A stretch of DNA of 40,452 bases from IMG/VR virus record IMGVR_UViG_3300020152_000015, positions 1 through 40,452 of that record. The stretch is one strand, 5' to 3'. Source of the stretch: a virus. Numbering within the stretch: the stretch's first letter is position 1; every line of letters begins with the position of its first letter. Both the position numbers and the translations under genes were made by a program. Positions 1 to 40,452 of this stretch are shown piece by piece. The notes beneath the pieces were generated by a model that made no database searches, had not been told where the DNA came from, and was given only the letters and a program-made list of their open reading frames with translations.

Positions 1-127
1 ACGCATCGTGCGGCATGATCGCCTCGCCGCCGCGCAGGCGCATGAGTTCCGGGCCGCGCTCGCCCACCCACGCCCAGCCGGCCGGCGCCGAAGGCGTGCC
101 GGTGGCGAAGCCGGGCACGCCGCCGCC
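1..127. repeat. Terminal direct repeat, left copy (circular assembly overlap)
   Basis: These 127 bases are identical to 40326-40452. They lie inside the tape measure coding sequence, whose reading frame passes through the join without a break. The length equals a common maximum assembly k-mer, so this is most simply the overlap of a circular (or circularly permuted) contig and not a biological terminal repeat. Confidence 0.93.
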
Positions 128-3100
128 ATCGCTGCCGCCGCCGCCGAGCATCCCGCCGGCCAGCCCGCCGATCCCGCCCAGGCTGGCGCCGGCGCCGCCG
201 GCGGCGACGCGGATCGCCGCCTCAAAGGACCGCGCCCAATCGGGGTGCGCGCCCATGAAGGCGAGGAGGCCGCCGGCGCCGAAGTCGCCGGAATACCCCA
301 TGGCGCGCGCCACGGCGTTGCGCCGCGCCTGGGACACCGAGACGCCGCCGATCGACAGCATGACGTCCGCGCGGCCGCCGTCGGAGAGCGCGCCCTCCGG
401 GGCGGTGAGGGCGCGCGCCAGCGCCGTGGGCTGGGTGTTGGCAACCACCGCCTCAAGGGCGGTGAGCGCGTCCGTCCGCAGCGTGCCGATCGCCGCGACG
501 ATCGGGCTCGCCACCGGGTTTTCCGTGGTCGCGGCGAGGCGGGTGAGCGCGTTGCCGACGGTGGTGGAGAGCACGCCGTGCACCGCCGAGAGCCCCTCGG
601 ACAGCGTGCCGTCGGCCTTGGCGATGTCCTTGAACGCGGTGATCTCCGCGCCGCGCGCGGCGGTGATCGCCGTGTTCAGCTCGGCGAGCCGGGAGGCGGA
701 GAGCTTGGTCGCCGTCGCGGTGACCTGGGCTGGCGTCTCGCCCGCCTCGATCTTGTCGGCGAAGGTCTCGAGCGCCCCGGTGACGGCCGTGTAGTCCGCC
801 ACATACCCCGCGCTCGAGGCGTACACCCCCTGCGACGCCTTGAGGAAGGTGGAGGCCAGTTCGGTGAGGCGGCCGATCGCGTTGGCGTCGCCCTTGCCGG
901 CGTCGGCGAGCGCCGTCTCGAACGCCGCCTTCGCCTCGGCGCGCTGCGCGTCCGGCGCCAGAACCGACAGCTCCCCCGTCTTGATGTCCGTGAGGTAGTT
1001 GCGGATCGACACGCCCAGGCCGGTCATGGCGGCGGCGGTCTCCTCGGCCTTGGCGGCGGTGCTGGCGTACGCCTCGCCCAGCTCGCCGAGGAGGGTGGTG
1101 TATTGCTCGGCGCTCATGCGGTCCCGGTCGAGCGCCACGGTGAGCCGGAGCGCGGCGCCGGCGTAGTCATCCGCCGTGGCGGTGCCGGCGCGCGCGGCGG
1201 CGACGAAGCCGTTTAAACGCCCCACGAGGTCGGGGAACTCCTCCGGGTTCAGCCCCGCCGACAGCATGGCGTGGCCGAAGCCGGGGGCGCCGCCGCCGAG
1301 GGTGGCGCGCACGCCGAGGAGGCCGGTGCGCTTGGCGTCGGCGGTGGCGCCCCGCGCCTGGGCGGCGCTGCGCAGCGCCTCGGCGCCGGTCTTGAACCGC
1401 GCGGTGACGTAATCGACCAACGCCCCATACTGCGTGGCGTCGATCCGGCTGGCGTTGAACGCGCGGCCGAGGCGCTCGATCGTGCCGGCGAGGTAGGCGC
1501 CGGAGGCGGTGCCGGCGCCGGCGGCGGCGGAGAACGCCGTGAGGTCGGCGGTGAGGGCGGGGCGCTCGCCGGGGTCGATCCCGGCGCCGAGCATGGCGAT
1601 CCGCGCCCCGCTCACCGTGCCGCCAAGGGTGCCGTAGGCCCTGGACACGGCGGACACCGGCGTCAGCGCGAGGGCACGGTGCGCCGCCAACGCCTCCTGG
1701 GCGACACCGCCAAAGAGCTGCACCCCGGCGGCCGCGGCCTCCGCCGCCTTGGCGGCGGCGGTGCGGTAGCTCTCGGTGAGAGCCCCGAGCGTGGCGTTGT
1801 ACTGATCGGCGGACACGACCCCGGCGCGCAAGGCGGCGTCGAGGGTGGCGAGCACGCCGCGCAGCGCCGCGGCCGAGACCTCGCCGGCGCCGAGCTGATC
1901 CCACACCGACGCCACCGCGGCCGCCACCCCGCTCGCCAGCGGCGCGGCGTCGGCGTCGAGGCCGAGGTTGAGCAACAGGTCGGTGGAGGAGACGCGATAG
2001 CCGCCGTCGATCGCCGTCTCCACCGCCGCCCGGCCGCCGCGCGTCACCCCGCTCACCATGCGGTCGTAATCGGCAATCATCTTGTCGGTGTACTCGCGCA
2101 CCAGACGCGCCTGCTCGGCGACGCTGTAGCCGAGCGCTTCCATGGTCGGCCGGAAGGCTTCGAGGTTGATCTCCGCTTGCTTGGTGACGGCGGCGACGCC
2201 GCGCAGGCTGTCAAACGTCTTGCCGAGGCCGAGCTGCGCCTCAAAGACCGTGCGCAACTTCGGCAGCGCCTCGGCCTCCGTCGCCAAGCCGAGATCGAGC
2301 ACCCGCGCCTTGAGGTCCACGAACTGTTCTTTGAACGCCGCGCCGGCGTCTTTCGCCGCCGCGGTCATATCCTTGATCTGTTCGCTGAACGGGTTGTACC
2401 CCTCAGCGGTGTATTTCATGATGCCGGACCATTGGACGCCGGCGCCAATGTCCTTGACCGCTTCCTCCGCCGTGGTCGCCTTGGTGTTGCGGATCGCCTG
2501 CCGGACGAACTTATCGCCGTGCAGATAGGGGATGCCGGGCGCGATCTCCTGCACCGCGTCGGCGATGGTGCGGGTCACCTCCCGGAAACGTTCGACCAAC
2601 ATCGTGGTCTTGGTGACCATGCCCTCACTGTCACCGCCGATGGTCTCGACTTCATCAAACCCGTCCGAGACGCGCTCGGTGATCGTCTTGGTTGCCTTGC
2701 CGCCCTTGCCCGGCGTGAAGTCGGCCGGGGTGTTCGCCTCCATATACTTGAGGGCGTCGATCATCATCTTGCCGGCGTCGGCGCTGTGCGAGACCACCGG
2801 CCCATCCCAGCCGCCCAGCTTCAATTGTGGCCCGGTGTTGGTGGCGTTCTCGGTGCCGACGAACAGCCCGCCGCCGGTCAGCGTCAGGCCGGAGCCGCGG
2901 ACGATCTCGTGAATGCTTTGCGTGATGCCGGTGGCGGCCGACTTCATGCCGTCAACGTTGGTGCCCTTCTTGCCGCCGGCGCCCTCGTTGTAGATCTGCC
3001 CGGTCGTCACGTCGGAGAGGTTCCAGGCGCCGGAATACTGCGTGGAGGGCTTGCCCGAGGCGCCCATGATCGCGGTCACCGCCGCCAGAATGGCGGCGGC

Positions 3101-6100
3101 GATCCAGCCGTAGACGGGGATCGCCGAGAGCGCCGCCGTCGCGCCGGCCATGCCGCTCACCCCCGCCGCGCTCGCCGCCGCGCCCATGCCCATAGCGCCC
3201 ATGGCCGCGGTGCCCGCCGCCATGGAGCCGACGCCGAGCACCGCGCCGGACACGCCAGCCCCCACCCGCGAGCCGTTCATGAACCGGTTGGAGAGAGCGG
3301 CGCCGCCCATGCCGCCGAGCATGCCGTAGGGCGCGGCGTAGCCGATCGCCCCCGCGGCGCTGGTGAAGGCTTGACCGCTCTGGGTCAACGTCATGCCGTT
3401 GGTGATCTGCGCGGCCCCGATGGTGTCCACATAGCCGGCCGCAATGCCCGTGCCGGGGGCCACCGCGTTTGAGGACAGGCCGAGGCTGTACCCCAGGGAC
3501 GAGGTGGCGAAGCCGTTGGCCGCGGTGCCCAAGGTGTTGGTGCCGGTGAGCGCGTTGTAGCCCTGTTGACCGGCTTGCAGGATCTGCCCGTAATTGGCGC
3601 CGCCCCCGCCCGCCGCCGCCCCCGCGGCGCCGGCGTTGCCGCCGCTGAAGGCGTCCCACAGCGTCGGCGCGTTGGAGCCAAGGACGGCGTTGCGCAACGG
3701 GTTGATCGCGCCCAGGCGGAACAGATCGGCGGCGATCGAGGCGATCACCCCCTTGACGACGTTGCCCCACTTGACCGCCTTGCCCTCGCCCTGCACGAAC
3801 GCCTGGGTGATCGCGTCGCCCACCCGGTCAAACGCCTGATCGAGCACGCGCCCGACCTCGGCATAGGCCGCCTGGGCACGCTCGGTCTCGCTCCTTTGAA
3901 CGGCCAGCGCGTCGGCGTTGGCGAGGATCTGCTTCCCCTCCTCCGAGGTCTCCGACACGCCGCGGCGGAGGAGGTCCTGCTTCGCCTTGAGCACCGCCAG
4001 TTCCCGCGCGCGGGTCTCGGCGGTGGCGCCGACAAGCCGGCGCTCGGTCTCGAGGGTGGCGCGCTCCTCCGCCTGGGATTGCAGCATGCCGGCGGCGGCC
4101 GCCTTGCGCTGCGCCGCGTCCTCGCGCTCGATCGCCGCCGTCTTGCGCTCGATCACCGCGATCAGGCGCTCTTTCACCTCCCCCTCGGCGGTCTCGAGAG
4201 CGGTGGTCTCCTCGAGCGTCGCCGCGCGCACCCGCTCGGCCAGCTCGGCGGCGCGCTGCGCCTCGGTGCCGCGCAGCGCCGCCGCCGCAAGGCGCTCCTG
4301 GGCTTCGGCCGCGAGCGTGAGGCCGTGCGCCTGTTGACCGCCGGCCTCCACCGCCTTGGCGGCGCGCTCGGTGAGGATCTCCTGGGCGCGCGCCGCCGCG
4401 TCCACGCCGCTGGTGAGCGCCTCGAGCGCGGCTTGCCGCTCGGCGTCGGCGCGCGCCGCGGCGGCGGCCGAGGTGAGCCACGCCGCACCGACGGCGAGGG
4501 CGCCGCGCGCCTGCACCGAGAGCTGGGCCGACTGATCGGCGATCGCCGCGCCCAGCTCCCGGCGGGCGCGCGTCTCGGCGATCGCCGCCGCCTCGTTGCG
4601 CGCGGCGAGGCTCTCGCCGCGGCGGAAGCTGTCCTCCCACGCCTGGGCGCCGGCCATGAGCACCTGTCGCTCGGCCCCCACCGCGGCGAGCGCCTTGAAG
4701 TAGCGCTCGTTGGCCTTGCTCACCCCGTCGAGGCGCTTGGCCTCGTCCTCGGTCATGGCGTCGGGGCCACGCGACCGCGGGCGGCCGCCCCCCGGCGCGA
4801 AGCCCGGCTTTTGCGCGTCCATGGCGCGCGACAGGCGGCGCTGCTCCTCGATCAGCGCCGCCTCGCGCGCCTCAAGATCGGCGATCTGCGCTTGCAGCGC
4901 CGTGATCCGGCCCGCCATGCGGGAGGAGCCGGAGCCTTGAAGGTCAGCCAGCTCGCGGCGCTTGTCGGCGATCTCACGCCCGACACCGACGATCTCCTGC
5001 TCCGGCGTGGGGGCGAGCGCCGCTTTCCAGCCGCGCGCCGCCGAGGCCGCGGCCGCGGCCACCCGCTTCGCCGCGTCGCTCGAGCCGAGGCGCTCAAGGA
5101 AGGCGTCCCAGGCGGTGGACAGGTCGTGGAAGGCGTTGCCCCACTCCGAGCGCATCGCCTGGGCGGCGCCGCCGAAGCGCTCTTTCAGCGCCGCGGTGGC
5201 GACGGCGAGCGCCTCCACCCGGCGCCCCTGCTCATCGAACGTGCGGATGCTCTCGAGCTGATCACGGGTGAGGAAGCCGAGTTCCTCGTCCAGCTTTTCA
5301 ATCCCGGCGGCGCCCTTGGCGTAGGCGGCGGCGAGCTTGGTCGCCACGTCCTCCACCTTCTGGCCGAGCACGCCCTCCATGTCGGGGGCGAGGCTGGCGA
5401 GGTCGCGCACGGTGGCCTCATCCCGCACGCCGCGGTTGGACACGATCGCGCGGATCGCGCCCATGACCTCGGTGCGGGTGCCGGCGCCCTGTTGCGCCAC
5501 CTCGGCCGCCATGCGGCGCAGCCGCTCGGCGGTGGTGTCGAGCTGAGGGTTGAGGGTGGCGAGCTGGGTGGACAGCGCGCGCGTCTCGCTGGCGATCCCG
5601 GCGATCCGCGTCCCCACCAGCGCGGCCGCGCCGCCGATCGCCGCGAAGCCGGCCACCGCGGCGCCGGTGGGCGTGGCGAGCAGCGAGAGCGCCCGCCCGA
5701 CGCCGCCCACGGCGGCCGAAGCCTGGGGGCCTTGCTGCATGAGGATGAGGAACGGGTTTTGCCCGCCGGCGAGCTGCACCGCCGCATCCTGCAACTGGTA
5801 AGTGAGGTTGGTGACCTCGTGCGCCGCAAGCTTGGTTTGCCGGCCGGCGCCGGCGGCCGCGCCGCCCATGGCGTTCGCCGCCGCCACGGCGCGGCGATAG
5901 CGCTCCTCGGCGCCCGCCAGCACGCGGTTGGCCTTCTCCTGCTCCATGCGCCCATCGGCCACCGCGGCGGCGATGCGCTTTTGCGTGGCGGCCAGCTCCG
6001 CCGTGGCCTTGGCGATCGCCCCGGTGGCGCGCGCCTGGACGTCCTCGCCGAGCACCTTGCGCGCGGCCGCGTCGCCGGCGGCGCCGAGCGCGTCGAGGCG

Positions 6101-6160
6101 CCGCTTGACGTCGGCGTCGCCCGACAGCGCATAGACGAGATCCACGCGGCGTTGCGTCAT
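1..6160 (-). CDS. Tail tape measure protein, N-terminal ~2053 residues (continues at 40325)
   Basis: The frame beginning at ATG 6160 is open without a stop to base 1. It continues in phase from 40325 to a stop at 40072, giving 6414 nt and 2137 residues. Such proteins set siphophage tail length and are packed inside the tube. Residues ~113-145 carry the motif LTYQLQDAAVQLAGGQNPF followed by LILMQQG, typical of the lambda gpH-like TMP_2 family. Residues ~500-780 are a long Ala/Glu/Arg-rich predicted coiled coil. Residues ~955-1040 are Gly/Ala-rich and hydrophobic. Repeated ~100-residue Ala-rich modules follow. The start overlaps the stop of the preceding gene as ATGA. At about 16% of the genome it is unusually large. 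The family call is strong; the full length depends on the circular join being real. Confidence 0.95.
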   Translation of the reverse strand, partial: MTQRRVDLVYALSGDADVKRRLDALGAAGDAAARKVLGEDVQARATGAIAKATAELAATQKRIAAAVADGRMEQEKANRVLAGAEERYRRAVAAANAMGGAAAGAGRQTKLAAHEVTNLTYQLQDAAVQLAGGQNPFLILMQQGPQASAAVGGVGRALSLLATPTGAAVAGFAAIGGAAALVGTRIAGIASETRALSTQLATLNPQLDTTAERLRRMAAEVAQQGAGTRTEVMGAIRAIVSNRGVRDEATVRDLASLAPDMEGVLGQKVEDVATKLAAAYAKGAAGIEKLDEELGFLTRDQLESIRTFDEQGRRVEALAVATAALKERFGGAAQAMRSEWGNAFHDLSTAWDAFLERLGSSDAAKRVAAAAASAARGWKAALAPTPEQEIVGVGREIADKRRELADLQGSGSSRMAGRITALQAQIADLEAREAALIEEQRRLSRAMDAQKPGFAPGGGRPRSRGPDAMTEDEAKRLDGVSKANERYFKALAAVGAERQVLMAGAQAWEDSFRRGESLAARNEAAAIAETRARRELGAAIADQSAQLSVQARGALAVGAAWLTSAAAAARADAERQAALEALTSGVDAAARAQEILTERAAKAVEAGGQQAHGLTLAAEAQERLAAAALRGTEAQRAAELAERVRAATLEETTALETAEGEVKERLIAVIERKTAAIEREDAAQRKAAAAGMLQSQAEERATLETERRLVGATAETRARELAVLKAKQDLLRRGVSETSEEGKQILANADALAVQRSETERAQAAYAEVGRVLDQAFDRVGDAITQAFVQGEGKAVKWGNVVKGVIASIAADLFRLGAINPLRNAVLGSNAPTLWDAFSGGNAGAAGAAAGGGGANYGQILQAGQQGYNALTGTNTLGTAANGFATSSLGYSLGLSSNAVAPGTGIAAGYVDTIGAAQITNGMTLTQSGQAFTSAAGAIGYAAPYGMLGGMGGAALSNRFMNGSRVGAGVSGAVLGVGSMAAGTAAMGAMGMGAAASAAGVSGMAGATAALSAIPVYGWIAAAILAAVTAIMGASGKPSTQYSGAWNLSDVTTGQIYNEGAGGKKGTNVDGMKSAATGITQSIHEIVRGSGLTLTGGGLFVGTENATNTGPQLKLGGWDGPVVSHSADAGKMMIDALKYMEANTPADFTPGKGGKATKTITERVSDGFDEVETIGGDSEGMVTKTTMLVERFREVTRTIADAVQEIAPGIPYLHGDKFVRQAIRNTKATTAEEAVKDIGAGVQWSGIMKYTAEGYNPFSEQIKDMTAAAKDAGAAFKEQFVDLKARVLDLGLATEAEALPKLRTVFEAQLGLGKTFDSLRGVAAVTKQAEINLEAFRPTMEALGYSVAEQARLVREYTDKMIADYDRMVSGVTRGGRAAVETAIDGGYRVSSTDLLLNLGLDADAAPLASGVAAAVASVWDQLGAGEVSAAALRGVLATLDAALRAGVVSADQYNATLGALTESYRTAAAKAAEAAAAGVQLFGGVAQEALAAHRALALTPVSAVSRAYGTLGGTVSGARIAMLGAGIDPGERPALTADLTAFSAAAGAGTASGAYLAGTIERLGRAFNASRIDATQYGALVDYVTARFKTGAEALRSAAQARGATADAKRTGLLGVRATLGGGAPGFGHAMLSAGLNPEEFPDLVGRLNGFVAAARAGTATADDYAGAALRLTVALDRDRMSAEQYTTLLGELGEAYASTAAKAEETAAAMTGLGVSIRNYLTDIKTGELSVLAPDAQRAEAKAAFETALADAGKGDANAIGRLTELASTFLKASQGVYASSAGYVADYTAVTGALETFADKIEAGETPAQVTATATKLSASRLAELNTAITAARGAEITAFKDIAKADGTLSEGLSAVHGVLSTTVGNALTRLAATTENPVASPIVAAIGTLRTDALTALEAVVANTQPTALARALTAPEGALSDGGRADVMLSIGGVSVSQARRNAVARAMGYSGDFGAGGLLAFMGAHPDWARSFEAAIRVAAGGAGASLGGIGGLAGGMLGGGGSDGGGVPGFATGTPSAPAGWAWVGERGPELMRLRGGEAIMPHDA

Positions 6161-6828
6161 GCCGAACCCCTTTTCTTGGCAAGCCGCGCGTCCTCTTTGC
6201 CGAGTTCGCGCGCAAAGCGCTGTTCCATTTTCGCGAGGCGGCGCTGATACACCGCATCGACGTTGAGCCGCTTGGCGAGGATCACTTTCTTCACCAGCAC
6301 CCACAGCACCACGCGGGTGCGGCGCGCCACGATCAGCGCGCGGGTGCTCGAGATCCGGATGAAGACGGTGGGCACCGCCGCCGCCTTGCCGTACTTGAAA
6401 TCCGCCGGGCGGGCCGGGCGCTCGGAGTTGCCGCGCCCCGCCGCCCTGGGCGTGGCGCGCGTCGGCACCGCGAGCCACGTCGCGCCGTCGGCCTCGATCA
6501 CTTCGCCGCGGTCGAAGACGTCGAGCAGATCGGTGAACTGGCGCCGGCCGCCCGCCTTCGGGCCGTAGGTCGCCCGGCTGTAGGCGTGCGCCTCGGCCGA
6601 GAGCGCGTAGCCGCGCGCCGGATCGGCGCGGAAGCGCACGAGGTTGGCGAAGGTGCCCAGGTGATCCGAGCGGCGCTTGCTGAACGCGCGCTCCGCCTGC
6701 TTCACCAGATCGCGGCGCGCCCCGGCGGCGGCGGCGCGGACGGCGATCGTGCCCGCCTTGGCGATGATCGCCGCCTCCTCGCCGAGCTGGGCGCGCAAGG
6801 CGCCCTCGATCCGCCCCGCCAGCCTCAC
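6157..6828 (-). CDS. Tail morphogenesis protein upstream of tape measure (DUF6441-like)
   Basis: The start is GTG 6828, which overlaps the stop of the chaperone extension as GTGA. The stop overlaps the tape measure start as ATGA, so it is translationally coupled on both sides. It has 223 residues, rich in Ala and Arg, beginning MRLAGRIEGALRAQLGEE. The C-terminal part contains a hydrophobic stretch (VVLWVLVKKVILAKRLNV) and a basic tail. Position between the G/T chaperone and the tape measure, and general features, resemble proteins annotated DUF6441 in other phages; that assignment is from memory. A role in tail initiation or completion is inferred from position only. Confidence 0.8.
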   Translation of the reverse strand: MRLAGRIEGALRAQLGEEAAIIAKAGTIAVRAAAAGARRDLVKQAERAFSKRRSDHLGTFANLVRFRADPARGYALSAEAHAYSRATYGPKAGGRRQFTDLLDVFDRGEVIEADGATWLAVPTRATPRAAGRGNSERPARPADFKYGKAAAVPTVFIRISSTRALIVARRTRVVLWVLVKKVILAKRLNVDAVYQRRLAKMEQRFARELGKEDARLAKKRGSA

Positions 6829-7690
6829 GGCGCGCCGTCCCGCCCCCAGGCGTCCCAGGCCACGGCGATCACCGCGAACGCCTCGGACAGCCACGCGCCC
6901 TGATCGAGGGCGCCGCCCGGTTCGGGGAGGTGGCCGGCGCTCATCTCGCCGCCCCGGCACCCCAGCCACAGCCGCACCACGTCCACCCACACCGGCGCCA
7001 AGCTCAGCCGCGGGTTCTGCGCGTACGTTTCGCCGAGGATCTCCCAGGCGCCGCCGTCGGGAGCGTCGGCGCCGCCGTCGAAACTGCCGGGGGAGTGGCA
7101 GACGGCGACGGCGCAGCGGAGTTTTTTGCGTCGTCCTCGGACGGGCTCATCAGCTCCACGATCCGCGCGCCGACGGCGTGCACGTGGTCCTCCGGGATGC
7201 GGGCGAGGGCCGCCTCGTCCACCATGCCGCCGACGGCGGCGAACGGCACCGGCGCCCCGGTCGGCGCGAGCACCCGTTCCCACCCGACGATGAAGCGTTT
7301 GCACGCCTCCCAGCTCGCCACTTCGATGTACAGCGCGCGATCGGCCTCCACCTGGGACACGCGCGGGAAGTCGGCGCGCACCGTGGCCTCGATCCGCGCG
7401 TACAGCTCCACCGTCTCCGGCGTGGCGGCGCGCGCCTCGATCGCGTCGATCACCTCGAGGCAGCGCCCCTGCTGATCCGGCACGATCACCGCGCGCACCC
7501 CGTCGCGCATGGCGTTGAAGACGTCGCCGGGGCCGAAGAAGCGCGCGCCGGCCGCCATGACGGCGTGGCGCCAGCCGAACACGTCGCGGCGCGACGGCAC
7601 GCGCAGCCGGTAGACCGGGCGGGTTGGATCGTCGGCGGCCCAGCCGGGCGGCGTGTGCTCGAGAACGGTGGCGGTGGAGACGGGCAGCAT
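6825..7690 (-). CDS. Tail assembly chaperone frameshift product (gpGT-like)
   Basis: A -1 slip at 7121-7127 fuses the first 190 codons of the chaperone to a 98-residue extension ending at 6825, giving 288 residues: join of 7690-7121 and 7121-6825. The extension, beginning LRCAVAVCHSPGSF and containing WEILGETYAQNPRLSLAPVW, reads like real protein, has no start codon of its own nearby, and ends where the next gene begins (GTGA overlap). In lambda the equivalent gpGT binds the tape measure while the G part coats it and recruits tube subunits; the same division of labour is inferred here. The frameshift itself is predicted, not shown. Confidence 0.85.
7004..7690 (-). CDS. Tail assembly chaperone (gpG-like)
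   Basis: This 228-residue zero-frame product starts MLPVSTATVLEHTPPGW at ATG 7690. It sits directly downstream of the tail tube gene, as in most siphophages, and contains the slippery sequence near its 3' end. Its last ~40 residues are low-complexity Ala/Ser/Pro/Thr, as expected for a tail encoded past a frameshift site. Role: with its longer frameshifted form it chaperones the tape measure during tail assembly and is absent from the finished particle. The family is inferred from position, size and the frameshift; primary sequence in this class is poorly conserved. Confidence 0.88.
   Translation of the reverse strand: MLPVSTATVLEHTPPGWAADDPTRPVYRLRVPSRRDVFGWRHAVMAAGARFFGPGDVFNAMRDGVRAVIVPDQQGRCLEVIDAIEARAATPETVELYARIEATVRADFPRVSQVEADRALYIEVASWEACKRFIVGWERVLAPTGAPVPFAAVGGMVDEAALARIPEDHVHAVGARIVELMSPSEDDAKNSAAPSPSATPPAVSTAAPTLPTAAPGRSSAKRTRRTRG
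7121..7127 (-). promoter_or_regulatory. -1 ribosomal frameshift slippery heptamer A AAA AAC
   Basis: On the minus strand the zero frame reads GCA AAA AAC TCC, so the heptamer A_AAA_AAC fits X_XXY_YYZ exactly. Slipping back one base pairs both tRNAs on AAA and continues with CTC into the only open extension frame. It is a run of six A residues in a very GC-rich genome, at the expected place in the G/T chaperone pair. Confidence 0.88.
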
Positions 7691-7728
7691 GAGCGAAATC
7701 CCTTGGGTCGGAGGTCAAAGGAGGGGGA

Positions 7729-7792
7729 GGCCGGCGGCGCTCCGACACGCCGCCGGCCGCCTCCGCGCGCCACCACACACGGCGCGCGGAGG
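7729..7792 (-). terminator. Tandem strong hairpins between tail tube and chaperone genes
   Basis: Two perfect inverted repeats stand side by side. The first has an 11-bp stem (7729-7739 with 7748-7758, 8-nt loop). The second has a 12-bp stem (7760-7771 with 7781-7792, 9-nt loop). No U-run follows, so this is not a classical intrinsic terminator. It may attenuate transcription, or stabilise the 3' end of the highly expressed tube message and lower expression of the chaperone. Confidence 0.6.
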
Positions 7793-7884
7793 TGCGTCGC
7801 GCCGCCGGGGGCCGGGCGGCGGTCGGAGAACGGCGCGCCGGCGGGCGGGGCGGAGTGGGCCGCCACCGCCGCCGGCGCGCCGCG

Positions 7885-9039
7885 TCACCAGATGGTCAGG
7901 AAGGCGCCGGCGTCCTCGCCGGTGGTCTGGAACGAGAGGTTGGTGATCGCCGCGCCCTCGCGCTCGCCCAGCTCGTGGCGGGTGTACTGCGCCGCCGGAA
8001 CCGTGATGCCGATCCGGTTGCCGGCGGTCGTGCCCCACCGCGCGTGGATCAGCGCCGGCGTGCCGGCCTTGAAGTGGCCGAGGCGGTCGGCGGTGGCCTT
8101 GAGCCCCTTCTTGGGGTCGAGCGTGCCGGTGATCCGCCGGCTCATGATGTCGGCGACGTCAAAGCCCTCCTCGGCGTTCGGGTTGGGCTGGCTCACCACC
8201 TGGTTTCCCGAGGCCAGCGTCAGCGAGGACAGCGCCACCGCGGCGCGGCCGATGCTCATCACGCCGTTGCGCCACACCGGGGCTTGGCCCGCCTGGAACG
8301 CGCCGGTGGGCACGCCGGCGTCCTCCTCCGCCACGAAGATCCCGGTCATGGTGTAGGACAGCCGGCCGACACCGCCGGCGTCGGCGCGCAGCGACCAGTC
8401 CCCGCGGCAGCCGCGGAACTTGTAGGAGGTGCCGTCCTGATAGAAGCGCATCGACAGCGCGTCCGGATCGCCGCTCACCGGGCGGTACAGGACGTTCGCC
8501 GGGATCTGGTAGTCCGAGGTCGCCACCAGCGCGCCGCCGAGCGTGTCGGTGAGCGTCGCCGTCTTGCCGGCGCTGTAGGCGGCGATGAAGCTGGTGCCCT
8601 CCACCGCCTCGCTGAAGACGATCGGCATCCCGCGGTACAGGTTGGCGGTGCCGAGGGCGGTGGCGCCGAGCACGGCCGTGGTGGTCGAGCCGCCGGCGGC
8701 GAGGGCTTCGGCCGCCACCGGCACGGCGGCGGCCGAAGCCACCTCCTGCCAGTTGCAGGCGGGCATGAGCACGCCCCACTCCGGCGCCGTGCCGGCGGTG
8801 CCCGAGCCCTTGAGCAGCACGTCGAAGGCCAGCGAGGCGCGCATGCCGCCTACGATCGGCGCCGAGGCGTCGAGCGAGCCCGTGTATTCGTTGGTTTCGA
8901 TCATGTTGGGGTCGAAGGTGAGGCGGCAGTTTTCCACCTTGATGCTGTCGGTGGACGCCGTGGGGTCCTCGTACACCCCGGCCTCGGCCTCGGTGACGGC
9001 GAGGAGGAGGGCGTTCTTGAGGCGGATCGTTCGGCTCAT
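7885..9039 (-). CDS. Major tail tube protein
   Basis: A 384-residue protein starting MSRTIRLKNALLLAVTEAEAG and ending GEDAGAFLTIW. It has the features of siphophage tube subunits: an N-terminal segment stating the sample of residues used for ring stacking, beta-rich body with RLTFDPNMIETNEYTGSLD and YTMTGIFVAEEDAG, and Gly/Thr-rich loops. It follows the tail terminator and precedes the chaperone pair, the standard order. It polymerises around the tape measure to build the tail tube. The middle section (~120-200) is longer than in minimal tube proteins and may be a surface-exposed insertion. Confident from context and composition. Confidence 0.88.
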   Translation of the reverse strand: MSRTIRLKNALLLAVTEAEAGVYEDPTASTDSIKVENCRLTFDPNMIETNEYTGSLDASAPIVGGMRASLAFDVLLKGSGTAGTAPEWGVLMPACNWQEVASAAAVPVAAEALAAGGSTTTAVLGATALGTANLYRGMPIVFSEAVEGTSFIAAYSAGKTATLTDTLGGALVATSDYQIPANVLYRPVSGDPDALSMRFYQDGTSYKFRGCRGDWSLRADAGGVGRLSYTMTGIFVAEEDAGVPTGAFQAGQAPVWRNGVMSIGRAAVALSSLTLASGNQVVSQPNPNAEEGFDVADIMSRRITGTLDPKKGLKATADRLGHFKAGTPALIHARWGTTAGNRIGITVPAAQYTRHELGEREGAAITNLSFQTTGEDAGAFLTIW

Positions 9040-9051
9040 CGCGCGGTTCCT

Positions 9052-9240
9052 TTACTTGGCGCGGGGGGTGGGGGCGGGCGCGGCGTCGGCCGGGACCGGG
9101 GGGGCGTCGGCCGGCGCGGGCGCGGCCGCGGCGGGCTCGGGCGGTGCGGCCGCCGGACGGGGCGCCGGCGCGAAGGCGCCGGTCGCGGACAGGGCGAAGC
9201 GGCCGGCGCGCGTCGGCGCCGGAGGAACGGGCTTGCTCAT
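9052..9240 (-). CDS. Small Ala/Pro-rich protein, unknown function
   Basis: A 62-residue frame between tail terminator and tube genes. It begins MSKPVPPAPTRAGRFALSA and then is almost entirely Ala and Pro with evenly spaced Asp and Glu. A strong Shine-Dalgarno (GAGGAGG) lies just before the ATG, and the gene fits between its neighbours with 12-15 nt gaps, which supports real translation. No domain is recognisable. It could be a disordered linker or accessory virion protein. Confidence 0.6.
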   Translation of the reverse strand: MSKPVPPAPTRAGRFALSATGAFAPAPRPAAAPPEPAAAAPAPADAPPVPADAAPAPTPRAK

Positions 9241-9255
9241 GGGCCTCCTCGGGGG

Positions 9256-9693
9256 TCAGGCGCCGGAACGCGGGTTGCGCTCGGCGGTGGCGAAGGTGAC
9301 GGTGAATTCCAGAACGAACACGGCGGCCGCCGCCGCGCCCTCGGCCTCGGCGTGGTCGAGCGGCGTCATGGCGCCCTCGGCCACGTCGGTGACCAGCCCG
9401 CCCAGGCTCGGGTCGGCGGTGAGGGTTTCGACCACGCGGGCGTACAGCTCCGACGCCGCCGGGCCGAGGTCCTCGTCCTTGGCGGCGCCCACGTGCGCCT
9501 CGATCTCGACGGACAGCCGGTATTCGGTCTGCCCGGTGAGACACAGCGGCTCGGCGTGCCCGCCGTCGAGCACGTTGAGCGCCGGACGCTCTTTGACCGC
9601 CTTGCCGCGCTGGCGGTAGACGGTGACGCCGGACAGGCCGCGCAACGCGGTCACCAGCGCGGCGAGCACGGCCTCGCGATAGGCCAGCGTCAC
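9256..9693 (-). CDS. Tail terminator / tail completion protein (gpU-like)
   Basis: The start is GTG 9693, overlapping the previous stop as GTGA; a longer upstream frame is Arg-rich and shadow-like, so it is rejected. The 145-residue protein begins MTLAYREAVLAALVTALRG and contains TGQTEYRLSVEIEAHV, then an acidic helix (ELYARVVETLTADPSLGGLV) and FVLEFTVTFATAERNPRSGA. Size, the early helix, the beta strand with VEIEAHV and the place just before the tube gene match the lambda gpU-type terminator, which caps the tail tube and joins it to the head. Family assignment is by pattern and context. Confidence 0.78.
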   Translation of the reverse strand: MTLAYREAVLAALVTALRGLSGVTVYRQRGKAVKERPALNVLDGGHAEPLCLTGQTEYRLSVEIEAHVGAAKDEDLGPAASELYARVVETLTADPSLGGLVTDVAEGAMTPLDHAEAEGAAAAAVFVLEFTVTFATAERNPRSGA

Positions 9694-10019
9694 GACGACG
9701 CCCGCCCTTCGAGGCGCCAGACCAGCCCGGCGCGGTCCTCGGGGCGCGGCGGCGCGCTGAGGACGATCGTCTTGCCGGCGACCTCGAGCACGCCCTCCTC
9801 GGCCGGCGCCGCCAGCGCGGACACCGGCACGAGGAACACGATCCTCTCGAGCGCCGCGCCGCTGCGGCCGAGGTCCACGAACGAGCGGTCGGCGTCGCGC
9901 ACCAACGGCACGCCCTCCACGGCGGCACCGCCGCCCGGCGGCGTGTAGACGCCCAGCTCCACCCACGGGTTGCCGGGGGCGAACCACACGGCGAGGTCCT
10001 TCGCCGGGTCGATCGGCAT
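9690..10019 (-). CDS. Head-tail connector / stopper (gpFII-like)
   Basis: A 109-residue protein starting MPIDPAKDLAVWFAPG. The pattern is that of small head-completion proteins: an early VPLVRDADRSFVDLG segment, a central strand (ERIVFLVPVSAL), then a short segment with LEVAGKTIVLSAPPRPEDRAGLV and a final WRLEG. These bind the neck and provide the docking face for the tail. The gene lies between the capsid genes and the tail terminator and overlaps the latter by four bases, as expected. Identity is inferred from length, pattern and order. Confidence 0.7.
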   Translation of the reverse strand: MPIDPAKDLAVWFAPGNPWVELGVYTPPGGGAAVEGVPLVRDADRSFVDLGRSGAALERIVFLVPVSALAAPAEEGVLEVAGKTIVLSAPPRPEDRAGLVWRLEGRASS

Positions 10020-10022
10020 CGT

Positions 10023-10451
10023 TTAAACGCTTTCGCCGGGGGCCGGTTCTCCGGGCGGCGGTTCTCCGGGCACCGGGGGCGCGGCGTCGCCGGGCGCGGG
10101 GGGCGGGGTGAGGCCCGGTCCGCTCTCGCCCACCAACGCCAAGCCGGCCGGCGCGGCGCCGGGCACCGGGGCGGACGGCCGGCGCGGCGCGCGCAGCGCC
10201 GTGGCGCCGTCGCCCTCGAGCGCCACCAGCGCCGCCTTGTTGACGAAGGCGGGCAGCGTGCCGAAGACCTCGCCGGCCTTGAACTGCACCGTGTGCCCGT
10301 CGCGCACGGCGAAGACGTCGGGCGCGCCCTTGACCGGCTCGACGGCGTGGGCGCGGGCGGCGAGCTGCTCGCGCGTGAGCGCCAGCACCGCGCCGGGGTT
10401 GAACGCCACCGCCGCGGTGGCGCGGACGGTGAGGAAGTCGCGTTTCTTCAT
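10023..10451 (-). CDS. Structural-cluster protein of unknown function
   Basis: The likely start is ATG 10451 (MKKRDFLTVRATAAVAF), preceded by a GGAG Shine-Dalgarno, giving 142 residues; the frame extends 54 nt further upstream but without comparable support. Residues 1-85 look folded (AFNPGAVLALTREQLAARAHAVEP, a possible lysin-free binding module). The last ~55 residues are Pro/Gly/Ala-rich repeats of the GEPPPGEPAPGE kind, probably disordered. It lies directly after the major capsid gene. The stop codon TAA is part of a GTTTAAAC site at 10021. A head accessory or connector role is possible but not shown. Confidence 0.7.
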   Translation of the reverse strand: MKKRDFLTVRATAAVAFNPGAVLALTREQLAARAHAVEPVKGAPDVFAVRDGHTVQFKAGEVFGTLPAFVNKAALVALEGDGATALRAPRRPSAPVPGAAPAGLALVGESGPGLTPPPAPGDAAPPVPGEPPPGEPAPGESV

Positions 10452-10537
10452 GGGGAATGGCTCCGCCAGAGGGGCGCCCGCGACGCCACGGCGACCGGGG
10501 ATCACCCCCCGCCGCCGCGGCCGCCGGCGCCGGCCGA

Positions 10538-11464
10538 TCAGGTCAGGGTGACGAGGCAGGCGTGCTGCCAGTAGCCGTAGCCGACGTTGCGCCAGCTATC
10601 GACGCCGTACTGGTGCGCGTCGTTGTCCATCTCGAATTCCGAGCCCTCGGCCTTCACCTTGAGATCGACCTCGGTTTCCTGCTGCCGGATGAAGGGCTTG
10701 ACGCGCCCGTCGGTGCGGAACACCGCGAACTTGTCGGTCCACGTCAGGCGGACGTTGCCCTCCACCTCGATCTTGAAGCCCTTCTTCGCCAGCTCGCCCA
10801 GCGTGTTGGAGGCGCCGGAGCCCACGAGCGGCGCCGTCACCGCCGCCTGGGCCGCCTCGTAGAGGCCCATCGGCACCATGACGAGGAAGGTGCGGGCGTT
10901 CTCGTTCATCGGCTCGCCCTGATCGTCCTTGAACGACAGGATCTGCGCGATCGCCTTGAAAATCGCCTTCTGCATCTCCTCGGTGGTCGGCTCCGTGGCC
11001 GAGCCGACGTTGTAGGCGATCGAATTCGACTGCGTGCCGCTGTTGCCCTCGGCGTGGTCGGTGTCGAAGAAGTATTGCCCGTCGTAGCAGACGCCGGCGG
11101 CGCCGTTGAGGATCAGGGCCGAGCACAGCGACGCCCAGTGCGAGTTGGCGCGCTCGGCCAGCTCGTCAATGCGCACCATGACCTGCCCGGTCTTGTCGCG
11201 GCGCATCTCGGACACCTGAATTTCGATCGTCGCCTCATAGTGCTTGTTGGTGATGGTGAGCCCGTTCTCACGGAAGCCCTTGGCGTTGCGACCGCCCACC
11301 CACTCGCGCATGGCCGGGCTCTGGCCGAGCCACTTGTACTCTTCGCCCGCCTGATCGGAGGTGAAGAACATCGACAGACTGTCCACCCACGAGGCGGTGG
11401 ACTGCTCGAGGGTCTGATAAAAGCGCCCGATGATGGCGCGCGACGAAAGTCCTTTGGCGGACAT
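10538..11464 (-). CDS. Major capsid protein, Mu gpT-like
   Basis: A 308-residue protein beginning MSAKGLSSRAIIGRFYQTLE. It contains YKWLGQSPAMREWVGGR, the NKHYEATIEIQVSEMRRD segment and a C-terminal YGYWQHACLVTLT, all typical of the Mu-like prophage major head subunit gpT family (HK97 fold). It forms the icosahedral shell. It follows decoration and protease/scaffold genes. Having a Mu-type shell next to a lambda-type portal, protease and terminase makes the head module a mosaic. A strong hairpin stands between this gene and the decoration gene. The call rests on motif recognition and position. Confidence 0.9.
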   Translation of the reverse strand: MSAKGLSSRAIIGRFYQTLEQSTASWVDSLSMFFTSDQAGEEYKWLGQSPAMREWVGGRNAKGFRENGLTITNKHYEATIEIQVSEMRRDKTGQVMVRIDELAERANSHWASLCSALILNGAAGVCYDGQYFFDTDHAEGNSGTQSNSIAYNVGSATEPTTEEMQKAIFKAIAQILSFKDDQGEPMNENARTFLVMVPMGLYEAAQAAVTAPLVGSGASNTLGELAKKGFKIEVEGNVRLTWTDKFAVFRTDGRVKPFIRQQETEVDLKVKAEGSEFEMDNDAHQYGVDSWRNVGYGYWQHACLVTLT

Positions 11465-11495
11465 GCGGAGGTCTCCCTTGCGAGGCGTTTAAACG

Positions 11496-11534
11496 CCATG
11501 GGCCGCCCGCGGCGGGTGCCGGGGCGGCCCATGG
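11496..11534 (-). other. 13-bp-stem hairpin ahead of the major capsid gene
   Basis: A perfect inverted repeat (11496-11508 with 11522-11534, 13-nt loop) lies between the decoration stop and the capsid start. It is followed, in the direction of transcription, by a GTTTAAAC palindrome (11487-11494) and then the capsid ribosome binding site. It could protect the 5' end of capsid mRNA after processing or attenuate read-through; there is no U-run. Confidence 0.6.
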
Positions 11535-11556
11535 CGGCGAGGCGGTGGGGCGGGGC

Positions 11557-12123
11557 TCAGCCGATCATGCGGACGAGCGCGTTCACCTTGGCGGCGAGGT
11601 CGGCGAAGTTGCCGTTGATCGCCGCGCTGACGTCGCCGCCGTTGGTGGCGCCCACCACGGCAATCGTGCCGTCGGCGACGCCGCCGGAGTTGTCGGTCAG
11701 CTCGGCCAGCGCGCCGAGGCCGGCGCGGCGGCAGTCGAAAGCGACGATGCCGACGCCGCTCGAGACGAAGCGGTGCACGCGGCCGATGTGCGAGTTGGTG
11801 CCCTGGGTCAGGGTGAACGTCGCGTCGTCGCTGGCGTAGACCGGCTTGCCGACGTCGGTGATCGCCAGCCCGGCGATCGCCAACTGGACCTTGCCGGCCT
11901 CGCGCACCAGCACGCGGGCATCGCCGGCCGAGCCGGCGGCGTTGTCCTCGCCCACCACGGCGAAGCCGCGGAACTTGTCGCCGGCGGCGAGCGGGCGGGC
12001 GTAGCCGGCGCCGTTGTCGCCCACGGCCGCGCCCTCGTACAGGGTGGTGTTCGCCGCGATCGGCAGCGCGTTGCGCTCGCCGGTCTCGTAGTCGCGCGGC
12101 GTGTCCTTGGTGAGTGCCGTCAT
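11557..12123 (-). CDS. Capsid decoration protein (DUF2190-like)
   Basis: A 188-residue protein that begins MTALTKDTPRDYETGERNAL and contains AANTTLYEGAAVGDNGAGYARPL and KFRGFAVVGEDNAAG, the pattern of DUF2190-type head decoration proteins: a short beta-barrel that trims the shell surface and stabilises it. Residues ~85-130 (VGKPVYASDDATFTLT, HIGRVHRFVSSG) continue the beta-rich fold. The last ~45 residues (AAINGNFADLAAKVNALVRMIG) form a helical tail that may trimerise. It is placed between scaffold and major capsid genes, as lambda gpD is. Confident in the family type. Confidence 0.85.
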   Translation of the reverse strand: MTALTKDTPRDYETGERNALPIAANTTLYEGAAVGDNGAGYARPLAAGDKFRGFAVVGEDNAAGSAGDARVLVREAGKVQLAIAGLAITDVGKPVYASDDATFTLTQGTNSHIGRVHRFVSSGVGIVAFDCRRAGLGALAELTDNSGGVADGTIAVVGATNGGDVSAAINGNFADLAAKVNALVRMIG

Positions 12124-12164
12124 TTCTGGCCCCTTGCCCTAATGGTTGCAGACGTGCGGGCGGC

Positions 12165-12629
12165 TCAGCGCGCGCCCAGGACCTTGAAGCGGCCGCCCTC
12201 GGCCGCCTTCTCGTAGGCGAGGTACGCCTCGAACTTGCCGCCGAACTCGGCGCGCAGATCGGCGTCCTTGTCCCAGGCGAGCTTGGCGCGCTCCTCGAGC
12301 GGCAGCGTCGAGGCGTCCACGTCGGAGGCGGGGGCGGCGCTGCGCGGGGCGGCCGGGGCGGTGCCCTTGTCCTTGGCCTCCTGCTCGTCCGTCCGGAGCT
12401 GCTCGAGCACGCGCGGCCCCTTCTCCATCTCGGCGGCGAGGATCGCCGCGCCCACCTCGGCGGCGGTGGTCTTGCCGTCCTCGATCGCCTTGCCGATCAG
12501 GTCCTCATGCCCCTTCGGGCGCTTGAGGGCGAGGATCGCGCCGATGCGGGCGCGCTCGGCGGCGGCGCCGTCGGCGCGCACCGCCGCGGCGACGTCCGGG
12601 TGATCCTTGAGAAGGGTGTCCTTGTCCAT
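12165..12629 (-). CDS. Nested capsid scaffold (Nu3-like) translated from an internal start
   Basis: An in-frame ATG at 12629 (residue 323 of the protease) is preceded by AAGGGA eight bases upstream. It would yield a 154-residue protein starting MDKDTLLKDHPDVAAAVRAD. It is helical and charged (RARIGAILALKRPKGHEDLI, KTTAAEVGAAILAAEMEKGP), the hallmarks of a scaffold. Lambda does the same: Nu3 is made from within gene C. The scaffold fills the procapsid and is then removed by the protease. The ribosome binding site and the domain break just before it support independent translation; expression has not been shown. Confidence 0.78.
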   Translation of the reverse strand: MDKDTLLKDHPDVAAAVRADGAAAERARIGAILALKRPKGHEDLIGKAIEDGKTTAAEVGAAILAAEMEKGPRVLEQLRTDEQEAKDKGTAPAAPRSAAPASDVDASTLPLEERAKLAWDKDADLRAEFGGKFEAYLAYEKAAEGGRFKVLGAR

Positions 12630-13595
12630 CGTCTGTGTCCCTTGCTGTTGCACGTCCGCCGCGGCCGCGGCGCGGCCCGTGCGGGAGGGGGGCCGAGCCG
12701 CGCTCAGCTCGGCGAGAAGGTCCTCGAAGTTGCCCAGGCGGTCGGCGAGCCCGGCCGTGACCGCATCGGTGCCGATGCGCATGCCGCCGCGGATCGCGCG
12801 CACCGCCGCCTCGTCCATCGCCCCGGCGCGGTAGCGCGCCACGGCGCCGATGAAGATCTCCGTCAGGTGGTCGACGCGCGCCTGGACCACGCCGCGCCCC
12901 TCATCGGTGGTGATGTCCGGGCGCTTCTCCGGCGACTGGCTGGAAACGATCTCGATCGTCTTCACGCCGTCGCGGCTGTCGCGCTCGCGGGTGTCCGTCC
13001 ACACCTGCACGGTGCCGATCGAGCCCACCTCGGCGGTGGCGGCGAGCACGATCTCCGAGCACGCCGCGCCAATCCAGTAGCCGGCCGAGGCGCTCATGTT
13101 GGAGACGTAGGACACCACCCGCTTGCGGGCGCGGGTGCGGTGCACCATCTCGGCGAACTCGCCGATCCCCGCGGCCATGCCGCCGGGGGTGTCCTGCTCG
13201 AGGATGATCGCCTTGACGTCGGGGTTGTCCGCCGCCGCCATGAAGTCGCGCGCCAGCACCGCCAGCGACGTCGCGCCCGAAACCTCGGTGAACATGTTGG
13301 CGTATCGGAAGATCGGCCCGATCGTGGAGACGATCGCCACGCCGTTGCGCTCGGTCACCCGGTGGGTGTTCTCGAGCCGCCGGCCGAGCCGCGCCGCCAC
13401 CGCCTCCGGCGCCTCGCCGGAGCGGTTGGCGATCGCCAGGATGGTGGGGAGCCACTCCGGCGCGATCAGCCACGGCACCGACGCCACCGCCCGCGCCGCC
13501 AGGGTGGCGACGTCGCCGGCGATGATTGGCGCCGTGGCGTCATGGTGGCGTGGCGCCATGGCGTCCGCCTCGGGGTCCGGCCGCTGCTCACCCAT
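12165..13595 (-). CDS. Capsid maturation protease of the S49 / SppA-like family (gpC-like) with C-terminal scaffold
   Basis: A 476-residue protein. Residues ~75-320 form the S49 serine peptidase: the loop DTPGGM at ~135-140, the nucleophile motif MSASAGYW with likely Ser170, GSIGTV at ~191, and a candidate catalytic Lys near 224 (SSQSPEKRPD). It cleaves scaffold and portal during head maturation. A Gln/Ala-rich linker joins it to the scaffold domain (from 323). The start ATG 13595 has a GAGGAGGAG ribosome site and overlaps the portal stop by 8 nt. Oddity: residues ~10-23 (MAPRHHDATAP) are encoded by an octamer repeat array, so this N-terminus looks like an insertion. Confidence 0.92.
   Translation of the reverse strand: MGEQRPDPEADAMAPRHHDATAPIIAGDVATLAARAVASVPWLIAPEWLPTILAIANRSGEAPEAVAARLGRRLENTHRVTERNGVAIVSTIGPIFRYANMFTEVSGATSLAVLARDFMAAADNPDVKAIILEQDTPGGMAAGIGEFAEMVHRTRARKRVVSYVSNMSASAGYWIGAACSEIVLAATAEVGSIGTVQVWTDTRERDSRDGVKTIEIVSSQSPEKRPDITTDEGRGVVQARVDHLTEIFIGAVARYRAGAMDEAAVRAIRGGMRIGTDAVTAGLADRLGNFEDLLAELSAARPPSRTGRAAAAADVQQQGTQTMDKDTLLKDHPDVAAAVRADGAAAERARIGAILALKRPKGHEDLIGKAIEDGKTTAAEVGAAILAAEMEKGPRVLEQLRTDEQEAKDKGTAPAAPRSAAPASDVDASTLPLEERAKLAWDKDADLRAEFGGKFEAYLAYEKAAEGGRFKVLGAR
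13528..13567. repeat. Octamer array A (candidate centromere), five units
   Basis: Five phased 8-bp units: GGCGCCGT, GGCGTCAT, GGTGGCGT, GGCGCCAT, GGCGTCCG. It lies inside the N-terminal codons of the capsid protease. It shares unit, length and phasing with five other arrays in this genome, which is hard to explain by protein coding. Confidence 0.75.
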
Positions 13596-15198
13596 TGCCC
13601 TGCTCCTCCTCGTCCTTAGCCTCGTCCTCGTCCTCGTCCGCCGGAGCGGCCGGGGGTGCGGCGGCGGCCGGCGCCGGGGCGCCGAGCCCCGCCGCCCGGC
13701 GCAGCCGCTCCTCTTTGGCCCGCTGCGGCAGGTTGCGCTCCCAATCGCCGCCGGTGGTGGCGGCGGTGATCTGCGAGAGCGTCTTGACCCCCAGGGCGGC
13801 CCACTTCTCCGCCGCGGTGGCGTCCTTGACCGGATCGAGCGAGATCGGCGCGTCCCCGATCCACTCGCACCCGCAGTAGGCGGCGCGCACGAAGGGGTCG
13901 GCGAAGAACCCCGGCGCGTCGAGCCAGCCGCGGGCGATCGCCTCGGTGAGCAGGCTCTCGTAAAACGGCTGGCAGTAGCCGGCCGCCAGCCACACCCGGC
14001 GCCGGCGGAACGCCTGCCACGCCATTTCGAGCGCCGCGCGCGAGGCGCTGTAGCTCGCCGTGAAGTGCTTGATCACCACCTCAAAGGGCAGCTCGAGGGC
14101 GACGCCGATCTGGCGCAGGATCGCCTGCACGAAGGGATCGAAGGCGGCGCTCGGGCGCCCCGGCGTGAAGGACTGGATCTGCTCGTTCGGCAACAGGTCG
14201 AAGATGAGCCCGGCCTCGGTGACGGCGATGTTGCTCGCCCCCGCCCCGCCGGCGCCGGCCGCCTTCTGCTCGAGCGAGGAGGCTCCGGTGCCGTCCTCGG
14301 TCTTCACCCCCACGGCGAAGCAGGCGTTGACCACCGCCGCCATGATCTCGGCTTCCGAGTACTTTGAGAGCTGCTTGAAATGCTCGATCACCGGCGCCAG
14401 GAACGGCACGCCGCGCGCCAGATCCGGGCGCAGCCGCAGAAAGACGTGGTGCACGTTGCGGCGGCCGCTGGTGGGGGCAAACACCGGCACCCGCGCCCAC
14501 TTGAGCCCGTGCGCGCCGCGCTCGCCGGGGTGGCGGTCGGTGACGTGGTAGGCCACCGGGGCGCCGTTCTCATCGAACTCGACGCCGCCGGCGAGCGTGG
14601 CGGTGTCCACCCGGCGGGACGGGTTGCACACCCGATCGGCTTCGATGAGCTGCACCTTGAGCCCGAAGGGCGAGCCGGGGCGCTCGAGGAAGCGCTCCGC
14701 CGCGAAGACGTCGCCGGAGCTGAGCGCCGAGCGCAGCGCCAGCGATTGCGTCTCGTAGAAGGTGCTGGTGCGGGTGAGGTCGCACTCGCGCGAGCCCGCC
14801 CAGGTCTCGAAGATGCGCGCCGCGTCCTGCTCCCAGCGATCGGCCTCGGCCTCGCTCAGCCCGAGGAACGCCCGGTCGATCGACGGCCGCGCCCGCAAGC
14901 CGGTGCCCACCACGTTGGTGTCGTAGGTGTTGAGGGCGCCGGCCGCCAGCGGCGCGTTGCGGTCGAGATCGCGCGAGCGGGCGCGCAGCTCCTCGAGATC
15001 GGGCAGCGTGTCGGCGTTCGGCGAGCCGCCGCCCGGCGCCCAGCCCTGGGTGGCGGTGCGGCTGCGCTTGGCGCCCTGGTAGCCGCCGGCCACCGCGAAC
15101 ACGGTGCGGGCGCGCAGCCGCTCCACCCCGGCCGCCGGGCTGACGTAGGCAATCGCGCGGTCGATCCAGTTGAGCGGGACGGGCTTGCGCATGCTCAC
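13588..15198 (-). CDS. Portal protein, lambda gpB family
   Basis: A 536-residue lambda-type portal (Phage_portal_2). The N-terminal part has SPNADTLPDLEELRARSRDLDRN and LNTYDTNVVGTGL; the core has RCEC-like DLTRTSTFYETQSLALRSAL, LIEADRVCNPSRR and VHHVFLRLRPDLARGVPFLAP; later FEVVIKHFTASYSASRAALEM. Twelve copies form the channel at one head vertex through which DNA enters. The start is GTG 15198, overlapping the gpW-like stop as GTGA (ATG 15192 is an alternative). The last ~40 residues are Ala/Pro and acidic (DEDEDEAKDEEEQ), probably disordered. Confidence 0.94.
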   Translation of the reverse strand: MSMRKPVPLNWIDRAIAYVSPAAGVERLRARTVFAVAGGYQGAKRSRTATQGWAPGGGSPNADTLPDLEELRARSRDLDRNAPLAAGALNTYDTNVVGTGLRARPSIDRAFLGLSEAEADRWEQDAARIFETWAGSRECDLTRTSTFYETQSLALRSALSSGDVFAAERFLERPGSPFGLKVQLIEADRVCNPSRRVDTATLAGGVEFDENGAPVAYHVTDRHPGERGAHGLKWARVPVFAPTSGRRNVHHVFLRLRPDLARGVPFLAPVIEHFKQLSKYSEAEIMAAVVNACFAVGVKTEDGTGASSLEQKAAGAGGAGASNIAVTEAGLIFDLLPNEQIQSFTPGRPSAAFDPFVQAILRQIGVALELPFEVVIKHFTASYSASRAALEMAWQAFRRRRVWLAAGYCQPFYESLLTEAIARGWLDAPGFFADPFVRAAYCGCEWIGDAPISLDPVKDATAAEKWAALGVKTLSQITAATTGGDWERNLPQRAKEERLRRAAGLGAPAPAAAAPPAAPADEDEDEAKDEEEQGNG

Positions 15199-15404
15199 CC
15201 CACCATCGCGCCGCGGCGGAACCGCACGCCGGCGGTGCCGCGCCTGACCAGCCCCAACAGGCGCTCCTCACGCGCGTACAGCGTCGCCAGATCGCCCCGC
15301 GTCAGCGTGCGGCCGTCCATCTCGTAGGACTGCGCGCCGCCCTCCACCTCGGCGATCGCCGCCTGGACGCTCTCGAGCTGCTGCTCATAGGTCTTGATTG
15401 CCAT
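15195..15404 (-). CDS. Head-to-tail joining protein, gpW-like
   Basis: A 69-residue protein (MAIKTYEQQLESVQAAIAEV...) with GRTLTRGDLATLYAREERLL, matching the size and helix-hairpin-helix pattern of lambda gpW, which is 68 residues. gpW plugs the portal after packaging and is needed before the tail can join. The order terminase large, gpW, portal is the same as lambda A-W-B. It overlaps both neighbours by one to three bases. Confidence 0.85.
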   Translation of the reverse strand: MAIKTYEQQLESVQAAIAEVEGGAQSYEMDGRTLTRGDLATLYAREERLLGLVRRGTAGVRFRRGAMVG

Positions 15405-17479
15405 CAGATCGCCACCCTCCCCCGCATGCCGCGCCGGCGCGCGCCGGCCACGGCCGCCGCCGCCACCGGCGCGGCCACCCGCACCGGCGCCGCCGGCGGC
15501 TCGTCCTCGATCTCCACCGCCTCGGCCTCGCCGTCCTCGATCGCGCCCGCCGCGGCCTCACCGTCCCCGGCCGTGCCCGCCGCGGGCGCCGGGCGCGCCG
15601 GCACCGCGGCGAGCGGCCCGCCGCCCCACAGCACGGCAAGATCGCCCTGGGCCGGCGGGCCGGCGGCGGCGCGCTCGGCCGCCAGCGCCGCCCAGGCGGC
15701 ATCCGACAGCTTGTCCATGCCGGCGCGGCACGCGGCCGCCCAGGCGTAGACGCGGCAGTCCAACGGCTCGTTGCGGCCGGTCTTCTTCCACCGCCGCCGG
15801 TCGTAGCCGCCCTTGCTCTCATCGCTGATCAGCGTCTCCGCGGTCAGCCCGCGGAAGTAGTCCTCCGGGTAATCGGCCGGGAAATGGCAGTAGCCGCGCG
15901 GGACGCTGCGGCCGTCGGCGCCCGGCGCCAGCCCGAGGCGGTCGTAGATCTCGCGCTTCGCGTCCCAGGTCCCGACCGGGTAATACGCGTGCCCGCGCTT
16001 GATGGTGCGGCCGTTCTCCTTGAACTGGACGTAGGCGCGCCGGCCGAGCACCGGCACCTTCCAGCCGTCCACGCCCTTGACGGCGATCGCCCGCATGCGG
16101 CCGCGCACGAAGGTCTGAACGGTCTGGGTGCGGTAGCCCTCATCGACGGCGAGGACTTCGATCGGCAGCGCCGCGCCGCGGCTGTCGAAGAACGTCTCCT
16201 CGTAGAGCGCCGCCAGCGCCCGCCAGCACGGATCGTCGGCGTCGGCGGTGTTGCCGTAGAACACCCGGTAATCGATCGAATAGGCGACCTCGCCCGGCGC
16301 CCAGCCCACCACCTCCACCTCGAGGCGGTCGCCCTGGACGTCGCAGCCGGCGGTGAGGAAACACGCCGCGGACGGCACCGTGTTGCGGCGGTAGGCGTCG
16401 GCGGCGCGGGCGCGCTCGGCCAGCGCCTCCCACGGCGGCGCCTCGCCCCGTTCCTCGAAGGTCTCGCCCAAGTAGGTGTTGGTGAACACCTTTTCCGCCT
16501 TCGGATCGCCCTCGGCCGCCTCATGCTTGCGGGCCATCTGCTCCCAGGTGACGAACGGCGAGTACAGCGCCGAAATGTGGAAGCCAACCGCCTTGCCGGG
16601 GCCGGGCGCCGTCGCCAGCCAGCGGCCGCCGGCGAGCATCGCCGGCTTGTGCTTGTGGGCGATGTCGGCGCCGCAGCCGGCGCAGACGTAGACGGCGGTT
16701 TCCGGGGCGCCCTTGGTCCACTGGACGCGCTCCCACACGAGGCGCTGCTCGTGCCCGCATTGGGGATGCGGGCAGCGCACCATGTAAAAGCGCTTGTCGC
16801 TCGCCTCAAACGCCTTCTCGATCTTCGAGAAGCCCTTGAGCGTCGGGGTGGAGACCTCGAAGATCTTGCGGTTCCAGAAGGTTTCGCAGCGCTTGTCGGC
16901 CAGATCGGAGGGGTCGCCCTCGCCGTCCACCTCGTCCGGCCAGCCGTCGAGATCGTCCTTGAGCAGGTAGCGGATCGAGCGCTGGCGCAGGCCGGCGGCC
17001 GAGTTGGCGCCGGTGAGGACGAGGAAGCCGCCGGGGAAGCGTTTAAACCGGGTGGCGGAGCCGCCGTCGCGGCTTTTCTGCTCGACCACCCGCTTGCGGG
17101 CGATCGCCGTCGCCTCGATCGTCGGGCCGAGCTTCTCCACCGAGAAGGCGCGGGCGAGGTCGATCGACGGCTGGACCACCATCGCCGGGCCGGCGGCGGC
17201 GCACGCCACGAACATCAGCCAGTTGGTGGCAAACGCGGTGCCGGCGACCTGGGCGGACTTCATCAGCACCACGCGCTCGGCCGGGTGCGACGGCGACAAC
17301 ACGTCCTGGATTTCCCGGCCGAACGGCACCAACGCGTTGTCCCAGGGGCCGGGGCGCGCCGTCACCTCGGGCGGCAGCACCACGTGCGCGGCGGCCCACT
17401 CCGACACCTTGAGATCGGGATCGGGCTCGAGCCCGGCGGCGAACGCCTCGCCCCAGGTCCGCCCCGCGTCGGCGAACAT
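15404..17479 (-). CDS. Terminase large subunit, lambda gpA family
   Basis: A 691-residue motor-nuclease of the GpA family. The ATPase has the deviant Walker A KSAQVAGT at residues 74-81 and LKDDLDGWPDEVDGEGD as the Walker B region; zinc-type pairs CPHPQC and CAGC lie around residues 225-260. The C-terminal nuclease has AGCDVQGDRLEVEVVGW (metal-binding Asp) and VDEGYRT. It translocates DNA into the head and cuts concatemers; the gpA type usually acts at cos sites. The C-terminal ~90 residues are Ala/Pro-rich. The start ATG 17479 follows the small subunit stop directly. Confidence 0.95.
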   Translation of the reverse strand: MFADAGRTWGEAFAAGLEPDPDLKVSEWAAAHVVLPPEVTARPGPWDNALVPFGREIQDVLSPSHPAERVVLMKSAQVAGTAFATNWLMFVACAAAGPAMVVQPSIDLARAFSVEKLGPTIEATAIARKRVVEQKSRDGGSATRFKRFPGGFLVLTGANSAAGLRQRSIRYLLKDDLDGWPDEVDGEGDPSDLADKRCETFWNRKIFEVSTPTLKGFSKIEKAFEASDKRFYMVRCPHPQCGHEQRLVWERVQWTKGAPETAVYVCAGCGADIAHKHKPAMLAGGRWLATAPGPGKAVGFHISALYSPFVTWEQMARKHEAAEGDPKAEKVFTNTYLGETFEERGEAPPWEALAERARAADAYRRNTVPSAACFLTAGCDVQGDRLEVEVVGWAPGEVAYSIDYRVFYGNTADADDPCWRALAALYEETFFDSRGAALPIEVLAVDEGYRTQTVQTFVRGRMRAIAVKGVDGWKVPVLGRRAYVQFKENGRTIKRGHAYYPVGTWDAKREIYDRLGLAPGADGRSVPRGYCHFPADYPEDYFRGLTAETLISDESKGGYDRRRWKKTGRNEPLDCRVYAWAAACRAGMDKLSDAAWAALAAERAAAGPPAQGDLAVLWGGGPLAAVPARPAPAAGTAGDGEAAAGAIEDGEAEAVEIEDEPPAAPVRVAAPVAAAAVAGARRRGMRGRVAI

Positions 17480-18091
17480 CTACGCCTCGCCCATCGGTTC
17501 GCCGATGGCGTCGGGGAAGCTCTCGCGCACCGCCTTGGCGTAGGCGCGCAGCGCCTCGGACAGCTCGAGGGCGAGGCGGCGGGCGATCACGTGCTCATCG
17601 GTCTCGAGCGCGAACAGCGGGCCGAGCTTGCCGGGCAGCGCCAGCAGCGCGTCGCGCAGACCGCGCGCCGTCTCGCCGGCGACCTGGGCGACGTCGGCGC
17701 GCTTGACCAGCCCGCCGGCGCGCTCCTCGAGGTCGATCCGGCGGCGCTCCACCTCGAGGCGCTCGCGCTCGGAGCGGTGGTCCATGTAGGCGCCGCCCCC
17801 ACGCCCCCCGTCGGGCTTTGCCCGTCCCGCGTCCGCGGGGTCCGACGCCGGAAGCGCCTCGGCCGCCGGGGCGGGCTCCGCCACGGCGGCGCCGGCGCCG
17901 AGGGCGTTGGCGGCGACGCGGCCGGGATCGCGCAACGCCTCGTAGGCGGCGCGCGCCGCCGCCGGATCGAGCTTGGCCTTGCCGTCGGCCCCGGTGGTGA
18001 CGGGGAGCCGGCCCTGCTTCACGAGCTTGCAGACGTAGGCGGGCGACACGCCCACCAGCGCCGCGAACTCCTTTTGCGTCACCAGCTCCAC
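17480..18091 (-). CDS. Terminase small subunit, Nu1-like
   Basis: A 203-residue protein with an N-terminal helix-turn-helix (VTQKEFAALVGVSPAYVCKLVKQGRLP, the excisionase/Nu1 winged helix), a Pro/Ala linker at ~55-95, then a charged helical region (RSERERLEVERRRIDLEERAG) for assembly and large-subunit binding. Nu1-type subunits recognise cosB DNA upstream of their own gene. The start is GTG 18091, six bases after GGAGGGG. It is the first gene of the late block; three GGTTAACC palindromes lie just upstream and are candidate binding sites. Confidence 0.9.
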   Translation of the reverse strand: MELVTQKEFAALVGVSPAYVCKLVKQGRLPVTTGADGKAKLDPAAARAAYEALRDPGRVAANALGAGAAVAEPAPAAEALPASDPADAGRAKPDGGRGGGAYMDHRSERERLEVERRRIDLEERAGGLVKRADVAQVAGETARGLRDALLALPGKLGPLFALETDEHVIARRLALELSEALRAYAKAVRESFPDAIGEPMGEA

Positions 18092-18106
18092 CGTTCACCC
18101 CTCCAT

Positions 18107-18136
18107 CCGGTTAACCGGGCGGCGCGCCGGTTAACC
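18107..18136. promoter_or_regulatory. Paired GGTTAACC palindromes upstream of small terminase (cosB or late operator candidate)
   Basis: CCGGTTAACCGG at 18107-18118 and CCGGTTAACC at 18127-18136 are 20 bp apart, about two helical turns. A third copy (GCGGTTAACCGC) is at 18509-18520. I noticed no other copies elsewhere. Their place just ahead of the terminase and late genes suits either terminase recognition or late transcription control. Confidence 0.5.
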
Positions 18137-18230
18137 CATTGACGCGCCCACCCACTGGCGGAGCCGCGCGCGGTTTTGGCCCGTATACACCCGGCTCCCG
18201 GAAGGACCCGCGTGCCCGCAACACTCTTGC

Positions 18231-18247
18231 GCGACACAATGTGTCGC
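18231..18247. promoter_or_regulatory. 17-bp perfect palindrome in the late leader region
   Basis: GCGACACA-A-TGTGTCGC, 8-bp arms around one base, between the early terminators and the small terminase. It may be an operator for late transcription or part of the cos region. No promoter could be fixed with confidence here. The rest of 18137-18330 shows nothing else I recognise. Confidence 0.45.
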
Positions 18248-18330
18248 CGATGGGGCGCGCCGCGCAATAAACCGTCGCCGACGCACCCCGTCGCCGCCCC
18301 GCGCCGCCGCCAACCCCTTGATCGGGCACG

Positions 18331-18363
18331 AAAAAGGCGCCGCGGCGGTGAGGCCGCGGCGCC
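18331..18363 (-). terminator. Rho-independent terminator, leftward
   Basis: A 10-bp perfect stem (18336-18345 with 18354-18363, 8-nt loop) followed on the minus strand by five T residues (18331-18335). It lies between the early gene ending at 18513 and the late operon, and would insulate late genes from early transcription. Confidence 0.85.
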
Positions 18364-18403
18364 AGTGCCCAACAAACGGGGAGGAAACGCCCGGAGGCGG
18401 AGC

Positions 18404-18444
18404 CCAAAACGAAAGCGCCCGGTGGGGTCTCCCCCGCCGGGCGC
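18404..18444 (-). terminator. Second rho-independent terminator, leftward
   Basis: An 8-bp stem (18415-18422 with 18437-18444) followed on the minus strand by the T-rich tail TTTCGTTTT. It stands in tandem with the terminator at 18331, directly after the early gene. Tandem terminators before the late genes point to an antitermination or late-promoter switch. Confidence 0.75.
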
Positions 18445-18508
18445 TCGTGTGGCTCGTGTCGTTTGTCAATCAACCGCCGCCCGAAGTCAAGCGGCGAATT
18501 CACCGCCC

Positions 18509-18520
18509 GCGGTTAACCGC
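18509..18520. promoter_or_regulatory. Third GGTTAACC palindrome
   Basis: GCGGTTAACCGC, a perfect 12-bp palindrome overlapping the stop codon of the early gene. It belongs to the set at 18107-18136. Confidence 0.4.
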
Positions 18521-19196
18521 GCCCCGCCCCGGCGAGCGGCGCCCCGTCGATCGCCTGCCCGAGCCGCTCCCAGGGCGTGGCCGGCGGCAGCGCCGCGGTG
18601 ACCCGGTGGGCGCGCAGCATGCCCGGCTCGGCGCGCAGCCGGACGGCCAGCCGGGCGAGCGCGGCGGCCCACTCGAGCCACTCGAAGCGCGCCGCCTCCA
18701 CCAGCGCCGGCGGGTCGAGATACTCGACGTGGCACCACTCGGCCTTGCCGGTCGCCCCGAAGTGCATCTTCGGCCGCCCGCGGGCGTTGAGCACCGCCGC
18801 CGCCCGCGGCCGCGCCGTCGGCATCCAGTCCGGCCGCGACAGCCCCTTGCCGTGCAGCACCAGCAGCGCCGCGCCGATCCCGCCAGCGGCGCTGATCAGC
18901 GCGTGCACCGCCTCGGCGTCGGGGTGCACGCCGGGATCGGCGACGGCGAGCGCGGCAAAGCCGGAGGTGTCGATCGAGCAGCCCAGGCGGCCGTTGCGCC
19001 CGACCGCGGCCGTCGCCGTCGAGCCGCCGCCGCGCAACAGGACGCGATCGGCGACGCCGACGCCGGCGAGGTGGGCGCGCTGGCGGTGGTAGGTCCAGCC
19101 CACGAGGGCCTCGGCGGACACCGCCTCGCGCCCCGCCGTCACGGGGCGGTAACGGCGGGCGGTGGCGGCGTTACCTGTGGCGTTACCGTCCGGCAT
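18513..19196 (-). CDS. Early protein of unknown function
   Basis: The start chosen is ATG 19196, behind AAGGGATAGGA, giving 227 residues; a longer frame runs into the repeat region. The protein has an Ala-rich, moderately Arg-rich body with SPACED strands (LGCSIDTSGFAALAVAD), a segment ISAAGGIGAALLVLHGKGLSRPDW, and ARGRPKMHFGATGKAEWCHVEYLDPPA, then helices. I do not recognise the family. Its first codons (GNATGNAATARRYRPV) are themselves spelled by GGTAAC repeats. Being the last gene of the primase/helicase block, next to a probable origin, it may act in DNA replication or recombination. Confidence 0.75.
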   Translation of the reverse strand: MPDGNATGNAATARRYRPVTAGREAVSAEALVGWTYHRQRAHLAGVGVADRVLLRGGGSTATAAVGRNGRLGCSIDTSGFAALAVADPGVHPDAEAVHALISAAGGIGAALLVLHGKGLSRPDWMPTARPRAAAVLNARGRPKMHFGATGKAEWCHVEYLDPPALVEAARFEWLEWAAALARLAVRLRAEPGMLRAHRVTAALPPATPWERLGQAIDGAPLAGAGRG

Positions 19197-19428
19197 GCTT
19201 CCTATCCCTTTGATCGACTTATGTTTTTCTATCTCAGTCTTGACAGAGGTAACGAGGTAACGGGGTAACGGCGGTTCGGTCCCAATACGGGCGTGCACAC
19301 GGATTGCGTCTGTATGGGATGGCCGGCGTTACCGCGTTACCTCGGCCCCGCGGAGGGGGCTCAACCCCGCGCGGCGCCTGGGCCGGGGCGGGGTAACAGC
19401 GCGGTAACGCGGCGGTAACGCGGTAACG
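19148..19428. other. GGTAACG repeat array, candidate lytic replication origin
   Basis: Twelve copies of GGTAAC(G) occur in 281 bp: forward at 19148, 19248, 19256, 19264, 19392, 19403, 19414 and 19422, and reverse at 19169, 19181, 19327 and 19335. Several are phased at exactly 8 or 11 bp. They flank an AT-rich segment (19199-19245). The array lies between the helicase gene and the unknown early gene. Iterons next to a primase/helicase recall the phage P4 arrangement, where the alpha protein binds GGTGAACA-type repeats. Origin function is inferred. Confidence 0.6.
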
Positions 19429-19430
19429 CT

Positions 19431-19502
19431 GGCGCCACGGCGCCACGACGCCACGGCGTCGGGACGCCACGCCACCACGGCGGCACGGCGCCATGGTGGC
19501 GC
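19431..19502. repeat. Octamer array B (candidate centromere), nine units
   Basis: The longest octamer array: GGCGCCAC twice, GACGCCAC, GGCGTCGG, GACGCCAC, GCCACCAC, GGCGGCAC, GGCGCCAT, GGTGGCGC, all in one 8-bp register. It abuts the GGTAACG array directly and is non-coding. Confidence 0.8.
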
Positions 19503-19621
19503 CGGGGCCGGGAATGCAGGCACAACCAGGCCGGCGCCATTGAGGCTTTACGTCCTAGCACATAAGACGAAACTCCGCAACCCCGCCGCGTCCGGCTGCA
19601 CCCCACAGGGTGTAAGGGAGC

Positions 19622-19643
19622 GGGGAGGGAGGGGGAGGGAGGG
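19622..19643 (+). other. G-quadruplex-capable G tract
   Basis: Five runs of three to five G separated by single A residues, just downstream of the helicase stop and within the same intergenic region as the repeat arrays. Between 19503 and 19621 I see only a short AT-richer stretch (about 19545-19575). The tract could pause polymerases or mark the origin; this is inference. Confidence 0.5.
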
Positions 19644-19652
19644 CGCGGGAGG

Positions 19653-21335
19653 CTAGGTGACGGCATCGAGATCAACCTCCTGCTCGTCTGCGGCGCCCAC
19701 CCACTCCAAGCCGACGTAGACGGCGCGGGAGCGGGCGCCGGCGAAGTTGACCACCTTGTTCGGGATCTCCCGCCCCGGCACCCGCTCGAGGCTCTGGCGC
19801 CAGACCCCTTGCGCCCAGCGGGTGCCGGCGAAGATCTCGCGCAGGCTGTCGTGCTGGTTGGCGATGGCAAGGCGCGGCCGGTGGTCCGCCCCGGTCTGCA
19901 AGGCCAGCCCGTAGGCGCGCAGCGCCCGCGCCGCGTCGGCGTGCTCGCGCGCCTCGTTGATCAGCTCGCCGATCGTGCGCTTGCGCCCGGAGGACCACGC
20001 CTCGGCCGAGCGCGAGAACAGGTGCATGAGGCACTGCACGTGATCGGCGTCCTCGTCCCGATCGAGCACCTCGCCGGGCTTGAAGCCGCCGACGATCGAG
20101 GCCGCCTCGGCGGCGGTCGCCTTCTCATCGTTGAGCAGCACGTGGGCGCACGCCAACAGCACGCCGAGCTGATCGGCTTGGCGGGCGCCGTGGCCGAGGT
20201 CCTGCAACGCGCCGTCATAAACCACCAGCGCCTCTTGCAGCCGATCCCAGCCGCGCACCATCCGCGCCCGCATGCCGGCGCCGAGGGCGCCGCAGCGCTT
20301 GAGCCCCTCGCGCATCCGCGCCGCCGCGCCTTCGATCTTCTGCAACGGATCGAGGTTGAGCACGCAAATGCGGGTGAGGTCCTGCGGCAACAGCGGCACC
20401 GTAAGGATCGAGGAGAAGTAGAAGCAGGCGCGGATGTAGTAGCTTTGCGCCTTGCCGTCGGCCGAACCGCGCACCACCGCGCCCTGCCCGTCCGTCGAGC
20501 CCAGGCGCGCCAGCGCCACGACGTCGCGCGCGCGCCCCACGGTGCCGTCGCTGGACACCTCGATTTCGTCCAGCGCCACCGGGCGCGCGGCGCCGGCGAG
20601 CGCTTGGCGGATGCCGGCGGCGGAGGGGTCGGAGGCGCGGTAGACGGAGGAGCCGAGCAGCGCGTCCGAGAGCTGCTCGAGCGTCGTCTTGCCGGACCCG
20701 CGGTCGCCGGTGACCCAGATGTGCGGCCGCCAGCGCAGCGCCCCGACCACCATCGCGGCGCCGAGCCAGCCGAGGTACAGGCGGGGATCGGTCTCCGGCT
20801 TCCGCCAGTTCCACGTCTCGAGCAGCTCGAGGAGGTCGCGCACGTCGTCCTGCGCCGCCGGCTTGCGCGCCGGGCGCGGCTCGGGCACCGAGGCGGGGTA
20901 GATGTGGTTGCCGATCCGACACCCGGCGTCGAGCCACGCGCCGTCCGGCAAGCGGATCTGATCGCCGCAATGGAGCAACAGGCGCCCGTCGTCGTCGCGC
21001 CACGCGCCGGGGCCGCGGAGCTGGCGGTCGGGGTCGAAGAAGCCGGAGCGGGTGGAGGCGCGCATGAGCCACGCCGCCGCGTCCTGCTGTTTAAACCCGA
21101 CAACCTCGCCTTCCTTGTCGAAGCGCGGGAAGGTCTTGCGCAACCACTCCATGTCGCCATCGAACAGCGACAACAGCCCCGTGTTGGCGTGCTCGCGGTG
21201 GTTGAGGCGCGCCAGCGCGCCGCCGGGCGAGAGGTAATAATACGTCTTGCTGCCGTCGCCGGCGGCGTAGCCGAGGCTGCGCACCGGACAGTTCTCGTCC
21301 GGCGCCCGGTCCACCGCGTCGCGGATCGTCTCCAC
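19653..21335 (-). CDS. Phage replicative helicase / P-loop ATPase
   Basis: A 560-residue ATPase. Walker A GDRGSGKTT is at residues ~210-218 and a Walker B-like PVALDEIE at ~255. The N-terminal ~180 residues contain a Trp/Gly-rich region (GFFDPDRQLRGPGAW) of the type seen in phage helicase-primases. A sensor-like segment follows (SYYIRACFYFSSILTVPLLPQDLTRICVLNLDP). It probably unwinds DNA as a hexamer in lytic replication together with the adjacent primase. The start is GTG 21335 after GGGAGGG, coupled to the primase stop. SF3- or P4 alpha-like is my best guess; the exact family cannot be settled by eye. Confidence 0.85.
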   Translation of the reverse strand: METIRDAVDRAPDENCPVRSLGYAAGDGSKTYYYLSPGGALARLNHREHANTGLLSLFDGDMEWLRKTFPRFDKEGEVVGFKQQDAAAWLMRASTRSGFFDPDRQLRGPGAWRDDDGRLLLHCGDQIRLPDGAWLDAGCRIGNHIYPASVPEPRPARKPAAQDDVRDLLELLETWNWRKPETDPRLYLGWLGAAMVVGALRWRPHIWVTGDRGSGKTTLEQLSDALLGSSVYRASDPSAAGIRQALAGAARPVALDEIEVSSDGTVGRARDVVALARLGSTDGQGAVVRGSADGKAQSYYIRACFYFSSILTVPLLPQDLTRICVLNLDPLQKIEGAAARMREGLKRCGALGAGMRARMVRGWDRLQEALVVYDGALQDLGHGARQADQLGVLLACAHVLLNDEKATAAEAASIVGGFKPGEVLDRDEDADHVQCLMHLFSRSAEAWSSGRKRTIGELINEAREHADAARALRAYGLALQTGADHRPRLAIANQHDSLREIFAGTRWAQGVWRQSLERVPGREIPNKVVNFAGARSRAVYVGLEWVGAADEQEVDLDAVT

Positions 21336-21336
21336 C

Positions 21337-22386
21337 CTATAGCCCTCCCGAGCGCATTTTCAGATCGTTGGCGTCCAGCCCGAGCGGCAGCTCCACCACC
21401 ACGGGGCGGCGCCCCTCCTCGCGGTAGCGCTGCGCCGCCTTGGCCGCCGCGTCCGGCCCCGGCCAGTAGACCGCGCCGGTTTTTTCGTTGAGGTGGGCAA
21501 GGTCGGGGTCGGGCACGATGACGGGCTCGCGCACCAGCCGGGGCAGCACGAGGTTCTGCACCCCGACCGCCGACAGCCCGGCCCAGGTCGGGAGCCCCGC
21601 GTCCTCCTGAATGGACAGCCCCGTTTCGATGCCCTCGCAGGTCGCCAGCCGCGGCGCGGCCGGGCCGAGGCGCACCGCGCCGCCGCGGGCGACGCCGAGG
21701 CCGAGCTTGGGCTTTTCCACCGGCGCCTTGCCGCGCCCGTCGGCGGCGAGGTAGATGCGCCACACCCCGCTAAAGCTGCCGTCGGGCGCCTGCACCGCCG
21801 CCACCACGGCGGGAAAGCGCGGCGCGGCGGGGTTGCAGGGGTGGCCGTAGGGCAGCGCCGGGGCGAAGCGCAGCGTCGGCGGCAGCTCGCCGCCGATCGC
21901 GCGGGCGCGGAAATAGACCTCGCCCAGCGTCCCGGCGATCGGCTGCGCCGCGCGCCAGTAGGCGCGGGCGCGCTCGCGCTTCTCACGCACGCTCTCGGCC
22001 ACCTCGGCGGCGCGCGCCTCGGCCGCCGCCTGGGCGCGCCGCGCGTGCTCCTGGGCGCGGGCTTTGGTCTCGGGATCGAGACCGGGGCCGAGGCCGAGCA
22101 CCTCTTTCGCCCAGGCCACGGCGTCGGCGCGCGACAGGCTCCACAGGTCCATGGCGGCGTTGATGAGGTCGCCGCCGCGCGAGGCGCTGTTGTGGAAGTA
22201 CGAGCCGCGCTTGGCGCCGTCGATCACGATCACCAGCGAGCGCTCGACCGGGCGGCCGCCCACCTCTTTGAGCGCCACCCATTCGTGACCACGCCGGCGG
22301 CCCCAGGGGATGAGTTTGGGCGCGAGGTCCGCCGCCAGCGGCCGCAGCCGCCGGGCAATCTCGGCCACGCTGAGATCGTCGCCCAT
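21337..22386 (-). CDS. DNA primase with Toprim domain
   Basis: A 349-residue primase. Residues ~1-110 contain WVALKEVGGRPVERSLVIVIDGAKRGSYFHNSASRGGDLI, typical of the N-terminal DUF7146 module in phage and plasmid primases. After a charged helix (~115-150) comes the Toprim_3 catalytic domain with ATCEGIETGLSIQ (conserved Glu) and VIVPDPDLAHL (DxD), then GPDAAAKAAQRY. It makes primers for phage replication. The start ATG 22386 has GAGGGG upstream. It is 1 nt from the helicase, so the two form a primase-helicase pair. Confidence 0.92.
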   Translation of the reverse strand: MGDDLSVAEIARRLRPLAADLAPKLIPWGRRRGHEWVALKEVGGRPVERSLVIVIDGAKRGSYFHNSASRGGDLINAAMDLWSLSRADAVAWAKEVLGLGPGLDPETKARAQEHARRAQAAAEARAAEVAESVREKRERARAYWRAAQPIAGTLGEVYFRARAIGGELPPTLRFAPALPYGHPCNPAAPRFPAVVAAVQAPDGSFSGVWRIYLAADGRGKAPVEKPKLGLGVARGGAVRLGPAAPRLATCEGIETGLSIQEDAGLPTWAGLSAVGVQNLVLPRLVREPVIVPDPDLAHLNEKTGAVYWPGPDAAAKAAQRYREEGRRPVVVELPLGLDANDLKMRSGGL

Positions 22387-22396
22387 GGCGCGCCCC

Positions 22397-22672
22397 TCAG
22401 AAGCCGGGCGGGCGCTTGGGCGCGCGGGCGCGCATCACCGAGGCGTGCTCCTCCTGGGCGCCCTTGAGGCCGCCGAGGAGGGCGCCGATCACCCGGCGCG
22501 GGTTGTTGGCGTGGCTGTCGCTGCTCTTGACCTCGGTGGCGCCGCGCACGCCGGCGGCGATCATCGGCCCGTTGACGCCCTCCTCGGCGATCGCCGCGAG
22601 CATCGCCACAACGTCGCTGGGATCGACCTTCGCTCGCGCGGCGACGCGCTCGACCCAGGTGGTCGCGCTCAC
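22397..22672 (-). CDS. Small early protein of unknown function
   Basis: The start is GTG 22672 (MSATTWVERVAARAKVDPSD), with GGGGAGGG nine bases upstream; the upstream extension of the frame overlaps the promoter and is rejected. It has 91 residues, with a helical first half, then GVRGATEVKSSDSHANNPRRVIGALLGGL and a basic tail. It is the first gene of the leftward early block and lies 10 nt before the primase. Its position would suit an early replication or regulatory factor. No known domain is visible. Confidence 0.7.
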   Translation of the reverse strand: MSATTWVERVAARAKVDPSDVVAMLAAIAEEGVNGPMIAAGVRGATEVKSSDSHANNPRRVIGALLGGLKGAQEEHASVMRARAPKRPPGF

Positions 22673-22728
22673 AGGTTGCCCTCCCCATACCCGCGTATGT
22701 ACTTTCGCGCGATCAGTGCGTTTCGGGC

Positions 22729-22740
22729 TTGCATATGCAA
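22729..22740. promoter_or_regulatory. TTGCATATGCAA palindrome in the early leftward promoter region
   Basis: A perfect 12-bp palindrome 57 bases upstream of the first early gene, near half-sites of the GTTTCG operator (22720). It may be part of the early promoter or an operator; I could not place a -35/-10 pair firmly. Confidence 0.4.
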
Positions 22741-22756
22741 CCCATCGTGCCAAGAT

Positions 22757-22773
22757 GTTTCGGCAGTCGAAAC
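22757..22773. promoter_or_regulatory. Operator, GTTTCG-N5-CGAAAC family
   Basis: GTTTCG-GCAGT-CGAAAC, perfect 6-bp arms. It stands between the leftward early genes and the cro-like gene, where a repressor would block early transcription in the lysogen. Confidence 0.75.
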
Positions 22774-22791
22774 AGGTTGCGTCAGGCCCTT

Positions 22792-23028
22792 ATGACCGAT
22801 CCCCTTGCGGAGCGGATTGCGCTCCTGCGCGCCCAGGCGGCGTTGAGCCCGTCGCAGGCGCCGGGCATCCTCGCCTTGGCCGATCGCCTCGAGGAGGCGG
22901 GGCGGCTGGCGGGCGCCCCGCGTCACGCCGCCGCCCCCGCCATGGCGCCCGCCGGGCGCGGGCGGTCGAAGAAATCCTCCGGGCTCAGATCGACACGCTC
23001 GGCCGCCGCCAGATCGAGCAGCGGTTGA
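22792..23028 (+). CDS. Possible small protein antisense to the cro-like 3' end
   Basis: A 78-residue frame whose first ~42 residues (DPLAERIALLRAQAALSPSQ...) look like an amphipathic helical protein. The remainder is Arg/Ser-rich and lies antisense to the cro-like gene, so only the first part is convincing. The ribosome site is weak. It may be a short gene, or chance. Confidence 0.3.
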   Translation: MTDPLAERIALLRAQAALSPSQAPGILALADRLEEAGRLAGAPRHAAAPAMAPAGRGRSKKSSGLRSTRSAAARSSSG

Positions 23029-23189
23029 TGGTACTCGACCGGGATCAGCCCGCCCGTTCCGCCCCGCGCCATCGGGTAATCCCACTTGTAGACCGTGGCC
23101 GGCGCCAGCCCGAGCAGGCGGGCGAGGCGGCGCGCGCCGCCGAACTTTTCGATGATCCGCTTCGCCTGTCCGCTCACGCCCGTCACCAC
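22923..23189 (-). CDS. Cro/YdaS-like transcriptional regulator
   Basis: An 88-residue helix-turn-helix protein: GQAKRIIEKFGGARRLARLLGLAPATVYKWDYPMARGG is the Cro-type pattern (helix, turn, recognition helix with Tyr-Lys-Trp), followed by IPVEYHQPLLDLAAAERVDLSPEDFF, the usual ending of this family. The start is GTG 23189 (or 23177). It is divergent from the cI-like gene across a shared operator region and is expected to compete with the repressor to set lysis or lysogeny. Confidence 0.83.
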   Translation of the reverse strand: MVTGVSGQAKRIIEKFGGARRLARLLGLAPATVYKWDYPMARGGTGGLIPVEYHQPLLDLAAAERVDLSPEDFFDRPRPAGAMAGAAA

Positions 23190-23216
23190 ATCTCGCCCAC
23201 GCCCGAAGTGGCTACC

Positions 23217-23246
23217 ACCATATTTCGATTATCGAAACGCCGTCAA
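23217..23246 (-). promoter_or_regulatory. Promoter of the cro-like gene
   Basis: Minus strand TTGACG (23241-23246), 18-bp spacer, TATGGT (23217-23222). The operator at 23222-23238 fills the spacer, so a bound repressor would exclude RNA polymerase. The same -35, spacing and -10 recur before the rep gene. Confidence 0.75.
23222..23238. promoter_or_regulatory. Operator, GTTTCG-N5-CGAAAC family
   Basis: ATTTCG-ATTAT-CGAAAC, one mismatch to the consensus, between -35 and -10 of the cro-like promoter. Confidence 0.78.
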
Positions 23247-23264
23247 GGGGGCTCGGCCTAGACC

Positions 23265-23281
23265 GTTTCGGAATTCGGCAT
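23265..23281. promoter_or_regulatory. Degenerate operator, GTTTCG family
   Basis: GTTTCG-GAATT-CGGCAT: a perfect left arm and a weak right arm, 43 bp from the stronger site and 24 bp before the cI-like start. It could be the weaker autoregulatory site. Confidence 0.45.
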
Positions 23282-23304
23282 ATCCAACGCAACGAGGTCC
23301 GACT

Positions 23305-23973
23305 ATGCGACAGACAACCATGCACTGCGCCGCCCAGCCGGGGAGCCTCGCCCTCGTGCCACCACCCGTTGATAAAAAATGGTTTCAACAGCGTTTACGC
23401 GAGATGCGGCGCTCACAGGCGGAGCTTGCCCGCTTTATGGGTGTGCCGCCGGCCGCGGTGAGCCTGATATTTGCGGGGCGCCGGACGGTGCGCGCGCAAG
23501 AGGCGAGCGACATGGCGCGCTTCTTGTCCGTGCCCGTCAACGAAGTGTTAAAACGCCTCGGCACTACCATAGCCATATCCCCAAACGCCGTGCGGGTTGC
23601 CGGCATTCTCAAGGATCGGGACGTGGTAGCATCAATATCCGACGCGACAACCGACCCGGACACCCTCGCGATCATTGCCCCGCCGGGGCTGATGGACGCG
23701 GAATGCATCATCGTCGAGGCGAGCGACGCCGCGCCGCGGTTCTTTCCGGGCGATCAGATATTTTTCTACCGCCACGATGACGGCGACCCGGCCGAGCTGA
23801 TCGGCAAGACGGTTGTCGGCGCCACCGCCGACGGCCGTCTGTTCGTCAAACGACTCGCCCCAGGATCGCGCCCCGGCCACTACACGTTGCTCAGCTTCAA
23901 CCCGCTGGTCATGCCGGAACTCGACGTCCGGGTGAGCTGGGCGGCGCAGATCGCGTGGGTGCGGCCGGTCTGA
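23305..23973 (+). CDS. CI-like phage repressor (HTH plus S24-like domain)
   Basis: A 222-residue repressor starting at ATG 23305 behind GAGG. The DNA-binding helix-turn-helix is at ~38-60 (QAELARFMGVPPAAVSLIFAG). The C-terminal part has the LexA/CI-like pattern: a degenerate Ser region (EASDAAPRFFPGDQIFFY), then DGRLFVKRLAPGS with the Lys position, and LLSFNPL. Whether self-cleavage is retained is unclear because the usual Ser-Met-Pro triplet is altered. It should keep the lysogen silent by binding the nearby GTTTCG-N5-CGAAAC operators. Confidence 0.87.
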   Translation: MRQTTMHCAAQPGSLALVPPPVDKKWFQQRLREMRRSQAELARFMGVPPAAVSLIFAGRRTVRAQEASDMARFLSVPVNEVLKRLGTTIAISPNAVRVAGILKDRDVVASISDATTDPDTLAIIAPPGLMDAECIIVEASDAAPRFFPGDQIFFYRHDDGDPAELIGKTVVGATADGRLFVKRLAPGSRPGHYTLLSFNPLVMPELDVRVSWAAQIAWVRPV

Positions 23974-23997
23974 GAGGCGCCGCGCCGGCGGCGGCGC

Positions 23998-24036
23998 GTT
24001 TCGCCGATCGAACGTCCTCGTTTCGCGGATCACAAC
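23998..24036. promoter_or_regulatory. Two imperfect GTTTCG operators downstream of cI
   Basis: GTTTCG-CCGAT-CGAACG (23998-24014) and GTTTCG-CGGAT-CACAAC (24020-24036): perfect left arms with weak right arms, just ahead of the TATGCG operator pair. They would let the same repressor act on the rightward accessory promoter. Confidence 0.45.
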
Positions 24037-24040
24037 GTTT

Positions 24041-24055
24041 TATGCGAAACGCATA
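24041..24055. promoter_or_regulatory. Operator, TATGCG-N3-CGCATA family
   Basis: TATGCG-AAA-CGCATA, a perfect match, 35 bp upstream of a second copy and just before a TTGACG -35 box. Confidence 0.8.
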
Positions 24056-24064
24056 AATGAGCGC

Positions 24065-24092
24065 TTGACGCGGATTATGCGATCCGCATAGC
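24065..24092 (+). promoter_or_regulatory. Promoter with internal TATGCG operator
   Basis: TTGACG (24065-24070), 16-bp spacer and CATAGC. The operator TATGCG-ATC-CGCATA (24076-24090) covers the spacer and -10. It should drive the gene at 24126. Confidence 0.65.
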
Positions 24093-24125
24093 CTTCGGCC
24101 GTTCACCCCGCGCCGGAGGCCACCC

Positions 24126-24293
24126 ATGGACCGCACCCCACCCCTTGAACTCGTCTGGATCGTCGCCCCGAACGGGCTCCCCGCGCTCGGCGTGCGCGCC
24201 CGCCGGCCGGCGCCGCCGCCGCCGCGCCGCGCCCGCCTGCTCAACCTCGCGCTGGCGCTGGTGGTCGCGATCGCCCAGGCGGCCGAGCGCTGA
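24126..24293 (+). CDS. Small membrane-like accessory protein
   Basis: A 55-residue product with ATG 24126 behind GGAGG. The C-terminal half (RARLLNLALALVVAIAQAAER) is a single hydrophobic helix preceded by basic Pro/Arg residues, so a short membrane anchor is likely. It is the first gene under the double TATGCG operator. Function unknown. Confidence 0.6.
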   Translation: MDRTPPLELVWIVAPNGLPALGVRARRPAPPPPRRARLLNLALALVVAIAQAAER

Positions 24294-24378
24294 CGCGGCC
24301 GCCGTCTCAGGGGAGTGGAAGAGGGGCGGCCCGGTGAAAGGCGCCCCTCTTCTTTCGTTGCGGATCACAGGAAACCGC

Positions 24379-24407
24379 TTGCCCTCCTCGTATGCGGATC
24401 GCATAAA
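24379..24407 (+). promoter_or_regulatory. Promoter with TATGCG operator
   Basis: TTGCCC (24379-24384), 17-bp spacer, CATAAA (24402-24407). The operator TATGCG-GAT-CGCATA is at 24391-24405. The layout is the same as at 24065 and 29649. Confidence 0.65.
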
Positions 24408-24440
24408 GTGACGCAGACCAGCAACCGCGCGGAGCCGCCC

Positions 24441-24680
24441 ATGCCCAGCCCCCACGGAGAGCGGAGCGCCGCCGCACCGGCCGGCGGCGCCAAGAAGCAG
24501 ACCGCCCGCATGATCAAGTGCACATGCGCGACGTGCGGCTATGTGGCCCGCACGTCGCGCATGTGGATCGTGGAGGTTGGGGCGCCGCACTGCCCGCGGC
24601 ACGGCGCCATGACCACGGACGGCCGGGAGCGCGACGAGCGCCAGACCGACCTCGAGGACTTCGTGCGCCGCGGCGCCTAG
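24441..24680 (+). CDS. Zinc-ribbon protein (SprT C-terminal type)
   Basis: ATG 24441 behind GGAG; 79 residues. The centre reads KCTCATCGYVARTSRMWIVE followed by HCPRHGAM, a Cys4/Cys-His ribbon of the kind at the C-terminus of SprT-like proteins (CxxCGY...RTTRKW...G.P.CPCH). No protease domain is attached, so it is a stand-alone ribbon. It may bind nucleic acid or act as an adaptor; function unknown. Confidence 0.78.
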   Translation: MPSPHGERSAAAPAGGAKKQTARMIKCTCATCGYVARTSRMWIVEVGAPHCPRHGAMTTDGRERDERQTDLEDFVRRGA

Positions 24681-24690
24681 CCCACCCCGA

Positions 24691-24707
24691 CTTTCGTTTG
24701 CCGAAAC
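24691..24707. promoter_or_regulatory. Operator, GTTTCG-N5-CGAAAC family
   Basis: CTTTCG-TTTGC-CGAAAC, one mismatch. It lies upstream of the -35 of the promoter at 24717 and 52 bp from the second site. Confidence 0.7.
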
Positions 24708-24716
24708 ATTGCCCCG

Positions 24717-24745
24717 TTGCGCGTGGCGCGGCGGGGCGTTATGTT
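24717..24745 (+). promoter_or_regulatory. Promoter of the 24780 regulator gene
   Basis: TTGCGC (24717-24722), 17-bp spacer, TATGTT (24740-24745). A perfect GTTTCG operator begins in the -10. Confidence 0.7.
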
Positions 24746-24759
24746 TCGCAAATCGAAAC
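24743..24759. promoter_or_regulatory. Operator, GTTTCG-N5-CGAAAC family
   Basis: GTTTCG-CAAAT-CGAAAC, perfect, over the -10 and start site of the promoter at 24717. Confidence 0.8.
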
Positions 24760-24779
24760 ACACGGGAGGAGCGCCACCC

Positions 24780-25286
24780 ATGAGGGTCTTCCGCGCCGGC
24801 AACATCAAACCCCGGACCACGCGCCCCATTCTGCTCCGCCTCGCCACCGAAATGCGCCGCCAGCGCTGCCCGGCCCTCGAGCTGTCCGACCGCCACGGCG
24901 CGCTGTCGAACGGCGCCATCAGCCGGTGGCTGTGCGATCGCACCTCGCCGCCGCTCGCCGATCTGGCCGACGTCTTCTCGATCCTCGGGCTCCGCCTCGA
25001 TCTGGTGCGCCGCGCCCCGCCGGCGATCCCGCCGAGCCCGCGCTTTACCCCCCACGCCATCCCACCGCACGCGCACCCGCTCGTGCGGCGCTTCTACGCG
25101 GAACTCAACCGCACGGGCATCGCCGCGGCCGACGTCGCGGACGCGGCCGGGCTGAGCCGGCAAACCCTCGTCACGTGGAAGATCAGCCGCGCGCCGCTGC
25201 TCGTCACCTTCGAGCGGGCGCTCACCCCGCTCGGCCTCGCGATCGTCGCGTTCGCCCAGGCGGAAAGCCGGAGGGCCGCGGCATGA
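24780..25286 (+). CDS. Double helix-turn-helix regulator
   Basis: ATG 24780 behind GGGAGGAG; 168 residues. Two XRE-like helix-turn-helix units are visible: ~30-70 (ELSDRHGALSNGAISRWLCDRTSPPLADLADVFSILG) and ~105-145 (IAAADVADAAGLSRQTLVTWKISRAPLLVTFERAL). It overlaps the next gene as ATGA and is controlled by two GTTTCG operators. Probably a DNA-binding regulator of accessory or lytic genes; the target is unknown, and the TATGCG or GTTTCG sites are candidates. Confidence 0.8.
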   Translation: MRVFRAGNIKPRTTRPILLRLATEMRRQRCPALELSDRHGALSNGAISRWLCDRTSPPLADLADVFSILGLRLDLVRRAPPAIPPSPRFTPHAIPPHAHPLVRRFYAELNRTGIAAADVADAAGLSRQTLVTWKISRAPLLVTFERALTPLGLAIVAFAQAESRRAAA

Positions 25287-25486
25287 GCGAGCCCCGCCGC
25301 GTCTCCCTCAAGGACCTGTCGGAGCTGCTCGACGTCACCGGCGGCTCCGTCGCCCGCTACGTCACCCGCGCGCCGGACGGTGCCCCCGAGCACGCGCTCA
25401 TCATGGTCCGCGGGGAGCGGATGATCCGCCGGGTGATCGCCCTCATGGACGAGGCCGAGGACGTTCTCCGCACCAAGGATCTGTGA
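25283..25486 (+). CDS. Small DNA-binding-like protein
   Basis: ATG 25283 overlaps the previous stop (ATGA); 67 residues. VSLKDLSELLDVTGGSVARYVTRA resembles a short helix-turn-helix, followed by an acidic tail. Coupled to the double-HTH regulator, it may be a co-regulator or anti-repressor. No family assigned. Confidence 0.65.
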   Translation: MSEPRRVSLKDLSELLDVTGGSVARYVTRAPDGAPEHALIMVRGERMIRRVIALMDEAEDVLRTKDL

Positions 25487-25488
25487 TC

Positions 25489-25740
25489 ATGGCCGTCACG
25501 ACCCCAACCTACCCGCTCGAGGCGCTGCGCACGCGGCTGCGCGTGGACGCCATTCTCGGCGCCGCCCAGGTGGACCCCGGCAACCGTTCCGCCGCCACCG
25601 TCCTCGCCGAGGCGGCGCTGCAAACCGCGGGCGGGCTCCCGTGCCGCATGCGCGTGGAGTTCCTCGAATGGCTCACGGCGGCGGTCGCCGGCGAACTGGA
25701 GGACGCGCACCGGGTCATGCGGGAGCGCGACGAGCCATGA
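25489..25740 (+). CDS. Small protein of unknown function
   Basis: ATG 25489 is preceded by AAGGA; an alternative GTG 25483 would overlap the previous stop. It has 83 residues, mostly helical (YPLEALRTRLRVDAILGAAQ, FLEWLTAAVAGELEDAHRVM), with a central Cys. It is part of the same coupled run as its neighbours. No domain recognised. Confidence 0.65.
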   Translation: MAVTTPTYPLEALRTRLRVDAILGAAQVDPGNRSAATVLAEAALQTAGGLPCRMRVEFLEWLTAAVAGELEDAHRVMRERDEP

Positions 25741-25964
25741 GCGCCACCGTCCTGCGCCTCACCCAATGGCGGCGACCGATCCTCGAGGTGTGCACCCGCT
25801 GCTGGCGGGAGCCGAGCCTGGGCGCCGCGCTGCTCGGACGGTGCAACGGCTGCGGCTACCGCGCCCCTCCCGAGTTGGTCGACGCGCACGCCGGCGAGAT
25901 CGCCGCCATGGTCGCGGCCTTCTCCAGCGGCGAGGACCCGCTCGCCTCGGACACGCTGTTCTGA
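25737..25964 (+). CDS. Small zinc-ribbon protein
   Basis: ATG 25737 overlaps the preceding stop (ATGA); 75 residues. CTRCWREPSL and GRCNGCGYRAPPE form a CxxC...CxxC ribbon at ~19-40, then an acidic C-terminus (SSGEDPLASDTLF). Likely a nucleic-acid or protein-binding accessory factor; function unknown. Confidence 0.7.
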   Translation: MSATVLRLTQWRRPILEVCTRCWREPSLGAALLGRCNGCGYRAPPELVDAHAGEIAAMVAAFSSGEDPLASDTLF

Positions 25965-26018
25965 GATCCGCGCCGCCGGCGCCCCATCCATCCGCCCCGC
26001 ACTCCGGAGGATCGCACC

Positions 26019-26228
26019 ATGCCCAAGCCGCCGCCCAGGTTCGCGCCCAATCCACCGCCCAGGATCGCCGGCCTCCGCCGCCCGCCGGGGTTCCTCACGC
26101 TGGCCGAGGCGGACGCGCCGCTCTACCGGCGCGGCGTGCGGGACGGGCGCCTTGAGGGCGCCGGCATGGCCTCGGCGCTGTGGATTGCGCTCGCCGCTGC
26201 GGTGGCGATCGGCCGCTGGTGGGTGTAG
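26019..26228 (+). CDS. Small protein with C-terminal membrane segment
   Basis: ATG 26019 behind GGAGG; 69 residues. The N-terminus is Pro/Arg-rich, the middle has FLTLAEADAPLYRRGVRDGR, and the end (MASALWIALAAAVAIGRWWV) is one hydrophobic helix, so a single-pass tail-anchored protein is likely. Role unknown; superinfection exclusion is one possibility. Confidence 0.62.
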   Translation: MPKPPPRFAPNPPPRIAGLRRPPGFLTLAEADAPLYRRGVRDGRLEGAGMASALWIALAAAVAIGRWWV

Positions 26229-26237
26229 GGGGCGATC

Positions 26238-26663
26238 ATGCCGCTCAAGGCGAAGCAGTACATCACGCAACAGGACGTCCGCCGGCGACGGGATTGCGTG
26301 TTTGTGTTCGGCGACAACGACACGCGCAAGGGGCGCGGCGGGCAGGCGCATGCGTGCCGGGGCGAGCCCAACACAATCGGCGTGCGGCTGCGGAAGCATG
26401 CCGGCGACCATCCGTCCGCGTGCTGGACGGATGAGGAGTTCGCCGAGAACCGCGCGAAGATCGATGAGGACGTGAGGGCGATCCGCGCCGCGCTCGAGGC
26501 AGGGAAAACGGTGGTGTTCCCCAAGGGAGGGCTGGGCTCGGGCTCCATCCCGATCGAGGAGGCCGCACCCAACACCGCGCGATACCTCCTCGAGCAGCTC
26601 GCCGCCCTCAAGGCGATCCCCGGCGCCGTCGCCCAGGCGCCGCGCGAGACCGAGCCCGTTTAA
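26238..26663 (+). CDS. DUF7831-like conserved phage protein
   Basis: A 141-residue protein starting MPLKAKQYITQQDVRR. The motif FVFGDNDTRKGRGGQAHACR followed by GEPNTIGV (residues ~22-48) and the later FPKGGLGSGSIPIEEAAP mark a widespread phage and bacterial family listed, as I remember, as DUF7831, with Gly-rich loops like those of macro-type nucleotide-binding folds. Activity is not known to me. The stop codon TAA lies in a GTTTAAAC palindrome. Confidence 0.8.
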   Translation: MPLKAKQYITQQDVRRRRDCVFVFGDNDTRKGRGGQAHACRGEPNTIGVRLRKHAGDHPSACWTDEEFAENRAKIDEDVRAIRAALEAGKTVVFPKGGLGSGSIPIEEAAPNTARYLLEQLAALKAIPGAVAQAPRETEPV

Positions 26664-26669
26664 ACGGGC
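26650..26669. terminator. 20-bp perfect palindrome between convergent genes
   Basis: GAGCCC-GTTTAAAC-GGGCTC, overlapping the stop of the rightward gene and lying before the end of the leftward gene at 26686. It could form a bidirectional terminator hairpin, though without a U-run, and it carries one of eight GTTTAAAC sites. Confidence 0.5.
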
Positions 26670-26685
26670 TCAGCCACCCCTTCCG

Positions 26686-27018
26686 CTATGATGCGGGGAG
26701 ATGCGCGGCGAGCAGCGCCCACGCCGCCCGCTGCACCTCGTTCAGCGCCTTCTCATCGCCAGCGGCGGCGCGCGCCACGGCGCTGCTGAACAGCTCGCGC
26801 ATGTCGGAGCCAGTGGAAAAAAAGCAGGCGGCCGCCCCGTTGAACTCGGGGCCGGTGACCTCGGGCGCAACCGAGACACGGACCTCGTTCGCGGCGCGCC
26901 GTCCGCGATCGAACGCAAAGAGGATCGCGCGGACGGCGACCTCGAGCGGAACAGAGGCGCCGGGCTCCCGGCCGCCGGCGGTGTCGTGCAACAGGTCAAG
27001 CGCTTCATCGCGTGTCAT
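26686..27018 (-). CDS. Accessory protein of unknown function
   Basis: ATG 27018 behind AGGGAG; 110 residues beginning MTRDEALDLLHDTAGGREPG. It has charged helices and a Phe-rich middle (FNGAAACFFSTGSDMRELFSSAVARAA). Last gene of the leftward accessory operon; a repeated leader with hairpin lies 16-56 bases upstream. No family recognised. Confidence 0.7.
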   Translation of the reverse strand: MTRDEALDLLHDTAGGREPGASVPLEVAVRAILFAFDRGRRAANEVRVSVAPEVTGPEFNGAAACFFSTGSDMRELFSSAVARAAAGDEKALNEVQRAAWALLAAHLPAS

Positions 27019-27033
27019 GGTCTCCCTGTTGTG

Positions 27034-27074
27034 GCGCCGGGGAGTGTGATCCTCCCCGGCGCGTGGCGGAAGGG
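27034..27074 (-). promoter_or_regulatory. Leader hairpin plus conserved 19-mer (copy 1)
   Basis: An 11-bp stem (27034-27044 with 27052-27062) follows a 19-nt block, 27056-27074, that is identical to 27625-27643. It lies just ahead of the ribosome site of the gene at 27018. Stem sequence differs between the copies while pairing is kept, which suggests a conserved RNA structure. Confidence 0.6.
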
Positions 27075-27079
27075 CTCGG

Positions 27080-27583
27080 TTAGCGCACGTAGCCGCAGAA
27101 GCCCCGGCGTTCCGCTGGCGTCTTGTCGCGCACCCAAAGGGCGGAGAAGGACGCTGAGGGAGGGTCCTCGTCCCAGCATCGGCAGGACGTGGAGCGAAGC
27201 CGCCAGCCGTCGCCGGGCGGCGGAGAGGGCTCCCAGGAGCGGAGCGCCAGCTCGATCTCCTCGCGCGCCGCGACCACCTTCTCCTGGGCGGCGTCGTAAA
27301 CCTCATTCGTGGCGTTGTGAGGGAGATCGTCACGCGCCGTCACCGCGGCGACGAAAGCGGCGTCATCCGGCCGAAAGCTGGTGGTGATCTGCTCGAGCGG
27401 ATCAGCGTCCGCGTCGTTCGTCCACTGCCACGCCATGCACGTGGCGCCGATGCACAAGCGGCCGACGGCGTTGATGTAGGTGAGCGGGCCGTTCACGAGC
27501 GCGGAGCCGGTGGCGACGCCGCAACCCTCCGGGCCGCAGCACCGGAGGGTGAGGGCGGTTGCTAGGGTGTGGGTGGTGGGCAT
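27080..27583 (-). CDS. Cys-rich accessory protein, unknown function
   Basis: ATG 27583 behind GAGGAG; 167 residues. The first half has LRCCGPEGCGVATGSALVNG and GRLCIGATCMAWQW, a CIGxxCMAW pattern I recall from other small phage proteins that probably bind a metal. Later come acidic helices and a C-terminal CRCWDEDPPS. Coupled to the surrounding operon; function unknown. Confidence 0.75.
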   Translation of the reverse strand: MPTTHTLATALTLRCCGPEGCGVATGSALVNGPLTYINAVGRLCIGATCMAWQWTNDADADPLEQITTSFRPDDAAFVAAVTARDDLPHNATNEVYDAAQEKVVAAREEIELALRSWEPSPPPGDGWRLRSTSCRCWDEDPPSASFSALWVRDKTPAERRGFCGYVR

Positions 27584-27605
27584 GGGGCGAGGCTCCTCGG
27601 GCTGG

Positions 27606-27643
27606 GCCGGCGCCTGGGGCGGCGCCGGCGCGTGGCGGAAGGG
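27606..27643 (-). promoter_or_regulatory. Leader hairpin plus conserved 19-mer (copy 2)
   Basis: A 9-bp stem (27606-27614 with 27621-27629) next to the same 19-mer (27625-27643), upstream of the gene at 27583. Second copy of the element at 27034. Confidence 0.6.
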
Positions 27644-27667
27644 TTCGATAGCTCCGCGTTTAAACGT

Positions 27668-27707
27668 GGCGCCATGACGCCATGGTGTCACGGCGTCATG
27701 GCGCCGT
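27668..27707. repeat. Octamer array C (candidate centromere), five units
   Basis: GGCGCCAT, GACGCCAT, GGTGTCAC, GGCGTCAT, GGCGCCGT in register. It overlaps the last codons of the gene ending at 27688 and a possible promoter for 27583 (TTGACG-N17-CACCAT on the minus strand). Confidence 0.78.
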
Positions 27708-28101
27708 CAAACGGATTTATGCGATACGCATAGTTACGCGGGGCCGCCCGCTCATCCCGCCGCGCCAGGACCATGAGCCGGCTCAATACGCTGTGGTGCC
27801 GGCGGCCCATCGCCCGGCCGATCGCCGCATAGGTCATGCCCGATCGCGCCAGCCGGAGGAGACGCTCGTCCTCCTCCGGCGTGAAGCGCCGCACCGGACG
27901 GCCGTTGCGCTCGACCACCATCGGCCCGACCGGCGACGCCTTGACCGGCTCCGGCGGCTCGGCTCCGAGCTTGAGGCACTGCCATTCCACCGCGCCGCGC
28001 GAGCACCCGACGATCGCGGCGATCTTCGGATAGGAGAGCCCCTCCTCGCGGAGTTCGCAGATCCGGTCAATCTGCTCCTGGGTGAGGCGGGCGTACCTCA
28101 T
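27688..28101 (-). CDS. GcrA-like / double HTH regulator
   Basis: ATG 28101 overlaps the PP-loop gene stop (ATGA); 137 residues. The N-terminal unit TQEQIDRICELREEGLSYPKIAAIVGCSRGAVEWQCLKLG and the C-terminal RRFTPEEDERLLRLARSGMTYAAIGRAMGRRHHSVLSRLM are two helix-turn-helix domains of the Myb/SANT and GcrA kind. Probably a transcription regulator. Its 3' end also contains a TATGCG operator (27718-27732, coding NYAYRIN) and octamer array C. Confidence 0.82.
   Translation of the reverse strand: MRYARLTQEQIDRICELREEGLSYPKIAAIVGCSRGAVEWQCLKLGAEPPEPVKASPVGPMVVERNGRPVRRFTPEEDERLLRLARSGMTYAAIGRAMGRRHHSVLSRLMVLARRDERAAPRNYAYRINPFDGAMTP
27718..27732. promoter_or_regulatory. Operator, TATGCG-N3-CGCATA family, inside a coding sequence
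   Basis: TATGCG-ATA-CGCATA, perfect, within the last codons of the GcrA-like gene and 20 bp from octamer array C. It may control the gene at 27583. Confidence 0.7.
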
Positions 28102-29027
28102 GGCTCCGCCTCCTCCACCGCGAAGCACCCGCAGCCGCCGATATCGTGCCTATCGACCTGGGCGCCGGCCTCGATCCGCTCGCGCAGTTCCCGCAACGTC
28201 ATCGGCCGGCGCTTCCCGCCACCGCGGCGGTCCACCAGCATGGCGATATCAGTTCGGCCCAGGTATTCGCGGATCTCCTGCTCTCGACGCTCATGGTAGG
28301 CGTAGCGCGCCGGCATGGTGCGCAACAGGTTCGCGAAATGTCCGTGTCCAGCCTTGATACAGAAGCCCCCGCAATTGTTGTGAGAGAACCCCAGAGCGTA
28401 GAGGCGCGCCGAAGCGATCCCCTCCGCTTCGAGCGCCCGGCGAATGTCGTCTTTCAAGACGTAAGGGGCGCCACACAACGGGGCCTCGTAGCGCCAGCCG
28501 ACAGCGGCTCGGCGATCACGAAGCTCCGTGTATCGGTGCTCCTCGGTCCAGTCGATCCCGACATAAACGACCGTTTGAGCCGGATCGCAATTCTCCCGAA
28601 GCCACCGATCGGCCAACTGCCGCTTGAGGATCTTTGAGCACGGATCGTGCCGCGAGTTGCCAAGGAACCGCTCATCAAAGAATACTTGCCACGGAGTTCG
28701 CCCCTCGGCGACCCACACAAGACGAGGCAGGACCTCCGCGGCCGCCGCCGCGAGATCCTGCAAGAACCGGCCGCGCGCGGCCTCGTCTTCCATTGGCGGA
28801 ATGCCGGCCAACCGATCAAGGAGCCGCTGCGGCGCCGGCACTCCAAAGACGTTCGCCGCCCCCTCGATCAGGAAGCGATAGAGGTCCTCATCCTCCACAA
28901 GGGTGTCGCTGAAATAGAGGTACAGACGATCCACGCCATGCGCACCCACAACGCGCTTGGCAGAGCCCCACGAGCCCTCACCGCCGGAAAACATCTGCAC
29001 GTGCACCGGTCCGCTGTCGGTAAGCAT
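28098..29027 (-). CDS. PP-loop ATPase, PAPS reductase-like family
   Basis: ATG 29027; 309 residues. FSGGEGSWGSAKRVV near residue ~13 is the PP-loop with the usual Asp replaced by Gly (SGGxGS), followed by YLYFSDTLVEDEDLYRFL, then TPWQVFFDERFLGNSRHDPC, CSKILKRQLADRWL, YVGIDWTEEHRYTE, and SHNNCGGFCIKAGHGHFANLL. This matches phage relatives of PAPS reductases; from memory the Gly variant is common there. The Cys set could hold a metal or cluster. Chemistry unknown; adenylation and sulfur or base modification of tRNA or DNA are options. Confidence 0.85.
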   Translation of the reverse strand: MLTDSGPVHVQMFSGGEGSWGSAKRVVGAHGVDRLYLYFSDTLVEDEDLYRFLIEGAANVFGVPAPQRLLDRLAGIPPMEDEAARGRFLQDLAAAAAEVLPRLVWVAEGRTPWQVFFDERFLGNSRHDPCSKILKRQLADRWLRENCDPAQTVVYVGIDWTEEHRYTELRDRRAAVGWRYEAPLCGAPYVLKDDIRRALEAEGIASARLYALGFSHNNCGGFCIKAGHGHFANLLRTMPARYAYHERREQEIREYLGRTDIAMLVDRRGGGKRRPMTLRELRERIEAGAQVDRHDIGGCGCFAVEEAEP

Positions 29028-29035
29028 GGGGCGCC

Positions 29036-29269
29036 TCAGATCTCGGCGCGATGCGCGCGGTATGTGCCCTCCACCTCGCGGCGATAGAGGTCGTACCACG
29101 TTTCCCCGTCCGGCAAGACAACGGCCCGCGCGAGGCGGGCAACCGAATGGTACAGGTCAATAATCGCGTCGGCTCCGGCCAGACCGGGCGACGTCTTGTA
29201 GTACTCCGCACACCGCTCGGCGTCGCCCGCGACGGCCGCCAGTTCGCGCACCACTCCATTTCTCGACAT
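29036..29269 (-). CDS. Small protein of unknown function
   Basis: ATG 29269 behind GAGGG; 77 residues. Starts MSRNGVVRELAAVAGDAERC and continues as helical segments (AIIDLYHSVARLARAVVL, TWYDLYRREVEGTYRAHR). It sits between the RMF-like and PP-loop genes. No family recognised. Confidence 0.7.
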   Translation of the reverse strand: MSRNGVVRELAAVAGDAERCAEYYKTSPGLAGADAIIDLYHSVARLARAVVLPDGETWYDLYRREVEGTYRAHRAEI

Positions 29270-29338
29270 ACAGGCGCCCTCTTTTTGAATGTTTAAACAT
29301 CCGGCAACCGGCCGGCGCGGTGCCACAACCTCACCCTT

Positions 29339-29527
29339 TCACCGCGACCGCCACCGGGCGAGGCCGATCGCGGCCTCCGCGCTCCAGCACCAGCCGGTGA
29401 ACCACGCCTCAGCGGCAGCGCTGCCCGACGGGTACGGGTTGACGTTGAAGTCGCGCCCCTCACGCTGGGCCTGGGCACCCTGGGCGCGCCAACGCACGAC
29501 AAGATCCACCACCTTCGCACCCACCAT
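29339..29527 (-). CDS. RMF/CrpP-like small protein
   Basis: ATG 29527 behind GAGG; 62 residues. RWRAQGAQAQREGRDFNVNPY followed by AEAWFTGWCWSAEAA matches the ribosome modulation factor pattern (A..G..A...G....NPY......W..GW), also seen in CrpP-like proteins on mobile elements. RMF dimerises ribosomes; CrpP has been linked to fluoroquinolone tolerance. Which role, if any, applies here is unknown. It is the first gene of the leftward accessory operon. Confidence 0.78.
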   Translation of the reverse strand: MVGAKVVDLVVRWRAQGAQAQREGRDFNVNPYPSGSAAAEAWFTGWCWSAEAAIGLARWRSR

Positions 29528-29551
29528 GAGACACCTCACCTTGCGCGTGAT

Positions 29552-29568
29552 GTTTCGATTTCCGAAAC
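29552..29568. promoter_or_regulatory. Operator, GTTTCG-N5-CGAAAC family
   Basis: GTTTCG-ATTTC-CGAAAC, perfect, over the -10 region of the leftward accessory promoter. Confidence 0.8.
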
Positions 29569-29595
29569 ATGCCACGCCCAGGCGCCGGCGATCAA
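29566..29595 (-). promoter_or_regulatory. Promoter of the leftward accessory operon
   Basis: Minus strand TTGATC (29590-29595), 18-bp spacer, CATGTT (29566-29571), with the operator starting in the -10 as it does at 24740. It should drive 29527 to 26686. Confidence 0.65.
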
Positions 29596-29648
29596 GCGGG
29601 CTTTCATGCCAAAATCGAAACGAACCGCCACCGCCCACGGCGCCGCGC

Positions 29649-29677
29649 TTGCGCCGGGCTTATGCGCGCCGCATACT
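29649..29677 (+). promoter_or_regulatory. Promoter with TATGCG operator
   Basis: TTGCGC (29649-29654), 17-bp spacer, CATACT (29672-29677); operator TATGCG-CGC-CGCATA at 29661-29675. It drives the regulator at 29702, divergent from the leftward accessory operon. Confidence 0.72.
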
Positions 29678-29701
29678 CCGCCCTCAGCGGAAGAGGATCG
29701 G

Positions 29702-29980
29702 ATGGACAAAGACGGATACGCCGCCGCCGTGGATGAGCTGGGCATCACCGACGCCGAGGTTGCGCGGCGGCTCTCGATCGCCGGCGGCTACACGGTGCAG
29801 CAAACCACGCTGTGGCGCATCCGCATCGGCGAGACCCGCCGCGTGCCGCCCGCCCTCGCCGCGTACCTGTATCTGCTCCTCGCCATCAAGCGCGCCGGCG
29901 TGGACGCGACGCCCTTCCTCGAGCGCGCCGCCAGCCTGCCCGCCGGCGCCGGAGCCCGCCGCCCGCATGAGGACGGATAG
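29702..29980 (+). CDS. Small HTH regulator
   Basis: ATG 29702 behind AGAGGA; 92 residues. LGITDAEVARRLSIAGGYTVQQTTLWRIRIGETRRVPPALAAYL is a Cro/XRE-type helix-turn-helix with the recognition helix ending LWRI. Its own promoter carries a TATGCG operator, so it is a candidate autoregulator and a candidate reader of the TATGCG family. Confidence 0.78.
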   Translation: MDKDGYAAAVDELGITDAEVARRLSIAGGYTVQQTTLWRIRIGETRRVPPALAAYLYLLLAIKRAGVDATPFLERAASLPAGAGARRPHEDG

Positions 29981-30500
29981 ACCCCTGATCGCCCCGCCCC
30001 GGCTCGTCCGCGCCGCGCTGGCGGGGGCGGTGGCCGAGCTGCGCCTCCCCGCCGGCCATCCGCTCACCGAGGCGATCCCCGGCGATCGGCTCTATCTGCG
30101 CGAGGAGGTCCACCTCGAGGGCCGCGCCGGCGAGCCCCCGACCGGCGCCGTCTACGCGATCGACGGCGCGCCGGTGGACCTCGGGCGCTTTCCCGCCGGC
30201 AAGGTGCTGCCCCCGGCCTTCCAGCCGGTGCGCTACCCCGGCGCCTGGGCCGCGCGGCTGTGGTTCCGCATCGTGCGCAAGCACTATCACCCGCTCGCCC
30301 AGATCTCCGAGGCCGAGGCGATCGCCGAGGGCATCCCGCCGGCGCCGGCGCGGCCGCGCGGCATGCCGGCGTGGGTGGCGCACCCCACCGCACGGGGCGA
30401 TCGCCTCCGCTTCTGGGATGCCGAGCACCCCGACCACCCGGCGGCGGGCAACCCGACCGCGCTCGCGCTCACGCTGGCGCCGATAGACCGCCCGTCCTGA
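29967..30500 (+). CDS. ASCH-domain protein
   Basis: ATG 29967 (overlapping the previous gene by 14 nt); 177 residues. IPGDRLYLREEVHLEG, the GAWAARLWFRIVRKHYHPL strand region and QISEAEAIAEGIPP near residue ~115 are the ASCH features common in phages (LWVREtw... and LqdIseedaiaEG). ASCH folds resemble PUA domains and bind RNA. Its role here is not known. Confidence 0.82.
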   Translation: MRTDRPLIAPPRLVRAALAGAVAELRLPAGHPLTEAIPGDRLYLREEVHLEGRAGEPPTGAVYAIDGAPVDLGRFPAGKVLPPAFQPVRYPGAWAARLWFRIVRKHYHPLAQISEAEAIAEGIPPAPARPRGMPAWVAHPTARGDRLRFWDAEHPDHPAAGNPTALALTLAPIDRPS

Positions 30501-30549
30501 TCGAGGACGCGCCGCCCATCCGCCGGGCGCCTGGTTGGGCGTTCCGTCT

Positions 30550-30564
30550 TATGCGAGCCGCATA
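30550..30564. promoter_or_regulatory. Operator, TATGCG-N3-CGCATA family, ahead of parA
   Basis: TATGCG-AGC-CGCATA, perfect. It lies 69 bp before the parA start and next to octamer array D, so partition genes may be under the same regulator. Confidence 0.75.
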
Positions 30565-30578
30565 AATTCCCGCTTTAC

Positions 30579-30642
30579 GACGCCGTGGCGCCATGGCATC
30601 GTGACGCCACAGCGCCACGAAGGAATGACGCCATGCCACCAA
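30579..30642. repeat. Octamer array D over the parA promoter and ribosome site
   Basis: GACGCCGT, GGCGCCAT, GGCATCGT, GACGCCAC, AGCGCCAC, then the Shine-Dalgarno unit GAAGGAAT, then GACGCCAT and GCCACCAA, all in one 8-bp register. A weak promoter (TTTACG 30574, CATCGT 30597) lies under it. It fits an operator and centromere for ParB autoregulation. Confidence 0.8.
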
Positions 30643-31313
30643 GACGAAAACCCACGCCGCTGCGCGCGGTCGCCGTGATGATGCAGAAGGGCGGGGCCGG
30701 CAAAACCACGCTTGCCGTGCACCTCGCCGTTGCCGCCGGCGCCGCCGGCGAGCGCGCCGTGCTGATCGACGCCGATCACCCGCAAGCCTCCGCCTCGGTG
30801 TGGGGCGAGCTGCGACAAGACAGCGAGCCGCCGGTGATCACCGTTGAACCGATCAACGTCGCCGCGGTGCTCGCGGCGGCGCGCGAGGACGGCCGCACGC
30901 TGGCGATCATCGACACCAGCCCACACGCCACGCCGTCGGCCGCCGAGGCGGCGAACGCCGCCGATTTCATCCTGATCCCCTGCCAACCGAGCCTGTTCGA
31001 TCTGGCGGCGGCCGAGCGCTCGGCGGCGATCGCCAAGGCCGCCCAGGCGAAGGCGGCCGGCGCCGGCCGGCGCGTCGGCGCCGCCTTCGTGCTCAACGGC
31101 GTGCCGGCGCGCGAGGATGATCCGGAGGTGATCGACGCGCGCGCCGCCCTCGAGGCGATCCTCCCGGTGGCGCCCATGGCGATCGGCCGGCGCAAGCCGT
31201 TCGTCCGCGCCGTGGCGCACGGTGAAGCGGTCACCGAGTTTCAGCGCCGCGGCAAGGCCGCCGGCGAAATCTCCGCCCTGCTCACCTGGATCAAAGGAGC
31301 CCTCGAGCGATGA
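30633..31313 (+). CDS. parA: ParA partition ATPase
   Basis: ATG 30633 behind GAAGGA; 226 residues. The deviant Walker A QKGGAGKTTLAVH (KGGxGKTT, residues ~19-26) and LIDADHPQASASVWG are diagnostic of type Ib ParA; Walker B IIDTSPH follows at ~90, then DFILIPCQPSLFDL. It uses ATP to place plasmid copies on the nucleoid. It lacks an N-terminal DNA-binding extension, as is usual when a small ribbon-helix-helix ParB regulates the operon. Coupled to the next gene (ATGA). Confidence 0.93.
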   Translation: MPPRRKPTPLRAVAVMMQKGGAGKTTLAVHLAVAAGAAGERAVLIDADHPQASASVWGELRQDSEPPVITVEPINVAAVLAAAREDGRTLAIIDTSPHATPSAAEAANAADFILIPCQPSLFDLAAAERSAAIAKAAQAKAAGAGRRVGAAFVLNGVPAREDDPEVIDARAALEAILPVAPMAIGRRKPFVRAVAHGEAVTEFQRRGKAAGEISALLTWIKGALER

Positions 31314-31588
31314 GCGACAAGAGCGCAAAGAAGACCTCCTCCGGCCTCGCCGCGTGGCAGAACCGCCGCCCGGCCGCCGGCGCGGACCCGGCGCCCCCGC
31401 CCGCCGCCCCGGCCGGCGACGAACGGCTGGTGCCGGTGACGATCCGCTTCACCGAGGAGCAGCACCGCCGCGTGGCCGAGCTGGCGCGCGCCACGCCCGG
31501 CAAGCGCAAGCGCACCGCCAGCGTGCAGGAACTCGTGATCGAGGGGCTGTCGCGGCTGTTCGCCGAACGCGGCCTCCCGCCGCTGTGA
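31310..31588 (+). CDS. Ribbon-helix-helix ParB-like centromere-binding protein
   Basis: ATG 31310 overlaps the parA stop; 92 residues. The N-terminal ~45 residues are disordered (Pro/Ala, Lys/Ser), typical of the arm that stimulates ParA. Residues ~45-85 (LVPVTIRFTEEQHRRVAELARA, TASVQELVIEGLSRLF) form a strand followed by two helices, the ribbon-helix-helix fold of omega and ParG-type proteins. These bind short tandem repeats as dimers and repress the par operon. The phased octamer arrays are the likely binding sites. Confidence 0.85.
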   Translation: MSDKSAKKTSSGLAAWQNRRPAAGADPAPPPAAPAGDERLVPVTIRFTEEQHRRVAELARATPGKRKRTASVQELVIEGLSRLFAERGLPPL

Positions 31589-31593
31589 GGCAT

Positions 31594-31625
31594 GGCGCCA
31601 CGGCGTCACGGCGCCGTGGCGTCTT
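31594..31625. repeat. Octamer array E (candidate centromere), between parB-like and rep genes
   Basis: GGCGCCAC, GGCGTCAC, GGCGCCGT, GGCGTCTT in register, covering the convergent ends of the partition and rep genes. Confidence 0.78.
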
Positions 31626-32433
31626 CCTTGGCGCCGGTGATCCGCGCCTTGCGGCCGGCGCTGTGGCGGCGAAGCTCCTGAAAGGCTTCCTTCAACTCAT
31701 CCGGCGTCTTGCGCGCCCAGGCGAGCGTGATCGCCTCCACAGCCCGCCCCTTCTTCACCGGCTCGATCGACACCCAATAATCGCCGAGCGCATTGACCTC
31801 GGCCACCGCGGGCTTGAGCGCCCAGGCGTTGAGGTTGCGGAACCCCTCGAGCTTGCCCGGCTCGACGCCGAGGTATGAACGGATCTCGTCCAGAGTAAAG
31901 GTCTGCGCAGACTGATAGATCATGTTGCCGCGCTTCTGCACCATCTCGTACAGCGCGAGCGCATACTTGCTCGACAGGTGCAACATGATGTCCCGCCGCA
32001 GTCGCCCGAAGGTCTCACTGTTGACGATCACCACGCGCATTTCTTCCGAGAAACGGTAGCGGAACATCCCGTCCGGAACGACGTCCTCATAGTTCGGGGC
32101 CAGGAGCTGCACGCGCAAGGTCTGCTCAATGTCCTTGCCCCTGCGCTCGTCCCGACGCTTGATGCGCACGCGCAGGATTGCCGACATGAGGCGCTCAATG
32201 CTGTCGCCCAGGCGGTCATTGCTCTCGTGCGAGCCGCGCAGGTCAGCCTTTGGAATGACGTGCTGCACCGGCTCGCCGATCCGGTCCCAAGCGTGCGCAA
32301 TGAGCAGGTTCCAGATCTTGCGGTCCTGCAACGTGAGCGGCGTCATTTCCACCACGTCGATCAGCTCGCCCGGCTTGATGATCGTATCGTGCGAAGGGCG
32401 CGCCTGGATGGTCTTGTAAGGCTCTGGCGTCAT
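31606..32433 (-). CDS. Plasmid replication initiator, Rep_3 family
   Basis: The start ATG 32433 is chosen because the likely -10 covers ATG 32466. 275 residues (MTPEPYKTIQARPSHDTI...). The pattern is the two-winged-helix initiator: KPGELIDVVEMTPLTLQDRKIWNLLIAHAW, RYRFSEEMRVVIVNSETFGR, SSKYALALYEMVQKRGN, FTLDEIRSYLGVEPGKLEGF and ITLAWARKTPDE. Such proteins bind iterons to open the origin and repress their own gene. It is expected to replicate the circular prophage. Array E overlaps its last codons. Confidence 0.9.
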   Translation of the reverse strand: MTPEPYKTIQARPSHDTIIKPGELIDVVEMTPLTLQDRKIWNLLIAHAWDRIGEPVQHVIPKADLRGSHESNDRLGDSIERLMSAILRVRIKRRDERRGKDIEQTLRVQLLAPNYEDVVPDGMFRYRFSEEMRVVIVNSETFGRLRRDIMLHLSSKYALALYEMVQKRGNMIYQSAQTFTLDEIRSYLGVEPGKLEGFRNLNAWALKPAVAEVNALGDYWVSIEPVKKGRAVEAITLAWARKTPDELKEAFQELRRHSAGRKARITGAKEDATAP

Positions 32434-32461
32434 GATCGGACCCCGTATGGTTTCGCCGGGA

Positions 32462-32505
32462 ACCATACATGTTAGTGTTAGGTGCCGTCAATTCTCACCT
32501 AACAC
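32462..32505 (-). promoter_or_regulatory. rep promoter with autoregulatory inverted repeat
   Basis: Minus strand TTGACG (32486-32491), 18-bp spacer, TATGGT (32462-32467). Ten-bp arms GTGTTAGGTG / CACCTAACAC (32475-32484, 32496-32505) flank the -35. The arm contains CCTAAC, the core of the iterons, so Rep itself probably represses here. Confidence 0.82.
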
Positions 32506-32520
32506 AGCGCCATGCGAGGA

Positions 32521-32776
32521 CGGTTAGGTTTGGGGCGGCGCAGCGAGGCGGACAAAGCGCAGCCACCCGCCCAAAACCTAACCGATGGGCCAGCCGCAAC
32601 CGGTGCCACGCCTGGGCCCGGTTGCCACCCGCCCAAAACCTAACCGTTCGCCGGGGGCCTGTGGACAACCGGGCCGCGGCCCGCACAACACCCCGCCCAA
32701 TCCCTAACCGTAGCCATCCCAAAACCTAACCGTTCGCCGCCCAATCCCTAACCCGACTCCGCCCAATCCCTAACCG
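32521..32776. other. Plasmid origin: Rep iterons
   Basis: A 17-bp iteron of the type CGCCCAAAACCTAACCG or CGCCCAATCCCTAACCG occurs at 32568, 32630, 32694, 32716, 32738 and 32760, with a reversed copy at 32521-32538. The last four are exactly 22 bp apart, two helical turns. Together with DnaA boxes and an AT-rich stretch this is a typical Rep_3 iteron origin. The iteron core matches the arms of the rep operator. Confidence 0.88.
32660..32668 (-). promoter_or_regulatory. DnaA box
   Basis: TGTGGACAA on the plus strand, that is TTGTCCACA, one base from TTATCCACA, among the iterons. Confidence 0.65.
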
Positions 32777-32780
32777 ATCG

Positions 32781-32850
32781 GGCACTTTTTCAGTTTCGGA
32801 ACAGTGACTTAGCCTTGGCGAACATAGAACAAGAAGAACAGAGAACCTTT
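32781..32850. other. AT-richer unwinding region candidate
   Basis: The most AT-rich stretch near the iterons, between the last iteron and the DnaA box pair. It is a candidate DNA unwinding element. It is also the 3' end of the reading frame 32790-33089. Confidence 0.55.
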
Positions 32851-33089
32851 AGGCTGTGGACAAACCGCGGCTGTGGACAAGCCGGCGCGGGCGGGACGGC
32901 CCGCCGCTCGGCCGCGTCCGCGAGCATCGCCCGCACACCGAGATCCACGAGCCGTTGCCCGAGCTGGACGGCGGCGGCGCCCTCGAGCACCCGCTCGCCC
33001 AGGAGCACGCCACCCTCTACGTGCAGCGTCACCCGGACCGTGCGCCCGCCGCCCGCCTCGGTCGCGGCCAGAAAGGTGCGCGGCCGCAT
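32790..33089 (-). CDS. Small protein at the end of the late operon
   Basis: ATG 33089 (or GTG 33092) overlaps the preceding stop; 99 residues. Residues 1-60 (FLAATEAGGGRTVRVTLHVEGGVLLGE, AVQLGQRLVDLGVRAML) look folded. Residues ~75-99 (HSLKVLCSSCSMFAKAKSLFRN) are encoded by the AT-rich origin sequence and DnaA boxes, and differ sharply in composition from the rest, as if the gene had been extended or truncated into the origin. Function unknown. Confidence 0.6.
   Translation of the reverse strand: MRPRTFLAATEAGGGRTVRVTLHVEGGVLLGERVLEGAAAVQLGQRLVDLGVRAMLADAAERRAVPPAPACPQPRFVHSLKVLCSSCSMFAKAKSLFRN
32855..32880 (-). promoter_or_regulatory. Two DnaA boxes
   Basis: TGTGGACAA at 32855-32863 and 32872-32880, 17 bp apart, next to the AT-rich region. 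Confidence 0.65.
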
Positions 33090-33739
33090 CACTTGCCGCG
33101 CCGGAACAGCCCGCCCAGGCGCCCGACCGCCCCCACCGCGCTCTCAACCGCGGCGCCCAGCTTCCCCTCCCCGCCCGCCACTTTGCCGGCCTCGCGCGCG
33201 AGGATGTAGGTCACCACCACCGCCGCCGCCGGCCCGGTGGCCTCGGCGTAGAGCGTGGCGTAGATCGAGCCGCCGGCGAACATCTGCCCGGCGATCGGCT
33301 CGATCCGCGTCGTCAGACCGAACGCCGCAAGGAGCGCGTTTACACACATCGCCGCGCCGTCGATCACGATCAGATAGAGCGGCACGAGCAACAGGTGCGA
33401 CATGCGCCGCACGATCACCGGGCGGGTGGTCATCCGCAGCCGCGCCACCTCGCCGGCGACCGCCGGCGGCAGCGCGCCCAGGACAGCCGCCGACACCTCG
33501 CCCTGCTCGAGCGTCAGGCGCTCGGTCTGCGCGCGGTAGAGCGTCACCTCGGCCTCGAAGCGCCGCGCCCAGGCGTCCGCCTGATCGGGCGGCAGCGCCT
33601 GCACCTCGGCGGCGAGCGCCACCGGCGACGTGGCGGCCGGCGGCGCGCCGGTGACGCCTTCATAGATCGCCTTGCCGGTGGCGAACAGGTCGGGCAGTTC
33701 GGAGAGCGCGGCGAGCGCCCCCATCAGAAGCGGAGCCAT
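33089..33739 (-). CDS. Putative second holin (3TM, gene-transfer-release type)
   Basis: ATG 33739 behind GAGGG; 216 residues. A helical N-terminal region (~40-100) ends in RMTTRPVIVRRM, followed by hydrophobic spans at ~114-140 (LLLVPLYLIVIDGAAMCVNALLAAFG) and ~155-180 (YATLYAEATGPAAAVVVTYILA). The layout resembles holins of the 3TM gene-transfer-agent type (PF11351-like). It lies after the endolysin and a terminator, so it may be expressed separately. An alternative is a phage membrane protein unrelated to lysis. Confidence 0.65.
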   Translation of the reverse strand: MAPLLMGALAALSELPDLFATGKAIYEGVTGAPPAATSPVALAAEVQALPPDQADAWARRFEAEVTLYRAQTERLTLEQGEVSAAVLGALPPAVAGEVARLRMTTRPVIVRRMSHLLLVPLYLIVIDGAAMCVNALLAAFGLTTRIEPIAGQMFAGGSIYATLYAEATGPAAAVVVTYILAREAGKVAGGEGKLGAAVESAVGAVGRLGGLFRRGK

Positions 33740-33753
33740 GTCGGAGATCCCTC

Positions 33754-33784
33754 AAAAACGGCACGGGCGCCCCGAAGGCGCCCG
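33754..33784 (-). terminator. Rho-independent terminator after the endolysin gene
   Basis: An 8-bp stem (33764-33771 with 33777-33784, 5-nt loop) followed on the minus strand by TGCCG and a T5 run (33754-33758). Confidence 0.8.
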
Positions 33785-33789
33785 CCGAT

Positions 33790-33829
33790 GGTTGCACGGT
33801 TGCGTGGCGCCACGGCGCCACGGCGTCAG
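33790..33829. repeat. Octamer array F (candidate centromere)
   Basis: Two degenerate units (GGTTGCAC, GGTTGCGT) then GGCGCCAC, GGCGCCAC, GGCGTCAG in register, overlapping the last codon of the endolysin gene. Confidence 0.7.
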
Positions 33830-34320
33830 GCGAAGCCGCAGCCAGCCGCCGCGTACTTCTCCACGAAACCGGCGGGCGTGCCCTTGCCGGCCTCGGTGTT
33901 GTAGTGCCGCTTCCAGTAGCGGCCGTACCCTTCGAGGTCGCCGGCGGCGGGCAGCGGCTCGGCGACGCGCCGGTAGTGCAGCCGGCACAGGGCGGCGGCG
34001 TAAGCGAGGTTGGTCACGAGCTGCTCGACGGGGCGCGGCCACGTCGCGAGCAGCGCCTCCACCTGGGCGCGCAGCTCCGGCCGATAAGCGATCATGTTGC
34101 GCCACAGGTCATCGTGCGTCGCCTCCTCCATCTGCCACAGCCCGTAGGCCGGGCCGAGGCGGTCATCCGCGCCCGAGGTGACCTGATCGAGCAGGCGCAA
34201 GCCGGTTTCGGCGGCCGCGGTGCCAAGCACGAGGTCCTCGGCGGCGGCGCTCCACAGATCGAGGCGGACGAGGACCGGGCGGATCACGAACAGACGGAGG
34301 TGTCGGGGACTGAGGCTCAT
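33826..34320 (-). CDS. Lysozyme-like endolysin candidate
   Basis: ATG 34320 overlaps the holin stop (ATGA); 164 residues. LVLGTAAAETGLRLLDQ, the Pro-Ala-Tyr-Gly-Leu-Trp-Gln-Met-Glu segment (PAYGLWQMEEATHDDLWRNM), LVTNLAYAAALCRLHYRRV and GRYWKRHYNTEAGKGT match a common phage family with a lysozyme/transglycosylase-like pattern (Glu in AAETG, Gln-Met-Glu motif). It probably cuts peptidoglycan for host lysis. Muralytic activity has not been shown; a structural transglycosylase role is possible. Confidence 0.75.
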   Translation of the reverse strand: MSLSPRHLRLFVIRPVLVRLDLWSAAAEDLVLGTAAAETGLRLLDQVTSGADDRLGPAYGLWQMEEATHDDLWRNMIAYRPELRAQVEALLATWPRPVEQLVTNLAYAAALCRLHYRRVAEPLPAAGDLEGYGRYWKRHYNTEAGKGTPAGFVEKYAAAGCGFA

Positions 34321-34625
34321 GATTTGGTCTCCTTGGCCGCGGCGCGCGCCTCGGCCCAGCGGGTGAAAACGAGGTCGAGGACACGCGGCCCCAGGAAGGC
34401 GACGCCGATCGCGAAGGCGAAGGCCGGGCGGCCGGTCATGCCGGACATGTCGGCCACGCCTTGGCCGATGAACCCCATGGGGATCGCGATCATGGTTTCG
34501 ACCGCGAGCAGCCAGCCGATCGCCGGCCGGCGGCCGTGGCGCACCTGATCGAAGTGGTAGAGCCAGCGCCCGAGGACCCCCGGAAGGATCGGCGCCGCCT
34601 CGGTGAGCAACGTCATGCGGTCCAT
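34317..34625 (-). CDS. Holin (LydA / Phage_holin_3_3-like)
   Basis: ATG 34625 is chosen for its GGGAGGG ribosome site; an ATG 18 nt upstream is weaker. 102 residues: VLGRWLYHFDQVRHGRRPAIGW, then LLAVETMIAIPMGFIGQGVAD and FAFAIGVAFLGPRVLDLVF, a pattern with GRWLYH and LGPRxxD typical of this holin family, with two or three membrane spans. It opens the inner membrane to let the endolysin reach the wall. Coupled to the endolysin by ATGA. Confidence 0.82.
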   Translation of the reverse strand: MDRMTLLTEAAPILPGVLGRWLYHFDQVRHGRRPAIGWLLAVETMIAIPMGFIGQGVADMSGMTGRPAFAFAIGVAFLGPRVLDLVFTRWAEARAAAKETKS

Positions 34626-34736
34626 GCCGGCGCCCTCCCGCATGCGAGACGGGCGCGCGGCGGGCGCGGGGAGGCGGTGGCGCCGGCGGAGCCGGCACCC
34701 GGCGGGGGGTGCGTCATGGTCGGGGGTGCCCTTACG

Positions 34737-34771
34737 AAAAACGCCCGGCGGAGGAGGTCCTCGGCCGGGCG
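34737..34771 (-). terminator. Rho-independent terminator after the adhesin gene
   Basis: An 8-bp stem (34742-34749 with 34764-34771) followed by T5 on the minus strand. It separates tail from lysis genes, so lysis would need read-through or its own promoter. Confidence 0.82.
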
Positions 34772-34848
34772 CGGGTGGGGTTGCTGTAGAGTGTCAAGCC
34801 GTGGCCGCGGGGTCAAGCCGTGGACGGTGGAGTGTTGTCGCGGGCGCC

Positions 34849-35685
34849 TCACGCCGCCAGCGCGGTCAGATACCGCAGGATGAAGACGCCCGACCCGCCG
34901 GCGCCGGACTGCGACCCGGTGCCCTTGCCGGCGCCGCCACCATCGCCCTTGTTGGCGCGGCCGTTGCCGGCGGCCGGGCCGGTGGACGCGACTTGCGCAC
35001 CGTTGCCCGTTCCCCCGGTGCCGGCGGCGCCGGGGGTGATCCCCGTCCCGCCGCCGCCGGCCGCGTAGTTGACCGCCGTGCCGGTGATGGACGATTGGCG
35101 GCCGGGGCCGCCGTTGCCGCCGAGGTTGACATAGGCGTCACCCCCACGGCCCGCGGCCCCTCCGCCGCCGCCCGCGCCGTAGTTCGGGGCGGCGTCCCAG
35201 CCGTTGCCGCCGCCGTACCCTTGGGTCGGGTTGGCGGTGGCACCGCCGGGGGAACCGCCCCCGTTGTTGTACCCGCCGCCGGACGCGCTGCCCACATCGC
35301 CGCCGGCGCCCGTCCCGACGTGGACGCCGCCGGCGCCGCCCTTGGCGGTGCGCCCGAGCGCTGTCGTGTTGCCGCCGGCGAGCCCGTTCGTCCCGTCCGT
35401 CGAGCGCGCCGCGCCGCCCTGACCAATGACCACCGGATAGGAGCCCGCCGCAATGGCGACGCCCGTCTCTTCGATGACACCGCCAGCGCCCCCGCCGCTG
35501 CCCGCATTGAACGCGCCGCTGCCTCCGCCGGCCACCAACAGAATATCGGCCGTCAGCGTGCCGCCGGTGACGATCAAGGTATCGTTGGCCGTGAAGGTTC
35601 TGACGGTGTAAAGCCCGTCGTATGTGACGGTGCCGCCGGTGACGGTGATCGCCGGGCCGCCGCCCATCCTCATGCGGTTGAGCAT
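34849..35685 (-). CDS. Glycine-rich tail adhesin
   Basis: ATG 35685; 278 residues. The N-terminal part MLNRMRMGGGPAITVTGGTV is followed by YTVRTFTANDTLIVTGGTLTA and DILLVAGGGSG, then long runs of Gly-rich motifs (GGAGG, GGGYNNGGGSPGG) and a C-terminal GSGVFILRYLT, typical of Gly-rich adhesin domains (PF21722-like) at the tips of tail fibres. Poly-glycine helix packing gives variable receptor-binding surfaces. Likely the main host-range determinant. Confidence 0.85.
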   Translation of the reverse strand: MLNRMRMGGGPAITVTGGTVTYDGLYTVRTFTANDTLIVTGGTLTADILLVAGGGSGAFNAGSGGGAGGVIEETGVAIAAGSYPVVIGQGGAARSTDGTNGLAGGNTTALGRTAKGGAGGVHVGTGAGGDVGSASGGGYNNGGGSPGGATANPTQGYGGGNGWDAAPNYGAGGGGGAAGRGGDAYVNLGGNGGPGRQSSITGTAVNYAAGGGGTGITPGAAGTGGTGNGAQVASTGPAAGNGRANKGDGGGAGKGTGSQSGAGGSGVFILRYLTALAA

Positions 35686-35692
35686 GGCGCGC

Positions 35693-36367
35693 CTACCACG
35701 TGAGCGGGAACAGGGCGCGGATCGCCGCCACGTCGCCCGCAACGCGCGCGGCCTCGGTCGCCACCAGAAGCCCGCGGCGGCGCCCCTCGATTCGGGCGTT
35801 GAGCACGGTCCATGCCTCGGCGGTCGCCAGCACCACCGCCGCCACCTCGGCGCGCGTCGCCCCGGTCGCCTCGGCCTCGGCGTCGAGGTAGGGGAACACA
35901 CCACCCCCGCCGGCCGCGAAGCGCGCGGCCTCGGCCTGCTTGGCGAGGTACGTCGCTTCCTGCCCGACCGCCACGGTGATGTGGGCGCCGCGCTGCGCCC
36001 CGGCCTCGCGGTTGATGCGCTCGACGGCCCACCCGGCAACATCGTCCACCGGCTTGTCGGCCGGGCTGTAGACCGCAAGCGCGCTCTGCCCGTCCTCCGC
36101 CACCGTCACCACGGGATCGCCGAGGGTTTGCGTGTCGGGGTCGTAGGCGTCCCCGACGACGGCGCAGGGCAGCACCCGGAACGGGCACCCCTCCCAGGAG
36201 AGAGCCTCCGTCAGAGTGACATGCCCGCCCAGCGGGACGCCCGCTATCGCTCGATCGGGAAGCGCGTCCAACAGCCCCCCAATCGCTACACCGAAAGAAA
36301 AGCCCGACCAGATGGCCGGGCCGAACACGACAGCGTTGTTGCTGTCCACAATCACGGCCTTGGTCAT
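35693..36367 (-). CDS. Tail fibre-associated protein
   Basis: ATG 36367 overlaps the fibre stop (ATGA); 224 residues. FGPAIWSGFSFGVAIGGLLD is followed by VTLTEALSWEGCPFRVLPCA. The C-terminal ~100 residues (AVERINREAGAQRGAHITVA, RAEVAAVVLATAEAWTVLNARIEGRRRGLL) resemble tail fibre assembly or DUF4376-type proteins. It could be a fibre chaperone or a virion part; position between fibre and adhesin supports either. Confidence 0.75.
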   Translation of the reverse strand: MTKAVIVDSNNAVVFGPAIWSGFSFGVAIGGLLDALPDRAIAGVPLGGHVTLTEALSWEGCPFRVLPCAVVGDAYDPDTQTLGDPVVTVAEDGQSALAVYSPADKPVDDVAGWAVERINREAGAQRGAHITVAVGQEATYLAKQAEAARFAAGGGGVFPYLDAEAEATGATRAEVAAVVLATAEAWTVLNARIEGRRRGLLVATEAARVAGDVAAIRALFPLTW

Positions 36368-37617
36368 GCCTTCACATCCTTTCGGGCTGACAGGTGCACC
36401 CGTCCCGTCGTCTCGGCCACGTAGTCGATGGCCGTGCAGGCGCCGGCGGTGCTGGTGATCACGAGGGTGGACAGGCCGCCGGCCGTCACGTAGCCGCTGG
36501 CGAAGGCGAGGGTCCGGCTGCCCGTCCCGTCCTGATAGATGTAAAAGGTACCGGCCTGCTCGGCGGTCACGTTGGACGGGAAGCCGAGCGTGCGGTTGCC
36601 CCCGAGGGTCACCTTGAAGCTGTTGCCCAATGAGAAGTCCACCGCGATGGTGGCGGCGTCCGTCAGCGTAACCGCGGCCTTCCCCTGCACCGGGCCGGAG
36701 AACTGCCCGCCGGTCTTGAGCATCGGCATGGCTGCCGCCGACAGGTAATCCACGCACCGCCAGTTGCCACCCCCCAGGCTCTCGAACCACGCCACGTCCC
36801 CGGCCGCCGCGGTCAGGTTGGCGCCGCCGGGCAGGATCAGCGACGCGGCGTTGTGGGTCAGCGTGAGCGCCCCTGCGAAGGTCACGCGGCGCAAGGCGCC
36901 GTTCTGGGCGGTGCCGAGCGCCGTAATCGTTGTGGTGCCCGTTACCCTCACCGCGTTGCCGGCGGCAGCGCCGATGTCCGTGGTCGCGGCACTGGCGATG
37001 GTGACGGCGGTGTCGTTCAGGCTTCCGGTCAGGTTGCCGCCGGACAGGCTGCCGGTGGCGCCCACATCGCCGGCCCGCACGAAGCTCACCGTCAGCGGGT
37101 CTGCGTTGGCAAAGGGCATCGCGGCCGATCCGCCCACGTGGGCCACCGCGACCTTGCGGTAGCCCACCGCGGCCGCGACCCCGGAGACCGTGAACAGAAG
37201 CCACTTGGTCGCGTCGGTGCGGTGCTGGAGGCGTAGGTGGCCCTTCACCGCGTTGGTGCTGTCGTCCAGGCTGTCGAGGAGCGCGGTGAGGTCGGCGCCG
37301 GCGGCGTCGGCGAGGTCGGCGAAAAGCTGGGTCGCCGCGCTCGCTGTGGCGGCGTCCAGGCGCACCACGCCGGCGCCGGGGTCGGCGTCGGCGGTCGCGC
37401 TCGCGAACGCGCAGCGCCAGGAGAAGCCGGAGGCGCCGGCCGTCGCCACCGCCTCATCCGCCGCGTCCGCGGCCTCCTCGGCGGCGTCGGCCATGGCGCC
37501 AAACCCCTTGACGAGGTTGACCTCCATGCCGCTGGGGCCGTCGAGACCGCCCGGATTGTCGTCGGCGTCGTAAACGTCGGTGTTGATCGTCCTCAGCAAA
37601 GCCGTTGCGGTGCTCAT
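36364..37617 (-). CDS. Tail fibre protein
   Basis: ATG 37617 overlaps the preceding stop; 417 residues. The N-terminus (MSTATALLRTINTDVYDADD) is followed by a helical region (~40-70), then a long Thr/Gly/Ala-rich beta part with repeated short strands (GDVGATGSLSGGNLTGSLND, FYIYQDGTGSRTLAFASGYV) typical of trimeric fibre shafts. Likely the shaft that carries the Gly-rich adhesin. Confidence 0.8.
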   Translation of the reverse strand: MSTATALLRTINTDVYDADDNPGGLDGPSGMEVNLVKGFGAMADAAEEAADAADEAVATAGASGFSWRCAFASATADADPGAGVVRLDAATASAATQLFADLADAAGADLTALLDSLDDSTNAVKGHLRLQHRTDATKWLLFTVSGVAAAVGYRKVAVAHVGGSAAMPFANADPLTVSFVRAGDVGATGSLSGGNLTGSLNDTAVTIASAATTDIGAAAGNAVRVTGTTTITALGTAQNGALRRVTFAGALTLTHNAASLILPGGANLTAAAGDVAWFESLGGGNWRCVDYLSAAAMPMLKTGGQFSGPVQGKAAVTLTDAATIAVDFSLGNSFKVTLGGNRTLGFPSNVTAEQAGTFYIYQDGTGSRTLAFASGYVTAGGLSTLVITSTAGACTAIDYVAETTGRVHLSARKDVKA

Positions 37618-38510
37618 ACCGTGATCTCCTCAAGATGGATCGCGCCGGCCGTGAGCTTCGGCGCAATCCAGCGGTTGGCGTGGGGCTCGCGCTTCTGGAA
37701 AAGCCCGCCGTAGCGGAAGCAGTCGCCCAGGCTGTCGACGTCGGGCAACCACACCACCGGCCGGCTCCAATCCACCCGGCGCGCCATGTCAAAGAGCGCG
37801 TCGCGCAACCCGCGCGCCGCCACGGCGCGCTGGATCGTCACCGAGCGGTACCCGGTCCCCGGCTCCACCGAGACGCCGCCGCCGGGGAACCGCGTGATCT
37901 CATCGGTGGGCGTGTAAACGTCCTCGCTGTCCATATGCCGCGCGAGCGGCACGCCGTCGCTCAGCCACATGTGGCCGATCGAGTAGCCGGTGGCCTCGCT
38001 GTTGTCGGCCTCGTACGCCGGCCCGTAGAGGGTCCAGCGGAACGCCGCCGGGCGGCAGACCGGGACGATGCAATGCACGTGCGTCGGGTAGAGCGCGAAG
38101 TCCTCGGGCGGCAGATCGCCGCGGAACAGGTTGGGGTCACCCCAGCGGAGATCCCGCCAGTCGGTGAGGCTCGGGATCACCGCCCGGTCGGCGCCGTCGG
38201 CGCCGCGCGTGTCGAACAGCCGCGTGGTGGCGTCGAGCGTGACGGCGCTCGAGAACAGCTCGAGGCGCCAGCGCGCCGCCTGCCTCAGGTTGGTGTCGAA
38301 CAAACCGCCGTAGGTGCAGGGGTAGCGCTCGGGAAAGGCGCCGGTGATCGTCACCGGCCCGCCGGCGGTGCCGAGCGTGGTGGTGACGGCCGCCGCAACC
38401 AGCGGAAGCGTTTTCACGTTGTCCAGCGGCGCGTTGGCCTGATAGGCCGCCGAGCTGGTCAAGGTGGCGGTGGGCACGCGGTTGCGATCCGCGAGATAGC
38501 CGTACCCCAT
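37614..38510 (-). CDS. Minor tail / baseplate protein
   Basis: ATG 38510; 298 residues beginning MGYGYLADRNRVPTATLTSS. It is beta-rich with Trp and Arg residues (FRWTLYGPAYEADNSEATGY, WSRPVVWLPDVDSLGDCFRY). It sits between tail tip and fibre genes, overlapping both by 1-4 bases. No family recognised; a distal tail or hub attachment part is likely. Confidence 0.75.
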   Translation of the reverse strand: MGYGYLADRNRVPTATLTSSAAYQANAPLDNVKTLPLVAAAVTTTLGTAGGPVTITGAFPERYPCTYGGLFDTNLRQAARWRLELFSSAVTLDATTRLFDTRGADGADRAVIPSLTDWRDLRWGDPNLFRGDLPPEDFALYPTHVHCIVPVCRPAAFRWTLYGPAYEADNSEATGYSIGHMWLSDGVPLARHMDSEDVYTPTDEITRFPGGGVSVEPGTGYRSVTIQRAVAARGLRDALFDMARRVDWSRPVVWLPDVDSLGDCFRYGGLFQKREPHANRWIAPKLTAGAIHLEEITV

Positions 38511-40075
38511 CAGGTCCTCACCGTGAGTGTGGCGCGCGTCGAGCGCATCGTCTTGCCGATCACCGTCACCAGCCGGCCGCCCTCGAAGCCGGCCACGTCG
38601 TCATCGACGGCCACCACCGAGCGCCGCGTGACGCCGGGGGCCAAGTCGTAGACGGGGAGGTCGTAGACCCCGACCACCCGCTTGAGGTCGGCGAGGAACT
38701 CGGCCGCCTCGGCGTCGGCGTCGGCGCGGGCGAACAGCGCGGTTTCGATCGTCACCGTCCGGGCGCCTTTGTAGGCGGCGGCGGTGGCCGGGTCGCTCAC
38801 CGGGCTCTCGCGCCACGCCGCCTTGAGCAGCTTGGCGTCCGCCTCGGTGGCCGAGCTGGCGAGCGTTGCCGCCGGCGTCGGGATGCGGGCGAAGCGCAGC
38901 GTCACCGCCTTGGCGGGCAGACCGCGCCCGGCGGCGGCGCGCGGTTGCAGCCCCGGCGTGGTCCGCCCCTTGACGTACGTGGCCGCGGGAGCGCCGGCGG
39001 CGGCCGGCAAGCGCCCCACCGAGAGCTTGCCGTCCTCGCCCATCAGCCAATAGCCGCGCGCCAGCGAGCCCAACAGACCGTCCAGCGCCTGCCGGCCGGT
39101 CGTGCCGTCGCCGGGCGCCAGCCACAGCCCCATGGTGCGCGGCGTGGCGTCCAGCGTCGCCACGCTGGCGGTGTCCACCTCGGCCAGCGTCAGGACGCCG
39201 GTGTGCGTCACCGCGAGGTGCTGCGCCAGCTCGCCGGCGTAGCGCCGCCACACGCCGCCGGTCTTGTCGCCCTTGACCTCGCACATGGGCGCGCTCGGCC
39301 GGGTGCCGCCGAGCGTGATGATGCCGGTGGCGGGGTCCACCTTCCATTCGCTGGCGCCCGGCGTGCCGCTGGTGACCTTGGTGAGCCGGGCGCCGCTGTC
39401 CCAGAACACCGCCACGTCCTCGATCGCGTGGGCGCCGTTGACCGAATAGGTGTGCTTGCCCCCGATCACCCCCAGATAGGTCGGCTCGGCGTAGCCGTGG
39501 CCGAAATGGCGCTCCTTGGTGCGCCCCTCGAGGTCGGCGCCGTCGCCGGCGCTGTAGGTCTCGCGCAACACCGGATCATCGAAATCGGCCTCGCGCGTGC
39601 GGATCGGGATGGTGATCGCGCCGCGCGCCGGCTCCGGCATCTCCATCACGCCGCGGAACACCACCGCCGCGGTGGAGAGCGCGGCGCCCGCCTCCACCAC
39701 CCGATCGACCACGGGCCAGCCGGCAAGCGCGTAATCGGTCAGAAGCAGGTTGAGCGGGCGCTCCGGCAAGGTCACGGTGAGCCACGTTCCGGCGGTGACG
39801 TCGTACACCCGCGCGCGGCGCTCGCCCTGCCAGTCGAGCGCGTTGCTCAGCTCGATCCGCCCCACCTCCACCCGCGTGGCGCCGAGCGCCTCGCCGAGCG
39901 CCACCAGCGCCACCGAGACCGCCGCCGGCGTACCCACCAGCGGCAGATACGGCAGCGCCGCCGGCGTGTCGGTGGCGCGCGAGCGGTACTTGCCCAGCGA
40001 GAGATACCAGCGGTGCACGTGGCCGCTGGCGAGGTGGTAGGCGTCCAGCTCGATCAGCCGGGCTTTGGCGGTCAT
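38510..40075 (-). CDS. Tail tip / hub protein
   Basis: ATG 40075 overlaps the tape measure stop (ATGA); 521 residues. MTAKARLIELDAYHLASGHV is followed by RWYLSLGKYRSRATDT, then beta segments (ATRVEVGRIELSNALDWQGE, TLPERPLNLLLTDYALAGWP), HFGHGYAEPTYLGVIGGK, and a C-terminal part with LKRVVGVYDLPVYDLAPGVTRR. The place directly after the tape measure and the size suggest the distal tail hub replacing lambda M/L/J-type parts. The family is not identified. Confidence 0.72.
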   Translation of the reverse strand: MTAKARLIELDAYHLASGHVHRWYLSLGKYRSRATDTPAALPYLPLVGTPAAVSVALVALGEALGATRVEVGRIELSNALDWQGERRARVYDVTAGTWLTVTLPERPLNLLLTDYALAGWPVVDRVVEAGAALSTAAVVFRGVMEMPEPARGAITIPIRTREADFDDPVLRETYSAGDGADLEGRTKERHFGHGYAEPTYLGVIGGKHTYSVNGAHAIEDVAVFWDSGARLTKVTSGTPGASEWKVDPATGIITLGGTRPSAPMCEVKGDKTGGVWRRYAGELAQHLAVTHTGVLTLAEVDTASVATLDATPRTMGLWLAPGDGTTGRQALDGLLGSLARGYWLMGEDGKLSVGRLPAAAGAPAATYVKGRTTPGLQPRAAAGRGLPAKAVTLRFARIPTPAATLASSATEADAKLLKAAWRESPVSDPATAAAYKGARTVTIETALFARADADAEAAEFLADLKRVVGVYDLPVYDLAPGVTRRSVVAVDDDVAGFEGGRLVTVIGKTMRSTRATLTVRT

Positions 40076-40452
40076 ATCGGCACCCTCTTGCGGGCGGTTT
40101 CCTCGGTGGCGGTGGCGACGCGCTCGAGGATCGCCGCGGTGCTGGCGGCGATCATGGCGCGCTGCTGTTGGTCGAGCAGGGTGGCGCTCTCCACCGCCGC
40201 GGCGAGCGCGCTCACCGCGGCGGTCAGGGCGCGGACCTCGGCCGCGGTGCGATCCTCGGCCGCGCTGGCGCGCGCGGCGGGGAAGGCCACCACGTTTCCG
40301 CGGTCGTTGGCGGCGAAGCGCACGGACGCATCGTGCGGCATGATCGCCTCGCCGCCGCGCAGGCGCATGAGTTCCGGGCCGCGCTCGCCCACCCACGCCC
40401 AGCCGGCCGGCGCCGAAGGCGTGCCGGTGGCGAAGCCGGGCACGCCGCCGCC
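40072..40452 (-). CDS. Tail tape measure protein, C-terminal end (wraps from base 1)
   Basis: In phase with the frame from 6160 across the join: base 1 equals 40326. The C-terminal ~84 residues unique to this side end GNVVAFPAARASAAEDRTAAEV... and RKRVPI, after VGERGPELMRLRGGEAIMPHD, the usual GERGPE C-terminal motif of tape measures. The stop at 40072 overlaps the start of the next gene (ATGA). Bases 40326-40452 repeat 1-127. Confidence 0.93.
   Translation of the reverse strand, partial: GGGVPGFATGTPSAPAGWAWVGERGPELMRLRGGEAIMPHDASVRFAANDRGNVVAFPAARASAAEDRTAAEVRALTAAVSALAAAVESATLLDQQQRAMIAASTAAILERVATATEETARKRVPI
40326..40452. repeat. Terminal direct repeat, right copy (circular assembly overlap)
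   Basis: Identical to 1-127; see the left copy. Both ends lie in the tape measure reading frame. Confidence 0.93.

Follow-up and report, generated by a model that had tools for sequence, protein, structure and literature searches.

The virus genome analysed here, a single IMG/VR record of 40,452 bp that we refer to as the window, carries six arrays of a palindromic octamer. These are very probably the parS sites of its own ribbon-helix-helix (RHH) ParB, to judge from sequence comparison across replicons. The explanation as a whole, that of a phage-plasmid with a type Ib ParA and an RHH ParB that uses all six arrays as parS and autoregulates parAB, is in our judgment highly likely to be correct. 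The core plan of such a system, with a ParF-like ParA, an RHH ParB and 8-bp arrays on both sides of the operon, is known, for example, from RedRock. What differs in the window is that four arrays of an RHH system lie far from parAB, the six together being spread over half of the genome. This is a less usual variant, since RHH centromeres are generally described with a single array, or a few, next to the par genes. The features on which this reading is based are collected in Table 1.

Table 1. Coordinates of the par locus, the repeat arrays and the replication features in the window
Feature	Position	Strand	Remarks
Virus record	IMG/VR, 40,452 bp		GC 72%
parS array, 5 units (one weak)	13527..13566	.	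Portal/S49 peptidase junction, within S49 N-terminal extension
parS array, the longest, 9 units (two weak)	19430..19501	.	Large intergenic region between primase/helicase-like gene and terminase-side genes
parS array, 5 units	27667..27706	.	Overlaps 3' end of HTH regulator gene 27688-28128
Palindrome TTATGCGAGCCGCATAA, one of six such sites	30549..30565	.	Just upstream of parA array
parS array (parS-L), 8 unit positions, 7 matching	30578..30641	.	parA ribosome-binding site and start codon
parA, 226-aa type Ib (ParF-like) Walker ATPase without N-terminal HTH	30633..31313	+
parB, predicted 92-aa RHH centromere-binding protein	31310..31588	+	N-terminal tail motif (S/T)GLAA(F/W)
parS array (parS-R), 4 units	31593..31624	.	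Between convergent parB and rep
rep, Rep3-family plasmid replication initiator	31606..32466	-	Rep3_N 2.8e-9, Rep3_C 1.9e-12
Iterons (CCCAATCCCTAACC / AAAACCTAACC, about 22-bp spacing)	32522..32780	.	Upstream of rep
parS array, 3 units	33805..33828	.	3' end of phrog_3108 gene, adjoins terminator-like hairpin
Arrays are listed as parS on the reading argued in the text.

The window combines phage genes (a lambda-type portal, an S49 peptidase, a GpA-type large terminase, a small terminase and a primase) with plasmid genes (a Rep3 initiator with iterons, ParA and a small downstream partner). Its natural reading is that of a phage-plasmid, that is, a virus that seems to be maintained in its host in plasmid form. 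The ends of the record share an exact 127-bp overlap; read in the simplest way, the record is a circle of about 40.3 kb that represents the whole genome. Together, the Rep3 initiator and the terminal overlap support a plasmid prophage, which would be extrachromosomal, and the iterons upstream of rep would constitute the plasmid origin. Single-protein IMG/VR searches with ParB, ParA and Rep returned no close relatives, tblastn of ParB against PLSDB gave no match, and a scan of genome contigs did not improve on the viral ParA matches. In the portal relatives L010 to L014, several of which are fragments, neither ParA nor Rep was detectable.

ParA matches the Pfam families AAA_31/CbiA, its best sequence match in the PDB is ParF of TP228 (1.7e-31), and it scores 163 bits against NCBIfam NF041546, below the cut-off of 180. 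The parB gene lies directly downstream and overlaps parA. Its product gave no family match above a curated cut-off, with Pfam Antitox_RHH falling below it at 0.0087. Compared with plasmid-encoded partners of type Ib ParA proteins, ParB is 22 to 37% identical and has in common with them the N-terminal (S/T)GLAA(F/W) motif and the RHH region. An AlphaFold2 model based on 20 homologues predicts a disordered tail (residues 1 to 37), two helices (49 to 61 and 72 to 86) and, before the first helix, a confident segment that corresponds to the RHH strand. A fold search with the RHH monomer gave no significant match, as expected because the monomer is so small, and several RHH proteins were among the weak ones. 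We assign the 92-residue partner of ParA as an RHH ParB on the basis of this alignment and this model. The locus has the hallmarks of a type Ib ParABS system: a short Walker ParA without an HTH, a small predicted RHH partner downstream and phased repeats at the operon.

The first-pass annotation had described six arrays in strict 8-bp register; all six are present in the window in that register. The unit, given there as the asymmetric GGCGYCAY, is better described by the palindrome TGRCGYCA, most commonly in the form TGGCGCCA, and the arrays hold 5, 9, 5, 7, 4 and 3 units in map order. The array placed at 33790-33829 exists with a smaller extent, since two of its octamers do not match and three units remain instead of five. 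Similarly, the array said to lie over the parA promoter is indeed at parA but is not confined to a promoter, as it overlaps the start codon (ATG at 30633-30635) and the ribosome-binding site; its one non-matching octamer, CGAAGGAA, holds this presumed ribosome-binding site. Because simple autocorrelation failed to detect the arrays of the window itself, a palindromic phased model was used instead. The matrix was trained on the 30578 and 31593 arrays only, so that training and discovery were kept apart. It recovered exactly the other four arrays, with scores of 24 to 40, and nothing else in the window, whereas the maximum score in order-3 Markov shuffles (n = 100) was 23.4. The octamer-matrix scan against shuffled genomes that had been proposed as a check thus places all six arrays above every Markov null.

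At the sensitivity of these scans, we reject three readings of the arrays, namely a repeat from the host, a motif of terminators and noise arising from base composition, and consider their probability negligible. The genome is GC-rich (72%), as is the unit, which is moreover self-complementary and could form hairpins. Against this, no array scoring at least 5 arose in 180 Markov shuffles, the portal relatives L010 to L014 are without arrays (best score 8.6, versus 24 to 40), and only one of the six arrays adjoins a terminator-like hairpin. A 3-unit pattern search of IMG/VR gave a single hit, contig L009, in which we saw one short array but no par genes; it is probably a chance occurrence.

The assignment of the arrays as parS sites is made because of the specificity of the matrix, the linkage to parA, the 8-bp period in relatives and the covariation of the octamer with ParB. 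Run over 3.83 Mb of other DNA, the window unit matrix found 27 arrays scoring at least 20, none of them more than about 450 bp from a related parA or its partner gene, on Klebsiella, Laribacter and Thiothrix plasmids and on viral contigs. The plasmids that encode the homologous partners carry 8-bp phased arrays both at the start of parA and behind parB, and in the Thiothrix and Klebsiella plasmids, as in the window, the start codon is part of a unit (GACGCC-ATG or similar). This common geometry and position at homologous parA genes of plasmids and phages supports the parAB autoregulation suggested earlier, and the array at the parA start is probably an operator as well. Furthermore, 80 viral relatives collected with a ParA alignment were analysed de novo; in most of them, the leading period in the stretch before parA or after the partner gene was 8 bp. 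An alignment of ParB was too diverse for a collection scan. A Xanthomonas plasmid carrying a plant effector gene (L251) was left out, and only its par region (L035) was used.

The octamers differ widely among systems, yet they track ParB (Mantel r = 0.155, p = 0.0002, 45 systems). ParBs with a Thr-x-Arg strand (the window, L029, L030, L044 and L046) all go with TGACGTCA-type units, and those with a Thr-Val-Lys strand go with TACGTA-type units. This bears on another reading, in which the arrays bind a different regulator, either one of the HTH proteins or Rep, and the ParB gene lies near two of them by chance. Further palindromic site families in the window (TTATGCGnnnCGCATAA, GTTTAAAC and GGTAAC repeats) do imply several DNA-binding proteins. 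We nevertheless find this reading very improbable, as the linkage of arrays to parAB persists in many replicons that are unrelated and differ in their Rep and HTH genes, the octamer varies with ParB, and 8-bp tandem phasing of a palindromic unit suits RHH dimers. The linkage across replicons and the covariation likewise provide strong computational support for the earlier proposal that the arrays are parS-like sites through which the RHH protein acts in partition. Physical binding by ParB, a centromere role for each distant array and repression are what we infer from these patterns.

We propose that ParB dimers would bind head-to-tail on the TGRCGYCA units, one dimer per unit, and coat each array. 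ParB would load on the array at parA, on the one after parB and on the four dispersed ones, and its binding where parA has its start codon and ribosome-binding site would lead to parAB autoregulation. By analogy with ParG and omega, ParB may recruit ParA through its flexible N-terminal tail, and the ParA-ParB pair would then position the prophage plasmid, by movement or anchoring, when the cell divides. The 33805 array counts against the whole explanation, because it has only three units and full ParA activation by the ParB of pSM19035 needs at least four contiguous repeats (PMC9499535).

The placement of the distant arrays fits extra centromere sites located where harm is least better than it fits operators, although the arrays may also repress nearby genes. 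The stop codons of rep (31593 array), of the HTH gene (27667) and of the phrog_3108 gene (33805) all lie inside units, because the TGA...TCA unit gives stops on both strands. The 13527 array lies within an N-terminal extension of the S49 peptidase that is absent from relatives. Promoter scans beside distant arrays, those outside the 13527 region, gave nothing of the sigma-70 type, which at 72% GC is weak evidence either way. An alternative is that the distant arrays are mainly operators, with ParB as a second genome-wide prophage repressor, comparable to the operators/stoperators scattered in other temperate phages, and with partition served by the two parAB-flanking arrays only. RHH ParBs do control promoters, as the promoters of copS, delta and omega in pSM19035 are overlapped by parS sites (PMC9499535); moreover, a distant array of phage phiHAP-1 covers the repA start, and the 19430 array lies in an intergenic region upstream of terminase-side genes. 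We consider this alternative possible though unlikely, since three window arrays are on gene 3' ends and one is at the portal/S49 junction, with no recognisable promoters. The related suggestion that the arrays silence lytic or lysis genes is unsupported, as they lie mainly at gene ends or junctions and those scanned are without a sigma-70-type promoter.

The closest solved relative of the window ParA is ParF of TP228, whose parH centromere reportedly has a period of 8 bp. The two systems differ in the distribution of their sites, which is dispersed in the window. ParG of TP228 belongs to the RHH proteins and has a flexible tail; its binding sites are an array in which AT-rich spacers separate tetramer boxes, and an operator upstream of parFG. 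One centromere and one operator by the genes, and no dispersed sites, are described (PMC7308502). In pSM19035 delta/omega, an RHH ParB acts as both regulator and centromere-binding protein on six parS sites of 7 to 10 contiguous short repeats that overlap promoters (PMC9499535), reminiscent of the RHH ParB and six repeat arrays of the window. However, the pSM19035 repeats are 7-bp non-palindromic heptads and its sites all overlap promoters, whereas the window has an 8-bp palindrome and arrays that mostly appear not to. The mycobacteriophage RedRock has parS-L and parS-R, each with eight 8-bp repeats, and in Miko and Rachaly an additional parS directly follows repA (PMC7157519). Like RedRock, the window would form an extrachromosomal prophage with 8-bp arrays on both sides of parAB (30578-30641 and 31593-31624). 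The likeness seen here is one of site layout, and the window is of another phage type with a Rep3 replicon. Unlike the RedRock group, in which at most one extra site is reported, by repA, the window has four arrays 2 to 17 kb from parAB, two of them more than 10 kb away.

Dispersal recurs in other replicons and is neither unique to the window nor phage specific. We scanned whole records with seeds taken from the parAB flanks only, counting as distant any array more than 1.5 kb from parAB. At least two distant arrays were found in 9 of 22 phage records and in 2 of 10 plasmids, compared with 2 to 3% of decoy seeds in the same genomes; the difference between phages and plasmids is not significant (p = 0.063), and the plasmids are shorter. 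Among the isolates, the Halomonas phage phiHAP-1 (VP882 group; L124) has five predicted 8-bp ParB arrays (23790, 26510, 32946, 37254 and 39127), four of which are distant. They are placed where ORF28 and ORF29 meet, at parA, across the start of repA, behind ORF43 and close to the end of the genome. Like the window, it encodes a ParA of the type Ib family that is related to that of the window, with a small partner behind it, and its distant arrays are mostly at gene junctions, but its octamer is TACAWWTG-like and its prophage is linear with a protelomerase, whereas the window has TGRCGYCA and is probably circular. We found no report of dispersed arrays in phiHAP-1 or its relatives in the searchable literature, which is not proof of their absence. 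The most dispersed case seen was a 56-kb viral record (G014; L130 to L132) with about ten distant TGCGCAWW-type arrays. Three extra ParB-type arrays also occur on the Zymomonas plasmid pZMOB02 (L041; 20814-23640), 4 to 7 kb from parAB, where they lie near defence and transposase genes.

The centromere sites of N15 are said to be scattered and to be located in phage genes. As the first-pass annotation had suggested, N15 offers an analogy for scattered sites, although it uses a different, SopB-type ParB. The prophage of N15 is a plasmid, and its centromere sites are four in number and separate, IR1-4 (PMC7205306). The window resembles it in having several, here predicted, centromere sites dispersed over a phage genome. 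This is a likeness in how the systems would work, analogous and not homologous: SopB is an HTH-type ParB on single inverted repeats, whereas the window has a predicted RHH ParB and phased arrays. The scattered arrays of the window, of phiHAP-1 and of several other phage records are convergent with N15, and why phage-plasmids disperse their centromeres can now be tested in an isolate. In addition, a family-wide 8-bp palindromic code that tracks ParB would allow parS sites, ParB specificity and incompatibility groups to be predicted in many plasmids and phage-plasmids. We speculate, and regard it as doubtful, that plasmid prophages with type Ib par repeatedly spread parS over lytic and structural genes as a lysogeny device, in which ParB would decorate the whole prophage, couple segregation to genome-wide repression or compaction and mark newly entered DNA for partition.

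The window also contains other families of dispersed sites. The palindrome TTATGCGnnnCGCATAA occurs six times (24040, 24075, 24390, 27717, 29660 and 30549; 0.5 expected), and two copies are directly beside parS arrays, including the array at parA. These palindromes are likely operators of a phage repressor, the 30549 copy being a likely second operator at parA. An 8-bp palindrome, GTTTAAAC, is present eight times (1211, 10021, 11487, 17041, 21089, 26658, 27658 and 29291), against 0.03 expected and at most one in 100 shuffles; this second dispersed site family has one copy just before the 27667 array. Finally, GGTAAC is repeated twelve times within 19148-19429, on either strand and in part with 8-bp phasing, and these repeats abut the 19430 array. 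Next to the primase/helicase genes, this region is a candidate lytic replication origin, which would be the second origin of the genome.

Follow-up and report, generated by a model that had tools for sequence, protein, structure and literature searches.

The palindrome TATGCG-N3-CGCATA occurs six times within 6.5 kb of a single virus record from IMG/VR (IMGVR_UViG_3300020152_000015, 40,452 nucleotides, here called the window), takes two fixed positions relative to putative σ70 promoters, lies apart from a second operator set at the CI/Cro switch and recurs beside the repressors of other phages. Judged from the DNA, with promoters taken as consensus matches, the six copies are a putative operator set rather than a product of chance. 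We give an even chance to the reading that they are all bound by a dimeric XRE-type regulator encoded by the phage itself and distinct from CI and Cro, for which the small HTH protein encoded at 29702 is the foremost candidate.

An operator set in a candidate phage-plasmid

The record is 40.5 kb long with 72% GC and bears a direct terminal repeat of 127 bp, which fits a complete circular or permuted genome. Because it combines a lambda-type terminase (best identity 42%, to phage WO and Rhodobacter phages), a primase gene, CI-like and Cro-like proteins, a ParA with an RHH-like partner and a Rep_3 initiator, its gene content indicates that the virus is most likely a phage-plasmid that lives in bacteria as a plasmid; the host is probably an alphaproteobacterium. 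The maintenance genes are as follows.

30633..31313, plus strand: ParA ATPase of a target operon (phrog_164, 2.8e-32)
31310..31588, plus strand: small RHH-like protein of ParB type (weak RHH match, 0.0087), encoded second in the par operon
31606..32433, minus strand: Rep_3 initiator, 50 to 54% identical to RepB of Rhodobacterales plasmids

The virus is previously unseen, and we found no relative that carries its 22- to 32-kb region. Single-sequence searches of IMG/VR with the 29702 protein, ParA and TerL returned no close relative, and a DNA search of the window among phages gave no match. TATGCG-N3-CGCATA is missing from the terminase relatives (41 to 46% identity) and from 43 records examined over their full length, among them the Rep-bearing phage-plasmid L013; it is likewise absent from 1.48 Mb of loci around the Rep relatives, mostly Rhodobacterales plasmids.

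The six palindromes start at 24041, 24076, 24391, 27718, 29661 and 30550, and each has all 12 arm bases perfect. A preliminary description had given these coordinates correctly and had rightly placed the copies in the accessory and partition region (24.0 to 30.6 kb), with none in late genes. There are no further copies at one or two mismatches in the whole 40.5-kb record, and no symmetric one-base variants or other spacer lengths in the window; six of the seven TATGCG hexamers on the plus strand sit within the six palindromes. Dinucleotide shuffles gave a mean of 1.04 matches at two mismatches or fewer and never attained six. The arms carry 24 bits, of which 12.7 would suffice for locating six sites in 40 kb and about 19 for discrimination against a 4-Mb host chromosome, and this information content fits an operator that can be told apart from the host chromosome. 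Six identical copies without degenerate ones are unusual for an operator set.

Two positions at putative σ70 promoters

All six sites fit putative σ70 promoters, either within the spacer between the −35 and −10 elements or upstream of the −35 element. We infer promoter activity from consensus matches only, which is how all promoters were called.

24076..24090, plus strand: spacer-class operator in TTGACG-16-CATAGC, with the start of gene 24126 35 nt downstream
24391..24405, plus strand: spacer-class operator in TTGCCC-17-CATAAA, with the ATG at 24441 35 nt downstream
29661..29675, plus strand: spacer-class operator in TTGCGC-17-CATACT, with the start of HTH gene 29702 26 nt downstream
24041..24055, plus strand: upstream-class operator at the gene 24126 promoter, ending 9 nt before its −35 element TTGACG (24065-24070)
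27718..27732, minus strand: upstream-class operator 7 nt before TTGACG, followed by an octad array and gene 27583-27080
30550..30564, plus strand: upstream-class operator 9 nt before TTTACG, followed by an octad array and the parA ATG at 30633

The three spacer sites had already been described as such and are verified here. In each, the right arm of the palindrome provides the CATA of the −10 element, and the distance of 26 to 35 nt to the ATG includes a Shine-Dalgarno sequence. For three or more of six sites to have a TTG at 16 to 17 nt, the chance is about 3e-4, with both strands counted. The second geometry, that of 24041, 27718 and 30550, was not part of the preliminary description. Its arrangement (palindrome, 7 to 9 nt, TTGACG or TTTACG) has a chance of about 5e-7, a value to be read in light of the hexamer class having been picked after the sites were viewed, and an extended module, CGCATAAAT-N2..5-CGYTTKACG, is common to the three sites. 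At 27718 and 30550, this module runs on into an array of CRTGRCGY octads ahead of the gene start. Site 27718 lies inside the 3' end of the GcrA-like open reading frame; its best reading follows the minus strand, where it precedes the gene at 27080-27583 by 135 bp. With these placements, the six sites can be accounted for, at the level of sequence, as putative promoter elements of 24126, 24441, 27583 (minus strand), 29702 and parA. The genes and arrays that adjoin them are listed here.

24126..24293, plus strand: 55-aa target protein without a family
24441..24680, plus strand: small Cys-rich target protein (phrog_6361), whose reading frame can also open at 24408, the listed start
27080..27583, minus strand: 167-aa target protein without a family
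29967..30500, plus strand: 177-aa phrog_874-like protein, probably encoded second in the 29702 operon
27665..27708, plus strand: octad array adjoining operator 27718
30576..30619, plus strand: octad array separating operator 30550 from parA
31591..31622, plus strand: octad array separating the RHH-like gene from rep

Could the partition protein itself, or the GcrA-like protein, be the reader? The parA promoter holds a site, octad arrays adjoin two of the sites in a conserved layout, and palindrome 27718 falls within the GcrA-like frame. RHH centromere proteins, however, usually bind short tandem repeats, and the octads, which plausibly belong to the RHH-like protein 31310, already supply these; moreover, four of the sites have no octads. 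For the GcrA-like protein, which had been proposed as a candidate reader, we found nothing that ties GcrA/Myb-like helices to TATGCG-N3-CGCATA. Either of these two proteins as reader strikes us as quite improbable.

Neighboring immunity switch and the operator in other phages

Directly upstream of the 24041/24076 pair lies a putative immunity switch with an operator type of its own.

22923..23186, minus strand: Cro/YdaS-like protein, divergent from CI
23305..23973, plus strand: CI-like repressor with an HTH_3 and an S24-like domain, in which the GDSM catalytic position is ASDA
22758..22772, plus strand: perfect TTTCG-N5-CGAAA, with other perfect copies at 23223, 24692, 24744 and 29553

Degenerate copies of this second palindrome are found at 23266, in the CI/Cro intergenic region, and at 23999. 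The copy at 23223 lies within a putative promoter (TTGACG-18-TATGGT) reading leftward into the Cro-like gene, and the intergenic region holds TTTCG-type sites only and no TATGCG. By its position, TTTCG-N5-CGAAA would be the immunity operator, probably read by the CI-like protein. Since the catalytic Ser of the S24-like domain is missing in the alignment (ASDA in place of GDSM), this repressor probably functions without self-cleavage. The double-HTH protein at 24780, another reader suggested earlier, is not supported in that role, since its promoter holds TTTCG-N5-CGAAA (24692 and 24744) and no TATGCG.

The possibility that CI, or Cro, reads both sets, with TATGCG as a second specificity, draws on the position of the CI gene and on a CI C-terminal domain related to those of the S24 repressors that own this operator in other phages (see below). 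The different operator in the CI/Cro intergenic region nevertheless makes CI an unlikely reader of TATGCG, its recognition helix (VPPAAVSLIFAGRR) is unlike the PTYxxHENGSR helix of those repressors, and its closest relatives (L332 to L334) have neither TATGCG nor TTTCG-N5-CGAAA upstream. Overall, we regard dual reading by CI or Cro as improbable. The relatives of the window's CI were also considered as a guide to its operator and offered no informative operators.

Outside the window, the 15-mer behaves differently in cellular genomes and in phages. In 397 genomes of Rhodobacteraceae, the family from which the closest Rep relatives come and possibly not that of the host, we counted 40 scattered copies (about 0.1 per genome); no genome had more than two and no contig more than one, which argues against a regulon of that family. 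Binding only by a host regulator, which the preliminary description had named as the outcome that would overturn its reading, is thus not favored in Rhodobacteraceae. In IMG/VR, TTG-N9-TATGCG-N3-CGCATA retrieved 55 stretches and TTATGCG-N3-CGCATAA retrieved 78; the TTG geometry of the former set is given by construction, and adjacency to repressors is not. Here, 14 distinct S24 repressors with the recognition helix [PQ]TYxxHENG[SN]R (HENGSR repressors) have the 15-mer, with zero or one mismatch, 84 to 96 nt upstream of their HTH codons. No genuine HENGSR repressor was found in 2.37 Mb of control loci. In an unselected class-level sample of 24 HENG-like repressors, taken regardless of the motif, one (L383, helix PTYLAHENGSRG) has a near-perfect site, and those with other helices have no site within two mismatches. 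Other small XRE/HTH genes, those of the L211 group and L307, also adjoin the same 15-mer. From this adjacency to HENGSR repressors and small XRE genes, the comparison of loci identifies TATGCG-N3-CGCATA as a recurrent, putatively XRE-type operator. The motif string had no match in the literature searched. One match of the paired-site scan (L005) consisted of overlapping motif runs within an open frame and was judged irrelevant.

The HENGSR operators and those of the window share the 12 arm bases, the N3 spacer and a spacer-class site in a TTGACA promoter. Several also form a tandem pair, as at 24041/24076; in L320, retrieved by a search that did not require the TTG, two operators surround TTGACA at a spacing of 24 bp compared to 35 bp in the window, about one helical turn closer. 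However, HENGSR sites serve the adjacent repressor/cro switch, whereas those of the window are scattered over accessory and partition promoters, and in the window CI uses another operator, the HENGSR gene is absent (no match in six frames) and the central triplet differs. This triplet follows YNR in 16 of 18 HENGSR sites and in none of the six window sites (Fisher p=2e-4; p=1e-3 after near-duplicates are collapsed), which suggests that the reader in the window differs from HENGSR repressors.

The same triplet contrast weighs against the idea that the reader lies outside this genome, namely, that a co-resident prophage or the host supplies an HENGSR-type S24 repressor that binds in trans. The identity of arms, spacer length and promoter position, together with the lack of an encoded HENGSR protein, speaks for such binding, and a cleavable repressor acting in trans would add the damage sensitivity that a CI without catalytic Ser does not offer. 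Such repressors are uncommon, however, to judge from the single site-bearing case among the 24 sampled, and Rhodobacteraceae genomes seldom carry the site. We consider this reading unlikely. The more specific proposal that the maintenance program is under an HENGSR S24 operator and senses another resident, repressed prophage while the phage's own immunity repressor remains private is less likely still.

Four aquatic phages (G005, G825, G827 and G828) carry the 15-mer or a close form directly before Shine-Dalgarno sequences; these copies look like intergenic hairpins, and we set them aside as a different kind of element. The palindromes of the window might also act in RNA, as 5'-UTR hairpins: in the same four phages GTTATGCGNNNCGCATAAC or a close form precedes many Shine-Dalgarno sequences and frequently follows directly on a stop codon. 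We rank this reading low, as very improbable, because the three upstream-class sites would fall outside the transcript if the promoters are real; in addition, the spacer sites overlap the −10 element, and the invariant arms offer no compensatory changes in support of a stem.

A candidate reader and the circuit it would form

The best candidate for a reader encoded by the phage itself is the following gene.

29702..29980, plus strand: 92-aa HTH protein, with spacer site 29661 in its own promoter

It is the sole XRE-like HTH gene in the window with a TATGCG site in its own promoter. Its single-sequence AlphaFold2 model is of moderate confidence (pLDDT 72.7) and has five helices; most of the best PDB fold matches belong to lambda-repressor-like HTH proteins, among them HigA, controller proteins and Aca10, and none is significant (E > 0.2 throughout). 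A phmmer search against the PDB was empty, and the protein has no family or homologue in IMG/VR, phages, plasmids or 385 class-sampled genomes. Of the regulon proposed earlier, then, the operators in accessory and partition promoters and 29702 as the likeliest reader hold up, the latter through its promoter site and predicted lambda-repressor-like fold, and the 24780 and GcrA-like proteins find no support as readers.

We infer the identity of the reader and the sign of regulation. In the circuit that we propose, one dimeric lambda-repressor-like regulator encoded by the phage-plasmid, most probably 29702, would bind all six palindromes. Its binding in the spacers at 24076, 24391 and 29661 would obstruct RNA polymerase at its own promoter (autoregulation) and at those of two small accessory genes. 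The three sites 7 to 9 nt upstream of the −35 element (24041, 27718 and 30550) would place it at about −51, where its neighbor is spacer site 24076 at the 24126 promoter and an octad (partition-protein) array at the promoters of parA and 27583; from there it could act by either co-repression with a second bound protein or activation. As a result, partition and accessory genes would be kept low and coordinated in the plasmid state.

Dispersed identical operators are also known from phage-plasmid P1, where plasmid-state and accessory genes carry operators read by the immunity repressor C1; the set in the window, in contrast, is separate from the immunity operators.

The closest working analogue is KorA of the IncP plasmid RK2, a 101-aa HTH dimer that binds seven short palindromic operators and acts with the ParB-type partition protein KorB (PMC4889941); we mean a likeness in working only and claim no membership. 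Both circuits place one operator at several maintenance promoters, here that of parA plus five other sites. Yet the KorA consensus is 12 bp without a spacer and is imperfect in four of the seven sites (PMC4889941), whereas the operators of the window have an N3 spacer and perfect arms, and the partner is RHH-like rather than ParB-type like KorB. As to a relation between 29702 and KorA, the phmmer search was empty and the fold matches are to HTH proteins generally, none of them significant. KfrA was rejected as an analogue because its binding sites are direct repeats and the strings that matched proved to be primers. In Aca8-type regulons of archaeal viruses, many small accessory genes share one regulatory sequence and are governed by a single small HTH protein (PMC11065993); the window resembles these in having a small HTH protein and the same sequence before accessory genes, including its own. 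The window differs in that its promoters are bacterial rather than archaeal, partition genes are included and no anti-CRISPR gene was identified. The 29702 promoter carries the site and the targets are without assigned function, and we claim no Aca membership.

Taken as proposed, these sites would give a phage-plasmid a second regulatory circuit that is defined by sequence, places its operators at two fixed positions and is linked to partition arrays. If reading in trans by an HENGSR repressor were true instead, partition and accessory genes would be wired to the immunity state of another element. The comparison also gives one specificity class of S24 prophage repressors a recurrent operator, TATGCG-N3-CGCATA, and assignments of this kind, from operator to S24 class, could allow the immunity group of a prophage to be predicted from its DNA alone.

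Second operator set and the CI-like repressor

A second operator set is interleaved with the TATGCG-N3-CGCATA palindromes.

22758, 23223, 23266, 24692, 24744, 29553: TTTCG-N5-CGAAA
23999: degenerate copy

Three copies have the extended form TGTTTCG-N5-CGAAACA. Judged from its position, this set is the immunity operator of the CI-like repressor and its divergent Cro-like neighbor. Because the CI-like repressor (23305-23973, plus strand) carries ASDA in place of the S24 catalytic GDSM motif, it is predicted not to undergo self-cleavage, so that induction of the phage may be RecA-independent.

Candidate origins, candidate centromere and other repeats

19246-19430: GGTAACG repeats, many, both orientations
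32575-32780: repeated iterons CCCAAAACCTAACCG / CCCAATCCCTAACCG, adjoining the Rep_3 initiator gene
19432-19495, 27665-27708, 30576-30619, 31591-31622, 33803-33830: arrays of the 8-bp repeat CRTGRCGY
~26657, ~27658, ~29290: GTTTAAAC, three copies amid 72% GC DNA

The iteron region is likely the plasmid origin, and the GGTAACG region, flanked by gene 18513-19196 and a primase/helicase-like gene (19653-21335), is a possible lytic origin. The five CRTGRCGY arrays, all apparently intergenic, have the look of a distributed centromere on which the RHH-like partition protein would act, an arrangement reminiscent of phage N15. One GTTTAAAC copy is part of the 20-bp palindrome GAGCCCGTTTAAACGGGCTC, which is flanked by convergent genes.

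Sites and repeats in other phages

L013 (IMGVR_UViG_3300048861_000118), a second tailed phage-plasmid that encodes a related Rep (43%) and ParA, has no TATGCG sites. In one group of aquatic phages (L322-L331, L112; G825, G826, G827, G828, G834, G835, G005), TATGCGNNNCGCATAA(C/T) lies directly 5' of the Shine-Dalgarno sequence at many genes, often immediately after the preceding stop codon, and is a putative repeated intergenic hairpin or processing element. S24 phage repressors with the helix [PQ]TYxxHENG[SN]R (L206, L207, L215, L217, L220, L223, L224, L226, L227, L235, L236, L238, L249, L279) have a TATGCG-N3-CGCATA site (0-1 mismatch) that precedes their HTH codons by 84-96 nt; they form a predictable immunity specificity class.
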